Below are positions 1-64,000 of a stretch of 64,000 bases of DNA, piece by piece. Each line of letters opens with the position of its first letter. Position 1 is the stretch's first letter. Source of the stretch: Arabidopsis thaliana (Eukaryota; Streptophyta; Magnoliopsida; Brassicales; Brassicaceae); assembly GCF_000001735.4 (NCBI RefSeq), contig NC_003074.8, positions 13,454,101-13,518,100 of the forward strand, written 5' to 3'. A program made the position numbers and the translations under genes. The notes beneath the pieces are model-generated. The model was not told where the DNA came from and made no database searches. It saw only the letters and a program-made list of their open reading frames with translations.

Positions 1-208
1 GACAAATAGATCTCTCCGACAAACCTCTTCTTCGCCGATGAATAGATCTCTCCGATAAACCTGTTCTTCGCTGACGAATTCAGATCATTTCTCTCTGACG
101 CAAACAATCCCTAGAGATAACGATAGATCCGACGGTAACCGTTTTTATAGTCGATTTTAAAGTCGATTTTATAGTAGATCTGATGATGTTTCATTACATA
201 TTTTGCAG
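1..208 (+). other. 5' leader of Ulp1-like gene A
   Basis: No ORF. It contains two imperfect copies of a unit beginning AATAGATCTCTCCGA and continuing into TTCTTCG, then a pyrimidine-rich stretch ending in TTTTGCAG just before the first recognisable coding exon. I read it as leader or 5' intron sequence of the gene that follows. The element probably starts before the window. Confidence 0.4.
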
Positions 209-550
209 ATGGATTAAGAGAGTGAAATCCTTACATTGCCTGAACAGATCTATAGAGAAGGTGAAAAATCTATTGCACTGGGAACCGTTCAACAATACTC
301 AGATTGGAATTTAGTTAGTAAAGTAGAGGAAGCTTTAGGCGAGAGTTTATTTCAGAAGATTAGAAGTTTGTTTCTTGGTCCTCTAGTTGAATTGGGACCA
401 AGAATGAAGGCTAAGAAGGGAATCAGATTTTCTGAAAAAAAATTCACTATCTTATGCAGCAGAGAGTGAAAACTAAAGGATCAACTCTTTGGTTTAGAGT
501 TGATTCTAAACCAATCTGTTTCTCCTTGAGAGAGTTCTACCTCACAACAG

Positions 551-1340
551 GTAATAAAGTTTTACAATCGTTTTTAAAGCTTAATTAACTGTCGTAGAAT
601 GATTTACAAGGCATTTGCAAAACTGTTTGCATAGTTTACAATCGTTTTTAAAGCATAAGTAAGTGTCATAGATAATTTACAAGGGATTTTAAAAGCTTTT
701 AAAAGGGGTTTACTTGATTAACAATCGTTTAAGAAGAATAAGTTAGTGGCAGAGAATGATTTATAAGGGATTTTAAAAGCTTGTAAAAGTGTTTAACTTG
801 ATTCACAATTGTTAAAAGTATATGTAAGTGGCATAACGAAATATTTACAAGGTATTTTAAAAGGATTTTCAAAGACGTTTTAAACAGGCTTTTACAAAGA
901 TTTTAAAAAGGTAAATTATTGGAATTACTATTAAAATTACGTGTAAAATTTGATAGTAATTTTAGTAAACGACTTACAAGACATTTTAAAAGCGTAAAGC
1001 GTTGCAAAAAAATTAAAAAGGGTATACATGTTTGCAATCGGGTTTAAAGGATAAGAAAGTGATAAATAATGATTTACAAGGGATTTTAAAAGTTTTTAAA
1101 AGGGGTTTACTTGATTAACAATCGTTTAAGAATCATAAGTTAGTGGCAGAGAATGATTTACAAGGGAATTTAAAAGCTTGTAAAAGTGTTTAACTTGATT
1201 TACAATCGTGAAAAGTATATGTAAGTGGCATAACGAAAGATTTACAAGGTATTTTAAAAGGATTTAAACAGACGTTTTAAACAGGATTTTACAAGAGATT
1301 TTAGAAGGTAAAATATTAGAATAACCTTCAAAATTACTTG
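551..1340. repeat. Motif array in intron 1 of gene A (left part)
   Basis: Many imperfect copies of TTTACAAGGGATTTTAAAA and TTTACAATCGTTTTTAAA, separated by short linkers such as TAAGTAAGTGTCATAG. Blocks near 580-860 and 1040-1280 are near duplicates of each other. There is no coding capacity. Arrays of the same motif occupy the other noncoding parts of elements A and B. Confidence 0.85.
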
Positions 1341-1445
1341 TAAAAGTTTGATAGTAATTTTAACAAACGAGAGTAATAACACGACACAATGAAGGAAAAA
1401 TTAAAAAACCCAACAATATTCAATTCTCTGGAGATAAAGATATAT

Positions 1446-4159
1446 CTAAATTGCAGCAACACAAGTTGATTTGTTGTGACCCGACTGACCACACCTACTG
1501 CATTTGTGTAATTTTGGTTTTGGCTGAGACCTTCCATGCTCCCAAACAGAAGGTATCCTCTTTTTCTTCCATCTGCCACTAGGTACACGAGTAGAAGGTG
1601 GCAGACAAATAACTTCACTAACAGTTTCTGGAATCTCCCAATATTCCATATCACTATTTGGGTGAATGCTCTCTGAATATGCTTGACGCCACCTGTAAAT
1701 TACATCGATGTAAACTGAGATTAAAACCACATAAACAGAGATAAAAACACAAAAAGAGATATTAAAACCTTTAAAAATGCCTGTAAAGTTGTGAAGAATA
1801 GAGATAAAACCTGTAAGTAGAATGAAACTCGTCAACAAACATGTTTTCTTTGAGATTGATATGTTTAGTAGAAGCAGTTCCATGTGTGCAAGGAAATTTA
1901 TCAATATCAAACATATAGCATGTGCAAGTCCTTTTGTCCAGATTAACCAAATGCGTTTTGGTATCTCCTTTTACCTCAAACTCTTCTTGATTAACTTGAC
2001 AAACCTCAAGCCATCGTGTTGAAGTATCATATGACGCTTTCATTTTCTTCCCTACATTTATAGTAACAGCAGACGGATGTTGACTACTTTCTTCACGTCG
2101 CTCATTAAACCATCTTGTCATAATAGATCTGATTGACTCAAATAGGGAAACAATCGGATACTCGCGGTTCTGTTTCAACAAGGCATTAACAGATTCAGCT
2201 AGATTAGATGTCATGATGTTGTACCGATTTGAAGGAGAATAAGCTCGAGACCATTTCCTAACATCTACCTCCCAAAGATATTGTGCTAACTTTTTATCAC
2301 TACTAGTGATTTCCCAGAACAAAGAATCAAATTTTGTCTTCGTGTAGACTCTAGAAGCCGCGTAGTAAACTGGAATAAGTGAAAGTCCAAGTTTTTTTGC
2401 AAATGAAAAGTGCAAAGTCCATGATGAGCAAGTGGATAATTCTCTGAAAGTCCGCTTGCAATAGAAGCAGCTCGGTCAGACACAAAAACTAAATCCTTCT
2501 CATCAGGGATTATATTCAGCAAACACTTCAAAAACCAGTCCTATGACGCATCATTTTCAGAGTCATCTATTGCAAAAGCAATAGGATACAAATTAAAATT
2601 TCCATCCTGAGCTGAGGCACCAAGCAAAGTCCCTTAAACTTTGATGTCAGATGGGCACCATCAATAGATATGACTTTTCTCATCAACTTATAACCTCTAA
2701 TTGAAGCACCAAAAGCCAGAAACGCATACTTCAACTTATTAGCAGACTCTTTTTTGAAAAAGTGATAGAACCTGGATTCGTCACTTGTACCATGTGGAAC
2801 CACCTCGGCAAAACCTCAAAACTATCATCAGGTAAACCCCTCGCAAGTTCTGCTGCATGTTCTTGAACTCTCCAAGCCTTCGAATAATTGATCCCAACTC
2901 CATGATCTTTTCTAAATATTTCCATCAGCTGTTTAGGTCTGAGGGGAAGCTTTCCTCCTTCAAAATGGTTACTTATCAATCTTCCTAATGTCCTTGCAGA
3001 TGCTTGACGATGACTAACATTCCTTAATGAAGAGTCACAACTGTGATGACTAACATACTTCCGAATAACATAACTCTCGGATCCACCAGCCCTAGTTGCA
3101 CGTAGTCTCCAACTACAGTTTTCATCAATACAATGAAGAACATACCTCGTGAGATCTGATTTCACTGTATGAAACTCAAAGTTGTGCTTCACTGCAAACA
3201 TCCGCAACGTGAATACCATTTCATCTTTGTCTTTCAAAAATGTTCTAATAAACAAAGAATCATCATCACTTAGACCAGTTGAAAACGCAGAACTAGAATA
3301 CTGTTGATCAAGAATACTAGATGTTTCAGATACACACGCCTCAATAATCCTAGAGGTTAACCTTGGCTGCCAAAATAAAAAGCTTACCTCAAACATCAAT
3401 CTATCTTAAATAATGATTTTACAAGGAATTTTAAAAGGGGTTTAAAAACGTTAATAATGATTTTACAAGATTTTTTAAAAGGATTAGTACCTGAGTAATA
3501 GATGCAGAATGAGAAGCAAAGGATTTGAAGTCGTCTCAGCCTGTAATAAACACAATCACTGACTTAATAATGATTTTACAAGGATTTTTAAAAGAGGTTT
3601 AAAAACGTTAATAATGATTTTACAAGGATTTTTAAAAGGGGTCTAAAAACGTTAGTAATGATTTTACAAGGATTTTTAAAATAATTAGTACATGAGCAGT
3701 AGGGACATAATGAGAAACAAAAGGATTTGAAGTAGTCTCAGCCTGTAATAAGCACAATCACTAACTTAATAATGATTTTACAAGGATTTTTAAAATTATA
3801 ACACAAGAAAGTTATTGAAAAACCTGCTCAACTGTCACAGAAATTTGCTCTACAGTCACACATAACTGAAGCAATCCTCCACTCTGTGAGAATTTGTGCA
3901 TAAAAGTTGCAAGCTGTCTATCTTTTCTAATATAAAGAGGATGAGATTGTATGGTTGTAGACGTGGAGACTAGCTTGTAACTAAGCTTCAAAGAATTGGT
4001 TGAACTATCTATTTGAAAATCCTCTACAAGAATATCCACCAATGCGTGATAGGTAATGTGCTCATCAATGAGCACTAAAGAAGCTCCCAATTCAATGTCT
4101 AATTCAAATTCCCAAGTCATATTGTTTGTCAACTTCCAGAAGCCAAAAACGGAATACAA
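1446..4159 (-). pseudogene. mudrA-type MULE transposase A
   Basis: Transposase of a Mutator-like element, read right to left. A first exon (3812-4159) begins near MYSVFGFWKLTNNMTWEFEL. Two small AETTSNP exons follow near 3690-3748 and 3490-3543. The MuDR N-terminal and linker region spans 3399-2731. The MULE transposase domain follows, with SIDGAHL carrying the first catalytic Asp, SDRAAS carrying the second, and HHGLCTFHLQ. A SWIM zinc finger is present near 1880-1930 (CTCYMFDIDKFPCTH), and a last exon to 1446 ends in a CCHC knuckle (CSRCGQSGHNKSTC). A base missing near 2634 relative to copy B breaks the frame, and another break lies near 2400-2420. It lies entirely within intron 1 of the Ulp1-like gene, on the opposite strand. 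The family call is firm; activity is unlikely. Confidence 0.85.
3400..3800. repeat. Motif array in 5' introns of transposase A
   Basis: Repeated AATGATTTTACAAGGA followed by TTTTTAAAAGGGG and GTTTAAAAACGTTA, interleaved with two small transposase exons that both encode AETTSNP. Each exon-intron unit is itself duplicated, so the array probably grew by tandem duplication of an exon with its intron. The equivalent in copy B is at 12990-13400. Confidence 0.75.
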
Positions 4160-4239
4160 TTCTAGCCTTATAACCTAATAAGATAAATAACAACAAAATC
4201 AACACCCACAAAACACTGTCACTACAGATAGAAGCATGG

Positions 4240-4860
4240 TTTACAAATAGTTTTAAAGTGTAAGTAAGCGGCATAGAATAATTTACAAAGGATTTTAAAA
4301 GCTTTAAAAAGTGGTTAACATGGTTTACAAATCGTTTTAAAGCGTAAGTAAGCGGCATAAAATAATTTACAAGGGATTTTAAAATCTTAAAGAAGTGTTA
4401 AACACGATTTACAATCGTTTTAAAAAGCATAAGTAAGTGTCATAAAACGATTTACAAGGGATTTTAGAAGTATTTGCATGGTTTACAATCGTTTTTAAAA
4501 CATAAGTAAGTGGCATAGAATAATTTACAAGGGATTTTAAAATCTTTTCTAAGGGTTAAACATGATTTACAATCGTTTTTTAAGCATAAGTAAGTGGAAT
4601 AAAATGATTTACAAGGGATTTTAAAAGCTTTTAGAAGGGTTAAACATGATTTACAATCGTTTTTAAAGCATAAGTAAGTGTCATAGAATGATTTACAAGG
4701 AATTTTAAAAGTGTTTGCATGGTTTACAATCGTTTTTAAAGCATAAGTAAGTGGCATCGAATGATTTATAAGGGATTTTAAAAGCTTTTTAAAGTGTTAA
4801 ACATGATTTACAATCGTTTTTAAAGTATTTACTATAAAACCTGTAATAATAGTCTCTACA
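4240..4860. repeat. Motif array of roughly 80-bp composite units, right part of intron 1
   Basis: About seven head-to-tail units of 73-86 bp. Each has TTTACAATCGTTTTTAAA, then a linker close to GCATAAGTAAGTGGCATAG, then TTTACAAGGGATTTTAAAA, then an AAGTGTTAAACAT-like tail. On the minus strand the units make spurious peptides with a repeated KSFYxTYLCFKNDCKSC pattern. Unit lengths are not all multiples of three, so I do not call these genes. Confidence 0.85.
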
Positions 4861-7239
4861 TTGTCTTTTGTTCTTACAGAAATTCAATGTGAACCTGTTC
4901 ATAGGGAACTTCGACGAAAGGGGAAAGATCCTGTAAAAGAACCATACTTTTGGGCTCGTGAAGGATTCTATACTCTTGGTGATCTCGAAGATCGATTGTT
5001 TTTAAAACCTAAGGAAGGTGAACCTGCTGTTGAAGATGAAGAAAAGCTGTGTCTTGCTGCAGTAGTGTTGACTGAAGGAATTCTTTTCACACCATATGTA
5101 AAAGAGAGGATACCCATGTCAAGATTGCAGCATGCTTCAGATTTTGAGATGTACACAGCCCAACCGTGGGGTAAAGAACCATTCAGTGTTCTATCAAATT
5201 CAATTCTGAGAATGGACGAGAAAACTTGGTCAAAGCGAGAAATATGATCTGAGAGGATTTGGACTCGCGCTAACAATATGGGTGTTGAGCGAAGTTCCAG
5301 CATTTGGTGCAGCATATGGAGTTAGAGATAAGGAATTCCAATCTGAATATCCATTGATATTGAAGTGGAAAAGCACTACTACTCCAGAGTTTTTCAAGGT
5401 CGTAAACCTTGTAAATTATGTTTCAGAGGTTAGCTTTTGTCTATTTACAGAATTCTTAAAAGGTATTTTAGAATGGTTTTGAGATTTGAAGTTCTGCTTT
5501 CTCAAGATTTGTAATGTTATTGTATCTTCGCAGATGGAGGTGAATACAATTATTGGAAACCTAGAAGACTCAAAGTCTTTAGTTCCTGATTTCCACACAG
5601 ACGACACAGAATTCCAACAGATTTTGGGACTTGTTAAGATGGGCTACAGATTGAAGAAAACTGAATGGAATACAAGATGCGTTGATGTTTGTGCTGCCCT
5701 TGAAGAAGTAGGTCAAAACAAAATCAATAACAAAATATCTGATAGCGAGAAGCTTGACAGGATTTTGACAATCCTTGAAGATCTTAACAAGAGAGTCGAG
5801 CTGATTGAGAGTTTTTTGGACATTAGAATGGAGGAAAAGAATAATTAGAGATCTGAGGAAGACGAAGAAAGAAAACAAGAAGATGAAGGACTAGAAAGAC
5901 AACCAGAGGTAATTGTAAATCTTTCTTTAAAAGCTATTTGAAAGGAAAGGTTTTACAATGTATTTTAAAGGTTAAATACGTAATAAACCTTTACAATGTA
6001 CTCTTTTTTTTTGCAGGCTGAAGAAGAAGGAGGACTAGAAAGAAAAGCAGAGGTAATTGAAAATCTTTACAAGCTATTTTAAAGGTCTACTAATTATATT
6101 AGCGATTGACTTATTGTTTTTATTTTGTTGCAGAATGACAATGAATCATTTGAAGATTCAATCCGAGAGCCAAACACACAGTATGGGAGCTATCCGGGTG
6201 ATGATGAAAACACCCAACGTGATGTTGGTGATGAAGTAGCTGAAGAATCATCAAAACTACAGTAATCTTATATCTCTAAAAGTCTTACAAAAATGATTAG
6301 TATCCTTTTTATAATTTTACATTCTGTTTTTTTTTCAAGGATAAGTCTCCTACTCTACGATCCTCTACAGCAAATTTCAATATTTTGTCTGAAGAAAGTC
6401 TGGATGTTCAAAAGGATAAGAAGAGAGTTAGCAGAGGAAGAAATGAGGTTAGCATTTAAAAAAACTTTGTATTATCTTATAATGTTTTTTTCAAATCTTT
6501 AAAAAGTTTATCTTTCATGCAATTTCAGAACAAGAGAGTTAAACCAAGTGTTCATGCTGAGGATAATCTTAAAACAAGAAAACAGGTTAGTATTTGCGAC
6601 GGTACTGTTTTTAAAATTTGTCAATTGTCTTGTTATGATATTTACAAGGAATTTTAAAAGTACTTTTAATTGGTGTTTTTTACTATTCTAGGTGCCGAGA
6701 AAGAGGCAGAAACAAGTTGATAGTGCTGATGTTGATGTTCCAACAAGGAAAGAGGTTAGTATCTAATTTATTATGATTTTTAAAATTTTGTTTACAAGGT
6801 ATTTTAAACATCTGTTTTTTTATTCTTTTTGATAGGCACAAGGTAAGAAAAGGAAAATTATTGGCAATGATGGTGATAACGCTGATAATGATGGTGACAA
6901 TGATGATAATCATCCCGCTCCGCAAAGAAAGAGTAAGCGGGGTACGGTTCCTTCCATTCATACACAAGCACCTTTCACAGCTGAGAAGAAGAAGCATCCA
7001 ATTTTGCATCCATTTGCGAAAGTTGATTCCACAAGACTTGAGAAATTGGCTGAATGGAAGAAGTCAAGGAAAAACAAGTGAGTTTTGTTAGTAAGATAGT
7101 GAGTTTTTTTAAAAATAAAACATTCATTGTTGACTGTTTTGTTGTTGTAGGCCACTATCAATCGCGGGAAATATTATAGATACAAAGTGGTTTACAACCC
7201 TAGAGACGCCAGGGAAAGCAATAACAACAACGGTATGTC

Positions 7240-7610
7240 TAAAAATCCTTGTAAAATTGGTAACGCATGATTTACATATAGTTTTTAAAGCATCATTAAG
7301 TGGTTTACAAGGGATTTTAAAAGGGGTTACATGGTTTATAAACAATTTTAAAAGATTAGAAAGTGGTAAAGAATGATTTACAAGGTATTTAAAAAAGGAT
7401 TTACATGACTTGCAATCATTTTTAACGGATTAGAAAGTGGTAAGGATTGATTTACTAGGGATTTTAAAAGCTATTAATAAGGGTTTAATTGATTAACAAT
7501 CGTTTTAGAAGCGGAACTTAGTGGCATAGAATGATTTACAAGGTATTTTAAAAAGGGTTTGCATTTTTTACAATCGTTTTTAAAGGGGTATTCTAATATG
7601 ATAATTTTTA
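7240..7610. repeat. Motif array in a late intron of gene A
   Basis: Intron between the short exon ending near 7231 and the Ulp1-domain exon at 7627. It holds GATTTACAAGGTATTT, GGTTTACATG and TTTACAATCGTTTTTAAA variants with linkers such as TTAGAAAGTGGTAA. The flanking exons have none. Confidence 0.8.
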
Positions 7611-8318
7611 TTTTTGTTGTGTTTAGCATGTTGATGCAGCTTTGGAGTTGATGAAAACGAGGAAGGAAAGCAATCCAGAATTATTCAAAAACAAAACAGT
7701 TGTATTTGTTGGATCGTCTTTCTTAAATGCGATTGATGAGTCATACATGGAGTTTTTGGATGATAAAGAGGGATTTCAGTTTCAATCTGAAGAAATCAGT
7801 AAGCTGGTAATAGAGGAAGAAACCAAGTGCATATTGACTCCTTTCTGTATCAAAGGAAAATGCTGGGTTGCCTTGCTAATCCACTTGGAACAGAAGACAG
7901 TTTGTATATGGGAATGTGCAGCTTCTTATTTAACAGAAGAAGTCAAGAAAAAATATGTTGTTGCCTACTCTATAGCTATGCCATACATTGTTCGGAACAT
8001 CCTCAAAAAAGAAGACATGGATGTCTCTCCATTTAGCATCAAAGTCCTGACCACTTTTCCTTAGGTAACTTCTTTAAATATATCATAGTCTTAACTTCCG
8101 TAAGTCCTGACTTCTTTAACTTCTTTGCTCAAGTAATTCTTTTGGTTTTTGGTGGTAGGCTCCTAGAAATGAAGAGTCTGGTATCTATGTGCTGAAGTTT
8201 ATGGAATGCTACTCAATGTATACCAGCCATTCAAACCTTGAAGGGAACATAATTCAAAACGTAAGAAATAAATTGGCTGCTGACATCTTCACCGAATTAG
8301 AGTCAGTCAGTTTGTAGA

Positions 8319-9030
8319 AGTAGAAGACTTCTAATCAAAAAGTAGTGGAGTATAAGATAGATTTAGCAGCTTTTGTTTCTTATTTCATAAAACTTTGTCA
8401 TTTGAATATTTTATGAACATCTGTATGGAACAAAATTTATGAAGTTTATTTAGTTCAACTCCTGTTTAACAAAATTACTTTATAATGGTTGTTTGGGTTA
8501 ACAAGTGCTTTGATTTGAATGGAAAAGGACTTTAAACATGCTTTTAAACAGAGGTTTTTAACGATATACAAGCTGTTTTAAAAGGATTTTAAAAGTGTTG
8601 AAAAAGCTGCAACAGCGGTTATTAGGAAAAAATTTACAACCGTTTTTAAAATGATTTACAACCGTTTTTAAAAGAGAATTTCAACCGTTTTTAAAAGAGA
8701 ATTTCAACCGTTTTTAAAGAAATTTACAATCGTTTTTAAAAGAATTTTAAAAGTGTTGAAAAAGCTGCAGTAGCTGCTAGTATGAAAAGATTTACAACTG
8801 TTTTTAAAATAATTTACAACCGTTTTTAAAGAGATTTACAACCGTTTATGATTTGAATGGAAAAGACTTTAAAATAACAGGTTTTTTAACGATTTACAAG
8901 CTGTTTTAAAAGCGTTTTAAAAGTGTTGAAAAAGCTGCAGTAGCTGTTATTATGAAAAGATTTACAACCGTTTTTAAAAGAGAATTTCAACCGTTGAAAA
9001 AGTTACAGTAATGTTAAACATTGTATCTGT
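8319..9030. repeat. 3' flank of gene A with a third motif dialect
   Basis: After an AT-rich 3' untranslated stretch (8319-8510) there is an array of TTTACAACCGTTTTTAAA and AATTTCAACCGTTTTTAA, with the linker GTGTTGAAAAAGCTGCA repeated three times (near 8596, 8750 and 8920). The CCG variant dominates here, whereas TCG and GGG variants dominate inside the gene. No ORF. Confidence 0.8.
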
Positions 9031-9987
9031 TACTAATTGGGCCTAGGCCAGTTATTTAGAAAAACAAACGGTTTTAGTAAAAAAAAAACTAAAAGCCAAA
9101 AAAACACTAAAGCCCAAAAATTCACTATAACCCAAAAACAAAAAAGGAAGGGAACCATGGAAAGACAAAAAAGGTAACAAAAAAAAGAAAAGAAAAAAAA
9201 GAAGAGAAACTGTCGTCTTCGTCTTCTTCCTTTCAACAATCTGAAGAAAATCCGATTATCCAGCAAAACGGAAGCAATTGAAGGTAACAAATTGACGAAA
9301 TTGAAGTTTAACATTTGGGTTTGTTCGATTTTGTTTATTTTTGCCGAATCTCTTTTTTGTTCTAGCATTTCTAGGGTTTTCGGTTGAAAACGAAACAAGT
9401 AAAATAGATTGATATTTGAGATTTTGAAGGAGGGTTAGAAATTGTTTTTTGATAGATTCTGTTTTAAAGTTTGATATTTGGGTTTTAAAAACCTTCAAAG
9501 AAGATTTTGAATGCCGATTAACTTCTCTGTTGTAGCAATTTCAAAGGTTTTTCGTTTTGAAACTACACCAGTAAATAGATTGATGTTTGGGTTTGTGTTT
9601 TAATTTATAGATCCTCACTTAATTTATGGGTTACCAGTTGATTGAAGTTGGTTTGAAAAAGGGTTTTTTGTTTCTATTTTGGCGGCTGTGTTCTTTGAAA
9701 AGGATTTAAATTTTGTTTTTGAAATGGTTTCAAAACGGTCTTTAAAAAGGATTATGGAGTAATGACTGTGTTTTACAAGGGTTTTTAAAGTCTTGAAACG
9801 ACTTGTAATGACTTTGAAAAATGGTTTTACAAGGGGTTTTAAAGTCCTTTAAACGACTTGTAATGACTATGTTTATGTTTCGAAAACTACAAATGAATAA
9901 TAGATTTACAAAATGGTTTTTAAAACGATATTCAAAACTGTGTTAATTTAATGACTGTGTTAATGTATTTAATCAGGTTTTGAGAAA
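9031..9987 (+). other. Probable A/B boundary and 5' leader of DUF1985 gene B
   Basis: No coding region. It starts with an A-rich stretch, then a pyrimidine-rich leader. At 9700-9960 there are short versions of the motif (GGTTTTACAAGGGGTTTTAA). An acceptor-like sequence (TTTAATCAGG) lies shortly before the ATG at 9988. I could not identify the terminal repeats or target duplication that would define the A/B border. Confidence 0.45.
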
Positions 9988-11515
9988 ATGAGTACAAAGA
10001 AACTGTACTTCCCTAAAAGACTGTTCCAACCAGGCAGCGAAGTAGATAATATTACAAGGGTATCAAAGCATTCATCTTTCAAAATTGTCTCGACTGTCAG
10101 GGAAGCTTTAGAGCCGATAGAGTTCAACACATTAATGGACACATTCTTGGGTCCTATAGTGGAATTCGCTGAAATGGACTTAGCATTTTCAACCCATATC
10201 GTTCATCATTTACTCCAAAGAAGGATACTAACCAACAATGACGAATTGTGGTTTGTATTTGCTGATCAACCTATGCGATTCTCTCTGAGAGAGTTTATCA
10301 TAACAACAGGACATACAATGGATGATGCATCAGGAAGCAGTCCAAATGTGAAGAGAAAGAAGAAAGAAAAGTGGTGGATAAAAGATAATCAGACTTTGAA
10401 GGGAAAGCAGAAAAAAGATGTGTGGATTGACAAGGAAATGAGTTTTATCGATCTTACATATGTTTTGGAAAAGAGTTCCAAAAACATACAGCCAGAGGAG
10501 AGACTGAGATTGGTGGGTTTGTTACTAGTTGAGGGCATATTGCTAGCTCGATATCCGACTACCAGGGTGCCAATTGAGAATTTGGAGAGAGCTACTGATT
10601 TCGAAAAGTTCTGTAAGATCCATGGGCGCAGATTGTTTACTCATATTTGGTAACTGAAGTGAAGAGAATCGATAATGACTATTTGTTAAGGAAACAATAT
10701 GGTCTATTTGGATTTGTTCAATCAATTCAGATATGGGCATTATCATCGGTTTAGAAGTTGGAAGAAAAGTTTGGCACTAGAGATGAATCATCTAGTGGAA
10801 ATATTCCATTAATTCTCCAATGGAGATCAACATCGTCTCCAAGTGCAAAAGCGATAACAATAATTGCAGATGGTGACAAGGTACATTTTCTTAGCTGTGT
10901 TTTTTTTTTTATGTTTTAAACACTGTTTATAAATAAAGAGTATGTTTTACAATAGTTTTTACAATCAAGTTTTAAGGATTTACAAAAGGTTAAAGGCAAT
11001 TGAAACAATTTACAACGGATTTTAAAAGGTTAATTAAGAATTGTGCATTATTTTTACACAGTTTGGAATTTTGTTTATCTTTGTAGGTTGAAGTGACACC
11101 AATAGTTGGTGTTAATACTCATGAATATGACCACTTGGTTTCACAGAAGAATCCTGAAGACGAGGATCTGTTGGATGTTTTTGATCTTGTGATCAAAGGA
11201 TATAGAATGAGCAAGAAGGGTTGGTGTCAGGGATGGATTCAAGTGGAACAAGGACATCAAGGAAGAATTGATCATGTCTTGAAACCTGCAATTGAAACAG
11301 TGGTGCATCAAAGCAGAAAAAGGAAATCAATGTCATTTGGTGAGAAGGGAAAACTGGTATATGAAAACTGTGAAGTTCTTAAGAAGAAAGTTGGAAGGCT
11401 GGAGGGCTATTTAGGGATCGAAAGAGTTTTTGCCAGTTATACTAGAGAAGAACAAAAAGAAGAGGACGAAGTATCATATGACGCTTTCATTTTACCTCAA
11501 ACTCTTCTTGATTAA
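9988..11515 (+). pseudogene. DUF1985 gene of MULE element B, lacking the Ulp1 domain
   Basis: The first exon opens with [19 protein letters not shown] and reads through the whole DUF1985 region ([20 protein letters not shown], then [20 protein letters not shown]) without the 4.3-kb intron of gene A. A frameshift near 10640 and a TAG near 10750 interrupt it, although homologous residues ([22 protein letters not shown]) continue. A donor near 10880 and acceptor near 11086 lead to a coiled-coil exon ([17 protein letters not shown] onward) like that at 5534 in gene A. It then runs directly into antisense transposase sequence at about 11468, so the acidic exons and protease domain are missing. An intron (10881-11086) carries sparse motif copies. 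Confidence 0.75.
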
Positions 11516-11567
11516 CTTGACAAACCTCAAGCCATCGTGTTGAAGTATCATATGACGCTTTCATTTT
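11468..11567. repeat. 26-bp direct repeat at the DUF1985/transposase junction of element B
   Basis: The same 26 bp, starting GAAGTATCATATGACGC, occurs at 11468-11493 and 11542-11567. In element A it occurs once, inside the transposase near 2021. The left copy marks where the DUF1985 gene was joined to the transposase C-terminal half, so the junction is a rearrangement breakpoint. Confidence 0.85.
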
Positions 11568-11829
11568 CTTTCCTACATTTATAGTAACAGCAGACGGATG
11601 TTGACTACTCTCTTCACATCGCTCATTAAACCATCTTGTCATAATAGATCTGATTGACTCAAATAGGCAAACAATCGGATACTCGCGGTTCTGTTTCAAC
11701 AAGGCATTAACAGATTCAACTAGATTAGATGTCATGATGTTGTACCGATTTGAAGGAGAATAATCTCAAGACCATTTCCTAACATCTACCTCCCAAAGAT
11801 ATTGTGCTAACTTTTTATCACTACTAGTG

Positions 11830-11921
11830 ATTTCCCAGAACAAAGAATCAAATTCTGTCTTCGTGTAAACTCTAGATTTCCCAGAACAAAGAATCAAATT
11901 CTGTCTTCGTGTAAACTCTAG
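11830..11921. repeat. 46-bp perfect tandem duplication in transposase B
   Basis: Two adjacent 46-bp copies (11830-11875 and 11876-11921) beginning ATTTCCCAGAACAAAG. Element A has one copy near 2310. The length is not a multiple of three, so it frameshifts the transposase. Confidence 0.9.
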
Positions 11922-12989
11922 AAGCCGCGTAGTAAACTGGAATAAGTGAAGAACCTCTGAAATGGGTTTCCAAGTTTTTTTGCAAATGAAAAGTGCAAAG
12001 TCCATGATGAGCAAGTGGATAATTCCCTGAAAGTCCGCTTGCAATAGAAGCAGCTCGGTCAGACACAAAAACTAAATCCTGCTCATCAGGGATTATATTC
12101 AGCAAACACTTCAAAAACCAGTCTCATGACGCATCATTTTCAGAGTCAACTATTGCAGAAGCAATAGGATACAAATTAAAATTTCCATCCTGAGCTGAGG
12201 CACCAAGCAAAGTCCCTTTAAACTTTGATGTCAGATGGGCACCATCAATAGATATGACTTTTCTCATCAACTTATAACCTCTAATTGATGCACCAAAAGC
12301 CAGAAACACATACTTAAACTTATTAGCAGACTCTTTTTTGAAAAAAATGATAGAACCTGGGTTCGTCACTTGTACCATGTGGAACCACCTCGGTAAAACC
12401 TCAAAACTATCATCAGGTAAACCCCTCGCAAGTTCTGCTGCATGTTTTTGAACTCTTCAAGCCTTCGAATAATTGATCCCAACTCCATGATCTTTTCTAA
12501 ATATTTCCATCAGCTGTTTAGGTGTGAGGGGAAGCTTTCCTCCTTCAAAAGGGTTACTTATCAATCTTCCTAATGTCCTTGCAGATGCTTGACGATGACT
12601 AACACTCCTTAATGAAGAGTCACAACTGTGATGACTAACATACTTCCGAATAACATAACTCTCAGATCCAGCAGCCCTAGATGCACGTAGTCTCCAACTA
12701 CAGTTTTCATCAATACAATGAAGAACATACCTCGTGAGATCTGATTTCACTGTATGAAACTCAAAGTTGTGCTTCACTACAAACATCCGCAACGTGAAAA
12801 CTATTTCATCTTTGTCTTTGAAAATTTTTCCAATAAACAAAGAATCAGCATCACTTAGACAAGTTTAAAACGCAGAACTAGAATACTGTTGATCAAGAAT
12901 ACTAGATGTTTCAGATACACACGCCTCAATAATCCTAGAGGTTAACCTCGGCCGCCAAAATAAAAAGCTTACCTCAAACATCAATCTAT

Positions 12990-13400
12990 CTTAAATAATG
13001 ATTTTACAAGGATTTTTAAAAGGGGTTTAAAAACGTTAATAATGATTTTACAAGATTTTTTAAAAGGATTAGTACCTGAGTAGTAGATGCAGAATGAGAA
13101 GCAAAAGGATTTGAAGTCGTCTCAGCCTGTAATAAACACAATCACTGACTTAATAATGATTTTACAAGGATTTTTAAAAGGGGTTTAAAAACGTTAATAA
13201 TAATTTTACAAGGATTTTTAAAAGGGGTTTAAAAACGTTAGTAATGATTTTACAAGGATTTTTAAAACGATTAGTACCTGAGCAGTAGGGACAGAATGAG
13301 AAACAAAGGGATTTGAAGTAGCCTCAGCCTGTAATATGCACAATCACTGACTTAATAATGATTTTACAAGGATTTTTAAAATTATAACACCAGAAGGTTA
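12990..13400. repeat. Motif array in 5' introns of transposase B
   Basis: Equivalent of 3400-3800 in element A: AATGATTTTACAAGGA, TTTTTAAAAGGGG and AAAAACGTTA units with two AETTSNP-type small exons between them. Confidence 0.75.
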
Positions 13401-13553
13401 TTGAAAAACTTGCTCAACTGTCACAAAAATTTGCTCTACAGTCAAACATAGCAAAAGCAATCCTCCACTCTGTGAGAATTTGTGCATAAAAGTTGCAAGT
13501 TGTGTATCGTTTATAATATAAAGAGGATGAGATTGTATGGTTGTAGACGTGGA

Positions 13554-13567
13554 GACTAGCTTGTAAC
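13554..13567. repeat. Left target-site duplication of LINE 1
   Basis: GACTAGCTTGTAAC immediately followed by the T-run that is the LINE poly(A) tail read on +. An identical copy lies at 19641-19654. Element A carries the undivided site at about 3968-3981. Confidence 0.95.
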
Positions 13568-13602
13568 TTTTTTTTTTTTGTGCACCTCTTAATTATAATC
13601 AC

Positions 13603-16600
13603 TCAATCAAAGTTTTGAGCATACAATGAAAGGGAATTCTTCGCTAAGGAATCTGCCAACACATTGGCCTCCCTTTTAATGAAACGACAAACAAATAACT
13701 CAAAGGATAGAGAGCTAATTAAAATGTCTGAAATGATGCCATGGATCTCAGATATGAGAATTCCGGCATTGATGGCTTGAATCAGCTGGAGGCAGTCGCT
13801 CTCGATGAGAAGCTGCTTCACATTTGCTTGGGTCGCGGCAGTAACAGTTGCGCGCATCGCTAGCCCTTCTGCCGTAAGAGAAGATGATACATTCAAGCAT
13901 AGAGATGAATGCTCTGACTCCAAACTTGTCTCCTCATGTGCAAACGTCCAGCCTAAACCTGCTGCTCTTAAATCAAGTCTCCAAGCTGCATCAACTTTAC
14001 ACCTAGCTCCACAAGTCGGAAAGATAGGAAGATCAAACCTTGAGATTGGCTCCAACAGGGGATTGATCTGCAGCTTTCCAGTCTGTGCTTCTTGCCACTC
14101 TCTAACATCCTTAACTGCTTTAACCAAAGTTTCCTCGATAGTAAAGATTTTATTGTTAAACACCTGCTGGTTTCTTATTGTCCAGAGGGTCCAAAGGATC
14201 CAGGGAGCCAGCTGCGCCAGTCCTAACCCCACCGGTGGTAAACACGTCTGAGCATGAACAACAAGAAGTCCACCTCTTACATCTTGAAACAATGTCGATT
14301 CCACTCTTCTCTTAAACGGTGCTTGTTGCCAAACAGCAGAAGCAAATGGGCAAGTAAAGAGAACATGAAGCATGGATTCCGGATCATGACACTTACAACA
14401 CGCTGTGTCAATGACAATTTGTCTTGCAGCTAACTGGGTTCCTGTAGGTAGTGCTCCATGAAGGCATTGCCAGAGGAACGTCTTTATCTTTGGCGCAGTC
14501 ACAACGGACAAGACTTCAGCTTTCCAGTTAACCTCCGGTAGCACTCTGGTTTGATTCAGACAGGTCTTGTTTCTAGCAGAATAATACCCAGACTTAGTTG
14601 AATAATTTCCAGAAGGGTGGAGTACCCAAATTCTTCTATCCTCAGCACCTAGCCGGCTGGGTTTTAGCATCTTGATGGTGTCAACATGTTCTGGAAACAA
14701 GGTAAAGATCTTAAGCATATCCCACTCCACAGTCTCTGGTAAGAAAAGCTCATGCACCAATAATTCCTTTGAACTAGAAGGGGCAGGTCCCATCGGTTGC
14801 AACCTTTGGGAATGAGACAGCCAAGGCTCTTGCCAGGCTTTGATGGATTTCCCATTTCCCACTGCCCATCCCAGATTTTGAATCAGGAGATCCCGACCTA
14901 ATAATACGTTTCTCCAGCCATGAGAGGTTGATGATGGACAACTCACTTCCAAGAACGGTTTAGAATGACAGTATTTTCCCAACAACACACGAGCTAGCAG
15001 ACTCTTAGGAGCTTTTAGAATTCGCCAACTTAGCTTGGCAAGAAGTGCTTCATTATAACACTGAACATCTCTGATGCCTAGCCCTCCCTCCTGGTTTACT
15101 CTTGTCATTTTATTCCAAGAAACCCAACACATTCCTCGCTTATCCACTTTTGAATCCCACCAAAACCTTGTCAAAGATGATTGGATTCTCTTACAAAGAG
15201 ACGAAGGAAGCTGAAAACACGACATCGCGTACGTAGGCATAGTAGATAGGACACTTTTGAGCATGGTTAACTTGCCAGCACTTGACAGAAATCTATTAGA
15301 CCAGCTTAGAGCCTTTTGTCTGATCCTGTCCACTATAGAGGTAAAGAGGTCTTTCTTCCTGCGCCCAAAATGCTCTGGCAATCCTAGATACTTGCCCACC
15401 CCACCTTCTTGATTTATTCCAAGAGAGACCATAACTCGCTGTCTCAACTCCGAAGGGGCTTTCCTTGAGAAGGAGACAGAGGATTTTCCCCCATTTATTT
15501 GCTGTCCAGAAGCCAACTCATACTTCTTCAGGATTACTTTTAATTCATTGCAGCTTGAGACATTTGTTTTACAGAAAAACATTGTGTCGTCAGTGAACAA
15601 CAAATGATTAATTCTAGGTCTGCCCATAGCAACTCTAATCCCTTGTAGCTTCCCATTAGACTGAGCCTTTTTGCAGAGACCCGCCCGACAACACCTCACT
15701 ACACAAAATGAAAATGTATGGGGACAAGGGATCACCCTGCCTAATACCTCTTTGCGGTACTACACTCCCTTGGGGGGAACCATTCACCAAGAAGGAGAAA
15801 GAAACGGTGGTCAAACATTCCATAATCCAGCCAATCCAACGCTCATGAAAACCAAGTTGTTGTAGCACACAATTGACAAACTTCCACTCCACTCGGTCAT
15901 ACGCCTTACTCATGTCAGTTTTAACTACCATAGAGCAGTGTTTCTTTGCTCCCGAACTCTTGAGAAACTGAAGCACCTCATGCGTAATCAAAACATTGTC
16001 CGATATCGCTCTTCCCGGGACAAAAGCCGACTGATTCTCAGCCACAATCACAGACAAGATTGGTTGTAACCGGCGTGATAAAACTTTGGAGATTATTTTG
16101 TAGAGCACATTGCACAGTGCAATGGGTCTATAATCTGCCAATTTTCTAGGTCCTTGACCTTTCGGGATAAGACACACGTGAGTTTCGTTGGCCCTACTTG
16201 GCATCTTTCCCGTGACAAAGAAAGCTTGAATTTCCTTAATAATCTCTGGTCCAATCGCCTCCCAGTTGGAGTGGAAAAAACTGGCCGAGAATCCATCGGG
16301 ACCTGGAGCTTTCTCATGATGAATAGCAAACAACGCCTCTTTTATCTCTGTTGGTGAAGGCTCTAAAATCAGCTTTGCGTTAGTGCTCTCGGAGATGCAG
16401 GGAATTAACGCTTCGTTGATTATCTCTACTATTCCATCCTCCTCAGATGCAGAAGAAGCAAACAGCTTATGAAAGTATCCAGCAATCACCGCCACAATCT
16501 GTTCCTCATGAAAGAACTCCTGCCCTGAATCATCTTCTATAACAGCCAAACTGTTTATAGCCTTTCTTCCTCTTGTAGCGGCATGGAAATATCCTGTGTT

Positions 16601-17640
16601 TTTATCTCCAAGGCACAACCACAGCTGCCTACTTCTTTGTTTCCAAAACGCTTCTTCATCCTTATAGGCCTGTTTCAGCTTATCATTGATTTGTTTCAGT
16701 AACAACTCATTTGGAAAAGGACTTACCATTGCCTTTTTCAAATCTGACTTGAACTTCTCAATCTCCACTTGACTATTACGGTGCTTCTATTTATTCCACA
16801 ACACAATCGCTTTTCTCACATTTGAAATGCGGCTTTGAACTGAGAGAGTCTCTTCTTCCTGCCAAGTCTCCTTTACAAGAGTTTTGACTTCTACATTATC
16901 TTTCAATCTTCTGTCATACCTGAAAGATCTTGGCTTCCTCTTCTTAGGTGGTCCAAAATAAGACACCAGCGGTCTATGATCTGAACCTTCAAAATTTAAA
17001 TAGACGCAACGCCCCGAAGGAAACATTTGTGCCCAAAAATTGTTTCCAACTGCTCTATCCAAACGACATTTAACTACATGAGAATGCCTTATTCCTCTTT
17101 ACGAGAAGAAGCTTCCAGAATGCTTAATGTCATACAAGTCACATTCTGAGAGGAAAGATCGGAAGCCCACAAACGTTCCTTCAGCTCTAATAGGTCCTCC
17201 TGACTTCTCTGAGTTATCAACTATATCGTTGAAATCACCGGCTAGGAACCATGGTCCATCTCTTGCCTCTGATAAACTTCTCAACTTACTCCATACCTCC
17301 TTTCTCTTTCCCTGATCTGGTTCGCCATACATAAAGGTTGCAAAGAAGGTTTTTCCTTTGGTAGTAACACAAGCATCAATAAAATTCTCACAAGAAAGAT
17401 TAACCACCAGAGTTACTTCCTGTTTCCAGAAAAGCGCTAGTCCTCCACCTCCATGTCCCTGAGGTGAGACTAGAAAACTGTGGCCATAACCCAAACCATT
17501 GAACTTATTAGTAACATACTCATCATCATTCTTTGTCTCCATGAGGAAGAAGATGTCATGGTCGATCTTTGAACGGATCTCCCTAATGCGATGAACTATC
17601 ATAGGGTTCCCCATCCCTTGGCAGTTCTAACTCGCCACCG
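13603..17640 (-). pseudogene. LINE ORF2: endonuclease, reverse transcriptase, RNase H
   Basis: Domains in order from the right: AP-type endonuclease with FLMETK, AGDFND and SDHRP motifs (17614-16960); reverse transcriptase (16768-15656) with DMSKAYDRVEW and RQGDPLSPY; RT continuation with the catalytic box as FTDD near 15600; a zf-RVT Cys/His region (CCKCHDPESMLHVLFTC, near 14370); and a C-terminal RNase H domain of RVT_3 type with VDAAW, TAEGLA, ESDCLQ and NVLADSLAK as likely acidic positions. Lesions: the Trp of the WNCQG-like start motif is a TAG near 17629, there is a break at 17062-17099, a stop near 16780, and a frameshift near 15660-15735. The protein otherwise spans the usual L1 ORF2 architecture. 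Confidence 0.9.
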
Positions 17641-19430
17641 CTAAGGAAGGAGAGATGACGGACTCCGAAAATCCGTCCCCCTTTGGACTGCATTTCTGGC
17701 TACACTCCCGAAGCCTTGCTGAGGACCTAACGCTGCTCCTGTCCCCATGGATTCAAGGTCCAACCCCCCAGTTTCCAGCTGAAACTCACTAGACTCTCCA
17801 TCACTCCTGAGATTATCCAAAATTAGCTTCCTTCTTGGGGTAATCTGAGCCTGATGCATCTTTCTTCTTTTAGATGAGGCAGCAGCACCTGCAAGTGGGC
17901 TGGGATTTTGCTTCTTCTTTCCTGAGGGTTTCCTAGCAGTAGACCTCTTCTTCACTTTCCTTGGAGCTGCAGGTGCATTTAAGGGGCCTAACCTGAGGGC
18001 CACAGGTATCCGCTCCTGACTTAGAACAATCTCTGTCTCATCCTCATCATGAGGGGCCAGCGGGGCAGAAACCATTGAAGCTCTTACCATATTCTCAGCT
18101 GCTTCTTCAAACTGACTCTTTCTCTTCTTGCCGCGCTCTCTGATGGATCACCGCAGGCAGTATATTGCACCATCACCTCTCGAAGCTCTCCTAGTGCAAC
18201 ATCCATTGCTTCTTGAGGAATAGGTGTTGGGGCTGTGTTACTCAAAGACCGCCTCTCAATTGGTGGTCTCCGGGGCCTAACAGAAGAATCTGCAGCTTCT
18301 TTATCCTCTATGATAGGCTCTCTTCTCACCGACTCAACATGAGAGCTCTCACGTTGATGCGAGATTTCCGGGGAGATGGGCCTTTCCCTATACTCCCACC
18401 TAGACTTATCTCTGGATTTGCTGAGACCCGCTAGCCTTGGGTCCCTTTGGTGATGCCTCCGTGCCTCTTTGGCATTATCAAACGAAGATCTAGGCTGTCC
18501 ATAACGCTGACTGCTAGTCTCTTCGAAACTCCGTCTAACTCTGTAGCTTGAAGCATGCCTCTTATCTCTAGTTAAACCAGTCCTTTCATCACGTCTTCGA
18601 TAATGATCATTTTCCAAACCATGGAACCCTCTGCTCCTAGACTCTGAAGACTTCGAAATCTCTTGTCTTGAGCTAGACTGTGGTGTCCTCTCATCTCCTC
18701 TTGCTTTGGAGTCTTGAGATTCTTTGCTAAACCGGCTCTGGCTTGGGCTTTTCCTCTCACCCAGTCCTTCTTTACTCCCACATTTTGTTTCTTCATGGTC
18801 TAACAATCCACACACAGCACAATGAGACATAAGCTTGTCATAGTTAAGAGTCGCTTCTACCTCCTCACCATCATCGAAATCCAGGATAGAGTTCTTTATG
18901 ATAGGTTGCAGGCCATTGATAACCACTCTCATCCTTGCATAAGTATCAGTGATTTCCGCTTTCTCAAAACGCCCTAATTCCTTGGAAATACTGAATAAAG
19001 TTTCTTCGGACCAGAGATGCATTGGAATCCCCTTGACATAAATCCAGAACGGGATTTGAGATGGAAATGACTTCATTGTAGTTGGTTCCCATCGTTGCAA
19101 AATCACCATCCAATGCGCATAGTGATAGGGTTGATTGTCTAGAACCTTTTGCAGATCCTGCTCAGAAGCGAATTGAAATTGGAATAACCCATTTCCTAAA
19201 TCTGCGCCAACAGGACGGATCACTGTCTTCCACAGATCTGCAAGCACTGGAATGAGAGACCAAACTCTCTGGACTTTGGGATTAGTCATACGCCCAATGA
19301 TTGTCAGAGACAACTTCTTCTTCTGCTCTGAATTATCAAACGCCGGGACTTTAACACGGACCGTACGAGGAGGGAGATTTGGGGGAGCGATTCCTTTGCC
19401 TTTCTCAGAAAACGGAATTCGCGAAGCCAT
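17641..19430 (-). pseudogene. LINE ORF1: gag-like RNA-binding protein
   Basis: Starts at the ATG at 19430 (MASRIPFSEKGKGIAPPN). The N-terminal part resembles DUF4283, the gag-like domain of plant LINEs, and ends in a zinc knuckle CAVCGLLDHEETKC of CX2CX4HX4C form. A long Arg/Ser-rich, probably disordered region follows. A frameshift near 18130 moves the reading frame into a second ORF (18090-17641) with a basic KKRSTARKPSGKKK stretch. Expected role: binding LINE RNA in the retrotransposition particle. It lies upstream of ORF2 with almost no spacer. Confidence 0.85.
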
Positions 19431-19640
19431 AGTTGTGGATTAGTATCACAATACCCAAGCTAAGCAAAACGAACCTTGACGACAACAAATTCGAACTTCT
19501 GAAGCGGGAGACGACCTAGATCTGTAGAAGAAACCTTGCCTCGAAGAGTGTGCCTGAGAGCATTATCGCCGCTCTTTTTTTCTTTTTTTCTGCTTCACAA
19601 TTTTTATTTTTTTTCTCTCTTAATTATTTTTTGTTTCGAT

Positions 19641-19654
19641 GACTAGCTTGTAAC
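19641..19654. repeat. Right target-site duplication of LINE 1
   Basis: GACTAGCTTGTAAC directly at the LINE 5' end; the transposase B exon continues with TAAGCTTCAAAG exactly as in uninterrupted copy A. Confidence 0.95.
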
Positions 19655-19889
19655 TAAGCTTCAAAGAATTGGTTGAACAATCTATTTGAAAATCCTCTAA
19701 AAGAATATCCACCAATGTGTGATAGGTAATGTGCTCATCAATGAGCACTAAAGAAGCTCCCAATTCAATGTCTAATTCAAATTCCCAAGTCATATTGTTT
19801 GTCAACTTCCACAAGCCACACACAGAATACAATTCTGGCATTATAACAACAAAATCAACACCCACAAAACACTGTCACTACAAATAGAA

Positions 19890-20106
19890 GCATGATTTAC
19901 AAATCGTTTTAAAGCGTAAGTAAGCGGAATAGAATAATTTATAAAGGATTTTAAAAGCTTTGAAAAGTGGTTAACATGGTTTACAAATCGTTTTAAAGCG
20001 TAAGTAAGCGACATAAAATAATTTACAAGGGATTTTAAAAGCTTTGAAAAGTGGTTAACATGGTTTACAAATCGTTTTAAAGCGTAAGTAAGTGGCATAG
20101 ATCTAT
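19890..20106. repeat. Motif array 5' of transposase B
   Basis: Composite units with TTTACAAATCGTTTTAAAG, GCGTAAGTAAGCGGAAT and TTTACAAGGGATTTTAAAA; equivalent to 4240-4400 of element A. The array stops abruptly after GTAAGTGGCATAG at 20100. Confidence 0.85.
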
Positions 20107-20460
20107 CATGAAATCATATGTAAAGAGGTAAACACTAAATCAGAACCAAAATCTATCACGAAACAGTATAACGAATTCACATAAGCAAATCTATCAAGAA
20201 ACAGTATAACGAATTCAAAAGGTATTAACGAATTCACATAATCTACCCAAAAATCGAAAGCAAAACAGTATAACAAATTTCAAGGATTTTAGAAACAAAT
20301 TCAATCGTCAAATCTCAAACAAAATTCAAATTCAAAGCTGAAGCAAATGTCAAACTGTCGATTGAATCAGGATTCAAATAACGAATTCACATAAGCAACA
20401 ACAAATATCAAATAAACCAATTCGAAATCTGACATTTAAGCTAACATTACAAATTCAAAC
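20107..20460. repeat. AT-rich spacer with short direct repeats
   Basis: Three or more imperfect copies of GAAACAGTATAACGAATTCA and ATAACGAATTCACATAAG. No ORF. Probably part of the upstream terminal region of MULE B. Confidence 0.5.
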
Positions 20461-20740
20461 CTGGGAAACACAAGAGATTCGACGGCGACACACTTTACTA
20501 CTTCCGACGGCGAAGATGGGATTCGACGGCGACAAACTTCACTATTTCAGACGACGAAGATGGGATTCAACGGCGACAAACTTCACAATTTCCATTGGAG
20601 GAATAACAGAAAGAGATTCGACGGCGACAAACTTCACTATTTCCGACGGCGAAGATGGGATTCGACGGCGACAAACTTCACTATTTCCGACGGCATAGGA
20701 TTCAACGGCGACAAACTTCACAATTTCCGATGGAGGAAGA

Positions 20741-20766
<26 letters not shown>
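20461..20766. repeat. GACGGCGACAAACTTCAC minisatellite and (AG)n tract
   Basis: Five or six imperfect units of about 44-60 bp built on GATTCGACGGCGACAAACTT, CAC(T/A)ATTTC and CGAAGATGGGATT, ending in an (AG)n microsatellite at 20741-20766. The + strand shows spurious repetitive ORFs. Read from the minus strand it would be the 5' leader of transposase B; similar TCTCCGACAAACCTCTTCTT units occur at window bases 1-90. Confidence 0.7.
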
Positions 20767-20771
<5 letters not shown>

Positions 20772-21619
20772 GAATTAGGTCAGAAGTGTGTGTAGCTCAG
20801 TAAGGGTAATTTGGGGATAAAAGTATTAGAAGGGGTAAAAATGAAAATGGAAAAAAGGGTAGAGTTGAAAAAGGGCATTGAGAAAAGGGCATTAGAGTGA
20901 ATTATTCAAGAAAAAAATGAACCAGAACGAGTCTGATAAAAATTTGGTAAGTTACAGTTATTGATTCAAAAATTTAATTTTGTTTTTTTATTTAAAATTA
21001 CGGTTATCATTTATTTAAGTTTTAGTGTTTACCCATTGCACATTGCACCTTAAATAAATGACTCATAAAATCTCTATCCATTGCACATGCTCTAAATGAG
21101 TTATCGACTGTCACGTCATCGATACATAGAAGGGCTATGTTGCAGGAGATTTTTTAGATTGTGGTTTGTATTTATTTGACATGAAGGTTTATTTTGCAAA
21201 AAAAAAAATTTGAGGTTTTTTTTGCACAAAATCCTTATGTTTTTCAACGGAGTTATCAAGTGCCATGTCATCGATATACGGGAGGGTTGTATTGCGGGTG
21301 ACTTTAGAGATGGTGGGGTTGACTTGCATAATTCGGATTTGGAGGGTAAACTTGCAAACGAGATCGACTTGGAGGGTTATTTTGCAGAAAACCCTTTTCA
21401 ATTCTACCATTTTCTATTTGTCATTTTCATTTATACCCTATTTAAATTTTTAATGACCATTTTACCACTATTTGTAAATTATTTTAGGTTAACAAAATAA
21501 ACTATTCCAAAATAAATTTCTCACCAAAATTTTCACGCCAAAATTTTTCGAAAACAATTCCCGCCAAATGTTTTTCGAAAAAAACATTTTTCCTGTAAAT
21601 TTTGTTTATTGGCGGGAAA
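20767..21619. other. Noncoding spacer with an imperfect 150-bp duplication
   Basis: Purine-rich DNA to about 20910 could hold the outer end of MULE B, but no terminal repeat was recognised. A block starting GAGTTATCGACTGTCACGTC (near 21099) recurs imperfectly near 21250. At 21555-21620 an inverted pair TTCCCGCCAAA / TTTATTGGCGGGAA immediately precedes the motif array. The short ORFs here look spurious. Confidence 0.45.
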
Positions 21620-22350
21620 TAGATTTACAAGAGATTTTAAAAGGGTTTAAAAAGATTTACAAGGTATTTTAAAAGAGTGTTAAAAGATTTACAAGAGATT
21701 TTAAAAAGGTTTTAAAAGATTTACAAGGGATTTTAAAGGGCTTTAAAAGATTTACAAAAGTTTTTAAAAAGGTTTTAAAAGATTTAGAAGGGATTTTAAA
21801 AGGGTTTTAAACGATTTACAAGGGATTTTAAAGGGCTTTAAAAGATTTACAAATATTGTTTAATGATTTTTAAAGGTTTTAAAATTGTTTGAAAACGGTT
21901 TTAAAGTATTTACAAGGGATTTTAAAAGGGTTTTAAAAGATTTACAAGCGATCTTAAAAGGGTTTTAAAATATTTAAAAGAGATTTTAAAGGGCTTTATA
22001 AGATTTACAATGGTTTTTTAAAGATTTTAAAACGGTTTATTAATGTGTTTTAAAAGGTTTAAAAGTGTTTTAAAAGATTTACAAGAGATTTTAAAAGGGT
22101 TTTGAAATATTTGCAAGGGATTTTAAAGGGTTTTAAAACATTTATAAAGGTTTTTTAAAGATTTTTTAAAGAATTTTAAAGGGTTTAAAAGTGTTTTAAA
22201 AGATGTATGTACAAGGGTTTTTAAAAGATTTTTAAAGAATTTACAAGAAGATTGTTTAAAAACTCTTGTAAATCTTTTTAAACCCTTTTAAAATCCCTTG
22301 TAAATATTTGAAAACCCTTTTAGAATTTGTTAGAATTGCAAACCCTTTTA
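21620..22350. repeat. Free-standing TTTACAA...TTTTAAAA motif array
   Basis: About 0.7 kb made almost only of GATTTACAAGGGATTTT, AAAAGGGTTTTAAAA and close variants, in + orientation to about 22255. The complementary form (CTTGTAAATC, CCCTTTTAAAATCCC) then takes over to about 22350. No coding sequence and no Ulp1 or transposase exon is attached, so this is either the last remnant of another A/B-type element or an independent satellite-like block. Confidence 0.85.
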
Positions 22351-22354
22351 AAAT

Positions 22355-22379
22355 ACCTTGGTTAGAATTAAACCAAGGT
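22355..22379. repeat. Short inverted repeat
   Basis: ACCTTGGTT at 22355-22363 and AACCAAGGT at 22371-22379 form a perfect 9-bp stem with a 7-base loop at the border between the motif array and the retrotransposon fragment. Confidence 0.7.
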
Positions 22380-22536
22380 TAGAAAGACTTCCGCTGTTTA
22401 ATAAGAAAGTGATTATAGAATTTAGCCTCGTAAAGGCAATTCTATGTTGAATCGCGAAAAATTAAGCGGTTCGGCCGGGAAGAGGCGCGAACTTGAGTCC
22501 AACGTCGCCGGACGCCGAGACGTCCGGGACGGGGTC
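22380..22536 (-). other. GC-rich fragment, possibly the start of another LTR
   Basis: On the minus strand the gypsy RT frame ends abruptly at a TGTGAGACCCCGTCC sequence and becomes GC-rich DNA unrelated to RT. TG at the start is compatible with an LTR edge, so this may be a junction with a second retrotransposon or a deletion scar. No second LTR copy is in the window. Confidence 0.35.
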
Positions 22537-23217
22537 TCACACAATGTGACCCAGGAAACCCATCTCTCTCTGCCTGAAACTGCACTTGCTCAACTTAGCG
22601 AACAACTTCAGCTCCCGCAGCTTCTCGATCACTCGCCTCATACGTACCTCATGCTCCTCAGGACTCTTAGAATACACCAGAATGTCATCAATAAAGATGA
22701 TCACAAACTCATCCAAAAACTCATAGAACACGCTGTTCATCAACCTCATGAACGATGCAGGTGCATTAGTCAAACCGAAAGGCATCACCACGAACTCAAA
22801 AATTCCATATCTCGTCCTGAAAGCAGTCTTGCGAACATCTCCCTCCGCTATCGGGATCTGGTGATAACCCGACGTCAAGTCAATTTTGGAAAAACAAGTA
22901 CCACCCCTCAACTGATCCAACAACTCATCGATCCTTGGCAAAGGGTACTTGTTCTTCACAGTGACCCGGTTCAACCCCCGGTAGTCAATACATAAATGGA
23001 AACTCCCGTCCTTCTTCTTCACAAATAACACAGGCGCTCCCCAAAGTGAAGTACTAGGACGAATGAATCCCTTACCCAACAAATCTTCTAGCTGCTTCTT
23101 CAGCTCTGCCATCTCTGCTGGAGCCATCCTGTAGGGTGCCTTAGACAACGACGCTGTCCCTGGTTCCAACTCAATTGTGAAAGGATCAGACCGTGATGGT
23201 GGCAATCCCTGCAACAA
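22537..23217 (-). pseudogene. Ty3/gypsy reverse transcriptase (partial)
   Basis: Contains the gypsy RT landmarks [49 protein letters not shown] and the catalytic box [11 protein letters not shown], ending at MGFLGHIV. Everything downstream (RNase H, integrase) is absent. A stop separates it from the protease frame, so the pol reading frame is broken near 23218. Confidence 0.92.
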
Positions 23218-23297
23218 TTAAAACACATCCTCGAACTCTTGAACAACCCGAATGTCGCTCACTACTACCTGCCCCACAGACTCCGGCATAGATATCG

Positions 23298-23747
23298 TCA
23301 CAGGTAAGCCTCGCAACCCTTCTCGATCATTTTCTCTGCCTGCACTGCTGAGATGACGAGACTCCCTGAGGTAGGTCTCACTCCCTGGTAAACCAACCTC
23401 CCGTTTGGCCGCACAAAAGAAACTCTCCCACGGTGGCAGTCAAGATGTACTCTGTAATGATCCAACCAATCCATTCCCAGAATAACATCATACAACTCTA
23501 CAGGGCTGATAATCAAATATGCTGGCATTGACTCCCCTTCAATAAGAATTTCCACACTCTTCGCTCTCCCTAGAACCGCTAGAAACTGCCGTTTAGCAAC
23601 CTTGACGGCTCCAAACTGCTCACCAGGATCCCCAAGGATGTTGCCGCGCGAGGCACTCTCCGGGGTAATGAAGCAATGCGATGCTCCAGAGTCAAACAAC
23701 ACATGGGCCTCTACACCGCCCACTAATAAGGTCCCTACAAACCTCAT
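23298..23747 (-). pseudogene. Ty3/gypsy aspartic protease
   Basis: Retroviral-type aspartic protease domain (RVP_2 type) with the active-site box LFDSGASHCF and the conserved VILGMDWLDHY. It would process the gag-pol polyprotein. Frame interruptions separate it from gag on the right and RT on the left. Confidence 0.9.
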
Positions 23748-24042
23748 GTGCTAAGAAACCTAACATTCATCACAAAACAATGATATCCAAAACAACAGAA
23801 ATAATTCACAAAGTCTGAGTCTAAGAAATCATACCAGTGATCGCTCTGTTGCTTGTACTGCCTATCTTACGTGTGGTGTAACCCTGCGGTACCGCTGCAA
23901 TATGTGCTAACTGCTGCACTCCCTGCTGCACTGGCGCTCTCTGCTGCACCGCCGGCTGTACTACTGCCACTGCCATCCGCTGCAACTTAGGACAATTCGG
24001 CCTGAGATGTCCTATTTCCCTGCAGTGGTAGCACTCTCTCGT

Positions 24043-25181
24043 CTAAGCTCGCTGCGTGCAATCCGCTATCTTGTGGTCAAGCCTCTCACAAGAAAAACAT
24101 CCCGCACAACCACCCTGTCCAGCTCTAGAAGGATGATCCCACTTCCTCTTCTGCCCCTGCGCAGGCTTGTTGCCCTTGCTAGGTGCGACCTGCTGCTGAG
24201 TCTTCTTCGGTTGTACCGCTCGACTCACTGCTACCACCTGCCTCTGAAGGTCCTCCTCTACCTTAACAGCTGTCTCCACCAGTGCCGCCTTCGTGGCGTA
24301 CTGCGACACTCTACACCGCACCCTCAAATCCGGTCGAAGTCCCCTCAAGAACCTCCTCATCTGGGCCTGGTCATCCTCCATGTCCCGACCCGCATACAGC
24401 AAAAGTCGGTTAAACTCCCGGTCATACTGTCGAACCGACCGCTCACCCTGTGTCAGCTCAAGAAAACGCGCCTCCATACGATCGAGCGCCTCCTGCAGAA
24501 AGTACTTGGCATTAAACTCAGCCACGAAATCTGCCCAAGACATATCTGCCTGCCTCCTCCTGGCAGTCACATTCCGCCACCACAAATGTGCATCCCCCTC
24601 TAGAAAATGCACTGCCAGATCCACCCGATACTCCGTCGGGCATTTGCTCAAACCGAAGTTCCGCTCAAGCCGCGCCCTCCAACTGTCGGCCTCCTCAGGA
24701 CTAGTACCACCATAAAAATACTCGGTGCCAATCCTCTACAACTGCACCATCATCCTCAAATAAGATGGAACCTCCTCAGCAACCGCAGCCCTCTGCTGAA
24801 CCTCCGCCACTCGTGGCGCAACTGGAGCCTGCACTGGTACCACACCTGGTAACCGCTCCAACAACTGCCTCAGCAGGCCCGTCAAAACAACCTCTGGAAC
24901 CTGGGCTCCTCCGGCTACGGCACCCATCACTCTTAGGTCTCAGCACAAACGACATACACACCGGCACCGACACCAGCTCCACCAGCCCCCACTCCGGCTG
25001 CACTAGCTATATCAGCACCAAGACCGTCCCCAACCCTGGGCTCCACAAACTCAGACTGCGAACCCACACTCTACTCAATTGTGGCACTGTGGCCATCACT
25101 CTCGCTGGTACCCTCGAGGACTCATCCTCCACCGCGACCACGACCACGACCACGACCACGAACTCTAGCTCCTCTAACCAT
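24043..25181 (-). pseudogene. Ty3/gypsy gag
   Basis: A start at 25181 opens a Gly/Arg repeat (MVRGARVRGRGRG), as in related plant gag proteins. A stop follows soon after, then a frame near 24930-24736, another stop, and a long open part (24651-24043) with the retrotransposon gag domain (LEGDAHLWWRN, WADFVAEFNAKYF) and a zinc knuckle CFSCERLDHKIADC. It forms the particle and packages the RNA. At least two nonsense or frame changes, so nonfunctional. Confidence 0.85.
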
Positions 25182-25416
25182 CTGCGCTACTCAAGAACAA
25201 AAGGCTAAGAAACTAGAACAACGAATATATCACAAACAACTTACCGTGGAATCTCATTTAAGGCTCGGAGAATATGATGGTAGGTCCAACAACAAACAAT
25301 TGACTAAACACTCCATAATCAATCCTCAGTATGCTAACACCCTAGCTCATCCCACATCAATCATCAAGAAAATAATTCATCAATTAATTTTTTTTACACA
25401 TCCTAGAACCGTAATC

Positions 25417-25428
25417 GCTCTGATACCA
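25417..25428 (-). other. Primer binding site (initiator tRNA-Met type)
   Basis: The minus strand reads TGGTATCAGAGC, complementary to the 3' end of plant initiator tRNA-Met, directly after the inferred LTR end and before gag. Confidence 0.85.
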
Positions 25429-26591
25429 AATTAAAACAACCCGACCCATTTTTTTTTTAAATATAATTAAATATTCTTAAAAATATCTAATTAAACCAAC
25501 CAATAAAGCAACAATTAAACCGCAAGTTAAAAAAATTATTTTATGAATAAATAAATAATGCAACCAACAAAACCAAGAATGACTAACAATCCTAACACAA
25601 CCCTAACCGGTTCCAATAACCAAAACATTAAAATAAACCAAACGAGTTCCTAGATCATCCTCTCTTCCTTGCCATGATTCCACGATCACACTTTATCTTT
25701 ACCTGCATAAAAAAAAAAGAGATGCGTAAGTATTATCACAAATACTTAGTGAGGCGATCCTCCCATCTACGAGCTATACACACAAGCAGATAAAAGGGTA
25801 TAATAAAAAATACAACATAAACAAACCAGTCATTGAACAATTCACCCAAACACACATTCACCACACCTACATATCATCACATAAAACAAATCATACAACC
25901 CAATCGCTCAGATAAGCTCATGGTCACGCACTCAACTTAACAAATTGATTCTAACAATAATTAAACTTAGGAGAGACTCTCTTTACGTCTGAAACAGTCC
26001 AGAAACGTCCTACAACAAGTCACAACCAAAAACAACCTTTAAAACAAACTGGACATGAAAGACAGAAACAAACAGTCTCAAAGACGAAACCCTAAAATAT
26101 AAACTAACCGTTAACTATTAAATCCCTCCGGTGACACGCTATACTTAGACGTCACGAAGATTCTCAAAAAATATCGTGCCGATCGGAAAACAGACGAGAC
26201 CACGATCTCAGTTTCAATCTCCGATGGTCCTAATTCGCGTCTGAGAAAATGTGTCTCACGAAACTGCGAATAACTCAACCAATTTTCATCCAAATCCAGT
26301 TCTGTAAACTGGAGAATAACGATAAACGACTTGCGAATAACCCTACCGAATTTCGTTACCTTTGACAACGATTTGATATGTCGAAAACGTTTCCTCCCAA
26401 ACCCTAACGATTCTGGTTCTTCTCTTTCTTTCTCTTTTTTCCCTTTATAAAACGAAAAGTGGCTAACCAAAGCCCTAATTTCGTGTTTCCTTCTTTTATA
26501 GGCACACTTTAGAGTTTCCAATTAATCCAACCAATTAAACCGGACGATTTAAAACAAACCCTAACCGATTTTCCGGTTCACGGACGTTACA
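25429..26591 (-). repeat. 5' LTR of the Ty3/gypsy element
   Basis: Bounded on the left by the primer binding site and on the right by a TG start (minus strand TGTAACGTCCG at 26591), about 1.16 kb. A TTTATAAAGG sequence near 26440 (minus strand) could be its TATA box. The inner edge is not a canonical CA and no second LTR is present, so both ends are approximate. Confidence 0.65.
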
Positions 26592-29500
26592 TAATGAATG
26601 AGAGAGAAATGCATGCAGTTACTCTGCTTTTAGCACTAAACGACAAAAAATATAAATCTGCGTACAGTCACGTTGCTTTTTACTTTTTTGGCTGATTGGT
26701 GCATTAAATGCAGTTTATCTGCCCCATCTTTTAGACTGCCAAAAATGTGTTCACCCATTCAATGCCTAAATGTTCAATAGGGAAAGCGGATCAATAAGGG
26801 TCAATGTTTTCAGGTGAGCTTAAATATAGCTATTGCTTTCAACGGGTTTTATTATATAATATTAAATTATGATTTTATTTATTATTTATTGTGATAATTA
26901 TTAAAATATTTAATATTTTTAATTCAAATACAACAGCAAAAACGCATTAACATCTAGTATTTTGATTTTCCCATGATCTGCAATATTTTCTCTAAAATAA
27001 CGTTGCATCATATCCTAGAGTTGTGGCGGTTCTCTTTGAAATTAATGTATAATTTTACATACCTATTATTGAAAAAAATGAAATAAATTTTCAAAGAATA
27101 TAAAATTTAGTTAATCATATTTAGGTAATGAGAAATATTCTAAATATTTACTTCTTGCTCTTTCTACTATGAATTACTAGCAGTTATCTAAATATTTATT
27201 TCTTGCTCTTTCCACTATGAATTACTACCCATGTTGATGTTTCAGTATAAACATTTGTATCAGCTTCCTCGGTGTTATTTGTGTTTTGTCGGCGATTAGA
27301 CGTCATATCTACAATATGAAAAATCTGTAATTAACATGTTCAAGTAGGTATTAAACAAAAGTAAATGTTATATTAATATCAAATATTTCATTATATCTTT
27401 ATTTTGATTTTAAATAATTTACTATTTTAAATTCTTTATAATTATGATTTAGAGCTAAATATAAATAATAGCATGCATTAATCTTATGTATATATAATAT
27501 GCGCAATTATAATTTTATTTGCTGCAATTTATAAAACAAATTATACCATATAAAAGTTAATTTTCTTTTAAGAATATATGTAAAAATGTATATATTCCTT
27601 TTGATACTATTTAATTATTAATAAGAAATCAAATACTAATAGTGATTTTTTATTACATCAAAAAGATAAAAATTATGAAACTTCTACTTTATAGACACCT
27701 AACAAAAAATTTAAAAACAATTGGTAACATACATCAAGCTATTGTTTTAATTCATGGAAAGTTTACATTTTAGAAATCAAAATTATAATAGTTCATAAAA
27801 TTGTACTTATAACTAAATATGTTTGTATTTCAATAATTTTATACCGAAGTTTGAAGATATAAATAAATTAATCAATAAAATTACTCTATTTTTAATTAAT
27901 TGACATGTATAAAATTATAGTAAAATATTTTTAATACATACATATATTATATATAAAATAAAAACATACCTTGATTTTAAAAATGAAATATGATCTTCTT
28001 TCTTTCGTTGTGTGTAAGAGATTTTAGTTTTTTGGTATAAGTAATAGAGAGAGGTTTTTTTGGGTGCGTGTAAAATTGTTTCTGTACAATGTATTATATA
28101 ACCATACATAATATTAAAAGTAAATATAAAATTAGCCTTGAATTGTGTGTTGCATTATACAGATGATTCATCCCATTTTTTTTGTGTAAGTGGTTCATCC
28201 ATTGTTTTGCTAAAAGACAAAAATAAACCCATACCATAACGTTTCTTTCACAAATGGTTAAATTAAAATAATAAAAAGTTGACTGGAAATGTAAAAGCAG
28301 ATAAATTTGGAAAGTTTGTCATATGCTTTCTATCTAATTTTTATCCTTCATCAAAATCTTCGATAATAGTAAGTTTCTTTAAATCGCAGTCGTTGTTAGC
28401 GTCGTTGGGATTAGAAACGCTGAGAGAATTTTGAATATGATCGTGATTATTGAGAGAAGAAGAAGAAGGACGACATTGGAAAAAAAAAACAACGACGTAC
28501 ACCATCGACGAGATTGCCATCACCACCCATTGATTTAGGCTAACAATAATAATCACAGATTTTGGGTTTCCGATTTTACTCTAAGTCAACCGTTCTTCGT
28601 CAATCATTACCATATTTTTTGTCGTTTCTCTCGCTGTTTTTTTCTCACAAGGAGTTGAAAATATATTCTTCTCTACAGTTTTGTTTTTCAGTTTTGTTTT
28701 CTTTTTCATTTATCTATTTTTCGTAATTGCTTCAGTTGAATTTACAAGAGAAAGACATAGACTCAGGCATGAGAAGAAACCAAATTATTGATTATCTCTG
28801 ATGAGTCAAAACTAAGAGAAAGTAAATTGTTGATGTTGACCAATTCTGTATGTGGTGTTGTTTACTTGACTAAATCAATGTGGTTTACTTGAATGAATCA
28901 GTATGACTTGTGATTAGTGAATTGTGAACCAACTCTAGGCATTTGGGTTCTATAGAATATAAATGGGGTTTGGGCTATTTCAATACACTATTTTTACCAA
29001 CAATTAGTTTAAACTTTAACATTATTATAGTATTTAAATTCTATAAAAAGTTGATAATATTAATAATATTTAAACTCAATAAAAAATACAATATATAAAT
29101 TATGGAAATCATTTAAAAGCAAATTTTTAAATTGACTCGAATTAGATATATTTTAGGTAAAAAGTATTATGTAAAAAAATAACAAAGTAATTTAATGTCA
29201 CAAAGTTATATGGTGGAATGGGTTTATAGATCAATATATTATATGGATGGTAAAGTACGGGTGAAATCCTAGAATTAACAATCTAAATACAATTATACAA
29301 TCTTAAACACTAAAAAAAACAATATTAACAAAACAAATACAACTTAAATTTCAATTTAGTTATAAATATTGTCATGCGGTTTATCGCGGGTTAATTTTTA
29401 GCGATAGTGATGCATATAATAAACATGTTTTCTTAACTAAACACAACCAAATCAAAAACAAAGTAATATATCATTAAATGTAAATAGATATAAAAAGTAA

Positions 29501-30775
29501 GGTGATAAATTAAAAATATAACTCAATTATTTATATACAGATGATATTAAATTAAAACAGTGATTAAAATTTTAACGCAAATAATCAATTCGCGGTGTAC
29601 CGCGGGTCAATATCTAGTTTAATATTATATATAGACTCTAACAATTAAAAAATCACTTACTACTATAATATATCAAAAATTTATAATAAAATATAATATA
29701 TATATATATATGTATATATATGTCTTTTGTACCAAATAAATTTTAATCTGTGTTGTAATATGGTTTTGATCTAGTTGTAAGAACATTTGTTAATCTTCTT
29801 TTTTTGTCAAGCAACATTTGTTAATCCTTTAATGAATAACTAGATTGATAACCTATGCTCTACTCGGGTCTTATGTTTCCTAAATTGGTAAAATATTTGT
29901 ATCCTAAATTGGTAAAATATTTGTATTCTAAATATTTGCCCGGGTCAGTATGGATATATGATTAATGTTTTTTGAAACATACGTTATAGTTATTTTGAAA
30001 AAAGAAAAATATATGAAATTAATAAACAGAACACACTAAGATAATTTTAATATTGGATTAACAATTAACACATATTATTTAATTCAATCACTATACTAAG
30101 TTAACACCACAAAATAGTTATAATTTGATTAATTCATACAGCAACAAATAACAATTTAAAAATTGCAATTGTATTATTAATCCAGATATTTTTCATTCTT
30201 TTTTTTTTGAACCAAGCTTTTTTTTCATAGGCATTTTTAATTTATCTATGTGAATGCATTAAATTGTAACCGTAAAAATAGGATATATAACAGGTATACA
30301 AAATAAAGTTTATGATATTTTGTAATAAAGTAAAGTGGGTACAATAGCTAATACAATTGAATTACTTTTATGAATCACTTAATAAAAAAATGGATATGTT
30401 ATTGCGGTGGAATGGGCAAAGGCTTCACCTTGCGTTTTTGGTTCCCAAAGTGAAACCTCTTGCTGTATAAATAAAGAATAAGTAAATTACTAAGACTTTT
30501 CCATATTGATAAAAGTCAAAATCTGAATTATGGGATTTGTATGGAGGAATAAAACGTATAACCTACATCACATACATGTCATACCTTCCACAATCTAACA
30601 CGTTGAAGAAATTCACAATTTTTGGCTGGACCTTTCTCTTATCGAGTTTCTATCCGATTAATGTACTTTGTATCGTCTGCATAAAAAAACAAAGAAAATA
30701 AAACTCAAACCAAAAATAAAACTTAAATAATAACTTTTAATTAAAGAAAGAACATATGAAAATGTAAGCTGAGAC
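26592..30775. other. AT-rich intergenic DNA without a recognisable gene
   Basis: Over 4 kb of AT-rich sequence with only short spurious ORFs. Visible structure: an imperfect tandem pair of about 49 bp near 27150-27225 (TTCTTGCTCTTTCTACTATG), a 24-bp tandem near 29878-29925 (CCTAAATTGGTAAAATATTT), a TA dinucleotide tract near 29697-29725, and a helitron-like pair described separately. A 71-codon minus-strand ORF at 28341-28556 has a hydrophobic N-terminal stretch (VVVFFF) but no family I recognise. Confidence 0.6.
29372..29619. repeat. Pair of CGCGGG-containing repeats, possibly Helitron or MITE-derived
   Basis: GCGGTTTATCGCGGGTTAAT at about 29375 and GCGGTGTACCGCGGGTCAAT at about 29592 are two diverged direct copies, each with an internal inverted GCGGT/ACCGC-like stem and ending near a TAG or CTAG. 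They stand out in AT-rich DNA. Sequences of this kind are common in small Brassicaceae repeats; the family is not certain. Confidence 0.35.
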
Positions 30776-31150
30776 TTACTTAAACTTGTTCTTCTCTCTT
30801 CTTATCCCCAAGTGGGTATATATTCTAGGCACATGGACATAGTCGTCAGGTGTGTTGGTGTGAACCATCACAGGAAAGTATTGGTTGTGTCCGAGTATAC
30901 AAAGAAGTGTCTGGATACTGCAAACCAAGAAATTTAACACACACATGGAATAACTCAGTTTATGATCAAGATTCAAAAAGAGCCAAGAGAAGTGATGTAA
31001 AATGAAATATTACACTGAAGATTCAAGAACTTAAACCGCACATAAGAGAGAATAAAAGATGAAATACCTACTTTCAAGACGCATATTCGACAACTTCAGC
31101 AGGTTGGTAAGCCCCTGCACTTGCTAACCACGTCCCTTTGCAGGTCATGT
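30776..31150 (-). pseudogene. Unidentified exon-like pair
   Basis: Two minus-strand segments look like exons. One, at about 31078-31161, encodes MTCKGTWLASAGAYQPAEVV and then hits a stop. The other (about 30780-30918) follows a TTTGCAG acceptor, encodes YFPVMVHTNTPDDYVHVPRI and ends at GTAAGT. I do not recognise the protein. Their position 3' of the RecA pseudogene, where its C-terminal exons should be, suggests replacement by other DNA. Confidence 0.3.
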
Positions 31151-31386
31151 ATCTGTTCATACTAAGCAAACAAGAAGAAGAGAAAGAACCATGTGAACAC
31201 CAAATTGTGTATTTTTTATCTATATATTAGATCTCTAAAACATGACTTGATGGCTGGCTTTAAGAGTTTGACTCTGGTAAAACAGTTGTGTAAGATACTT
31301 AAATGGCGGAGCGAGCTTGTTCTTCACTATCTTCACGGAGACTTGACTTCCCGTTGTGTGCACAAGCATTCAAACACAAGCATTTA

Positions 31387-31468
31387 GTCATTCTGAAGAA
31401 CTAAGGAGCCAATAGAAAAATGCAGTTTGTAGACAACATTTGGTCATTCTGAAGAACTAAGGAGCCAA
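31387..31468. repeat. 26-bp direct repeat
   Basis: GTCATTCTGAAGAACTAAGG and the next six bases occur at 31387-31412 and 31443-31468, period 56 bp, in the DNA downstream of the last RecA exon. No function inferred. Confidence 0.8.
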
Positions 31469-32769
31469 CAGAAAAGTTAAGTAAGAGCTTGGAACCCAAA
31501 ATGTGTAAGCTGGTATACGGAAGTTTACCTCTTCGCCTTTCTTGATAAGTCCAATTCGCTTAATATCCAAACGCATAGGCGCATAAAACTTCAAAGCATT
31601 TCCACCACTAGTAACTTCTGTTGGACCTCCAAATCCTCCAAATAGATAGTTTTGATCTCACCTGAATATGAAACATGGGGAAGTAAAGATACATTCTCAT
31701 AAGAGACTTTACATTTTGAATACAAATCTCAGCTACTAACGTTCTCTTACCTGATTTATAAAGATCAGAAGTGTTTGCGATAACAATAAAGAATGGCTAA
31801 ATTTACGCAAAGCTTGACTCATCAATCTGGCTTGAATAGCCATATGGGCATCACCCATCTCTCCATCGAGTTCTCCTTTAGGTACAAGAGCAGCCACCTG
31901 TAAACAAAATCACATGAAAACATGAGAGACCGAAATATAGATCCAATAGCAAAAGCATCAACCCATTATCCATCCCATATAAATCACCTTACTTACACTA
32001 TCAACTACAATAACATCAACTGAACCACTTTGGATCAAAGTATCCACAAGACTAAGGGCCTGTTTGCCACAATCAGGCTGTGATAGAAGCAGATTTTCTG
32101 TATTTACACCGATTGCCTTAGCAAGTGATCGAATCAAGAGCATGCTCAGCATCTACAAAGACACAAGTTCCTATATGCAAAAAACTTCTTTAGGATACGA
32201 CGTATGGCTCTGTAAAGAACATAGCCGAAGAGTTAAAAGAAACAAATAATAACCTCCTTGTTTTTGTGCTTCTGCAATAACATGAAGAGCAAGTGCTGTC
32301 TTTCCCGATGCTTCAGGACCATATATCTCCACAAGACGCCCCTAAGGAATTCATAATGGGGAGACCAATATTATTGGACTCTTCAAAGAGAATACATAGA
32401 CTTATACATTAACCTCAATTAACAAAGCTAAACATTGAAATAGAACCAACTTATAAAAACACTAAAACCCACATTTTGGGGAAAGAATAATATGACCAAG
32501 AGAGATATATATACCTTAGGAAGGCCACCAACTCCCAAAGCTACATCAAGGGCAAAAGATCCGGTAGAGAAAACCGGGACATTTCGAGGAGAAACAGCAC
32601 GACTGAGATACATTATGGACCCTTTGCCAAATGAACTTGTAATCTGATCAAGTGCTTGCTAAAGAGCCATCTCCTTTTTCGACATATATACCATCTTCAG
32701 ATGATCTATTTCCATCTGACTTGGATTTCTTTTTAGCTTCAAAACAAAAACAATTGCAGAGTTAATGGC

Positions 32770-32781
32770 AAAAACCTCAAC
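32770..32781. repeat. Left target-site duplication of LINE 2
   Basis: AAAAACCTCAAC (plus ambiguous T residues shared with the tail) precedes the T-run; the same bases recur at 34473-34484. Confidence 0.9.
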
Positions 32782-34472
32782 TTTTTTTTGAAAACAATGT
32801 TAAATTATATATAAAAAATAAATAACGTTTGTACAACTAGTGCGTCGTGAGTTTGATAGAAACAAATTAAGGAAACACAAGTTATTTGAGCTTGAAAATG
32901 ATCAAGCTCGACTTTGGAGCCAACTTTGGAAGCTAGCGTCGTATCGTCGGTCTTTCATCCTTCGAATGGTAGATAACTAATTTCGCATTTGCTTATCAAT
33001 CCACTGAATAAGTATAGTTGCAGACTTTGGCTTTTCCTCATGGCGCCTCCCGTTTCTTTCCCTCCAAACAGTATAGACTGTGGCTTGAAATAAGTATCTC
33101 ATGAGAAACCTCTCCACTCGATCACTACGAGGGGCTGAGACTATATTGATAAGTTGAGACCAATCACTTGTAAACTCCTGCTTAAACAGTCCTCTAGCAA
33201 GTGCATCCCAAATTTCCGAAGTAAACGTGCATGAGAAAAAAAGATGATCTCTAGTTTCCAGGCAGCTGTTGCAAAGATAGCAGATCCCCGAAGCGTCTCT
33301 ATTCCAACTTAACACCCGGGCCCCTGTTGCAAGCCTATCATGAAACGCAAGCCATACACAAAAAGAGTATTTCGGTGTTTCATGAGAAAACCACACTCCT
33401 TTGTGCCAGTCCACTATATTAGAAGTAGTGCGGGTATGGTTCCAAGTAGCCTTCGCTGAGAATTTACCTTTGAATATATCATTCTTGCCTTTCTACAAAA
33501 ATTTATCACTGTTGTCGTTTATGTTCTGCCATTGCTCCTGTAGCACTTCTTCGATCGAGTTTAAGACTGGATTCCTATGTCTTCGCCTTCGACGTGTTCT
33601 CCACGCATTCGCAACTGACATCTTTCTGCTTATTCCCATATCTATGACTCCTCTCTCTCCGGCGACCTCAGCAAGTCTACCCATATGGGACCATGAGTCG
33701 AACCAGAATGAGGTCGACTCTCCATTCCCCACTTCAACCTTACAGTGGCAGCATCTCTGTACTTAATTATTTTTCTCCAAATCCAAGAACCCATACTCGC
33801 ACTCTCTTTGACTGTCTAGAACAACTCTTGTTTGAGGAGGTACATTTCAATCCATTTAACCCAGAGTGAGTTACCATGAGAGAGAATTCTCCATACCAAC
33901 TTTAAGCAGCACACGTCGTTTATCTCTTTCAAGTTTCTTAATCCAAGACCCCACTCTGTTTTTGGTTTGCAGACTTGGTCCGAAGAGAGTTTTGCCTTCC
34001 TTGGGTTTAAATCTGGACCGGACCAAAGAAACGCAGAACACAACTTGTTTATTTGTTGAATACAATCCCGAGGAAGCCGGAAAGCACTTAACCAAAAGTT
34101 ACTAATACTCCATAATACTGAACTGATTAAGTTAAATCTGCCCGCAAATGAAAGGAAGCGGGAAGTCCAAGATCTAATGCGTTTCTTTATCTGCTCTATG
34201 AGGGGAGCATAATCAGAGGCAATGAGTCGCTTAGTCACTAAGGGCAATCCGAGATATCGTACTAGAATTTCCCCTACAACAAAAGGGAATTCGCGTTTCA
34301 TATGTTGATGAATAGAAGACGGGACACCCGCTAGATACATTGTTGATTTCTCCATGCTTATCTTTAGCCCTGAATATTTAGAGAAATTATCAAAAACGTT
34401 GACAATGCTCTCGATAGAACGAACTTTACCATCTGAGAGCACCATTAGGTCATCAGCGAAACACAAATGTGT
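32782..34472 (-). mobile_element. 5'-truncated LINE in a RecA intron
   Basis: About 1.69 kb, minus strand, with an eight-T tail at the left and a matching 12-bp duplication at both ends. It begins inside reverse transcriptase at HLCFADDLMV and so lacks the endonuclease and most of RT. It continues through the RT thumb region (LGLPLVTKRLIAS, WTSRFLSFAGR) to a zf-RVT region (CYLCNSCLETRDHLFFSC, near 33240-33290). The frame breaks at 33816-33732 and 33493-33414, and no RNase H domain is seen. It differs from LINE 1 in sequence and length. Confidence 0.9.
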
Positions 34473-34484
34473 AAAAACCTCAAC
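34473..34484. repeat. Right target-site duplication of LINE 2
   Basis: AAAAACCTCAAC at the truncated 5' end of LINE 2; the intron continues with TTTAACAACC. Confidence 0.9.
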
Positions 34485-34862
34485 TTTAACAACCACAGTG
34501 AGCTAAGCAATCAAAAACGCAAACGGATTTAGCTCTAGTAATCTGTGGAAATACATATATTCATCAAACATCAAAAACCAATTTGAGTAAAATTGATTCA
34601 TATACACAAAAGGTAAAAGCTTTAGACAACCTTTGGCAGCAAAGCCTCGGAGCTGAAACGATGTTCCAACCACACTTCTTCTAAGTAACTGCAAAACCCC
34701 ATGAAACCCTATACAACCAGCACTTGTTAAAATCAATTACAGTCTAACAGAACATGCACCATAAGAAAAACTTTTTCATTGAGAAGCGCAAAGAGAGGTT
34801 AAGATTATACCGTAGGAGAAGAAGAGACTATTTGAACCGTAAAAGACTCTTCCCTGGATCAT

Positions 34863-35494
34863 TTGCAAGTATATGATGAAAAACTGCTAGAGATTCTATA
34901 TCATCCACAGAAGAACAACGATCATACAACCATCATAAAAAAACTCGAGAATCAGCCAACATTTACGAAGCTGGAGGTCTTATCCGAACCCTCTCCGCCG
35001 CAACTATAAACTGAAACCCATGAATGAAACAAAAAAATCATCTAAAAAAAGAAAAATTACAATGGAAAAGAATAAGAACAACAACAACAATTGAATTGAT
35101 TTCTGCTAGGGAAAGAAGAAAAAAGAGACGCGGGAGAGATAGAGACAGAGGCCAAGAGAAAATATTAAATATTAGGGTAAAAGAAAGGGATCAATGTGTG
35201 TTTTTACGGGTCGGATTAGTGATCGGATCAGATCAACTTCGTAGGAGAGGTAAGTTTGCGATTTTACCCTTTAAATTTATTTTTTATAAACACAAGAAAA
35301 AAGAAATTAACCGTTTTTGGTAAAAATAGCTCAAATGGCTTGCTAAAATGCTGGAACTCGTTATCTCTTAATAGTATAGATTATTAACCAGCGAAGAAAA
35401 AAACTCAGAACGACGTCGCTTCAACTTGATCCACTTCGACTGAACAAAAGATAAAATTCTCTCTCAAACTCAGCCGCCCAGATCAAAAACAACA
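34863..35494. promoter_or_regulatory. Divergent upstream region between the RecA pseudogene and the plastid protein gene
   Basis: About 630 bp separate two head-to-head starts, so both promoters must lie here. The last 100 bases before 35495 are CT-rich (CTCTCTCAAACTCAGCCGCC), as in many plant 5' leaders. I saw no decisive TATA box; the ORF at 35024-35323 looks spurious. Confidence 0.45.
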
Positions 35495-36604
35495 ATGCAA
35501 CTCTCACTGGTTCAAGTCTCTTCAGTGTCCAACTTCAGATCCCAATCAACGATTCCTACTCTCTCCAACTCAAACCCATCTTGTTTACTTCTTCAAAAGT
35601 CCATCTTTCCTGGGTCCAAGTTAACCCTCCATCGAATTTTTCGTTATCCGAAGAAAATCTCAAATGGCTCTACTCGTGCTTCACTGCTTGAGACCCCTAT
35701 CTTATGGGCTGGTCGGATTTGTGTCTTCTACGCTCTCGTGAAAGCTGGCTTTGCTGGATCCAAGTCTAACCCTATCGTTTCTGGTTCGGTTAATTTAACG
35801 ACTTCTCTAGTTTTTTTTTTTTTTTTTTGTAATGGTTCGTTTTTATTGTTATTGATTTTTGTTGTTATTTGGATAATCTTAGGTTTGGATACTGGTGGTG
35901 TTGATGTTGAATATGATGATGGTGCTGATCTTGGTTTCTCAAAGTGGCTTCAGAACATTAAGGGCAACAAACCAGGTTTTTGTTTCTACTACTTATGACT
36001 TATCTGTCTATAGGATTGTGTGTCCATGTCTAGAGGTTTAATCCAATTCCAGACATACTCTTGTTTTGTCTGCTGATTCTGCTATAGATCCATTTTCATT
36101 ATTTCATACAAAGGTCTGCTTCAATGTTGAGTATGAGAAAAAAAAAAGTTTACTTTGTATGGTTAGATAAGGATGCAGCTGATAAGAGGAAGCTAGTGAG
36201 CAAATGGCACCCAACGACAAAGGGAACACTTAGAAGGAACTACAGGATACCTTCGAAAGCCGAAGGAAACCGTTTGCTTAAAGCCATTGCGTCTCTTCTC
36301 TCAGATGATGATCATTTTAGAGATGCAACATCTCACAAGGTAACATAACAAGTCTATAGTTAACACTTAACAGTCCTTGTGAAAATACCTAACTGAGACA
36401 CTATTGCAGGGTTGTCAAATACGGAGGGAGAGTGCGCACGGTCAAAGCGTATGTTGCAACAATGTGAGAGCTCTGTTTGATGAGTTACCGACGCCACATT
36501 TGGTGGTGGAGATCACACCTTTTCCAGCCGGACCGCTCACAGAGAATGATTACCTTAAGGCTGAGAAGCTGGAGAGGATTCTTAGGTCTGGCGCCAACAT
36601 TTGA
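35495..36604 (+). CDS. Plastid-targeted conserved protein (AT3G32930-like), 249 aa
   Basis: Four exons with consistent phases: 35495-35783, 35883-35975, 36167-36339 and 36410-36604, total 750 bp, no internal stop. The first 55-60 residues are Ser/Thr-rich and basic with few acidic residues, like a chloroplast transit peptide. A hydrophobic segment follows (LWAGRICVFYALVKAGFAG, about residues 70-88). The C-terminal half is strongly conserved in plants (KRKLVSKWHPTTKGTLRRNY, CCNNVRALFDELPTPHLVVE, FPAGPLTENDYLKAEKLERI). From memory it matches Arabidopsis AT3G32930, annotated as thylakoid-associated; a link to the lumazine-synthase name sometimes attached to it is not supported by any motif I see. 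It may be distantly related to Ycf3-interacting proteins. The intact frame amid decayed neighbours indicates selection. Confidence 0.85.
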
Positions 36605-36988
36605 ACCCTCTTGGCAGTGTTTTACTATGTGTCAAAATCTAGAACCTGTACATACTCTACGATGTCTTATGATGCAGAATGTTCAAATGTTTAGACTCTA
36701 TGAAACTGTTAGTTTTTTGTGAAGTTAAATTATCAAAATCGTTGCGAGGTATGTAGTTGCATTAGGATTGGATAAGATAGTCAATAATTTCATCATGCCA
36801 TCTCAATTTATGCAAGAACCATCACATCACAAACAAAAAAGGTACCGAATATAGGTTTCTCAGGCCATCATAAAAGTGATTAACAATTGCATTTATACAT
36901 TGTAAATTACATAAACCGATTAAGTAACTTGTAACAGAAGGGACAGTCCCTATTGCAGAAACATGGCTATTGAAAACACAATACTGAA
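36605..36988. other. Convergent 3' intergenic region
   Basis: 384 bp between two convergent stop codons. It must contain both 3' untranslated regions; it is AT-rich with no ORF or repeat that I recognise. Confidence 0.6.
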
Positions 36989-39530
36989 TTAACCATCACT
37001 AGGTGAAAAAGGGTCATATACTTGATGGACACCAGAGTTGAACCGTTGGCGAATCTGTGGCTGGCCACGCGGTATCAGGTTATCATGATGAAACACTGGT
37101 CTTGGAGGGAAATGAGCAGAATGCTGCGGGAATTGAGCTCCAGGGAAGTTTCTAGGCATCATCTGAGACAATGGAGGTCCGACGTTTGATCTCGCGTTAC
37201 CATGAAATGGTGCAGATGGGTGGCTCAAGGGTTGATCCATCTGCCTGTCGAAGTGCTGCGATCTTGTGAAATTTTGCCCAAAATGTTGAGAGGCTTGAAA
37301 TGGCAGATGAGGGAGATGAGCTGATTGTGAGTTGGGTCTAGGGGATATATGTGGTGTGGTAATAATGTTTGATTGTTGTGGTATGTAACCGAAATCCCCG
37401 TGAAACGGCCTAGAAGCAGTATTTGTGGGAGGATAAGCCGGAACAAGACCAGCAGGCCTACTAGCAATATGTGGTGACACTGACATGGGACGCAGAGAAC
37501 TACCAGAACCATATTCTGCTATTAGACTGCTAGCCGAGGGAAAAGGAATTGATGGTATTTCAGTACCTGGCTGATGAGCTACAGGATGTGGACTGAAGTT
37601 AGGAGCCAAAGGCCGTACTGATTGGTCTATGTCTGGTAACAGTGTTGGTCTATGTACAGGATGGAAAGTAAATAGGGTCGACGGCCTCACAGTAGAACGT
37701 GGTCCTATTGGTTGTATCTGACTGCCAGAATATGGAGGCAAAGTCACAGAATAGGTCCTTGGTGTGTTGGAAAGGCTAAAAGGGAACGAATCCGGTGGTC
37801 GAGGGACGTGAGAACCAGGAGGTAATGATGTGTCATGAGGAACTGGAAGTAGTTGCTGAGCAAAAAGAGGATTGAGATTCATAGAATTTTTAGGCAGTTC
37901 TTGCTCCTGGATATTATAACCAAGACCTGAAACAAAGTGTTCAAGAGGTGGATGAAGTGGAGCTTGATTTGAAGACAAATGAAATGAGGAACCATGCTGT
38001 AGGACTTGGCTATGGTCAGTTGTCCGTTCAGAGGTCGGGGCTGTAGCAGTTGCGATGCTGTTGCCTGGAATAGTTGAAATAATTTCAGATATGGAAGATG
38101 GAGGAGCAGCACCAGCTCCTGTATTTCCCTACAAGGAAAAATGACATAATCTGAGAATCATTCGAAAATTTGAGACTTATAATACTAGATGCATATCATA
38201 CTTATAACTCTCTTAGAGAAGATTTAGGAACTCACAGACACTGAAGACATAAGTAGCTCAACTACAGCAATAGCTGCATCCACTTTTTCGTAAGTGTCAG
38301 ATGATATCTGAAAATATAACTCTTGCCATGACTTCTGGATCTCATTTTCATCCGAAGGAGAGAGTTCAACCTGCACGAAGAAAACTTCGATTCATAAACC
38401 CTCGCAAATACGAATATTGAGACTTTTTAGAGACCAGTATGGAGAAGCAGCACAATAATGACAGTTCCAAAATTTACCTTCTCTCCTCCTGTTTTAGTAC
38501 CGAAAATTTGTACTTTAGCTCCAGTCTCCTGTTCCCATAATGAAAATAGTAAGCAGGTCTCAAGAGTCAAATTGAATGATAACAACAAGGAAGACATATC
38601 ATAGGTGACTTACTTTTTCGAGCCGCTTTTGAGTATCACCTTGGGAACCAAATATGAGACTTAGAAAGCTGAAATCAGAATGTTCTTTAACCTGCAAAAG
38701 CTCAGGTCCATACAATATCAGCTGCAAAATTCTTAGTTATCACATAACTTAGGAAACAGATATGAATATGAACTATCCTTTCGTTTACACTCAATACTCT
38801 CCCAAGATATGACATGAGCATCTTTCTTCCAAACAAATGAGGTCGTAAGGTAACACTTCACATGAGAGAACTTACATCGATCGGCAATCTAGCTTCTTTC
38901 AGCAATGGCTTATAATCAGGTGGAGCCTTGTACCTCGGATTCAACTCGAGTATCTCCCCTAGAAGTTAAGAAACTATATATCATTTGAAGGAAAGCGAAT
39001 TGTACAGATTAAACGAGGAAAATTTTACCAATTGCTTCGCGTTTTTCAAACTCCAGCTGTTGAGTAATAATAATCTATCAATGAGTTAACATGGCTAAAA
39101 GAAGCACAAATAAAGAAGAGAAAAAAGAAAAAAAAAAACTTACGTCAGTTCTATTAGTCTCCACTTCAAGAGTTCCAGATTCCAATCGCTGTGTAATTTG
39201 ATCCACGCGTTTCTGCTCAAAATTTGGTCACCAATCACTTGCATGGATTTTTCAATTTTGAGCAATTTAAAAGGAAGACAATTTGAATACCTGGTAAGCT
39301 AAAAATCGACATTTCTTGACTGCAATATCTTGTGACAAATCAGGAGCCCATTTAGTCTTTCTTTTCTTCCCCAGCTTCGACGGAGGTCCAGTGTCTGAAT
39401 CGGCACTTCCTAGGGTTTTGTTTCCACGTTGAAAAATTGGGATCAATGATCCAGATAGTTTGTTTTTAGGGATAACGAATCCAGATTTGGCACCAAACAT
39501 TGAGATCTTCGCAGCGGAAGTAGAAGTCAT
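36989..39530 (-). CDS. KH-domain, SF1/BBP-like RNA-binding protein (AT3G32940-like), 607 aa
   Basis: Eight exons on the minus strand: 39291-39530, 39144-39212, 39029-39056, 38876-38958, 38614-38691, 38478-38528, 38236-38370 and 36989-38128, total 1,824 bp with all phases matching and no stop. The N-terminal region has a nuclear-type basic stretch (KLGKKRKTKWAP) and the KKCRFLAYQ helix. SF1-family motifs follow (LELNPRYKAPPDYKP), then a KH-like core (FLSLIFGSQGDTQKRLEKET, GAKVQIFGTK). Residues from about 230 are low-complexity, rich in Pro, Ser, His and Gln, and probably disordered. SF1/BBP proteins bind the intron branch point; this one is a plant-specific relative whose target is not known to me. 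It is convergent with the plastid protein gene. Length and order match AT3G32940. Confidence 0.92.
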
Positions 39531-40480
39531 CTCTTCGACTAAACGTAGCGGCGGAGTTTTCCGTTCGACCTAAGAATTACGTCGTCGATTAGCGACGGCT
39601 CTCGTCGTTAAGGGTTTGAGAGAAATACCGTAGAGCTTTTTGTTTTTTTTCCTCTGTTACCCCTTTTTTTCTATTCGATTTTACGCTGAACAAAATGATG
39701 TGAAACGATGTTAGACTTCTTACTTTGTTAGTGGTCCCTACCTTAAATACTCATAAAATTCCAATGGCACTTATATCTGAGACGAATTTGATCTGAAATC
39801 CACATTTGAATGTCGTTTAGGTTCTATTCGATTGATTCTTTCTGTTTTATAATTAAGTATTTGGAAAAATGTCAAAACAATCACCAACTTTCAAATTTGG
39901 GGCAATTTAATCTTGAATTTGAAATATATTCGGTTATGATTTTCTTGGTTTTAAAGTTTAGTATCTATTTAAGTATTTTATTCAGATACTTCAACTATTT
40001 TAGAGTACTTTTTTGTATATTTTCGGTTACTTTTTAGTATTTTTGGTAATTTTTAAATATTTTTGGATATTTTTGATTATTCAGTCTAAGAATCTAAATA
40101 GGAGGATTGACACAAATGACACTAAAAAAGTTTTTTATTCTAAAAATGGCATTTACGTTTGAAACTTCCAAAAATAGCACCAAAAACTTTTGAAAATTAA
40201 TTAATGCAAATAAAAATTAAAAAAACAAAAAACACAAAATCTCAAAATCTAAACCTAATCGATTCTCTCTCGCCTGTCGTCGTCGCCGGTTAACCATCAT
40301 CTTCTCTCTCGCTGTCGCTGTCGCCGATTAACCGTCATCATCTCTCTCGCCGTCATCGTCGCCTTCTCGTGATTCTCTATCGCTGTCGTTGTTACACAGT
40401 ATTGCCTCGTGATTCTCTCTCGTTGTCTCCGAAATCACACAGACTCGTCTTGCCGAAAGAACGTTGATGTTACGCCTTCC
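39531..40480. other. Upstream region of the KH gene and flank of CACTA element Y
   Basis: The KH promoter should lie in the first few hundred bases. Further right there is AT-rich DNA, then at about 40264-40365 two imperfect copies of a 55-bp unit with CTCTCTCGC, CGTCGCCG and TTAACCATCATC, apparently a small minisatellite in an old leader sequence. No credible ORF. Confidence 0.5.
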
Positions 40481-40700
40481 CACTACAAAAAAAGTCTTCA
40501 TTGTTAGCGCAAACCATCTGCTATCGTATGTAATACACAGCGAATTCACAAATGCTATGTTTGCGGCAGCTATAGTAGGTGTCACCCCTATGACAGCATT
40601 GTTTTGTACGCTATGGTATATTTTGCTACGATAGCAACGATATAACGTCATTATAGAGTTTTGATATATCACTTTAATTCTTGTTATAAATTACTAATCT
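40481..40700. repeat. Terminal and subterminal repeats of CACTA element Y
   Basis: CACTACAA terminus followed by TGCTATCG, ATGCTATG, GCTATAG, CGCTATGG and CGATAGC in both orientations. Such subterminal repeats are typical TNPA-type binding sites in En/Spm elements. The order of elements closely parallels the right end of X (53500-53666). Confidence 0.75.
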
Positions 40701-43061
40701 TTCTAATTTCGTGTCATAATACCCTCACCTAATAGGACAACTAATTATTGCTCTCTAATATAAGTTTTGTAGCTTTGTGTTTTATGCTATCATATATAAT
40801 TTTTTGACAATGACATCGAAGAATTGCTATAGTAAACAGAATTAGTGCGTTTAATTATGCTCTAATATAATCTACTATAGTTGAAAACAACAACCAATTT
40901 TTGCTATAATATCCAATCTCAAAGAACTATCTTTTGTGATTAATTCTAAACATGTTTTGCATAACATAAACATACAACATAACATAAGTCTTAATAGTTG
41001 TTATATTATAAATAAGTCTGATTCCAATCCAAGAGACACCATTCAAAAGTTAAACATAATCATCCAAAACAAGTTTAACCAAAGCCAAATACATAACAAC
41101 ACAAGTCTGATTAGTCTAGTCTTAACCTAATCAGAAAACTATCTAATCTGGACCATAGATTCTTCACTCCATGCAATAATCAACAATGTCTCATATCAGT
41201 TCCTGCATAAAACCAAAGCACAAGCATCACAACAATTTCAAAACTTACCCTAGATTCTGCAAAGTCAGTAGGTCACCAACTTATCTTTTGGCCATGCAAT
41301 TGATGAACCAAGTGAATCTCTCATATACTCAATTTCATCTGATGGCCTCCAGACTGCTGCATCATCTACATTCACTACATCTACCCAAACTCTAGCTGCA
41401 TTCTCTCCCAAATGAACATGGTGTACCTTTTGATCTGGGTCTATTGAATGCACTCGTCCTGCACCAACCACCCGCTTCTTTCCACTTATATCCATTAACT
41501 TGCACTTCTGATTAGCCTTCAAACCTTCAGATATTTTTTGGCGCTAACATGTTACATTATAAACCAGGATTAAACGCATGTAGAAATTTTATTAGTCAAT
41601 ATGTCAAACCAAAGACAAACTTACCGGAGATCTCCGTAGAGGGGTTTGTGATGCTAACTGAGTTTTCTTCACAGGAGACTTTGGAACTACTGTTGGTTGC
41701 TTCTCACCAAGAGATTTTGCAATTGTTCCTGCAGATTCTGAACCCTTGGCTGCAGATACCTGAATAGAAGAATTATGACCTGACTTTCCTTTTGTTGCTC
41801 CATTTTGTTGCTTCTCACCAAGAGATTTCTCTGTTGCTCCATTTTGTTGACTTGCTGCTGCTGACTTTCCTTTTGAGGCTGATGCTGTTGGATAAGTTGA
41901 TTGAGAACTCTGAAGAGGAGCTTTCTGAACTGCTGAATCTGTGGTGTTTTCATAGGAAACTTTGTGGGCAGGCCATGCTACAAAAGACTGTAAACAGTCC
42001 TCAAGGTATGTCACATCCATCGTTGGCCTCCATATGAACGTCTCAGGTTGAAGTATTACATCCACAAATACTTTCACTGCAGCAGGTCCGAGAGGAAGCC
42101 CATTAACTAATGCAGATTGGTCTTTTGTCTGCCAACGTCCTTCTGCAACAATAACGTCATTGTAAGACAAATCCAGTAGTTTGCACTTGTTTCCATAAGT
42201 GGGTCTTGGTCCCTGTCAAACACATTAAACCAATGTCTTAGTATGACTCTGAATATATTAGTATGACTCTGAATATATAACATTTTACCTGTGCAATGTC
42301 GTCTGGATTGAGCTTCTCCTCTAGGCTAACACACATAGCAACAAGCCAAGCTATCATCTGACCAACAACTTTCTCCATAATTTCCATGTTAACTGCGGGT
42401 CTCCAAAGGTATGCTTCTGGTACAACCGCAGTGTCAATCAATACTTTAACATCTGTAGGACCTAAGCGACTTCCATTGACTATCTCATCCGGATCAGAAG
42501 ATATAATACAACCCTCAGCAACGGTTGCATCAGTACCAGCCCAATCCATCAAGATACACTTAGGTTGTGATCCTTGGTTCACACTCTGTATAAGGAATCA
42601 ATAGGCTATTATCATCTAATTATGTACCAAGAGATCAAAAGTATCAAATAAAAGTGACTTACTCTTGCAGCTGAGGTTTCACCAACTTCAGCTGATTGTC
42701 TCTGTACCAAAAAAAAAACAAAGTCAAATATATGTACTAACCGATTGATTAGCTTTATGTATAAGTAGACAAGTGTTTACATGGTTCTTTATCTTGTCAA
42801 TTACTTCTTGTAACTCATTGACCTTCTGCTGGAGCTGGTCCTGTTTCTGTTGCATTTCAGCCATACATTTGCTTTTTACTTGGAAACAAGCTAGTTTGGT
42901 CTTGTTCATATTTCTTCCCATCGCCCTTAGTCTACCAGGATTGTCAGGCCCTAAGAGTTGGCTAAGTGAATCTTGTGCTTCATTCGTCCCATTTGATTGA
43001 GGACCACTACTAACAATCTTAGCTGCCTTTTTCCGCAAACCATCACACACAATCACAAACC

Positions 43062-43271
43062 AGTCCACACAATCACTGGCTAAGTTCTGGATTTATTGCC
43101 TATCACATTCATTTCAAAACCATCACAAACCAGTCCACACAATGACTGGCTAAGTTCTGGATTTATTGCCTATCACATTCATTTCAAAACCATCACAAAC
43201 CAGTCCACACAATGACTGGCTAAGTTCTGGATTTATTGCCTATCACATTCATTTCAAAACCATCACAAACC
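43062..43271. repeat. 70-bp tandem repeat, three copies
   Basis: TAAGTTCTGGATTTATTGCC starts at 43081, 43151 and 43221, giving a 70-bp period with one or two base differences. It lies in an intron or damaged exon of the Y gene and is absent from the homologous gene of X. Confidence 0.9.
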
Positions 43272-44334
43272 AGTCCAATTTCTGTTCCATCACTAACCTA
43301 TCCAATTTAACAAACCATCACTAACCTAACAATCATCACAAACCAAACTGTCACAACTTCCAAACTATAACATACTCACAATTTTTTCAGCCGCATTTGT
43401 ATTCACTGGTGTTCCATCTTTCTTGGTCCGTGACTTAACCCAAACCTTTAGCCTCATCACTTCAGTTGGGTCTGCACTACCAAATTTTCTGAAAAACACA
43501 ACATGCCAATATTAGTAGCAAGCTAAGTGTTTTAAAATTTCAAAGCAATAAAAAACATAACCTAACAGGCACATAAGATTACCATATCTTCTGCAAGTCT
43601 AACCATCCCTCTGCGACTACAAGTGTGAGGAAGCTGGTTGCGCCTTCTCTCCTTGTAGCTATCACTTATAACCTAACAATGATTGTTAATTAGTAACTTT
43701 CTACATAGTAAATATGCTTAGTTTAATCTTCTCCCTCAACATACCTTAAATTCAGGGCTAGTTTTGCTCTTCACAAATTTTCTCCACTCAAATGGAGAAA
43801 CATTTTTAGGTCTCAGATTCATCCCCTGCTGGTTTGTCTTTGCTTCTCTAAACTTAGTTACTTGCCTTGATTTCCAGGATCTCCACAAACATCCCATTTG
43901 CTTAAGCACTGCAACCTTTTGATACTCCTCATCTAGTTCAAACCTTGCCTTCAATCAATTACAGAAAAAGTGATTATTGTTGTGATAAGGAAAGATAGTC
44001 AAATATTACAAAAAAATAAAAAGTGAAGTGTTACCTGGATAGATTTCCAGAGAAGTGTCCTGATTTCTTCACCTATTTTTGTCCAGTGATCAATTGTGAT
44101 AGGGACGTGTTCACGGACCAATGCACCTGCATATGATGCTAACTTAACTGAGCCTTTAACAATAGGCTCTCCCATCATGGTGTACTCCACTCTCACTCTG
44201 GCATTTGGACCCTTAGCAATATCTTTCATCCTAGTTGGTCCACGCTGCCTCTTGGTCTTAGGTTGAACAACATCTTCATCTCCAGATAATTCAAGCTCGC
44301 CTTCAGGTTCTTCTGCTGCTTGCACTTTCAGCTT

Positions 44335-44520
44335 CGTTTTCTGTCTCTCCATTAATGTCTTCAGCTTCGTTTTCTGTCTCTCCATTGATGTCTTCATCAG
44401 CTTCTTTTTATGTCTCTCCATTGATGTCTTCAGCTTCTTTTTCTGTCTCTTCATCGATGTCTTCAACTTCTTTTTCTGTCTCTCCATCGATGTCTTCAAC
44501 TTCCTCAATGTTTTCTGCTG
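44335..44520. repeat. Coding minisatellite in the Y gene
   Basis: Five or more units of about 30-36 bp built on TTTCTGTCTCTCCATTGATG and TCTTCAGCTTC. On the minus strand one frame gives an acidic EDINGETEKEA repeat (the expected frame) and another gives basic MERQKKKLKTS. A TAA lies in one unit. X lacks this expansion. Confidence 0.85.
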
Positions 44521-44640
44521 GAACAACAGTTTGTTCTACAGCTGTTGGCTCAATTGTACCCACATACTCCACCTCATCATTGCATTTCTTAGCAGCAGCT
44601 TTTTTAGGTTGTCTTCCACGCTTTTTCTTCTGTTGTCCCA

Positions 44641-45351
44641 TTGTAAATCACCTGAGAAAAAATGATAAAATTAAATCAGCACTCAAAGCAGACACACAAT
44701 TAACACTAAAAGCTACGCAATCGACTCTCAGTAAGCTTTTGTTCACAAAATGATGAGTTTGTTGTTATTGTTAAATCGCTTGAAATTCGAATTGAAAATG
44801 TAGATCTATGTTATGTATCGTTTTGTGCTGTTGAATTGGTCCCATTTTTATCTTATTTAACCGTCTGTGAAGTTAACAAGTAGAGTTTTACTTCCCTATT
44901 GATGGCATTTTACTATTTTTCTTGTCTTTGAGATTCTTGTGTGTTTATCCCTGAAATTGAGAAAATATTTGAGTGTAGGAAGAGACTGAAGAGCTGTTCT
45001 TAAGGATAAAGTGTCTTATTATTTGATTTTGGTTTGTAATTGTATACACATGAATCTACGAAGCTTGAATCATACTTCTTAATGTTTCTATTTGTGGGTG
45101 GAGTTTGTTGGCTGATTCAAGCTTTATAGAACTTTGAGATCTGTTTGCAATTTCTAAAGATCTATGGCTATGTGATGACTGATGAGCTTGAAACAGATTT
45201 AAGTTTCTCATTTTAGTCTTTGTGTATCAGTTTTTACGAAAATTCAGTATCCTTTGAGCTTTTATGGAAGTAAATTTGAGAATGTGTTAGATATTTATAG
45301 TGGGTTATGATTCTGGTCTACATTGTTATATGTTAGATTTCTTCCTACAGT
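44641..45351. other. Spacer between CACTA Y and DUF1985 gene C
   Basis: No ORF that I can support. TTTTCTCAGGTGATTTACAA (minus strand) just upstream of the Y start could be a splice acceptor. The T-rich part from 44760 on probably includes the leader of gene C. Confidence 0.45.
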
Positions 45352-46753
45352 GTGCTTGACCTTGCACTGGTTAATTATTCTATCCAAGACTCATATAATT
45401 ATTCTATCCAAGACTCATATCTGGGACCAGTTTTGAAGACAACAACAAGAAAGTTTACTCTGTCTGGAAAATTGCTACATTGTGTATTTAGTAGGATCTT
45501 GACTACACTGAAAGAAAAGGAGCTTTGGTTTCATTTCGGAGGACAACCTACGAGATTCTCTATTAGAAAATTTCATATGGTTACCAGATTTAAGTGTTCT
45601 CCAGATTCTGAGGAACGTGAGGAGAATGAAGAGGAGAATGATGAAGATACAGGCTACAGTTGGGCGAAGACAAAACAGAGACACACAACGGATGTGCTTC
45701 TTCACATTCCGAGGGACACTGATGAAGATTCGAGTGAAGAAAGATTCTGCTTGGCCATGCTCCTCTTAATAGAGTCGACTTTCCTCACTCTGTACAAAGG
45801 CTGCAAATTCCCTATAGAAAATCTTGAGAGAGCACAAGATGTGGAAAAGTTGACCAATTATCCATGGGGGGAAGATGCATTCAATGTGCCAATGTCATCG
45901 ATCAAGAAGAACGTGGCATCAAACATGATGAAGCCAAAGCATGATATTCATGGATTTCCTCTAGCACTACACATTTGGATTCTTGAGTCTATTCCAATGC
46001 TACAAACAACCTACAACCGAATCAGTTTAATAGAGAGGCCTACTGCATTCTTGTGTGAGAAATACACGAGCCTACCATCACCACAACTTTCTCAAATACA
46101 GAACATTGAAGCATCATATCATGTAAGTTTAGTCTCTTCTTTCAACGGTTTAAACTAGTTTTGGGAAGGCTTTATACTAATTCGGAGTTTTGCTGAATGT
46201 TTTTGTTTTTGTGCAGCCGAAGGTGTTTTTCATCTTACCGTCAATACCTGATGATCTTGAAGATAAAGTTTCATTGGAAGACGAAGATGATCCAGAATTG
46301 GATATGCTGGTCTAGCTTCTAGGCAAAGGTTACAAGATAAAATCTGAAGATTGGACAAAAACAATAGTTGATGTAGGAGCAGTATTAGAAGAAGTTGTAG
46401 TGATTTTTTTTTGTTCGGTAACAAAGAGGTAATGAAACCAACTTCATCAGGCGAGTCTCTGGTTGAGAAGCTTGACAAGCTAGTAAACCTAGTTGAAGAA
46501 GGGTTTAAATCAACAAATCAACGCTTATTAGAAATAGAGAGGAAGTTGACAAAACTTGATAGAAGAAGAAGAAGAGATCATGTAAAATAAGATTCTTAAC
46601 AAATTTAAATTATATTAGAGGTTCTGAAATGAATTTAAGCCGGTTTGATTTCTTGTTGTAGTCGGAACGATCAAGAAGTCCATCTCCTATGCGAACAGAT
46701 TTCTATTCCAATCGACCTCCATCTCCTATGGTAACTGAGCAAGAACCTGCAAA
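45352..46753 (+). pseudogene. DUF1985 gene C, 5' part
   Basis: Begins within or shortly after the DUF1985 start. A 24-bp tandem duplication near 45375-45420 repeats NYSIQDSY. The region continues with LWFHFGGQPTRFSIRKFHMV, LLLIESTFLTLYKGCKFPIE and LTNYPWGEDAFNVP, homologous to genes A, B and D. An intron (about 46117-46216) leads to an acidic exon with TAG near 46315 and further stops, and then an E/S-rich exon ending EQEPA, where CACTA element X is inserted after 46753. The protease domain is not present. The gene resumes at 53667. Confidence 0.75.
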
Positions 46754-46990
46754 CACTACAAAAAACTTCCCATTGATAGCATTACGGCATAACACGGTTT
46801 ACTGGACTGCTATTGAAGTTTAGCTGTAATTTTTGTATTCATATGATAGCGTTTTAGTGATGCTAAGAATAATAATTAAAATTATAGCAATTTTCTTATG
46901 CTATGAAAATGTTTTCATTAAGCGAGAAAATAAAATCATTTAGTCCGCCTAATATTCTATCAAAACACTTAGTCAATTTCTGAATAGACT
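46754..46990. repeat. Left terminal and subterminal repeats of X
   Basis: CACTACAA terminus, then TGATAGC, GCTATTG, TGATAGCG, TGCTAAG, TATAGC and TGCTATG within about 180 bp. Confidence 0.75.
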
Positions 46991-48212
46991 TATTTTTCCC
47001 CAATTTCTCGAAAACCCTAGAACTAGCCATCTCTCGTCAATCTCTCTCAATCCGACAATTCGTCGTGATTAATCTCTCCTCCGTTGTCCTTGAAGGTAGC
47101 CACAAGACAAAACCTGCCGTCGTTCTCTTCCCGTGTTGAGCTCGAATCGAAGACATGTATCTCGTCAATCTATAGATCTCTTTCTTTCTTTAATCTGTCT
47201 TGTTTTCTTTTAGATTTTGTGAATCTCGACAACAATGTTGTTTGATTTTGGTATCTTAAAGTCTGGATTAAAAGATTTCACTGATTCAATTCGTCTCTTT
47301 TATTCCTTTTGCATGTCCTTCTTCTTTGTGATGCTGCAATCTATTTGTTGGTTTGGTTTGCTTTAGGCGTAGCTAGATAGATAGGAAGTAATAGGTTGCT
47401 TTCAATATTGAGATTTGTTGGTTTGATGTCTACAATTTGCGAGATTGATACAAGTTTTGCTTCTTTTATTGTCGGACACAATTGGTTGGTTCAGAAAGTT
47501 CACAATGTCATTTTGCATGTCCTTGTTCTTTGCAATGCTGCAATCTATTTGTTTGTGCGGTTTGCTTCAGGCGTAGCTAGATAGATATGAGTGAATTTGG
47601 TTGCTTTCAAGATTGGCATTTGTTGGTTTGCTGTCTGAAATTTGCGAGAGTGAGACAGGTATTGCTTATGTTATTGTCTGACACAATTGGTTGGGCTAGG
47701 AAGTTCTAAATCATACACATGACACTTGATATACTGATTATGTAATTTTGTTTTGCAAGTTTTGCTGCTTGAAATAATGGAAATTTGGAGCTGATCTTAG
47801 TCTCTTATCCCACGACAAGTTTGTACCTTCTTCTCCTCAGTCTTGTACATTACTCTGGGTTTTGTCTGCTTGGTGTTATTTATTTTTGTTTGATTTGTTA
47901 GAATTATGGTGATTGTGTTTGGCGGAGTTCATTGATCTATTCGCAGATCAATTTATATATGTTGTTTGAGTTCATATATGAGTTTGTTTTATATATTTGC
48001 TAATAGGTATTAATATAAGAGTATTTTATTAAATCTCAAATAGTTTTTATGGTACTATATAAAGGTTTTAAAACACAGTTACAATGTATAATGGTTGACA
48101 AGGAGTGGGTGCACCTCTACATGTAAGTTGTTGTTTTTTTTAGGCTAGGAAATTATGAGATTTGGCTCTTTTTTTTTAATTTCCATTTTTAACTCTTTAT
48201 GAAATTAAAGAG
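46991..48212. other. 5' region of CACTA element X
   Basis: Leader-like CT-rich DNA with an imperfect duplication of about 190 bp (GATTTGTTGGTTTGATGTCT region near 47402 and GCATTTGTTGGTTTGCTGTC near 47616). No coding region that I can support. Confidence 0.5.
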
Positions 48213-49720
48213 TTGATCCTGCATATGAGACAAGATCTACAAATTTTTTTCCGGAATGTGGCTGCGGCGATGGGAGACATTAATATGATTGTCTGTGCGT
48301 GCATTGATTGTCGTAACATAAATGGTCACTCAGGCAGTGTTGTAGTTGCTCATCTGATAACAAGGCTAATGGACGAGGCTTACAAGATGCGGTCTGATTG
48401 GTATCATCATGGAGAATTGATACCAATGGCTGAAGGTGAAAGCAATCACAGTCAAAGGAATGATGAGATTGTTGGGTTATATAAAGCTGCTGAATTTTAC
48501 GCTTATGCTCGTATTTCAACAAGTTGTGTCAATAAGTATTTGACAGGGAGCAAATATTGGCTATGGAGGCTGAGATTGTTGAAACTCTCTGCATGTTTGA
48601 AAGATATTTCCCTCTAATTTTCTTTCATATAATGGTACACTTGACGGTTTATCTAGGAAGGGAAGCTCGTCTTGGAGGACCAGTTTATTTTAGATGGATG
48701 TATCCGTTCGAGAGGTATGTGAAAGTCCTAAAAGACTTTGTCCGAAACACTGCAAGACTAGAGGGGTGCATTGCTGAGTGCTATCTTGTAGAAGAATGCA
48801 TCCAGTTTTGTAATGAATTTTTGAAGAAGACGACAAATTTTCTAGAGAAAGCAGACATAAACATTGAGTATGAGAACAGCTCTATTCTTAAGGGGTGACC
48901 AATATCTTCAGGCAGATCGATTTCTCTCACTGATTTGGAGAAGAAACTTGCTCATATGGCACCAATTGTATCTGATTTCTTCTTATTTTCATTTTCTATA
49001 ACAAGTGCACATCTGCAACATCTACAAGACTCGAACTCAAGATGCTGACGTGATGCATCGACACTATGGACTACGCATACTCAGAATTTCGCCTCTTGGT
49101 TAGAAAATCAGGCGAGTAAATATTTAATCAGACAAATTTTATAACTGCTGCTTAAATTCTATAACTGTCTGACATATTTTTATTTTCCTTTTTGTTAGAT
49201 ACAGCTTGATTTAAACAGTCATGCTAAGACTCTTAAATGGTTAACATTTGGTCCACGTAATAGTGCACGATCATATAGAGGATATATAGTAAATGGGCAG
49301 CGGTTTCACACAATATCAGTAGATAGAAAAAGTTGGAATAGTGGTGTTTACTATGAGACTACAACAATCTGCATGTCTAGTGCTAAGGATACTTCAGAAC
49401 TGGTGGATTTGATATCATACTATGGGGTAGTAAACAAAATTATCTTGTTGGATTAAAATGTGTTTTATGTCAGTTTTTCAAGGGACCCGTACATATTAGC
49501 GTCTCTAGCAAAGCAAGTGTTTTACTCTAGGGAGACGAGTCATAAAGCTGGCATGTTGCTATGAGAGGTCCTTCTAGAAGATTCAGTCAGAAAGAGTTGA
49601 TGCTAGAGATGCAGACATCAGTCCTTTGCTTGCAAATATTGACATGAGTGTTGACTTGGATGAAACAGAAAATGAAAGAACTGATTGCGAAGGCATATAT
49701 GTGTGGTTCTTCTTCATTTT
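48213..49720 (+). pseudogene. TNP2-type transposase remnant of X, catalytic core deleted
   Basis: First ORF (48213-48530) has the transposase-associated domain pattern (CIDCRN, HLITRLMDEAYKMRSDWYHH, GE). It is followed directly by a DUF4218 region (48557-48898; VHLTVYLGREARLGGPVYFR, WMYPFERYVKVLKDFVRNTA, EGCIAECYLVEE). At 49240-49440 a DUF4216-like stretch (RSYRGYIVNGQRFHTIS) follows. The Transposase_21 catalytic core, normally between the first two domains, is missing, and stops occur between segments. X is therefore non-autonomous. Confidence 0.8.
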
Positions 49721-49921
49721 CATGATTAGTTAGACTTTGTTTGAATAGATGTCTGATAGGGAATTGATTAGTTAGACTTTGTTTGACTAGATGTCTAATA
49801 GGGAATTGTTTGTTTCACATATATTTTATGTTGCTTAGCTTATTGTCTGATAGTTGATTGTTTCTCTGTATATCATATATATATTAACATTTTTCCTGTT
49901 TCTTTTTCCAAGTGATTTGAA

Positions 49922-52823
49922 ATGGGAAATGGAAAGAAAAAGAGAGGAAGAAAACCTAAACAGAAAGATGATGAGGTAGAATATGTGGGTACCCGTGAAC
50001 CTGAACCAGTTGAGCCAGAAACGGAACCCCAAGTACAAGCTGGTCCTTCACTAGAAATCAATGAAGAAGAGGTTCAAGGTGAAGTGACGCCTGAAGCTGA
50101 GAAAGGTCTGATTGATGAAGAGCCTGAAGGTGAGATACAATTCACTGAAGATCATGACAACGTTGAGAGTAAGAGACAGCGAGGACCAACATGCATGAAA
50201 GACATCGCCAAGGATCCAAATACTAGAGTACATGTAGAGTTCAATTGCCTTGGAGAACCTTATGGTAAAGGCTCTGTTAAGATGGCATCTTATGTTGGAG
50301 CATTGGTACGGGAACATGTCCCTATCACATATGATCGTTGGACAAAAATAACTGAAGAAATCAGGACTCTTCTCTGGAAATCTATCCAGGTGAGTTCCTT
50401 ATGCAAAACCTCAAGATGTTTAAGTTCAAAATCTGTAGGTCTTCAATTTACCTTGTTATTTTTTGTTTTGGTGGACTATGATTGCAGGCAAGGTTTGAGA
50501 TAGATGAAGAGTACCAGAAGACTGCAGTGCTTAAGCAGATGGGATGTCTGTGGAGGTCATGGAAATCCATATAGTCACAGATATTAGAAAAGCCAATACT
50601 CTCCAAGAGAGGATGAAGCTGCGACCTAAGAATGTTTCTCCATTTGAGTGGCGAAAACTAGTCAAAACAAAAACTAGCAAATAGTTTAAGGTAATCCTTT
50701 GTACTTAACTAAGTTTATTTCATATATAGTATCTTACATTAAAACATTTCTTTGTTAGGTTGTAAGTGATAGCTATAAGGAAAGAAGGAGCAAACAGATT
50801 CCTCACACCACTAGCCGCAAAGGAATGGTTAGATTAGCAGAAGATATGGTAATCATACCACAATTATGTTGTATCGTTTTTCTCATTGACTACTTTAGAA
50901 TACTTATCAACTGTAATTTTTTTTTGCTCTGAATGAGAAAAAGGAGAGTTCAAATCCAAGTGAAGTGTCACGGCTAAATGTCTGGATCAAGTCACGTACC
51001 AGAAAGCATGGTACACCAGTGAATACACATGCGGCTAAAAAGATTGTGAGTTACAAAATATTGTACTATGTTCTGCATGTTAGAATTAGATCATAACTAT
51101 TAAAGCCGTATATTGTGATTGGTAGAGAGAGGCATCTGAGATTGTTAAAAGTGATACTCCAACTTTTGCTTGTTTTGATGGCCAAGATTCACTAAGCCAG
51201 CTACTAGGACCTGATAATCCTGGTCGAATGAGGGCAATGGGTAGAAACGTGAATAAGACCAAATTAGCATGTTTCCAAGTGAAGAACAAGTGTATGGCTG
51301 AAATGGAAGCGAAACAAGCTCATCTCTTACCGAAGGTCAATGAGTTAGAAAATATAATTGACAAATTGAAGAACTAGGTTAGATACATACATCTCTACTT
51401 ATAGTTTAAGCTGATTCATTACAACACTAGATTTGACTTTGTCTTATTTTTTGTAATAGAGACAAGAGCCTGATGTTGCTTCAAACTCAGCTGCTAGAGT
51501 AAGTTTTTAATTTATAGCCAATGCATGTTTATTTGTTTTTGGAAACTCTAGTAACTAGTCTTTTTTCATTCTATAGAGTGTAACAAGAGATCACAACCTA
51601 AGTGTATCTTGATTGATTGGACTTGTAATGGTGATACAATTGTTGCGGAGTGGCGTATTATTACTTCTGATCCAGATGACTTGGTGAATGATTATCGCTT
51701 AGGCCCTTTGGGTGTCAAAGTTTTGGTTGACAATGCTACGGTACAAGACACATATCTTTGGAGACCTGCGATTAACATGTGCACAATTGAATCTGCCATC
51801 GGACAGATGATTGCTTGGCTGCCTCTAAGTGTGTTAACCTAGAAAATGAGCATGAAACAGAAGACATTGCACAACTGGTAAAGTTTATTATTCACCCTCA
51901 TAAGTATAAGAATATTTTTATATATTGGAAGGATGATAATGTTGTGTGAATGTGTTTGACAAAGCCAAAGAACTAATTCAGCGATGAACAAATGCAAGCT
52001 GCTCGATTTGTCTTCAGATGACGTGGTTGTTGCTGAAGGGTGTTGGAAGACAAAAGATCATGATGCCTTAGTAAATGGGCTACCTATGGGACCAAATGCA
52101 GTGAAGATCTTTGTAGATGTGGTATGTCAACCGGATACATTTATCTGGAGGCCTACGGTTGATGTAACATACCTTGAGGACTGTCTACAATCATTTGTAT
52201 CATGGCCTGTGAACAAAGTCGTCTTTTAAAACACATTAGGTGCAATAGGTCAGCAATCTCCAATTCAGAATTCTGCATCAACTGAGCAATCTTCAGGAGG
52301 AAAATCTTCACCAACAACTCAGAAATCTGCATCAACTCAGCAATCTTCAGGAGGAAAATCTGCACCAACAGCTCTACAACAATTTGCAGCAACAACTCAG
52401 AAATCAGTGGAAACAAGTTAGAAGGCTGCTGCAACAGTCTCAAAACAAGTCAAAGGACTTTCGTAGCTTATTTATAAACGCTGTTACATGAGGAGCTATG
52501 TTTGATCTCTCTGTTATAAACTGACTAGTTTTATAATCGTGATAGTGTAAAACCGGAGCTGAGGTCATTAAAGAAAATAAAAAATGCAAGTTGATGGATC
52601 TTAGTGGAAAGAAGTAGGTTGTCGTAAAAGGACGTGTGCATTCAGTCGACCCAGACATTAAGGTCCACTGTGTTCTTTTGGATTCAGATGCAGCTAGAGT
52701 ATGGGTTGATATAGTGAAAATTGATGATCCATCGGTTTGGAGGCCAACAGATGAAATCGAGTAAATGAGAGATGCACTTGGTTCATCTATATCATGGTCA
52801 ATGGATAAATTGATCATCTTTTG
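49922..52823 (+). pseudogene. CACTA accessory (TNPA-type / Transposase_24) gene of X
   Basis: Starts at 49922 (MGNGKKKRGRKPKQKDDEVE) and parallels the Y gene exon by exon. The plant transposase region (RGPTCMKDIAKDPNTRVHVE, ITYDRWTKITEEIRTLLWKS) ends at a donor near 50391. Exon 2 (from about 50489, ARFEIDEEYQKTAVLKQMGC) has a TAG near 50571. SDSYKERRSKQIPHT lies near 50770, LLGPDNPGRMRAM near 51205, and C-terminal modules near 51604-51840, 51984-52229 and 52590-52820. Several stops, so nonfunctional. The product would bind the terminal regions of X if its role matches En/Spm TNPA. Confidence 0.75.
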
Positions 52824-53666
52824 ATCAGTTTAAGAAACTAAGATATGTATACTGTTTTGCTTGTGCTTTAACTTGATCTGTTGATGATATAACAAATCTG
52901 ATACAAGAGTGCTTCTTGCAAGGGAACAAAGTAACTTTGGTCCAGGTTAGCTAGTTTTAATTAAGTTTAAGACTAAGCTAATCATCACTTGTGTTATGTA
53001 TTTTGGAAAAAAAATATGACTTGTTATGTATTTTGGAAAAAACTTATGGGATGTGTTATGTCTTTTGGAATTAGAACTTTTGTTATGTATGATGAATGAT
53101 TATGTAAACTTTTACCCTTTAGGATATGGAATCAGACTTTATGTGAAATGATTTTTGTTTCTATGTGTTCATATTTATAGCTAGTTTGTAATTCTAAATC
53201 TATAATTAATTATTCTCAAAAATCCCATATAATAGGTATATAAAAATATATACAATAGCAAATAAAAAAATGATCTATACTTTTATCATATCACTAAAAT
53301 ATTTGTTTTCAAATATTGTATTATAGCACATGTAAATGTAAGAAGTAAATAATTTATTGCTTTACAAAAGAGCTATAGTATAAGCATATATTATAGCACC
53401 AAATTGATGCTACACAAATATATATTAACGAAAAATTGAATAGCTATTGTACAATGACATACGATAACAAAACACCTGGTGCTATATAAAAATACGTACT
53501 AGCGTTTTATATTCGCTATAGTATTCGTCAATTGTGTAGCAATTAAAAAAATGCTATAGTAGGGCATACCCCTACGATCGTTGCCTATATCATAGCATTT
53601 GTAAATTCGCTATGTTATATGTATGATAAAAGATTCGCGCTAATAATGTCAACATTTCTTGTAGTG
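52824..53666. repeat. Right terminal region of X
   Basis: AT-rich DNA, then subterminal GCTATAG, TAGCATAT and CGCTATAG repeats from about 53380 and the terminus complementary to CACTACAAGAAATGTTGAC. The segment from about 53010 on is duplicated at 54060-54708. Confidence 0.75.
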
Positions 53667-53945
53667 AAAGGAAGCTGAACAAGAAACTGCATAAGAAACT
53701 AAACAAGAAGCTGCTGCGCATGAAGCTGAACATTCTGCTGTGGAAGAAGCTACAAAAGAAGTTGACGAATATTTACACATTTTTAAAAAATTAAACATTG
53801 TATTAAGCTAACTAAAAATATTATTGTCTTGGATGTGGAGATGAACAAAGGTGAGACAAATGCTGAGAACAAAACACAGGAGACCACCCAAGATATCAAT
53901 CAATCAGGAAACAATGATTAGCTTGAGGTGAGTTGTATATGTTTT
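53667..53945 (+). pseudogene. DUF1985 gene C, continuation after X
   Basis: Resumes with an Ala/Glu-rich frame (KEAEQETA, then HEAEHSAVEEATKE) including one TAA. After an intron-like gap comes an exon encoding EMNKGETNAENKTQETTQD that ends in TAG close to a GTGAGT donor. The first 95 bp are repeated at 54709-54806. Confidence 0.65.
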
Positions 53946-53974
53946 GGAGCAAACTGATTTAAAAATGATTTATA

Positions 53975-54708
53975 CACTACAAGAAATAAGGACATTACTA
54001 GCACATGGAAAATGCTACTAAAAGACTTTCGTAGCATATTTATAAACGCTAATACATGAGGTGTTATGTATTTTGGAAAAAACTTATGATTTGTTATGGC
54101 TTTTGGTAAAAACTTATGGGATGTGTTATGTTTTTTGGAATTAGAACTTCTGTTATGTATGATGAATGATTATGTAAACTTTTACTCTTCATGATATGGA
54201 ATCAGACTTTATGTAAAATGATTTTTATTTCTATGTGTTCATATTTATAGCTAGTTTGTAATTCTAAATCTATGATTAATTATTCTCAAAAAAAAAACCA
54301 TACAATAGCTATATGAAAACATATACAATAGCAAATAAAAAAATGATCTATACTTCTATCATATCACTAAAATATTTGTTTTCAAATATGGTATTATAGC
54401 ACATGTAAATGTAAGAACTAAATAATTTATTGCTTTACAGAAGAGCTATAGTATAAGCATATATGAACGCAAAATTGAATAGCTATTGTACAATGATGTA
54501 CGATAACAAAACACCTGGTGCTATATGAAAATACATACTAGCGTTTTACTTTCGCTATAGTATTCGTCAATTGTGTAGCAATTTTAAAAAAGCTATAGTA
54601 GGGCTTACCCCTACGATGGATGCCGATGTCATAGCTTTTGTGAATTCGCTATGTTATATGTATGATAGCAGATATTCCGCACTAATAATGTCAACATTTC
54701 TTATAGTG
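53975..54708. mobile_element. Short CACTA end-derived element Z (0.73 kb)
   Basis: Left end CACTACAAGAAATAAGGAC; right end complementary to CACTATAAGAAATGTTGAC. Almost all of the interior (54060-54708) duplicates the right end of X. The flanks do not form a clean 3-bp duplication (ATA at left, AAA at right). The DNA to its right duplicates the host sequence flanking X, so Z arose by segmental duplication or an aberrant event, not by simple insertion. Confidence 0.7.
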
Positions 54709-54806
54709 AAAAGAAGTTGAACAAGAAGCTGCATAAGAAACTGAACGAGAGGTTGCTGCGCAAGAAGCTGAACATTCTGCTGTGCAAGAAGCTACAAAAA
54801 TATTTA
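54709..54806 (+). pseudogene. Second copy of the gene C Ala/Glu-rich segment
   Basis: Diverged repeat of 53667-53760 with the same TAA-containing frame (EAAQEAEHSAVQEATK-like). It shows that the duplicated block included host DNA beyond the CACTA end. Confidence 0.75.
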
Positions 54807-56090
54807 CACAATTTTTAAACTGAATTTTGCTCAGGTTGACTCATAACTTAGGATTAATAACTTAAATGACTCTCGTAATTGATGGCTGACTAGAATGACT
54901 CACATTTTTAATGAAAATATTTTTTAACCTTAATCAATACTAAAACCAAATTTTGATACTAAAAACCATACTTTGATTAAAAAGAAGAAATAAAATGATT
55001 AATAAAAAGAAGGGATTAAATAAAGGAATAAAAAATATAAGAAACCCAAAACGATAAAACTCAAATCGATTTGGGGTTTTTCCCGACTCTCTATTTTCCC
55101 CTTTTGCATGTCTCTGTTTCTTCTTTGATTTCAAATTGAAACCCTAACAAATCTCCGATGGTGGCTTATCGATCCGCCGACTTCTCTTCTCCGGTGGTGG
55201 CTCCTCTCTCCGGTGGTCGCTGCTCGACTAGGAGATATCTCTTCTCCGGTGGTCGTTGCTTCTTCTCACACAAAACGGCGTGAGAGTTCTTCTTTGGTAC
55301 AAGCTTTTGTAGCCGCCGTAGGTTCCGGCTACACAAACAGCAGGGAAGAGTCGCGGTGGCCCAGATTCACTTCTTCGGTGGTGTAGGTAAACTATTGACC
55401 CGCCACCACCGCTTTTGAATAAGTCCCTTTTATCGATAGAATTTCGTTTGATTGTGATGGTGATTAATATTTTTTGTTGCAGATCTGTAGATTTGTTGCA
55501 GCATTAGGGTCGTGGGTTTTCCCCTTTCTGATTTACTCCTTATCAAAAGAAGCTTCTCCGGCCACAACAACGGAGGTATCGACTTCGGTGTAAGTAAACT
55601 TCAGAACCTGCCACCTTTGCATTTGATTTTTTTCATTTTTGATTGATTAATGTGAAATCTGATTCTCATAATGATAAATTCATTTTGTTGCAGAGCTTTA
55701 GCATCACTTTAATCGGCGGTTAACAGTTGATAATTCCAATTCATAATTCATTATAATCTGGTAAAGATTTTGGGCAATTTCATTAGAATTGTTTATTGAA
55801 AATAATTTCTTTGAGCAAGTAAAGCTTTTCAATTAACATTTTCATAAAGAGAAATTGTTATTCTAGTAATTCATATTATGGTGGCCAATTAGGGCTGAAT
55901 TTATTTTGGAAAAAAATTCCGCCTTTTTTTGAGTTTTGATATTTATTTTGTGTTGTGTTCTCACAGATTTAATCAATTTTCTGGATTATTCTTTGACAGA
56001 TTTGTTATGATTTTAGTTTGCCAATCTCACAAGGCACCTAAGATCCTAAGTTATTTGCTTATGCAACCTTGTCTTTTTTTGTGATTAGGA
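54807..56090 (+). other. Leader region of MULE element D
   Basis: AT-rich to 55070, then a CT-rich leader with CTTCTCCGGTGGT repeated four times (55182-55255), resembling the pyrimidine-rich leaders of A and B. Candidate small introns end in TTGTTGCAG near 55492 and 55694. No long ORF. Confidence 0.45.
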
Positions 56091-59000
56091 ATGGCGTCTT
56101 CTAGTCATACCGCAGTTATTCGCTTCGCTTGTATGAAGTAGGAAAATCACCGTTGCAAAAAAGGAGTATGACCCACAGCTGCTATGTTTCTCAAATTGGA
56201 AAGATCAAAGATGGATTAGGTGCAGATGTGTGGGATGATGAAGAAAACTACACTTGGTCTTTTTCTAAAGTTTACTGAAAGTGGATTTATATGGGTTGCC
56301 CAGAAAGTTCATTTCTTCCTCACGAATCAGTTGCGAGTCGACAACATGCATGAGATGTGGTGTTTGATTGATCGCAGGCCAATAAGATTTTCGCTCTACG
56401 AGTTTGAGAACATAACGGGCCTCAATTGCGATATATTTGACGATTCTGACACTGGTGAAACTGATTACAAAGAGTTCTGGAATGAAATGGGGGTAGCAAC
56501 GTCTGTTGGTCCATTGTTTACAGAGTTGGAACGTGTATTTGAGATTAGCAAGACATGGCGTTTGGAGAAGAGGATGATGGTTGGTAGATTATGTTTAATA
56601 TCTGTTGGAGTACATGGGATTCATCACGGTTTCAGAGTCCTGTTGTCGAGTGCTAAAAGAGTGCTTGATCCTGTTGCTTTTGAGAAGTATCCTTGGGGTC
56701 AAGTGGCTTTTGACTCTTTATTAAGGTCTGTGAAGATTGTCAAGTATGACGGAGAATCTTATGTGATTCACGGTTGTGTTCAGGCCTTGCTGGTCTGGAT
56801 ATATGAGAGTGTGCCTGGAATTGGAGAAGCTTGTGAGTTTAGAAAATCAACACTGACGGGTGTTCTGCTACTTGATTGGAGATCTTCTAGAAAACGTTTC
56901 AACTTTACCGCTTTCATTGAAAAGTAGAAGCGTGCCCACAGACATGTATGTAAGATTTTCTAGATCAAATCTGCTACTTGTCTTTAAAAAAACTGAAACA
57001 AATCTTGCACAAACGTTTTAGATTAATCTTGTGATTATATGTATGTAGGTGCGTGTGAGGCATATGATCCCTGTTTCTGAAGAAAACAGATACACTAAAT
57101 GGAGTGACTCAGCTGAGAATCAGGATATGGCGCTTGACAACTTGCTTAAAGATATCATCCAGAACCGTTTAGAACCTCATGCGTAGACACATGTGGCAGA
57201 ACGGCGTAAGAGGAAACAGAATCAGGGATCATCAAATGAGGATGGTGAGAGTAAAGTGATGGAGTCAACGCCTGTAGATGATGTTATAGCAGAAGTATCT
57301 CATAAGAAGCAAAGAACAGGGAAAGCTCATATAAAGGTCCTGTTTTTACCATTTCCGATTTTCCATAAACGTAGGTCTATATTTTGACAGTGAATTAACT
57401 AACATTATTATATGGTTCATTATAGGTCGATGAAGAGGAGAAGACAAGCTTGCTGGATATTTGGAATATGTTGGAGAAAATGAATGTCACAATTAGTGAC
57501 ATGGACAAGAATGCGAGCAGCAGATTGGATGGGTTGGAGAAGAAAGTTACTTGCTTAGAAGCGAGTGTAAAAACAAGGTTTGAATATGTGGAGACGGATA
57601 TGAGAGTTCTTAAAGAGTCTCAGCCCCCTGTAGTAACCAATGAAGCTGCCACATCAAACAACAATGATGAATATGAGGCAAATAGTAACCAACAATGATG
57701 ATTAATTTTACATGTTTTGCATTTTGGATTTGAATTCTGCGTTTATTAAACCGTATGTGTACTGTGTTTTTTTCAGTCTTGGGTAGTAGAGGAGAAGCCA
57801 AGTTCTGTTGATGGGTTGCCTATTCAAAGAGTGGTTAAGAAGGCTGTTAATTCAGTGAAGAACAAGGAAGCTGCTACAAAGGTCCTTACTAAGAAGAAAG
57901 TTGCAAAATCTGATAAGAAGAAGACAATTGTCAATGTAGAGAAGGTAGAAAAACCAAAACCTGAAATGAAGAAGACAGTTGTAAAGGTAGAGAAGATAGA
58001 TAGTCCAAAACCTGAGAAGAAGAACTCAGTTGCAGCTCCAACAACAAAGACGTTTGATGATGATGTTGTGGATGTCACTGACAAGGTTAATACAGACAAT
58101 CTGAAAATGGCTTCAAGTTCTGAAGAAACATTCTCCAATCCTCTAGATCAGATGGCTAATAAGGCAATGACTGATGCATTGAGAGCACTTCAAGAAGGAC
58201 TAGATAATCTGGACGGTGTTACTAGTAAGAGGAGACGAGTGCCACAGCTAGCGGGTTCTCAGAAATATCTGTATGTAGGAAATTCAACAGTGAAGCGCCT
58301 AATCATTGATGTACCATCGTCTTCTTCAGTACCTGAACATCTTCAACCTGTTTCTGATGACCAATTTGATAGGCTGAAGGATTGGCCCGAACCAGATTTG
58401 TAAGTGTCTATTTTTCTTCACATAGAAATGTTTTATGCTATCATTACTCATGATAATGACTCCCAGAAGCGATTGGCCAACAGAAAAATATGGATAGCTG
58501 AAAGACTATGTAAGTATAGCAATTTTAAAAGTTTTGCTTTCAATTGATTAAATCATTTACTGTTGGCTGGCTGAAAGTATATGTAACTATAATAATTGTT
58601 GTTTTGATTATAATGCAGCACATGGGAGCTACAATGTCATTGTTTCGCCGAAGATTCAATCGTGATCCGTCAAAATATCCCAAGCAGAAAATAGCTTTTT
58701 TTGGATCAAGATTTGATCTCCACAATGCTCAAAGACTATAAACAGTTTCAACAAGATTATATGTGCTTCAAATTCAGGGAGTATTATGAGGATCAAGTCA
58801 ATGGTATAGCTCAATGTGACGCGGCGACAAACAAAAAATGGTTTGTTGATGTGGATCACCTATATGCCTTCCTCTTTGTCAACGGGAATCATTGGGTCGC
58901 TCTGGATATTGACTTGACAAAAAAACGGATCAATGTTTATGACAGCATCCAAAGCTTGACTACGGATACAGAAATGGCGATACAATGCATGTTTGTGATG

Positions 59001-59315
59001 ACAATGATTCCTGCTATGTTGAGTTCATTTATTCCGTCAAAGCAACGTAGGAGGAGCTACTCAAATTTGGAGTGGAAGAGGATTATGAAGATCCCGGTGA
59101 ATCTTGACGCAGGTGATTGTGCGATCTACTCAATAAAATATATCGAATGCTTGGCGCTTGGCAAGTCCTTTGATGGCTTGTGTGATGAGAACATGCAGTC
59201 CCTACGGACTAAACTTGCCGTGGAGATGTTTAATGAATTAGGCGAGAATGTTGGAACACTACACCTTGAGGTTCGTCGCAAGGCCTTCAAATTCCCTGGA
59301 CTCATGGATGAGTAG
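56091..59315 (+). pseudogene. DUF1985 / Ulp1-protease-like gene of MULE element D
   Basis: Start at 56091 (MASSSHTAV). Two early frame changes (near 56130 and 56240) lead into the DUF1985 ORF at 56220-56927 (MWCLIDRRPIRFSLYEFENI, EKYPWGQVAFDSLL), which ends in TAG just before a donor. Further exons: 57049-57186; one from about 57190 ending near a donor at 57336 (KRKQNQGSSNEDGESKV); a coiled coil 57426-57690; a Lys-rich exon 57778-58401; and the Ulp1 domain 58620-59315. The Ulp1 domain is frameshifted near 58700. It keeps His (NGNHWVALDID), Asp (VYDSIQS) and Cys (AGDCAIYS), but Asn occupies the position of the usual oxyanion Gln (IPVNLDAGDC). It is convergent with transposase D. More protease-like than gene A, but still broken. 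Confidence 0.8.
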
Positions 59316-59766
59316 AAGCTTTGTTTGTGTTGTTTCCGGTTCTACTAAGAACCATGTTTCTTCTTAAGCTTTTTATTTTGTTATGTCTATGATTTTTAGG
59401 ACCCATGTTTTGTCTTAAACTTTTAAGTACATGTATCTAAACCCATTTCCCTTCTCGTGATTTTTTGTTTATATAAGCATCGAAAATTTGCAAATCAGGT
59501 TTTCAGACTCATAGTCATTGAAAGTGTTGGTTTTTAGGGATATAAACTCGTATTGTGGTCGTTTTAGTGTTGGTTTTCTTTTAGTCGTTTTCAGACTTAT
59601 AGTCGTTGTATTTTTATTTTTTTTATTTTTTTTAGAAATATGCAATGCAAACAGCAAAGATGACGTTGAGGATTATTGTCTTAGAACAAAATCATTGAAA
59701 TGAAAAAACATTGTTGAGATTCAAATAATACAAACCAACAGAAAAGGAAAAAAGTCATAAAGGACA
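59316..59766. other. Convergent spacer of element D
   Basis: About 450 bp between the Ulp1-like stop and the transposase stop. AT-rich, with the near-palindromic repeat TCATAGTCATTGAAAGTGTT / AGACTTATAGTCGTT. No TTTACAA...TTTTAAAA motif array, unlike A and B. Confidence 0.6.
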
Positions 59767-61497
59767 TTAAGCCTTGCATGTCTTACGATTGTGTCCAATT
59801 TGCTTGCAATTGCCACAAGTGTGTTTTCTTCTAGGCTTCTTCTTCTCTATAGCAATCTCCAGTGCATACTTAATTCTCGATTTCTTTGGTCTACCTGGTT
59901 GTTGACGAGCTTCCGGTGGTAAACAGATCTTCGACACGACATTTTCGGGAACAGGTATATCAAAGTCCCTGGGCATGATGGCATTAGCATAGGACTTGCA
60001 TAAATAATTCTTCTGAAAGTAAGGATGACACAATGATATCCGAGAAAGTTTTCGTTTTTCAGCAGCTGCAATCGCGTGGATACATGGAATCTTTTTTAGA
60101 TCAAACCTGCGACACGAACATTTCTAGTCTTTCAAATTAACAACATGCAGAGATGCTCCAAACGTAACTTGTACTTGATTTGCATCTATGTCTTGACCTG
60201 ACCGATGTCTACTTCAAATTCAAGTCCCTGCTCGGACAGTAACTGGTCGAAAAGCCTCACTTAGCAATTTGGCGTACTCTACACGACTCTACAAAAAATA
60301 CATTGTCATTAGTTAGCTATAATCACCAATATACGGACGTGTATAAATTATGTTTGTATTAGAAATGAAACCTGCAAGATCTTCTCTACTCCATGAGTAA
60401 GATATGTAGACAAATTCAATGCATCATTTCTTCTGTCTGAAAACCATCTCGTCATCATGGATCTAATTTCTTCTAACAGTTGTACAATAGGAAGGCTTCT
60501 TGCTGGTGACATGACCTTATTCATTGACTCCACAAAGTTACTTGTAAGCAAGTTGTACTTATCACCAGGGAAATGCACACAAGTCCACAAACGTAGATCA
60601 GCTCTTTGAAGGTAAGCATGAATAGCAGGATTCAAAGCTAAAATCTGATCAAATATCCTTTCAAAATCGACTAATCTGTAAGCGTTTGCTGCCTTCTTTA
60701 CCAAACCAAATGCATCCTGACCTTTAAAGCGAACTAATATATTCTATTACAAGTGGTATGTACAGATTCCCCGGCTAGACTTAGGATAAACTGCCATTAT
60801 TGCTTTTTTAACGGATTGGTGCCTGGCATAAATAATGGCGAGACTTTCATCATTCTGAATCACACTGCTGAGTTGTCTAAAAAACCATTCCCATGAGGCA
60901 TCATTTTCAGTATCAACAACGACAAAAGCAATCGGGTATATCTGAAATTTACCATCTTGAGTTGTTGCTGTAAGAAGTGTCCCTAAGTATTTTCCCTATA
61001 AAAAAGTACCGTCAACAACCACCACTTTCCTCATGAAAGGGAATCCTAAAATACTTGCACCAAACGCAAGAAACAAGTACTTAAATCGCTGAGTTTCATC
61101 CACCTCAAGTCGCGTGAAGGTTCCAGGATTTTTCCTCCTTAGTATGTACAAGTATATCGGAAGTTGCTCGTAACCACTTTCTGGTGTACCCCTAACCAAT
61201 TCTCAGGCAGATCTTAGTGTCCGATAAGCCTTCTAGTAATCCATCTAACAAAATGTATTGACTTTAGTGATTAGTTGGTTGAAAACAAGGTGTAATTAAT
61301 AAACAAAGAAAGCCAAGAAATTGGAAATCATACCTTGATTCAAAATTGTTTAGTGAATGCTTCGGCAACGTGCATTGGGAGAACCTTAGGTCCAATTCCA
61401 CCAACGTAATTCTTATAGAGCAATCCAAGTATTTCGTGAGTAGCTTGTCGGGAACGTGATGAGCGTTTAGAACCTGAACTGAATTTGAAATTATCAT
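59767..61497 (-). pseudogene. mudrA-type MULE transposase D
   Basis: Read from the right: N-terminal linker (GGIGPKVLPMHVAEAFTKQF near 61350, then LVRGTPESGYEQLP); transposase domain from 61120 with VVVDGTFL carrying the first Asp and IAFVVVDTENDASWEWFF; then IYARHQSV, where the second catalytic Asp of the usual SDRH motif is Ala. It continues with LLTSNFVESMNKVMSPARSL, a SWIM-type finger (CSCRRFDLKKIPCIH near 60080-60130) and a C-terminal CCHC knuckle (CGNCKQIGHNRKTC). Several stops (for example near 61010, 60745 and 61345). Different subfamily from A and B by sequence. Confidence 0.82.
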
Positions 61498-64000
61498 GTC
61501 TATGCATTGTTTATAAACTCATGGCTACCATATACATACTTGGATTATCTTATTCATTTCATCACCCTCTGTTAATCCAATTAGTTGTCTCTCATTTTTA
61601 GAGCAGTTTCCCATACCCTTAGCCTATCCTTATTTCAAGCCAAAGATCATTTGTGTGTAATTGTGAGGTTTTTTTCGATTGAGCTTGGTATAACGTGTTA
61701 GGTATGAGCCGACAAGAGCAGTCTTTCATGTAGACCTACCCCACGCTTTTTGGGTTAGTTAGGACTAGGTGGAGACTTGTATTTGGGATTGGGAATGTGT
61801 ATGGAATGTGATAATAGGTTTTTAAGATCAATTAATCCTAAAGCACTATCATGTCGTTGTAGCACTGAAGGTTGTCAATCCAAATGGGTGTGATGCTAAC
61901 AATCAAGATGTGATCAGAAGTCACTAAGTCAAGCCAAGCAATAACAGGTTTTGGTGTGTTCTAGCAGTCCTAAGTGAATATGCAGAAAACAGAAAATCAA
62001 ACAGAAACAGCAAAACACTCGACCAACACAGCTCTGTGCAGAGCAATGGATGAGGTCGAGTGACAGGTCGAGTAACAGGCAGAAAGTGAAACAGGGATAC
62101 TCGACTGCACAGTCTGAAGCCAGACAACTGGGTGGTCGAGTATCAGGTCGAGTAACAGGAAAGAATTGCAGAAACTAAGCAACAGAGAACAAGATGCAGT
62201 AAACAACAGTAGAGTAAACAAAGAATTCAATCAGATAAAGAATTCCTAAGGATGGGGTAATTGAGTAATTTCATTTCCTCAGTTTACAGGTGATTGACAT
62301 GCTCAATAAATTAACCCTAGACAACAAGTTCATTAACCAAATCTAAGTGCCACCGCAACAGAGACTCTCAAGCTAACCTAGTCCCAGACTCAATCACCAT
62401 TGACGAGAGGTAACCTAACAGGCATTACGAATCAACAAGTTAAAGCCAAAACGCTCCCTGCAACCAATACCTTGGTACAGGGTCACGAGTCTCTGGAATT
62501 AGTGGTTCAGACATTTCATCGAACACCTTTTGGGCGCAGAAATGTCTGGGCTCAAATTCCAGTTGATCAGAAAGCAATAGGCATTAAGAACAACTAATCC
62601 AGAAGGGATCTATCAACCAATACTCAATCACCTAGCATACTGAGAATTCTACACTACTCTAACCCATCCTTAGAAACCTATTCACTACTCAGACATCATA
62701 ACAGAAAGCATAAACGTTGAACAAATTGAAAACATGATAACAACAATGTAACAACAGGATGATAACAGAATGAACAACAGTAAACGAAATCAAGAACAGA
62801 AACTGAATACTGAATACTGAATAGATAAAGATAAATCCGGATTACAAAAAGTTTAGAACACAAAGTCTGCGGAAATAAAACTAGATAAAAACTTCTTGTC
62901 TGCGAAAAATGAGAAGTACATGCTACTTTTAGGCAAATATCCCGAAACCCTAATACTCAAAACGACCTGGGGGTCGAGTGGTCTCTTGAGATCTTGAAGC
63001 TCCTACTCGACCTCTTGGTCGAGTGGTTTTTCATGATCAGGTCCGCTTCTTCCAGATAGCTCGTCAACAGCTCCAAATCACCTGAAATCAACGCAAATAT
63101 GCAACATGCACGCAAAACTATCCTAAACATGCAAAGTGATGACAAATGATGTGAAATGGTATAAAACAGTGATGATATGATGCTAAAATGATGACAAATG
63201 GATGCTCAAAACATGCAAAATACACACTTATCAACTCCCCCAAACTTAGTCTTTGCTTGCCCTCAAGCAAACAATCAAGAACAAGCTGGAGGTGAGGTTT
63301 AAAAGCGGGGACTCAGAGCCAAAGCACCAGATAGACCAGATGAAATCAATGTCCAAGTTGGAAGTTCTAAGCTGCAAGATCGAATTCTACTTAAAAACGT
63401 TAGCCATGCCTCATCATTCAGTCCGACTCATATGCTCGACCTACACAAGTTTTCAAATCTACCAATCCCTTTAACATTCATTAGTTCTGGAACGTGAATC
63501 AAGCAATGCATCATCAAAGAACTCATTTGGCTAAGGTAAAAGGTCAAGAGACAAAGATGGTCCCTTACAGAATAGGCTTCAGTAACAGGGGATCTCTCAA
63601 AAAATGATTAAGCTTTAGTAGAATGCTAAAGGTAAGTCCCAAGCTATGCATACAGAGATAAGATCCCATCTACCCAGAGTATATCAAATGAAGCTCTAAT
63701 GGTAATTCCATCTCCAATCCCAATATAAGAACTTAACTGTACCCTTTGCATTCATGAATCTTTTAAGCCCTTTTCCTAATCATTCTTTTCTTTTCTCTTA
63801 ACTCTTGGAGAAGCTTTCTCAACACTTTGTTACATCTAGCGGATTTGGATTTCTTTAACAACTAAGGTTCCTGTTTTTAACATTTTAAAACCAAGGGCTT
63901 TTGCCCATCTTCAATAGCTAACAAGAACTCTTTCTTTTCTTTACAAATCCCAAAACCTTTACTAGACTTTTTCTGATTCTTTAGCTTACTTCACCTAGAG
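61498..64000. other. Noncoding repeat DNA, probably LTR-retrotransposon derived
   Basis: No coding region that I can support; the short ORFs look spurious. The motif GGTCGAGT recurs in both orientations (62051-62155 and 62970-63025). TCCCCCAAACTTAGTCTTTG at 63235 followed by CTTGCCCTCAAGCAA resembles internal sequence of gypsy-type elements seen widely in plants. A TGATAAGTGTGT (minus strand, near 63230) could be an LTR start. Family and borders are uncertain. Confidence 0.4.

Follow-up and report, generated by a model that had tools for sequence, protein, structure and literature searches.

The noncoding DNA of a transposable element in the window (the whole 64-kb stretch of DNA analysed) carries arrays of a two-part site in which TTTACAA is followed, after a few bases, by TTTTAAAA. 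We read these arrays as the probable cis-targets (roughly 0.8) of a VANC-type anti-silencing system in one Arabidopsis VANDAL family, Kaonashi-type and Ulp1-bearing. The first-pass annotation had proposed VANC-like targets by analogy with Arabidopsis VANDALs. The anatomy of the element supports the target reading well; this is more than an analogy, since the element, to judge by its genes and protein matches, is itself an Arabidopsis VANDAL. Sequence-specific anti-silencing by VANC proteins is already established in Arabidopsis, and what is described here is one more version of it, with a precise target motif, open to testing, for a VANDAL family that belongs to neither the VANC21 nor the VANC6 system.

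One rearranged element type

Two MULEs, A and B, had been annotated on the left side of the window; they are one 15.5-kb element type, rearranged. Its gene set comprises a DUF1985+Ulp1 gene (gene 1), a second DUF1985 gene (gene 2) and a MULE transposase. We mapped the exons of the window by hand, judging splice sites and reading frames by eye. The features are as follows.

210..550, + strand: first coding exon of gene 1 (DUF1985 + Ulp1, VANC/KIU type), with stops in the window copy; homologous to el 2301-2645; DUF1985 in the relative at L069:2289-2663; edge by eye
551..1370, + strand: motif array, in which the gene-1 intron array runs into the one on the 3' side of the transposase gene; crossover within about 661-780
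1521..4122, - strand: transposase (VANA) copy 1, inside the gene-1 intron array; 94.6% to el 13532-16690; DBD_Tnp_Mut, MULE and SWIM in the relative
3400..3800, + strand: transposase intron motif array, 44-bp units
4235..4850, + strand: motif array, 42/84-bp units, linking the transposase 5' array with the gene-1 intron array
4881..8317, + strand: remainder of gene 1, motif copies in several introns; edges by eye
7238..7626, + strand: gene-1 intron motif array
7627-8064 and 8159-8317, + strand: Ulp1 (Peptidase_C48) exons of gene 1
8520..9010, + strand: motif array separating genes 1 and 2; 22/45-bp units, spacer mostly CCGT
9700..9960, + strand: TTTACAA copies 5' of gene 2, one bipartite with a 6-base spacer
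9988..11470, + strand: gene 2 (DUF1985, E=1.6e-13), truncated; intron copies at 10946-11027; 94.6% to el 7646-10160
11487..13568, - strand: transposase copy 2, resuming at 19641 past the LINE and brought next to gene 2 by a deletion; motif array 12990-13400; 92.2% to el 14331-16322
13570..19640, unstranded: LINE insert (label of the first-pass annotation) interrupting the element; no bipartite motif
19890..20106, + strand: array of 84-bp motif units on the 5' side of transposase copy 2; right end of the element at about 20907
21390..22380, unstranded: truncated nonautonomous element, 32-bp motif units, mostly +, inverted at the end

Both large junctions of A, the first taken from the tile map and the second from overlapping alignments, fall inside motif arrays, which sit at the exchange points that made the mosaic element. 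The window copy has breaks at several points; a fuller relative (L069+L070) provides the family with a reference copy of complete structure. The DBD_Tnp_Mut, MULE and SWIM domains of a MULE transposase are found in L070, to whose transposase region the two window copies are 94.6% and 92.2% identical. A target duplication of about 9 bp at the ends, which we count as a VANDAL feature, is exact in two of the five copies examined, matches at 8 of 9 positions in one and is absent from two (at C2:5.96 Mb and the rearranged window copy).

The element has the DUF1985 (VANC-type) gene of a VANDAL, and gene 1 has the Peptidase_C48 matches (E=2.3e-25 and 5.7e-10) of the Kaonashi/KIU type; Ulp1 was assigned to the DUF1985 gene from its collinear position in L069 and from splice sites read by eye. 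No protease was returned when the Ulp1 exon was searched against solved structures; in the fuller relative this exon contains a stop, and the Ulp1 domain of gene 1 is probably dead. In the fuller relative gene 2 is followed by two further exons, one of DUF1299 repeats, the other for an auxilin-like J domain. The structure model of the gene-2 DUF1985 (mean pLDDT 42.7) was too poor to use. One nonautonomous element retains the arrays together with both ends.

Distribution of the bipartite motif

TTTACAA-N3-5-TTTTAAAA occurs 41 times on the + strand and once on the - strand of the 64-kb window, 35 copies lying in A/B noncoding DNA and seven in the array at 21.4-22.4 kb; taken singly, TTTACAA and TTTTAAAA are each counted 82 times. 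With the spacer widened to 3-6 bases there are 42 copies on the + strand, spanning 676-22078, and none on that strand 3' of 22078. Divided by sequence class (spacer 3-5), the 7052 bp of A/B noncoding DNA hold 35 + and 0 - copies (TTTACAA, 65 + and 5 -), and the 7784 bp of A/B coding DNA hold none, with one TTTACAA on each strand and one TTTTAAAA. No copy was found in the LINE insert (6071 bp), in the remaining 42102 bp of the window, or in 30 dinucleotide shuffles of each class scored on the + strand. The first-pass observation of a motif that stops at exon edges is confirmed. The strong strand bias had gone unmentioned.

Every block in which the first-pass annotation had seen the motif contains at least one copy, although the single copy of block 9700-9960, at 9905, has a 6-base spacer; beyond those blocks, copies at 6641 and 11009 lie in short introns. 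Its statement that the motif fills all noncoding parts was too strong: positions 8320-8520 and 20107-20907 lack TTTACAA, and the terminal 690-950 bp of the element have no bipartite copy, the outermost ones in the fuller relative lying about 950 bp inside the left end and about 690 bp inside the right end. The array it placed near 21620-22350 does carry the motif (6 + and 1 - within 21390-22380, hence in both orientations), as part of a separate, truncated nonautonomous element.

Genome-wide, TTTACAAN4TTTTAAAA is found 1661 times (908 forward, 753 reverse) and the reversed control pattern 8 times (5 forward, 3 reverse). Anchored on TTTACAA, the best 8-bp stretch lies at offset 10-11 in both the window and the fuller relative, with a mean information of 1.37 bits (67 sites) and 1.29 bits (69 sites) against medians of 0.35 and 0.33, respectively. 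In the fuller relative 49 of 64 TTTACAA are followed by TTTTAAA at 3-5 bp, with differing spacers and in all nine noncoding blocks. The motif is held while the rest of the repeat unit drifts.

The family specificity that had been proposed also holds. We used 24 of the 30 family loci, dropping L039 (the window) and the overlapping duplicates L053, L054, L056, L057 and L058; these 24 places, which are fewer elements because the gene-1 and gene-2 exons of one element are counted separately, carry between 1 and 11 motif copies apiece, 190 in total, every one on the strand of the gene and none antisense. Their matched DUF1985 exons (11679 of 83679 bp) contain none. No bipartite motif lies within 1.5 kb of any of the 30 other DUF1985 loci compared (the top scorers among 150 listed, including near-identical copies and so fewer than 30 families), nor in the two further regions of the window that match DUF1985 (at 45.5 and 56.3 kb), taken as MULEs C and D. 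Two other DUF1985 loci bear different repeated words. A de novo 8-mer count at the 30 loci with their 1.5-kb flanks gave mostly no strong repeated word, perhaps owing to flanks of only that length; the exceptions are L033, L029, and TGTACGTA in L032, L034 and L036. Clear words of other families were few.

Tandem units, spacing and the proposed reader of the site

The tandem units recognized by TRF are 42/84, 44, 22/45 and 32 bp long, and array length varies between copies: the three of five copies that could be measured have arrays of 152, 404 and 239 bp, which contain 3, 9 and 4 TTTACAA, respectively. Such units and such variation are what neutral AT-rich tandem repeats would produce if spread by slippage and gene conversion, and exons would purge these insertions anyway, leaving them only in DNA that does not code for protein. 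We nevertheless consider this origin improbable: blocks of differing unit length share both words and their orientation although spacers and flanks differ, none of the 190 family copies is antisense, the same words recur in the nonautonomous element, and two other DUF1985 loci have words of their own.

Motif spacing is near the helical pitch. For adjacent half-sites 9-58 bp apart the distance deviates from a multiple of 10.5 by no more than 2 bp in 216 of 238 cases against a uniform expectation of 44%, and for those 19-58 bp apart in 95 of 115 against 45%, figures that overstate the number of events because the sites of an array are not independent, having been multiplied by tandem duplication. 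The commonest distance, 12 bp (72 cases), falls within the motif itself and is not 10.5. Among 15 arrays, which include homologous pairs, nine have their period peak at 10.3-10.6 bp, four at 11.2-11.4 bp and two elsewhere. The two-part site and its near-helical spacing are relevant to the way in which DUF1985 proteins locate target DNA.

We propose that a DUF1985 protein of the same family binds the arrays of bipartite sites, on one face of the DNA, and would strip silencing marks from any copy with enough sites; the element could thereby switch itself back on together with related nonautonomous copies and leave the rest of the genome untouched. The motif would most likely be read by the gene-1 product (DUF1985+Ulp1), with gene 2 as a second candidate. 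A heteromeric VANC, in which the two DUF1985 proteins each read one half-site and adjoin on one helix face, is an unlikely variant. The sites would multiply via tandem duplication, and the arrays would so become exchange points between elements.

Retention of both ends and arrays by a nonautonomous element would also suit binding by the transposase (VANA), with the arrays as internal loading sites for transposition. The outer 690-950 bp, where a MULE transposase is expected to act, are however the very part without a bipartite copy, the copies sitting in introns and spacers instead, which makes this very improbable. Least probable is that the arrays chiefly serve the host as direct repeats feeding siRNA production and RdDM silencing: an overlap of VANC and RdDM targets is reported in PMC10398659, but is treated there as opposite control of the same regions, and a constant motif with free spacers suits protein recognition better than siRNA matching.

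Relation to known VANDAL systems

Membership among the Arabidopsis VANDALs is indicated by the Ulp1/DUF1985/MULE gene set and by matches to Arabidopsis thaliana proteins, five of which share 84-98% identity with the gene-2 exon from one copy of the family (a sixth, partial, 57%). Hosaka 2017 (PMC5735166) demonstrated by ChIP and EMSA that VANC21 binds to short motifs, all on the same strand, which are dense in the introns, spacers and ends. The present arrays resemble those of VANC21/VANDAL21 (Hiun) in having a short, family-specific motif, dense on one strand in introns and spacers and absent from exons, in tandem repeats whose number differs between copies, as expected of VANC targets, and in the DUF1985 gene within the element. 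They differ in their motif: YAGTATTAY, that of VANC21, occurs twice in the window (34120 and 38187), not in A/B or L069/L070, and as one single copy (L066) at the 30 family loci.

VANC6 and VANDAL6-7-8-17 share architecture and host, with a different motif, AGTTGTCC/AGTTGTAC. Of its six occurrences in the window only one lies within 1-20907, inside the LINE insert; L069/L070 have none, and single copies occur at five of the 30 family loci, of which two overlap. Apart from the LINE, A/B contains neither of the published motifs (YAGTATTAY, AGTTGTMC). PMC13317346, citing Sasaki 2022, describes the Ulp1-bearing (Kaonashi, KIU) VANDALs, which likewise have a DUF1985 + Ulp1 gene in a non-TIR MULE and work through their own noncoding motifs. 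The bipartite motif and its family may be among those that Sasaki 2022 lists.

A literature search by gene numbers returned no paper naming the motif family within VANDAL. The GTACGTACA locus L071 (C1:17.05 Mb), which from its numbering we tentatively guess to be VANDAL1/VANC1, was rejected as a member. Identity with VANDAL3 is unlikely: L072, named VANDAL3 in PMC6297998, has another repeated word and no bipartite site. In favour of VANDAL3, a member of it, AT2TE21295, is described in PMC10342631 as having a large tandem repeat in its middle, in which it resembles L069+L070.

Distribution of the bipartite motif

The first-pass annotation described TTTACAA, a short spacer and a second word, TTTTAAAA, as recurring throughout the noncoding DNA of two MULEs, A and B, which we now treat as one rearranged VANDAL-type element split by a LINE insert (the window copy, 1-20907). 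The motif observation is confirmed and strong: by exact counting each word occurs 82 times in the window, and with spacers of 3-6 there are 42 bipartite copies on the forward strand, the first at 676, the last at 22078 and none beyond. Narrowing the spacer to 3-5 leaves 41 forward copies and one reverse copy. The comparison of exons with noncoding DNA against a shuffled control, as the annotation had proposed, gave 35 copies in 7052 bp of A/B noncoding DNA versus none in 7784 bp of coding DNA (spacer 3-5; the exon map is our own drawing from splice sites and reading frames), and none in 30 dinucleotide shuffles per sequence class scored on the forward strand. With the same spacers, the 6071-bp LINE insert has no copy, as had been claimed, the array at 21390-22380 has six forward and one reverse, and the other 42102 bp of the window have none. 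TTTACAA alone falls 65 times on the forward and 5 times on the reverse strand of A/B noncoding DNA (shuffle mean 4.4). Two further DUF1985 matches, at 45490-45897 and 56319-56729, are both without the bipartite motif; these are presumably MULEs C and D, where the annotation had likewise seen none.

At 24 places of the window element's family we find 190 bipartite copies, 1 to 11 each, all 190 on the gene strand and none in matched DUF1985 exons; just one of 380 gene-strand TTTACAA words lies in such an exon. The site is absent from 30 of 30 DUF1985 loci of other families (the best-scoring 30 of 150 listed, with 1.5 kb of flank each side, some being near-identical copies). In the 119,662,809-base assembly, where the window occupies C3:13454101-13518100, exact copies with a four-base spacer number 908 + 753, versus 5 + 3 for the reversed pattern. 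Among the first 100 genome matches listed, all on C1, three are isolated, one at the list end cannot be judged, and the rest stand in groups of at least two.

Anatomy of the element and its relatives

A fuller relative of the window copy (C2:5958500-5976000, loci L069 and L070) is structurally complete, yet has one stop in its Ulp1 exon.

Features of the fuller relative, in order
Gene 1: first; DUF1985 divided by a motif-filled intron, plus Ulp1
Ulp1 domain of gene 1: in the window copy at 7627-8317
Gene 2: second, after gene 1; with DUF1985
Middle tandem array: after gene 2
Exons with a DUF1299 repeat and an auxilin-like J domain: after the middle tandem array
Transposase gene (MULE type, VANA): last; opposite strand to genes 1 and 2

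The element ends are GGGAGATTTGC and GTGAATTATTC. Among five copies examined, the 9-bp end duplication is exact in two, matches at 8 of 9 positions in one, and is absent from the fuller relative and the window copy. Near C1:3.826 Mb lies a nonautonomous element with motif arrays in both orientations. Both its ends align with those of the fuller relative (scores 47 and 59, where 300 shuffles reached at most 33 and 34); window 21.4-22.4 kb is a truncated relative of it.

The gene-2 DUF1985 exon has nine near-complete relatives (89-92% identity); in the same match list each is preceded on its strand, at a distance of 5.7 to 12.2 kb, by a different DUF1985 exon. Protein matches to this exon of a family copy number 21, five of them named Arabidopsis thaliana (84-98%); a sixth A. 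thaliana match is partial, at 57%. In gene 1, the Ulp1 domain (window 7627-8317) reads GKCWVALLIHLEQKTVCIWECAAS in the window and at L078-L080, and ESGIYVLKF, seen in the window only. The canonical catalytic His, Asp and Cys thus appear substituted, so the domain is probably a dead protease retained for another role. Between gene 2 and the transposase of the fuller relative, the exon at L070:3101-3382 resembles the J domain of auxilin/JAC1 (3ag7, E=6.3e-07) and gave no match in a Pfam search; it is likely a captured host fragment. Downstream of gene 2 lies the DUF1299 repeat exon (L070:2252-2518, E=1.6e-26). VANC proteins, the DUF1985-type anti-silencing proteins of Arabidopsis VANDAL elements, are described with tandem peptide repeats in the available text of PMC5735166.

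A putative binding site among VANDAL systems

The second word is the sole well-kept stretch near the TTTACAA anchor, at 1.29 bits per position in the fuller relative and 1.37 in the window, where the medians are 0.33 and 0.35 and the best stretches elsewhere reach 0.54 and 0.57; the spacer and the remainder of the repeat unit are variable, unlike both words. TTTTAAA follows TTTACAA by 3-5 bp in all nine noncoding blocks of the fuller relative examined (49 of 64 overall), with spacers including GGGA, TCGT, CCGT, CGGA, GAGA and GGAT. Judged by this pattern, the motif looks like a putative binding site. The two words, as half-sites, are spaced at roughly the helical pitch. Of 238 adjacent distances between 9 and 58 bp, 216 are no more than 2 bp away from a multiple of 10.5, as are 95 of the 115 that measure at least 19 bp; uniform spacing, the reference used, would give 44% and 45%, respectively. 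These figures are to be read with an intra-motif distance of 12 bp and with sites that are non-independent because tandem duplication multiplied them. Array periodicity peaks at 10.3-10.6 bp in 9 of 15, at 11.2-11.4 in 4 and elsewhere in 2. Sasaki's 2022 work reportedly counts ten or more Arabidopsis VANDAL systems that recognise motifs of their own kind, with a role for motif density and helical periodicity.

The annotation invoked VANDAL elements by analogy; the parallel stands, and the analogy falls away, since the host is A. thaliana itself. According to the available text of Hosaka 2017 (PMC5735166), VANC21 binds YAGTATTAY, arrayed on the same strand in introns, spacers and ends, VANC6 targets AGTTGTCC/AC, and VANC targets evolve via tandem repeat formation. 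These systems have motifs of their own, differing from the bipartite one, and neither motif was found in A/B outside the LINE. The accessible parts of two further papers add the VANC1 system and the overlap of VANC targets with RdDM targets (PMC10398659), and Ulp1-bearing VANDALs that recognise motifs in their own kind (PMC13317346, citing Sasaki 2022). The letters of the bipartite motif are absent from the available text of PMC10342631, and we do not claim that the motif is unpublished. Most likely, the arrays would serve a further VANDAL family as VANC targets, a function that we infer, with the gene-1 product as first candidate reader of the motif. Of more interest is the bipartite site together with two DUF1985 genes.

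Origin of the rearranged copy and other repeated words

On the fuller relative, the window copy runs 2092-3390, 13532-16690, 2816-6091, 5912-7421, 7646-10160, 14331-16322, LINE, 16308-17315. The first switch, at about 661-780 by best-hit tiles, leaves the gene-1 intron array for the one lying 3' of the transposase and is followed by smaller array duplications; the second, near 4246-4350 on the basis of overlapping alignments, returns to the gene-1 intron array from the one lying 5' of the transposase. Since both of these large junctions, which belong to the mosaic part A, sit within motif arrays, the arrays seem to be places where elements exchange sequence; a third junction, 11470/11487, lies outside them. 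The flanks of the window copy differ (left TAGATTGAT, right AAGAAAAAA), as expected of a composite, although the fuller relative likewise lacks a duplication while free of such rearrangement.

Repeated words also occur at other DUF1985 loci. L071 (C1:17045500-17052000) has GTACGTACA repeats, several within apparent introns, which may serve another VANDAL family as target motif. TGTACGTA is likewise recurrent at L032, L034 and L036. Repeats of ATAACTCAGCC are seen at L072 (C4:2440500-2447500), a place named VANDAL3 in the available part of PMC6297998.
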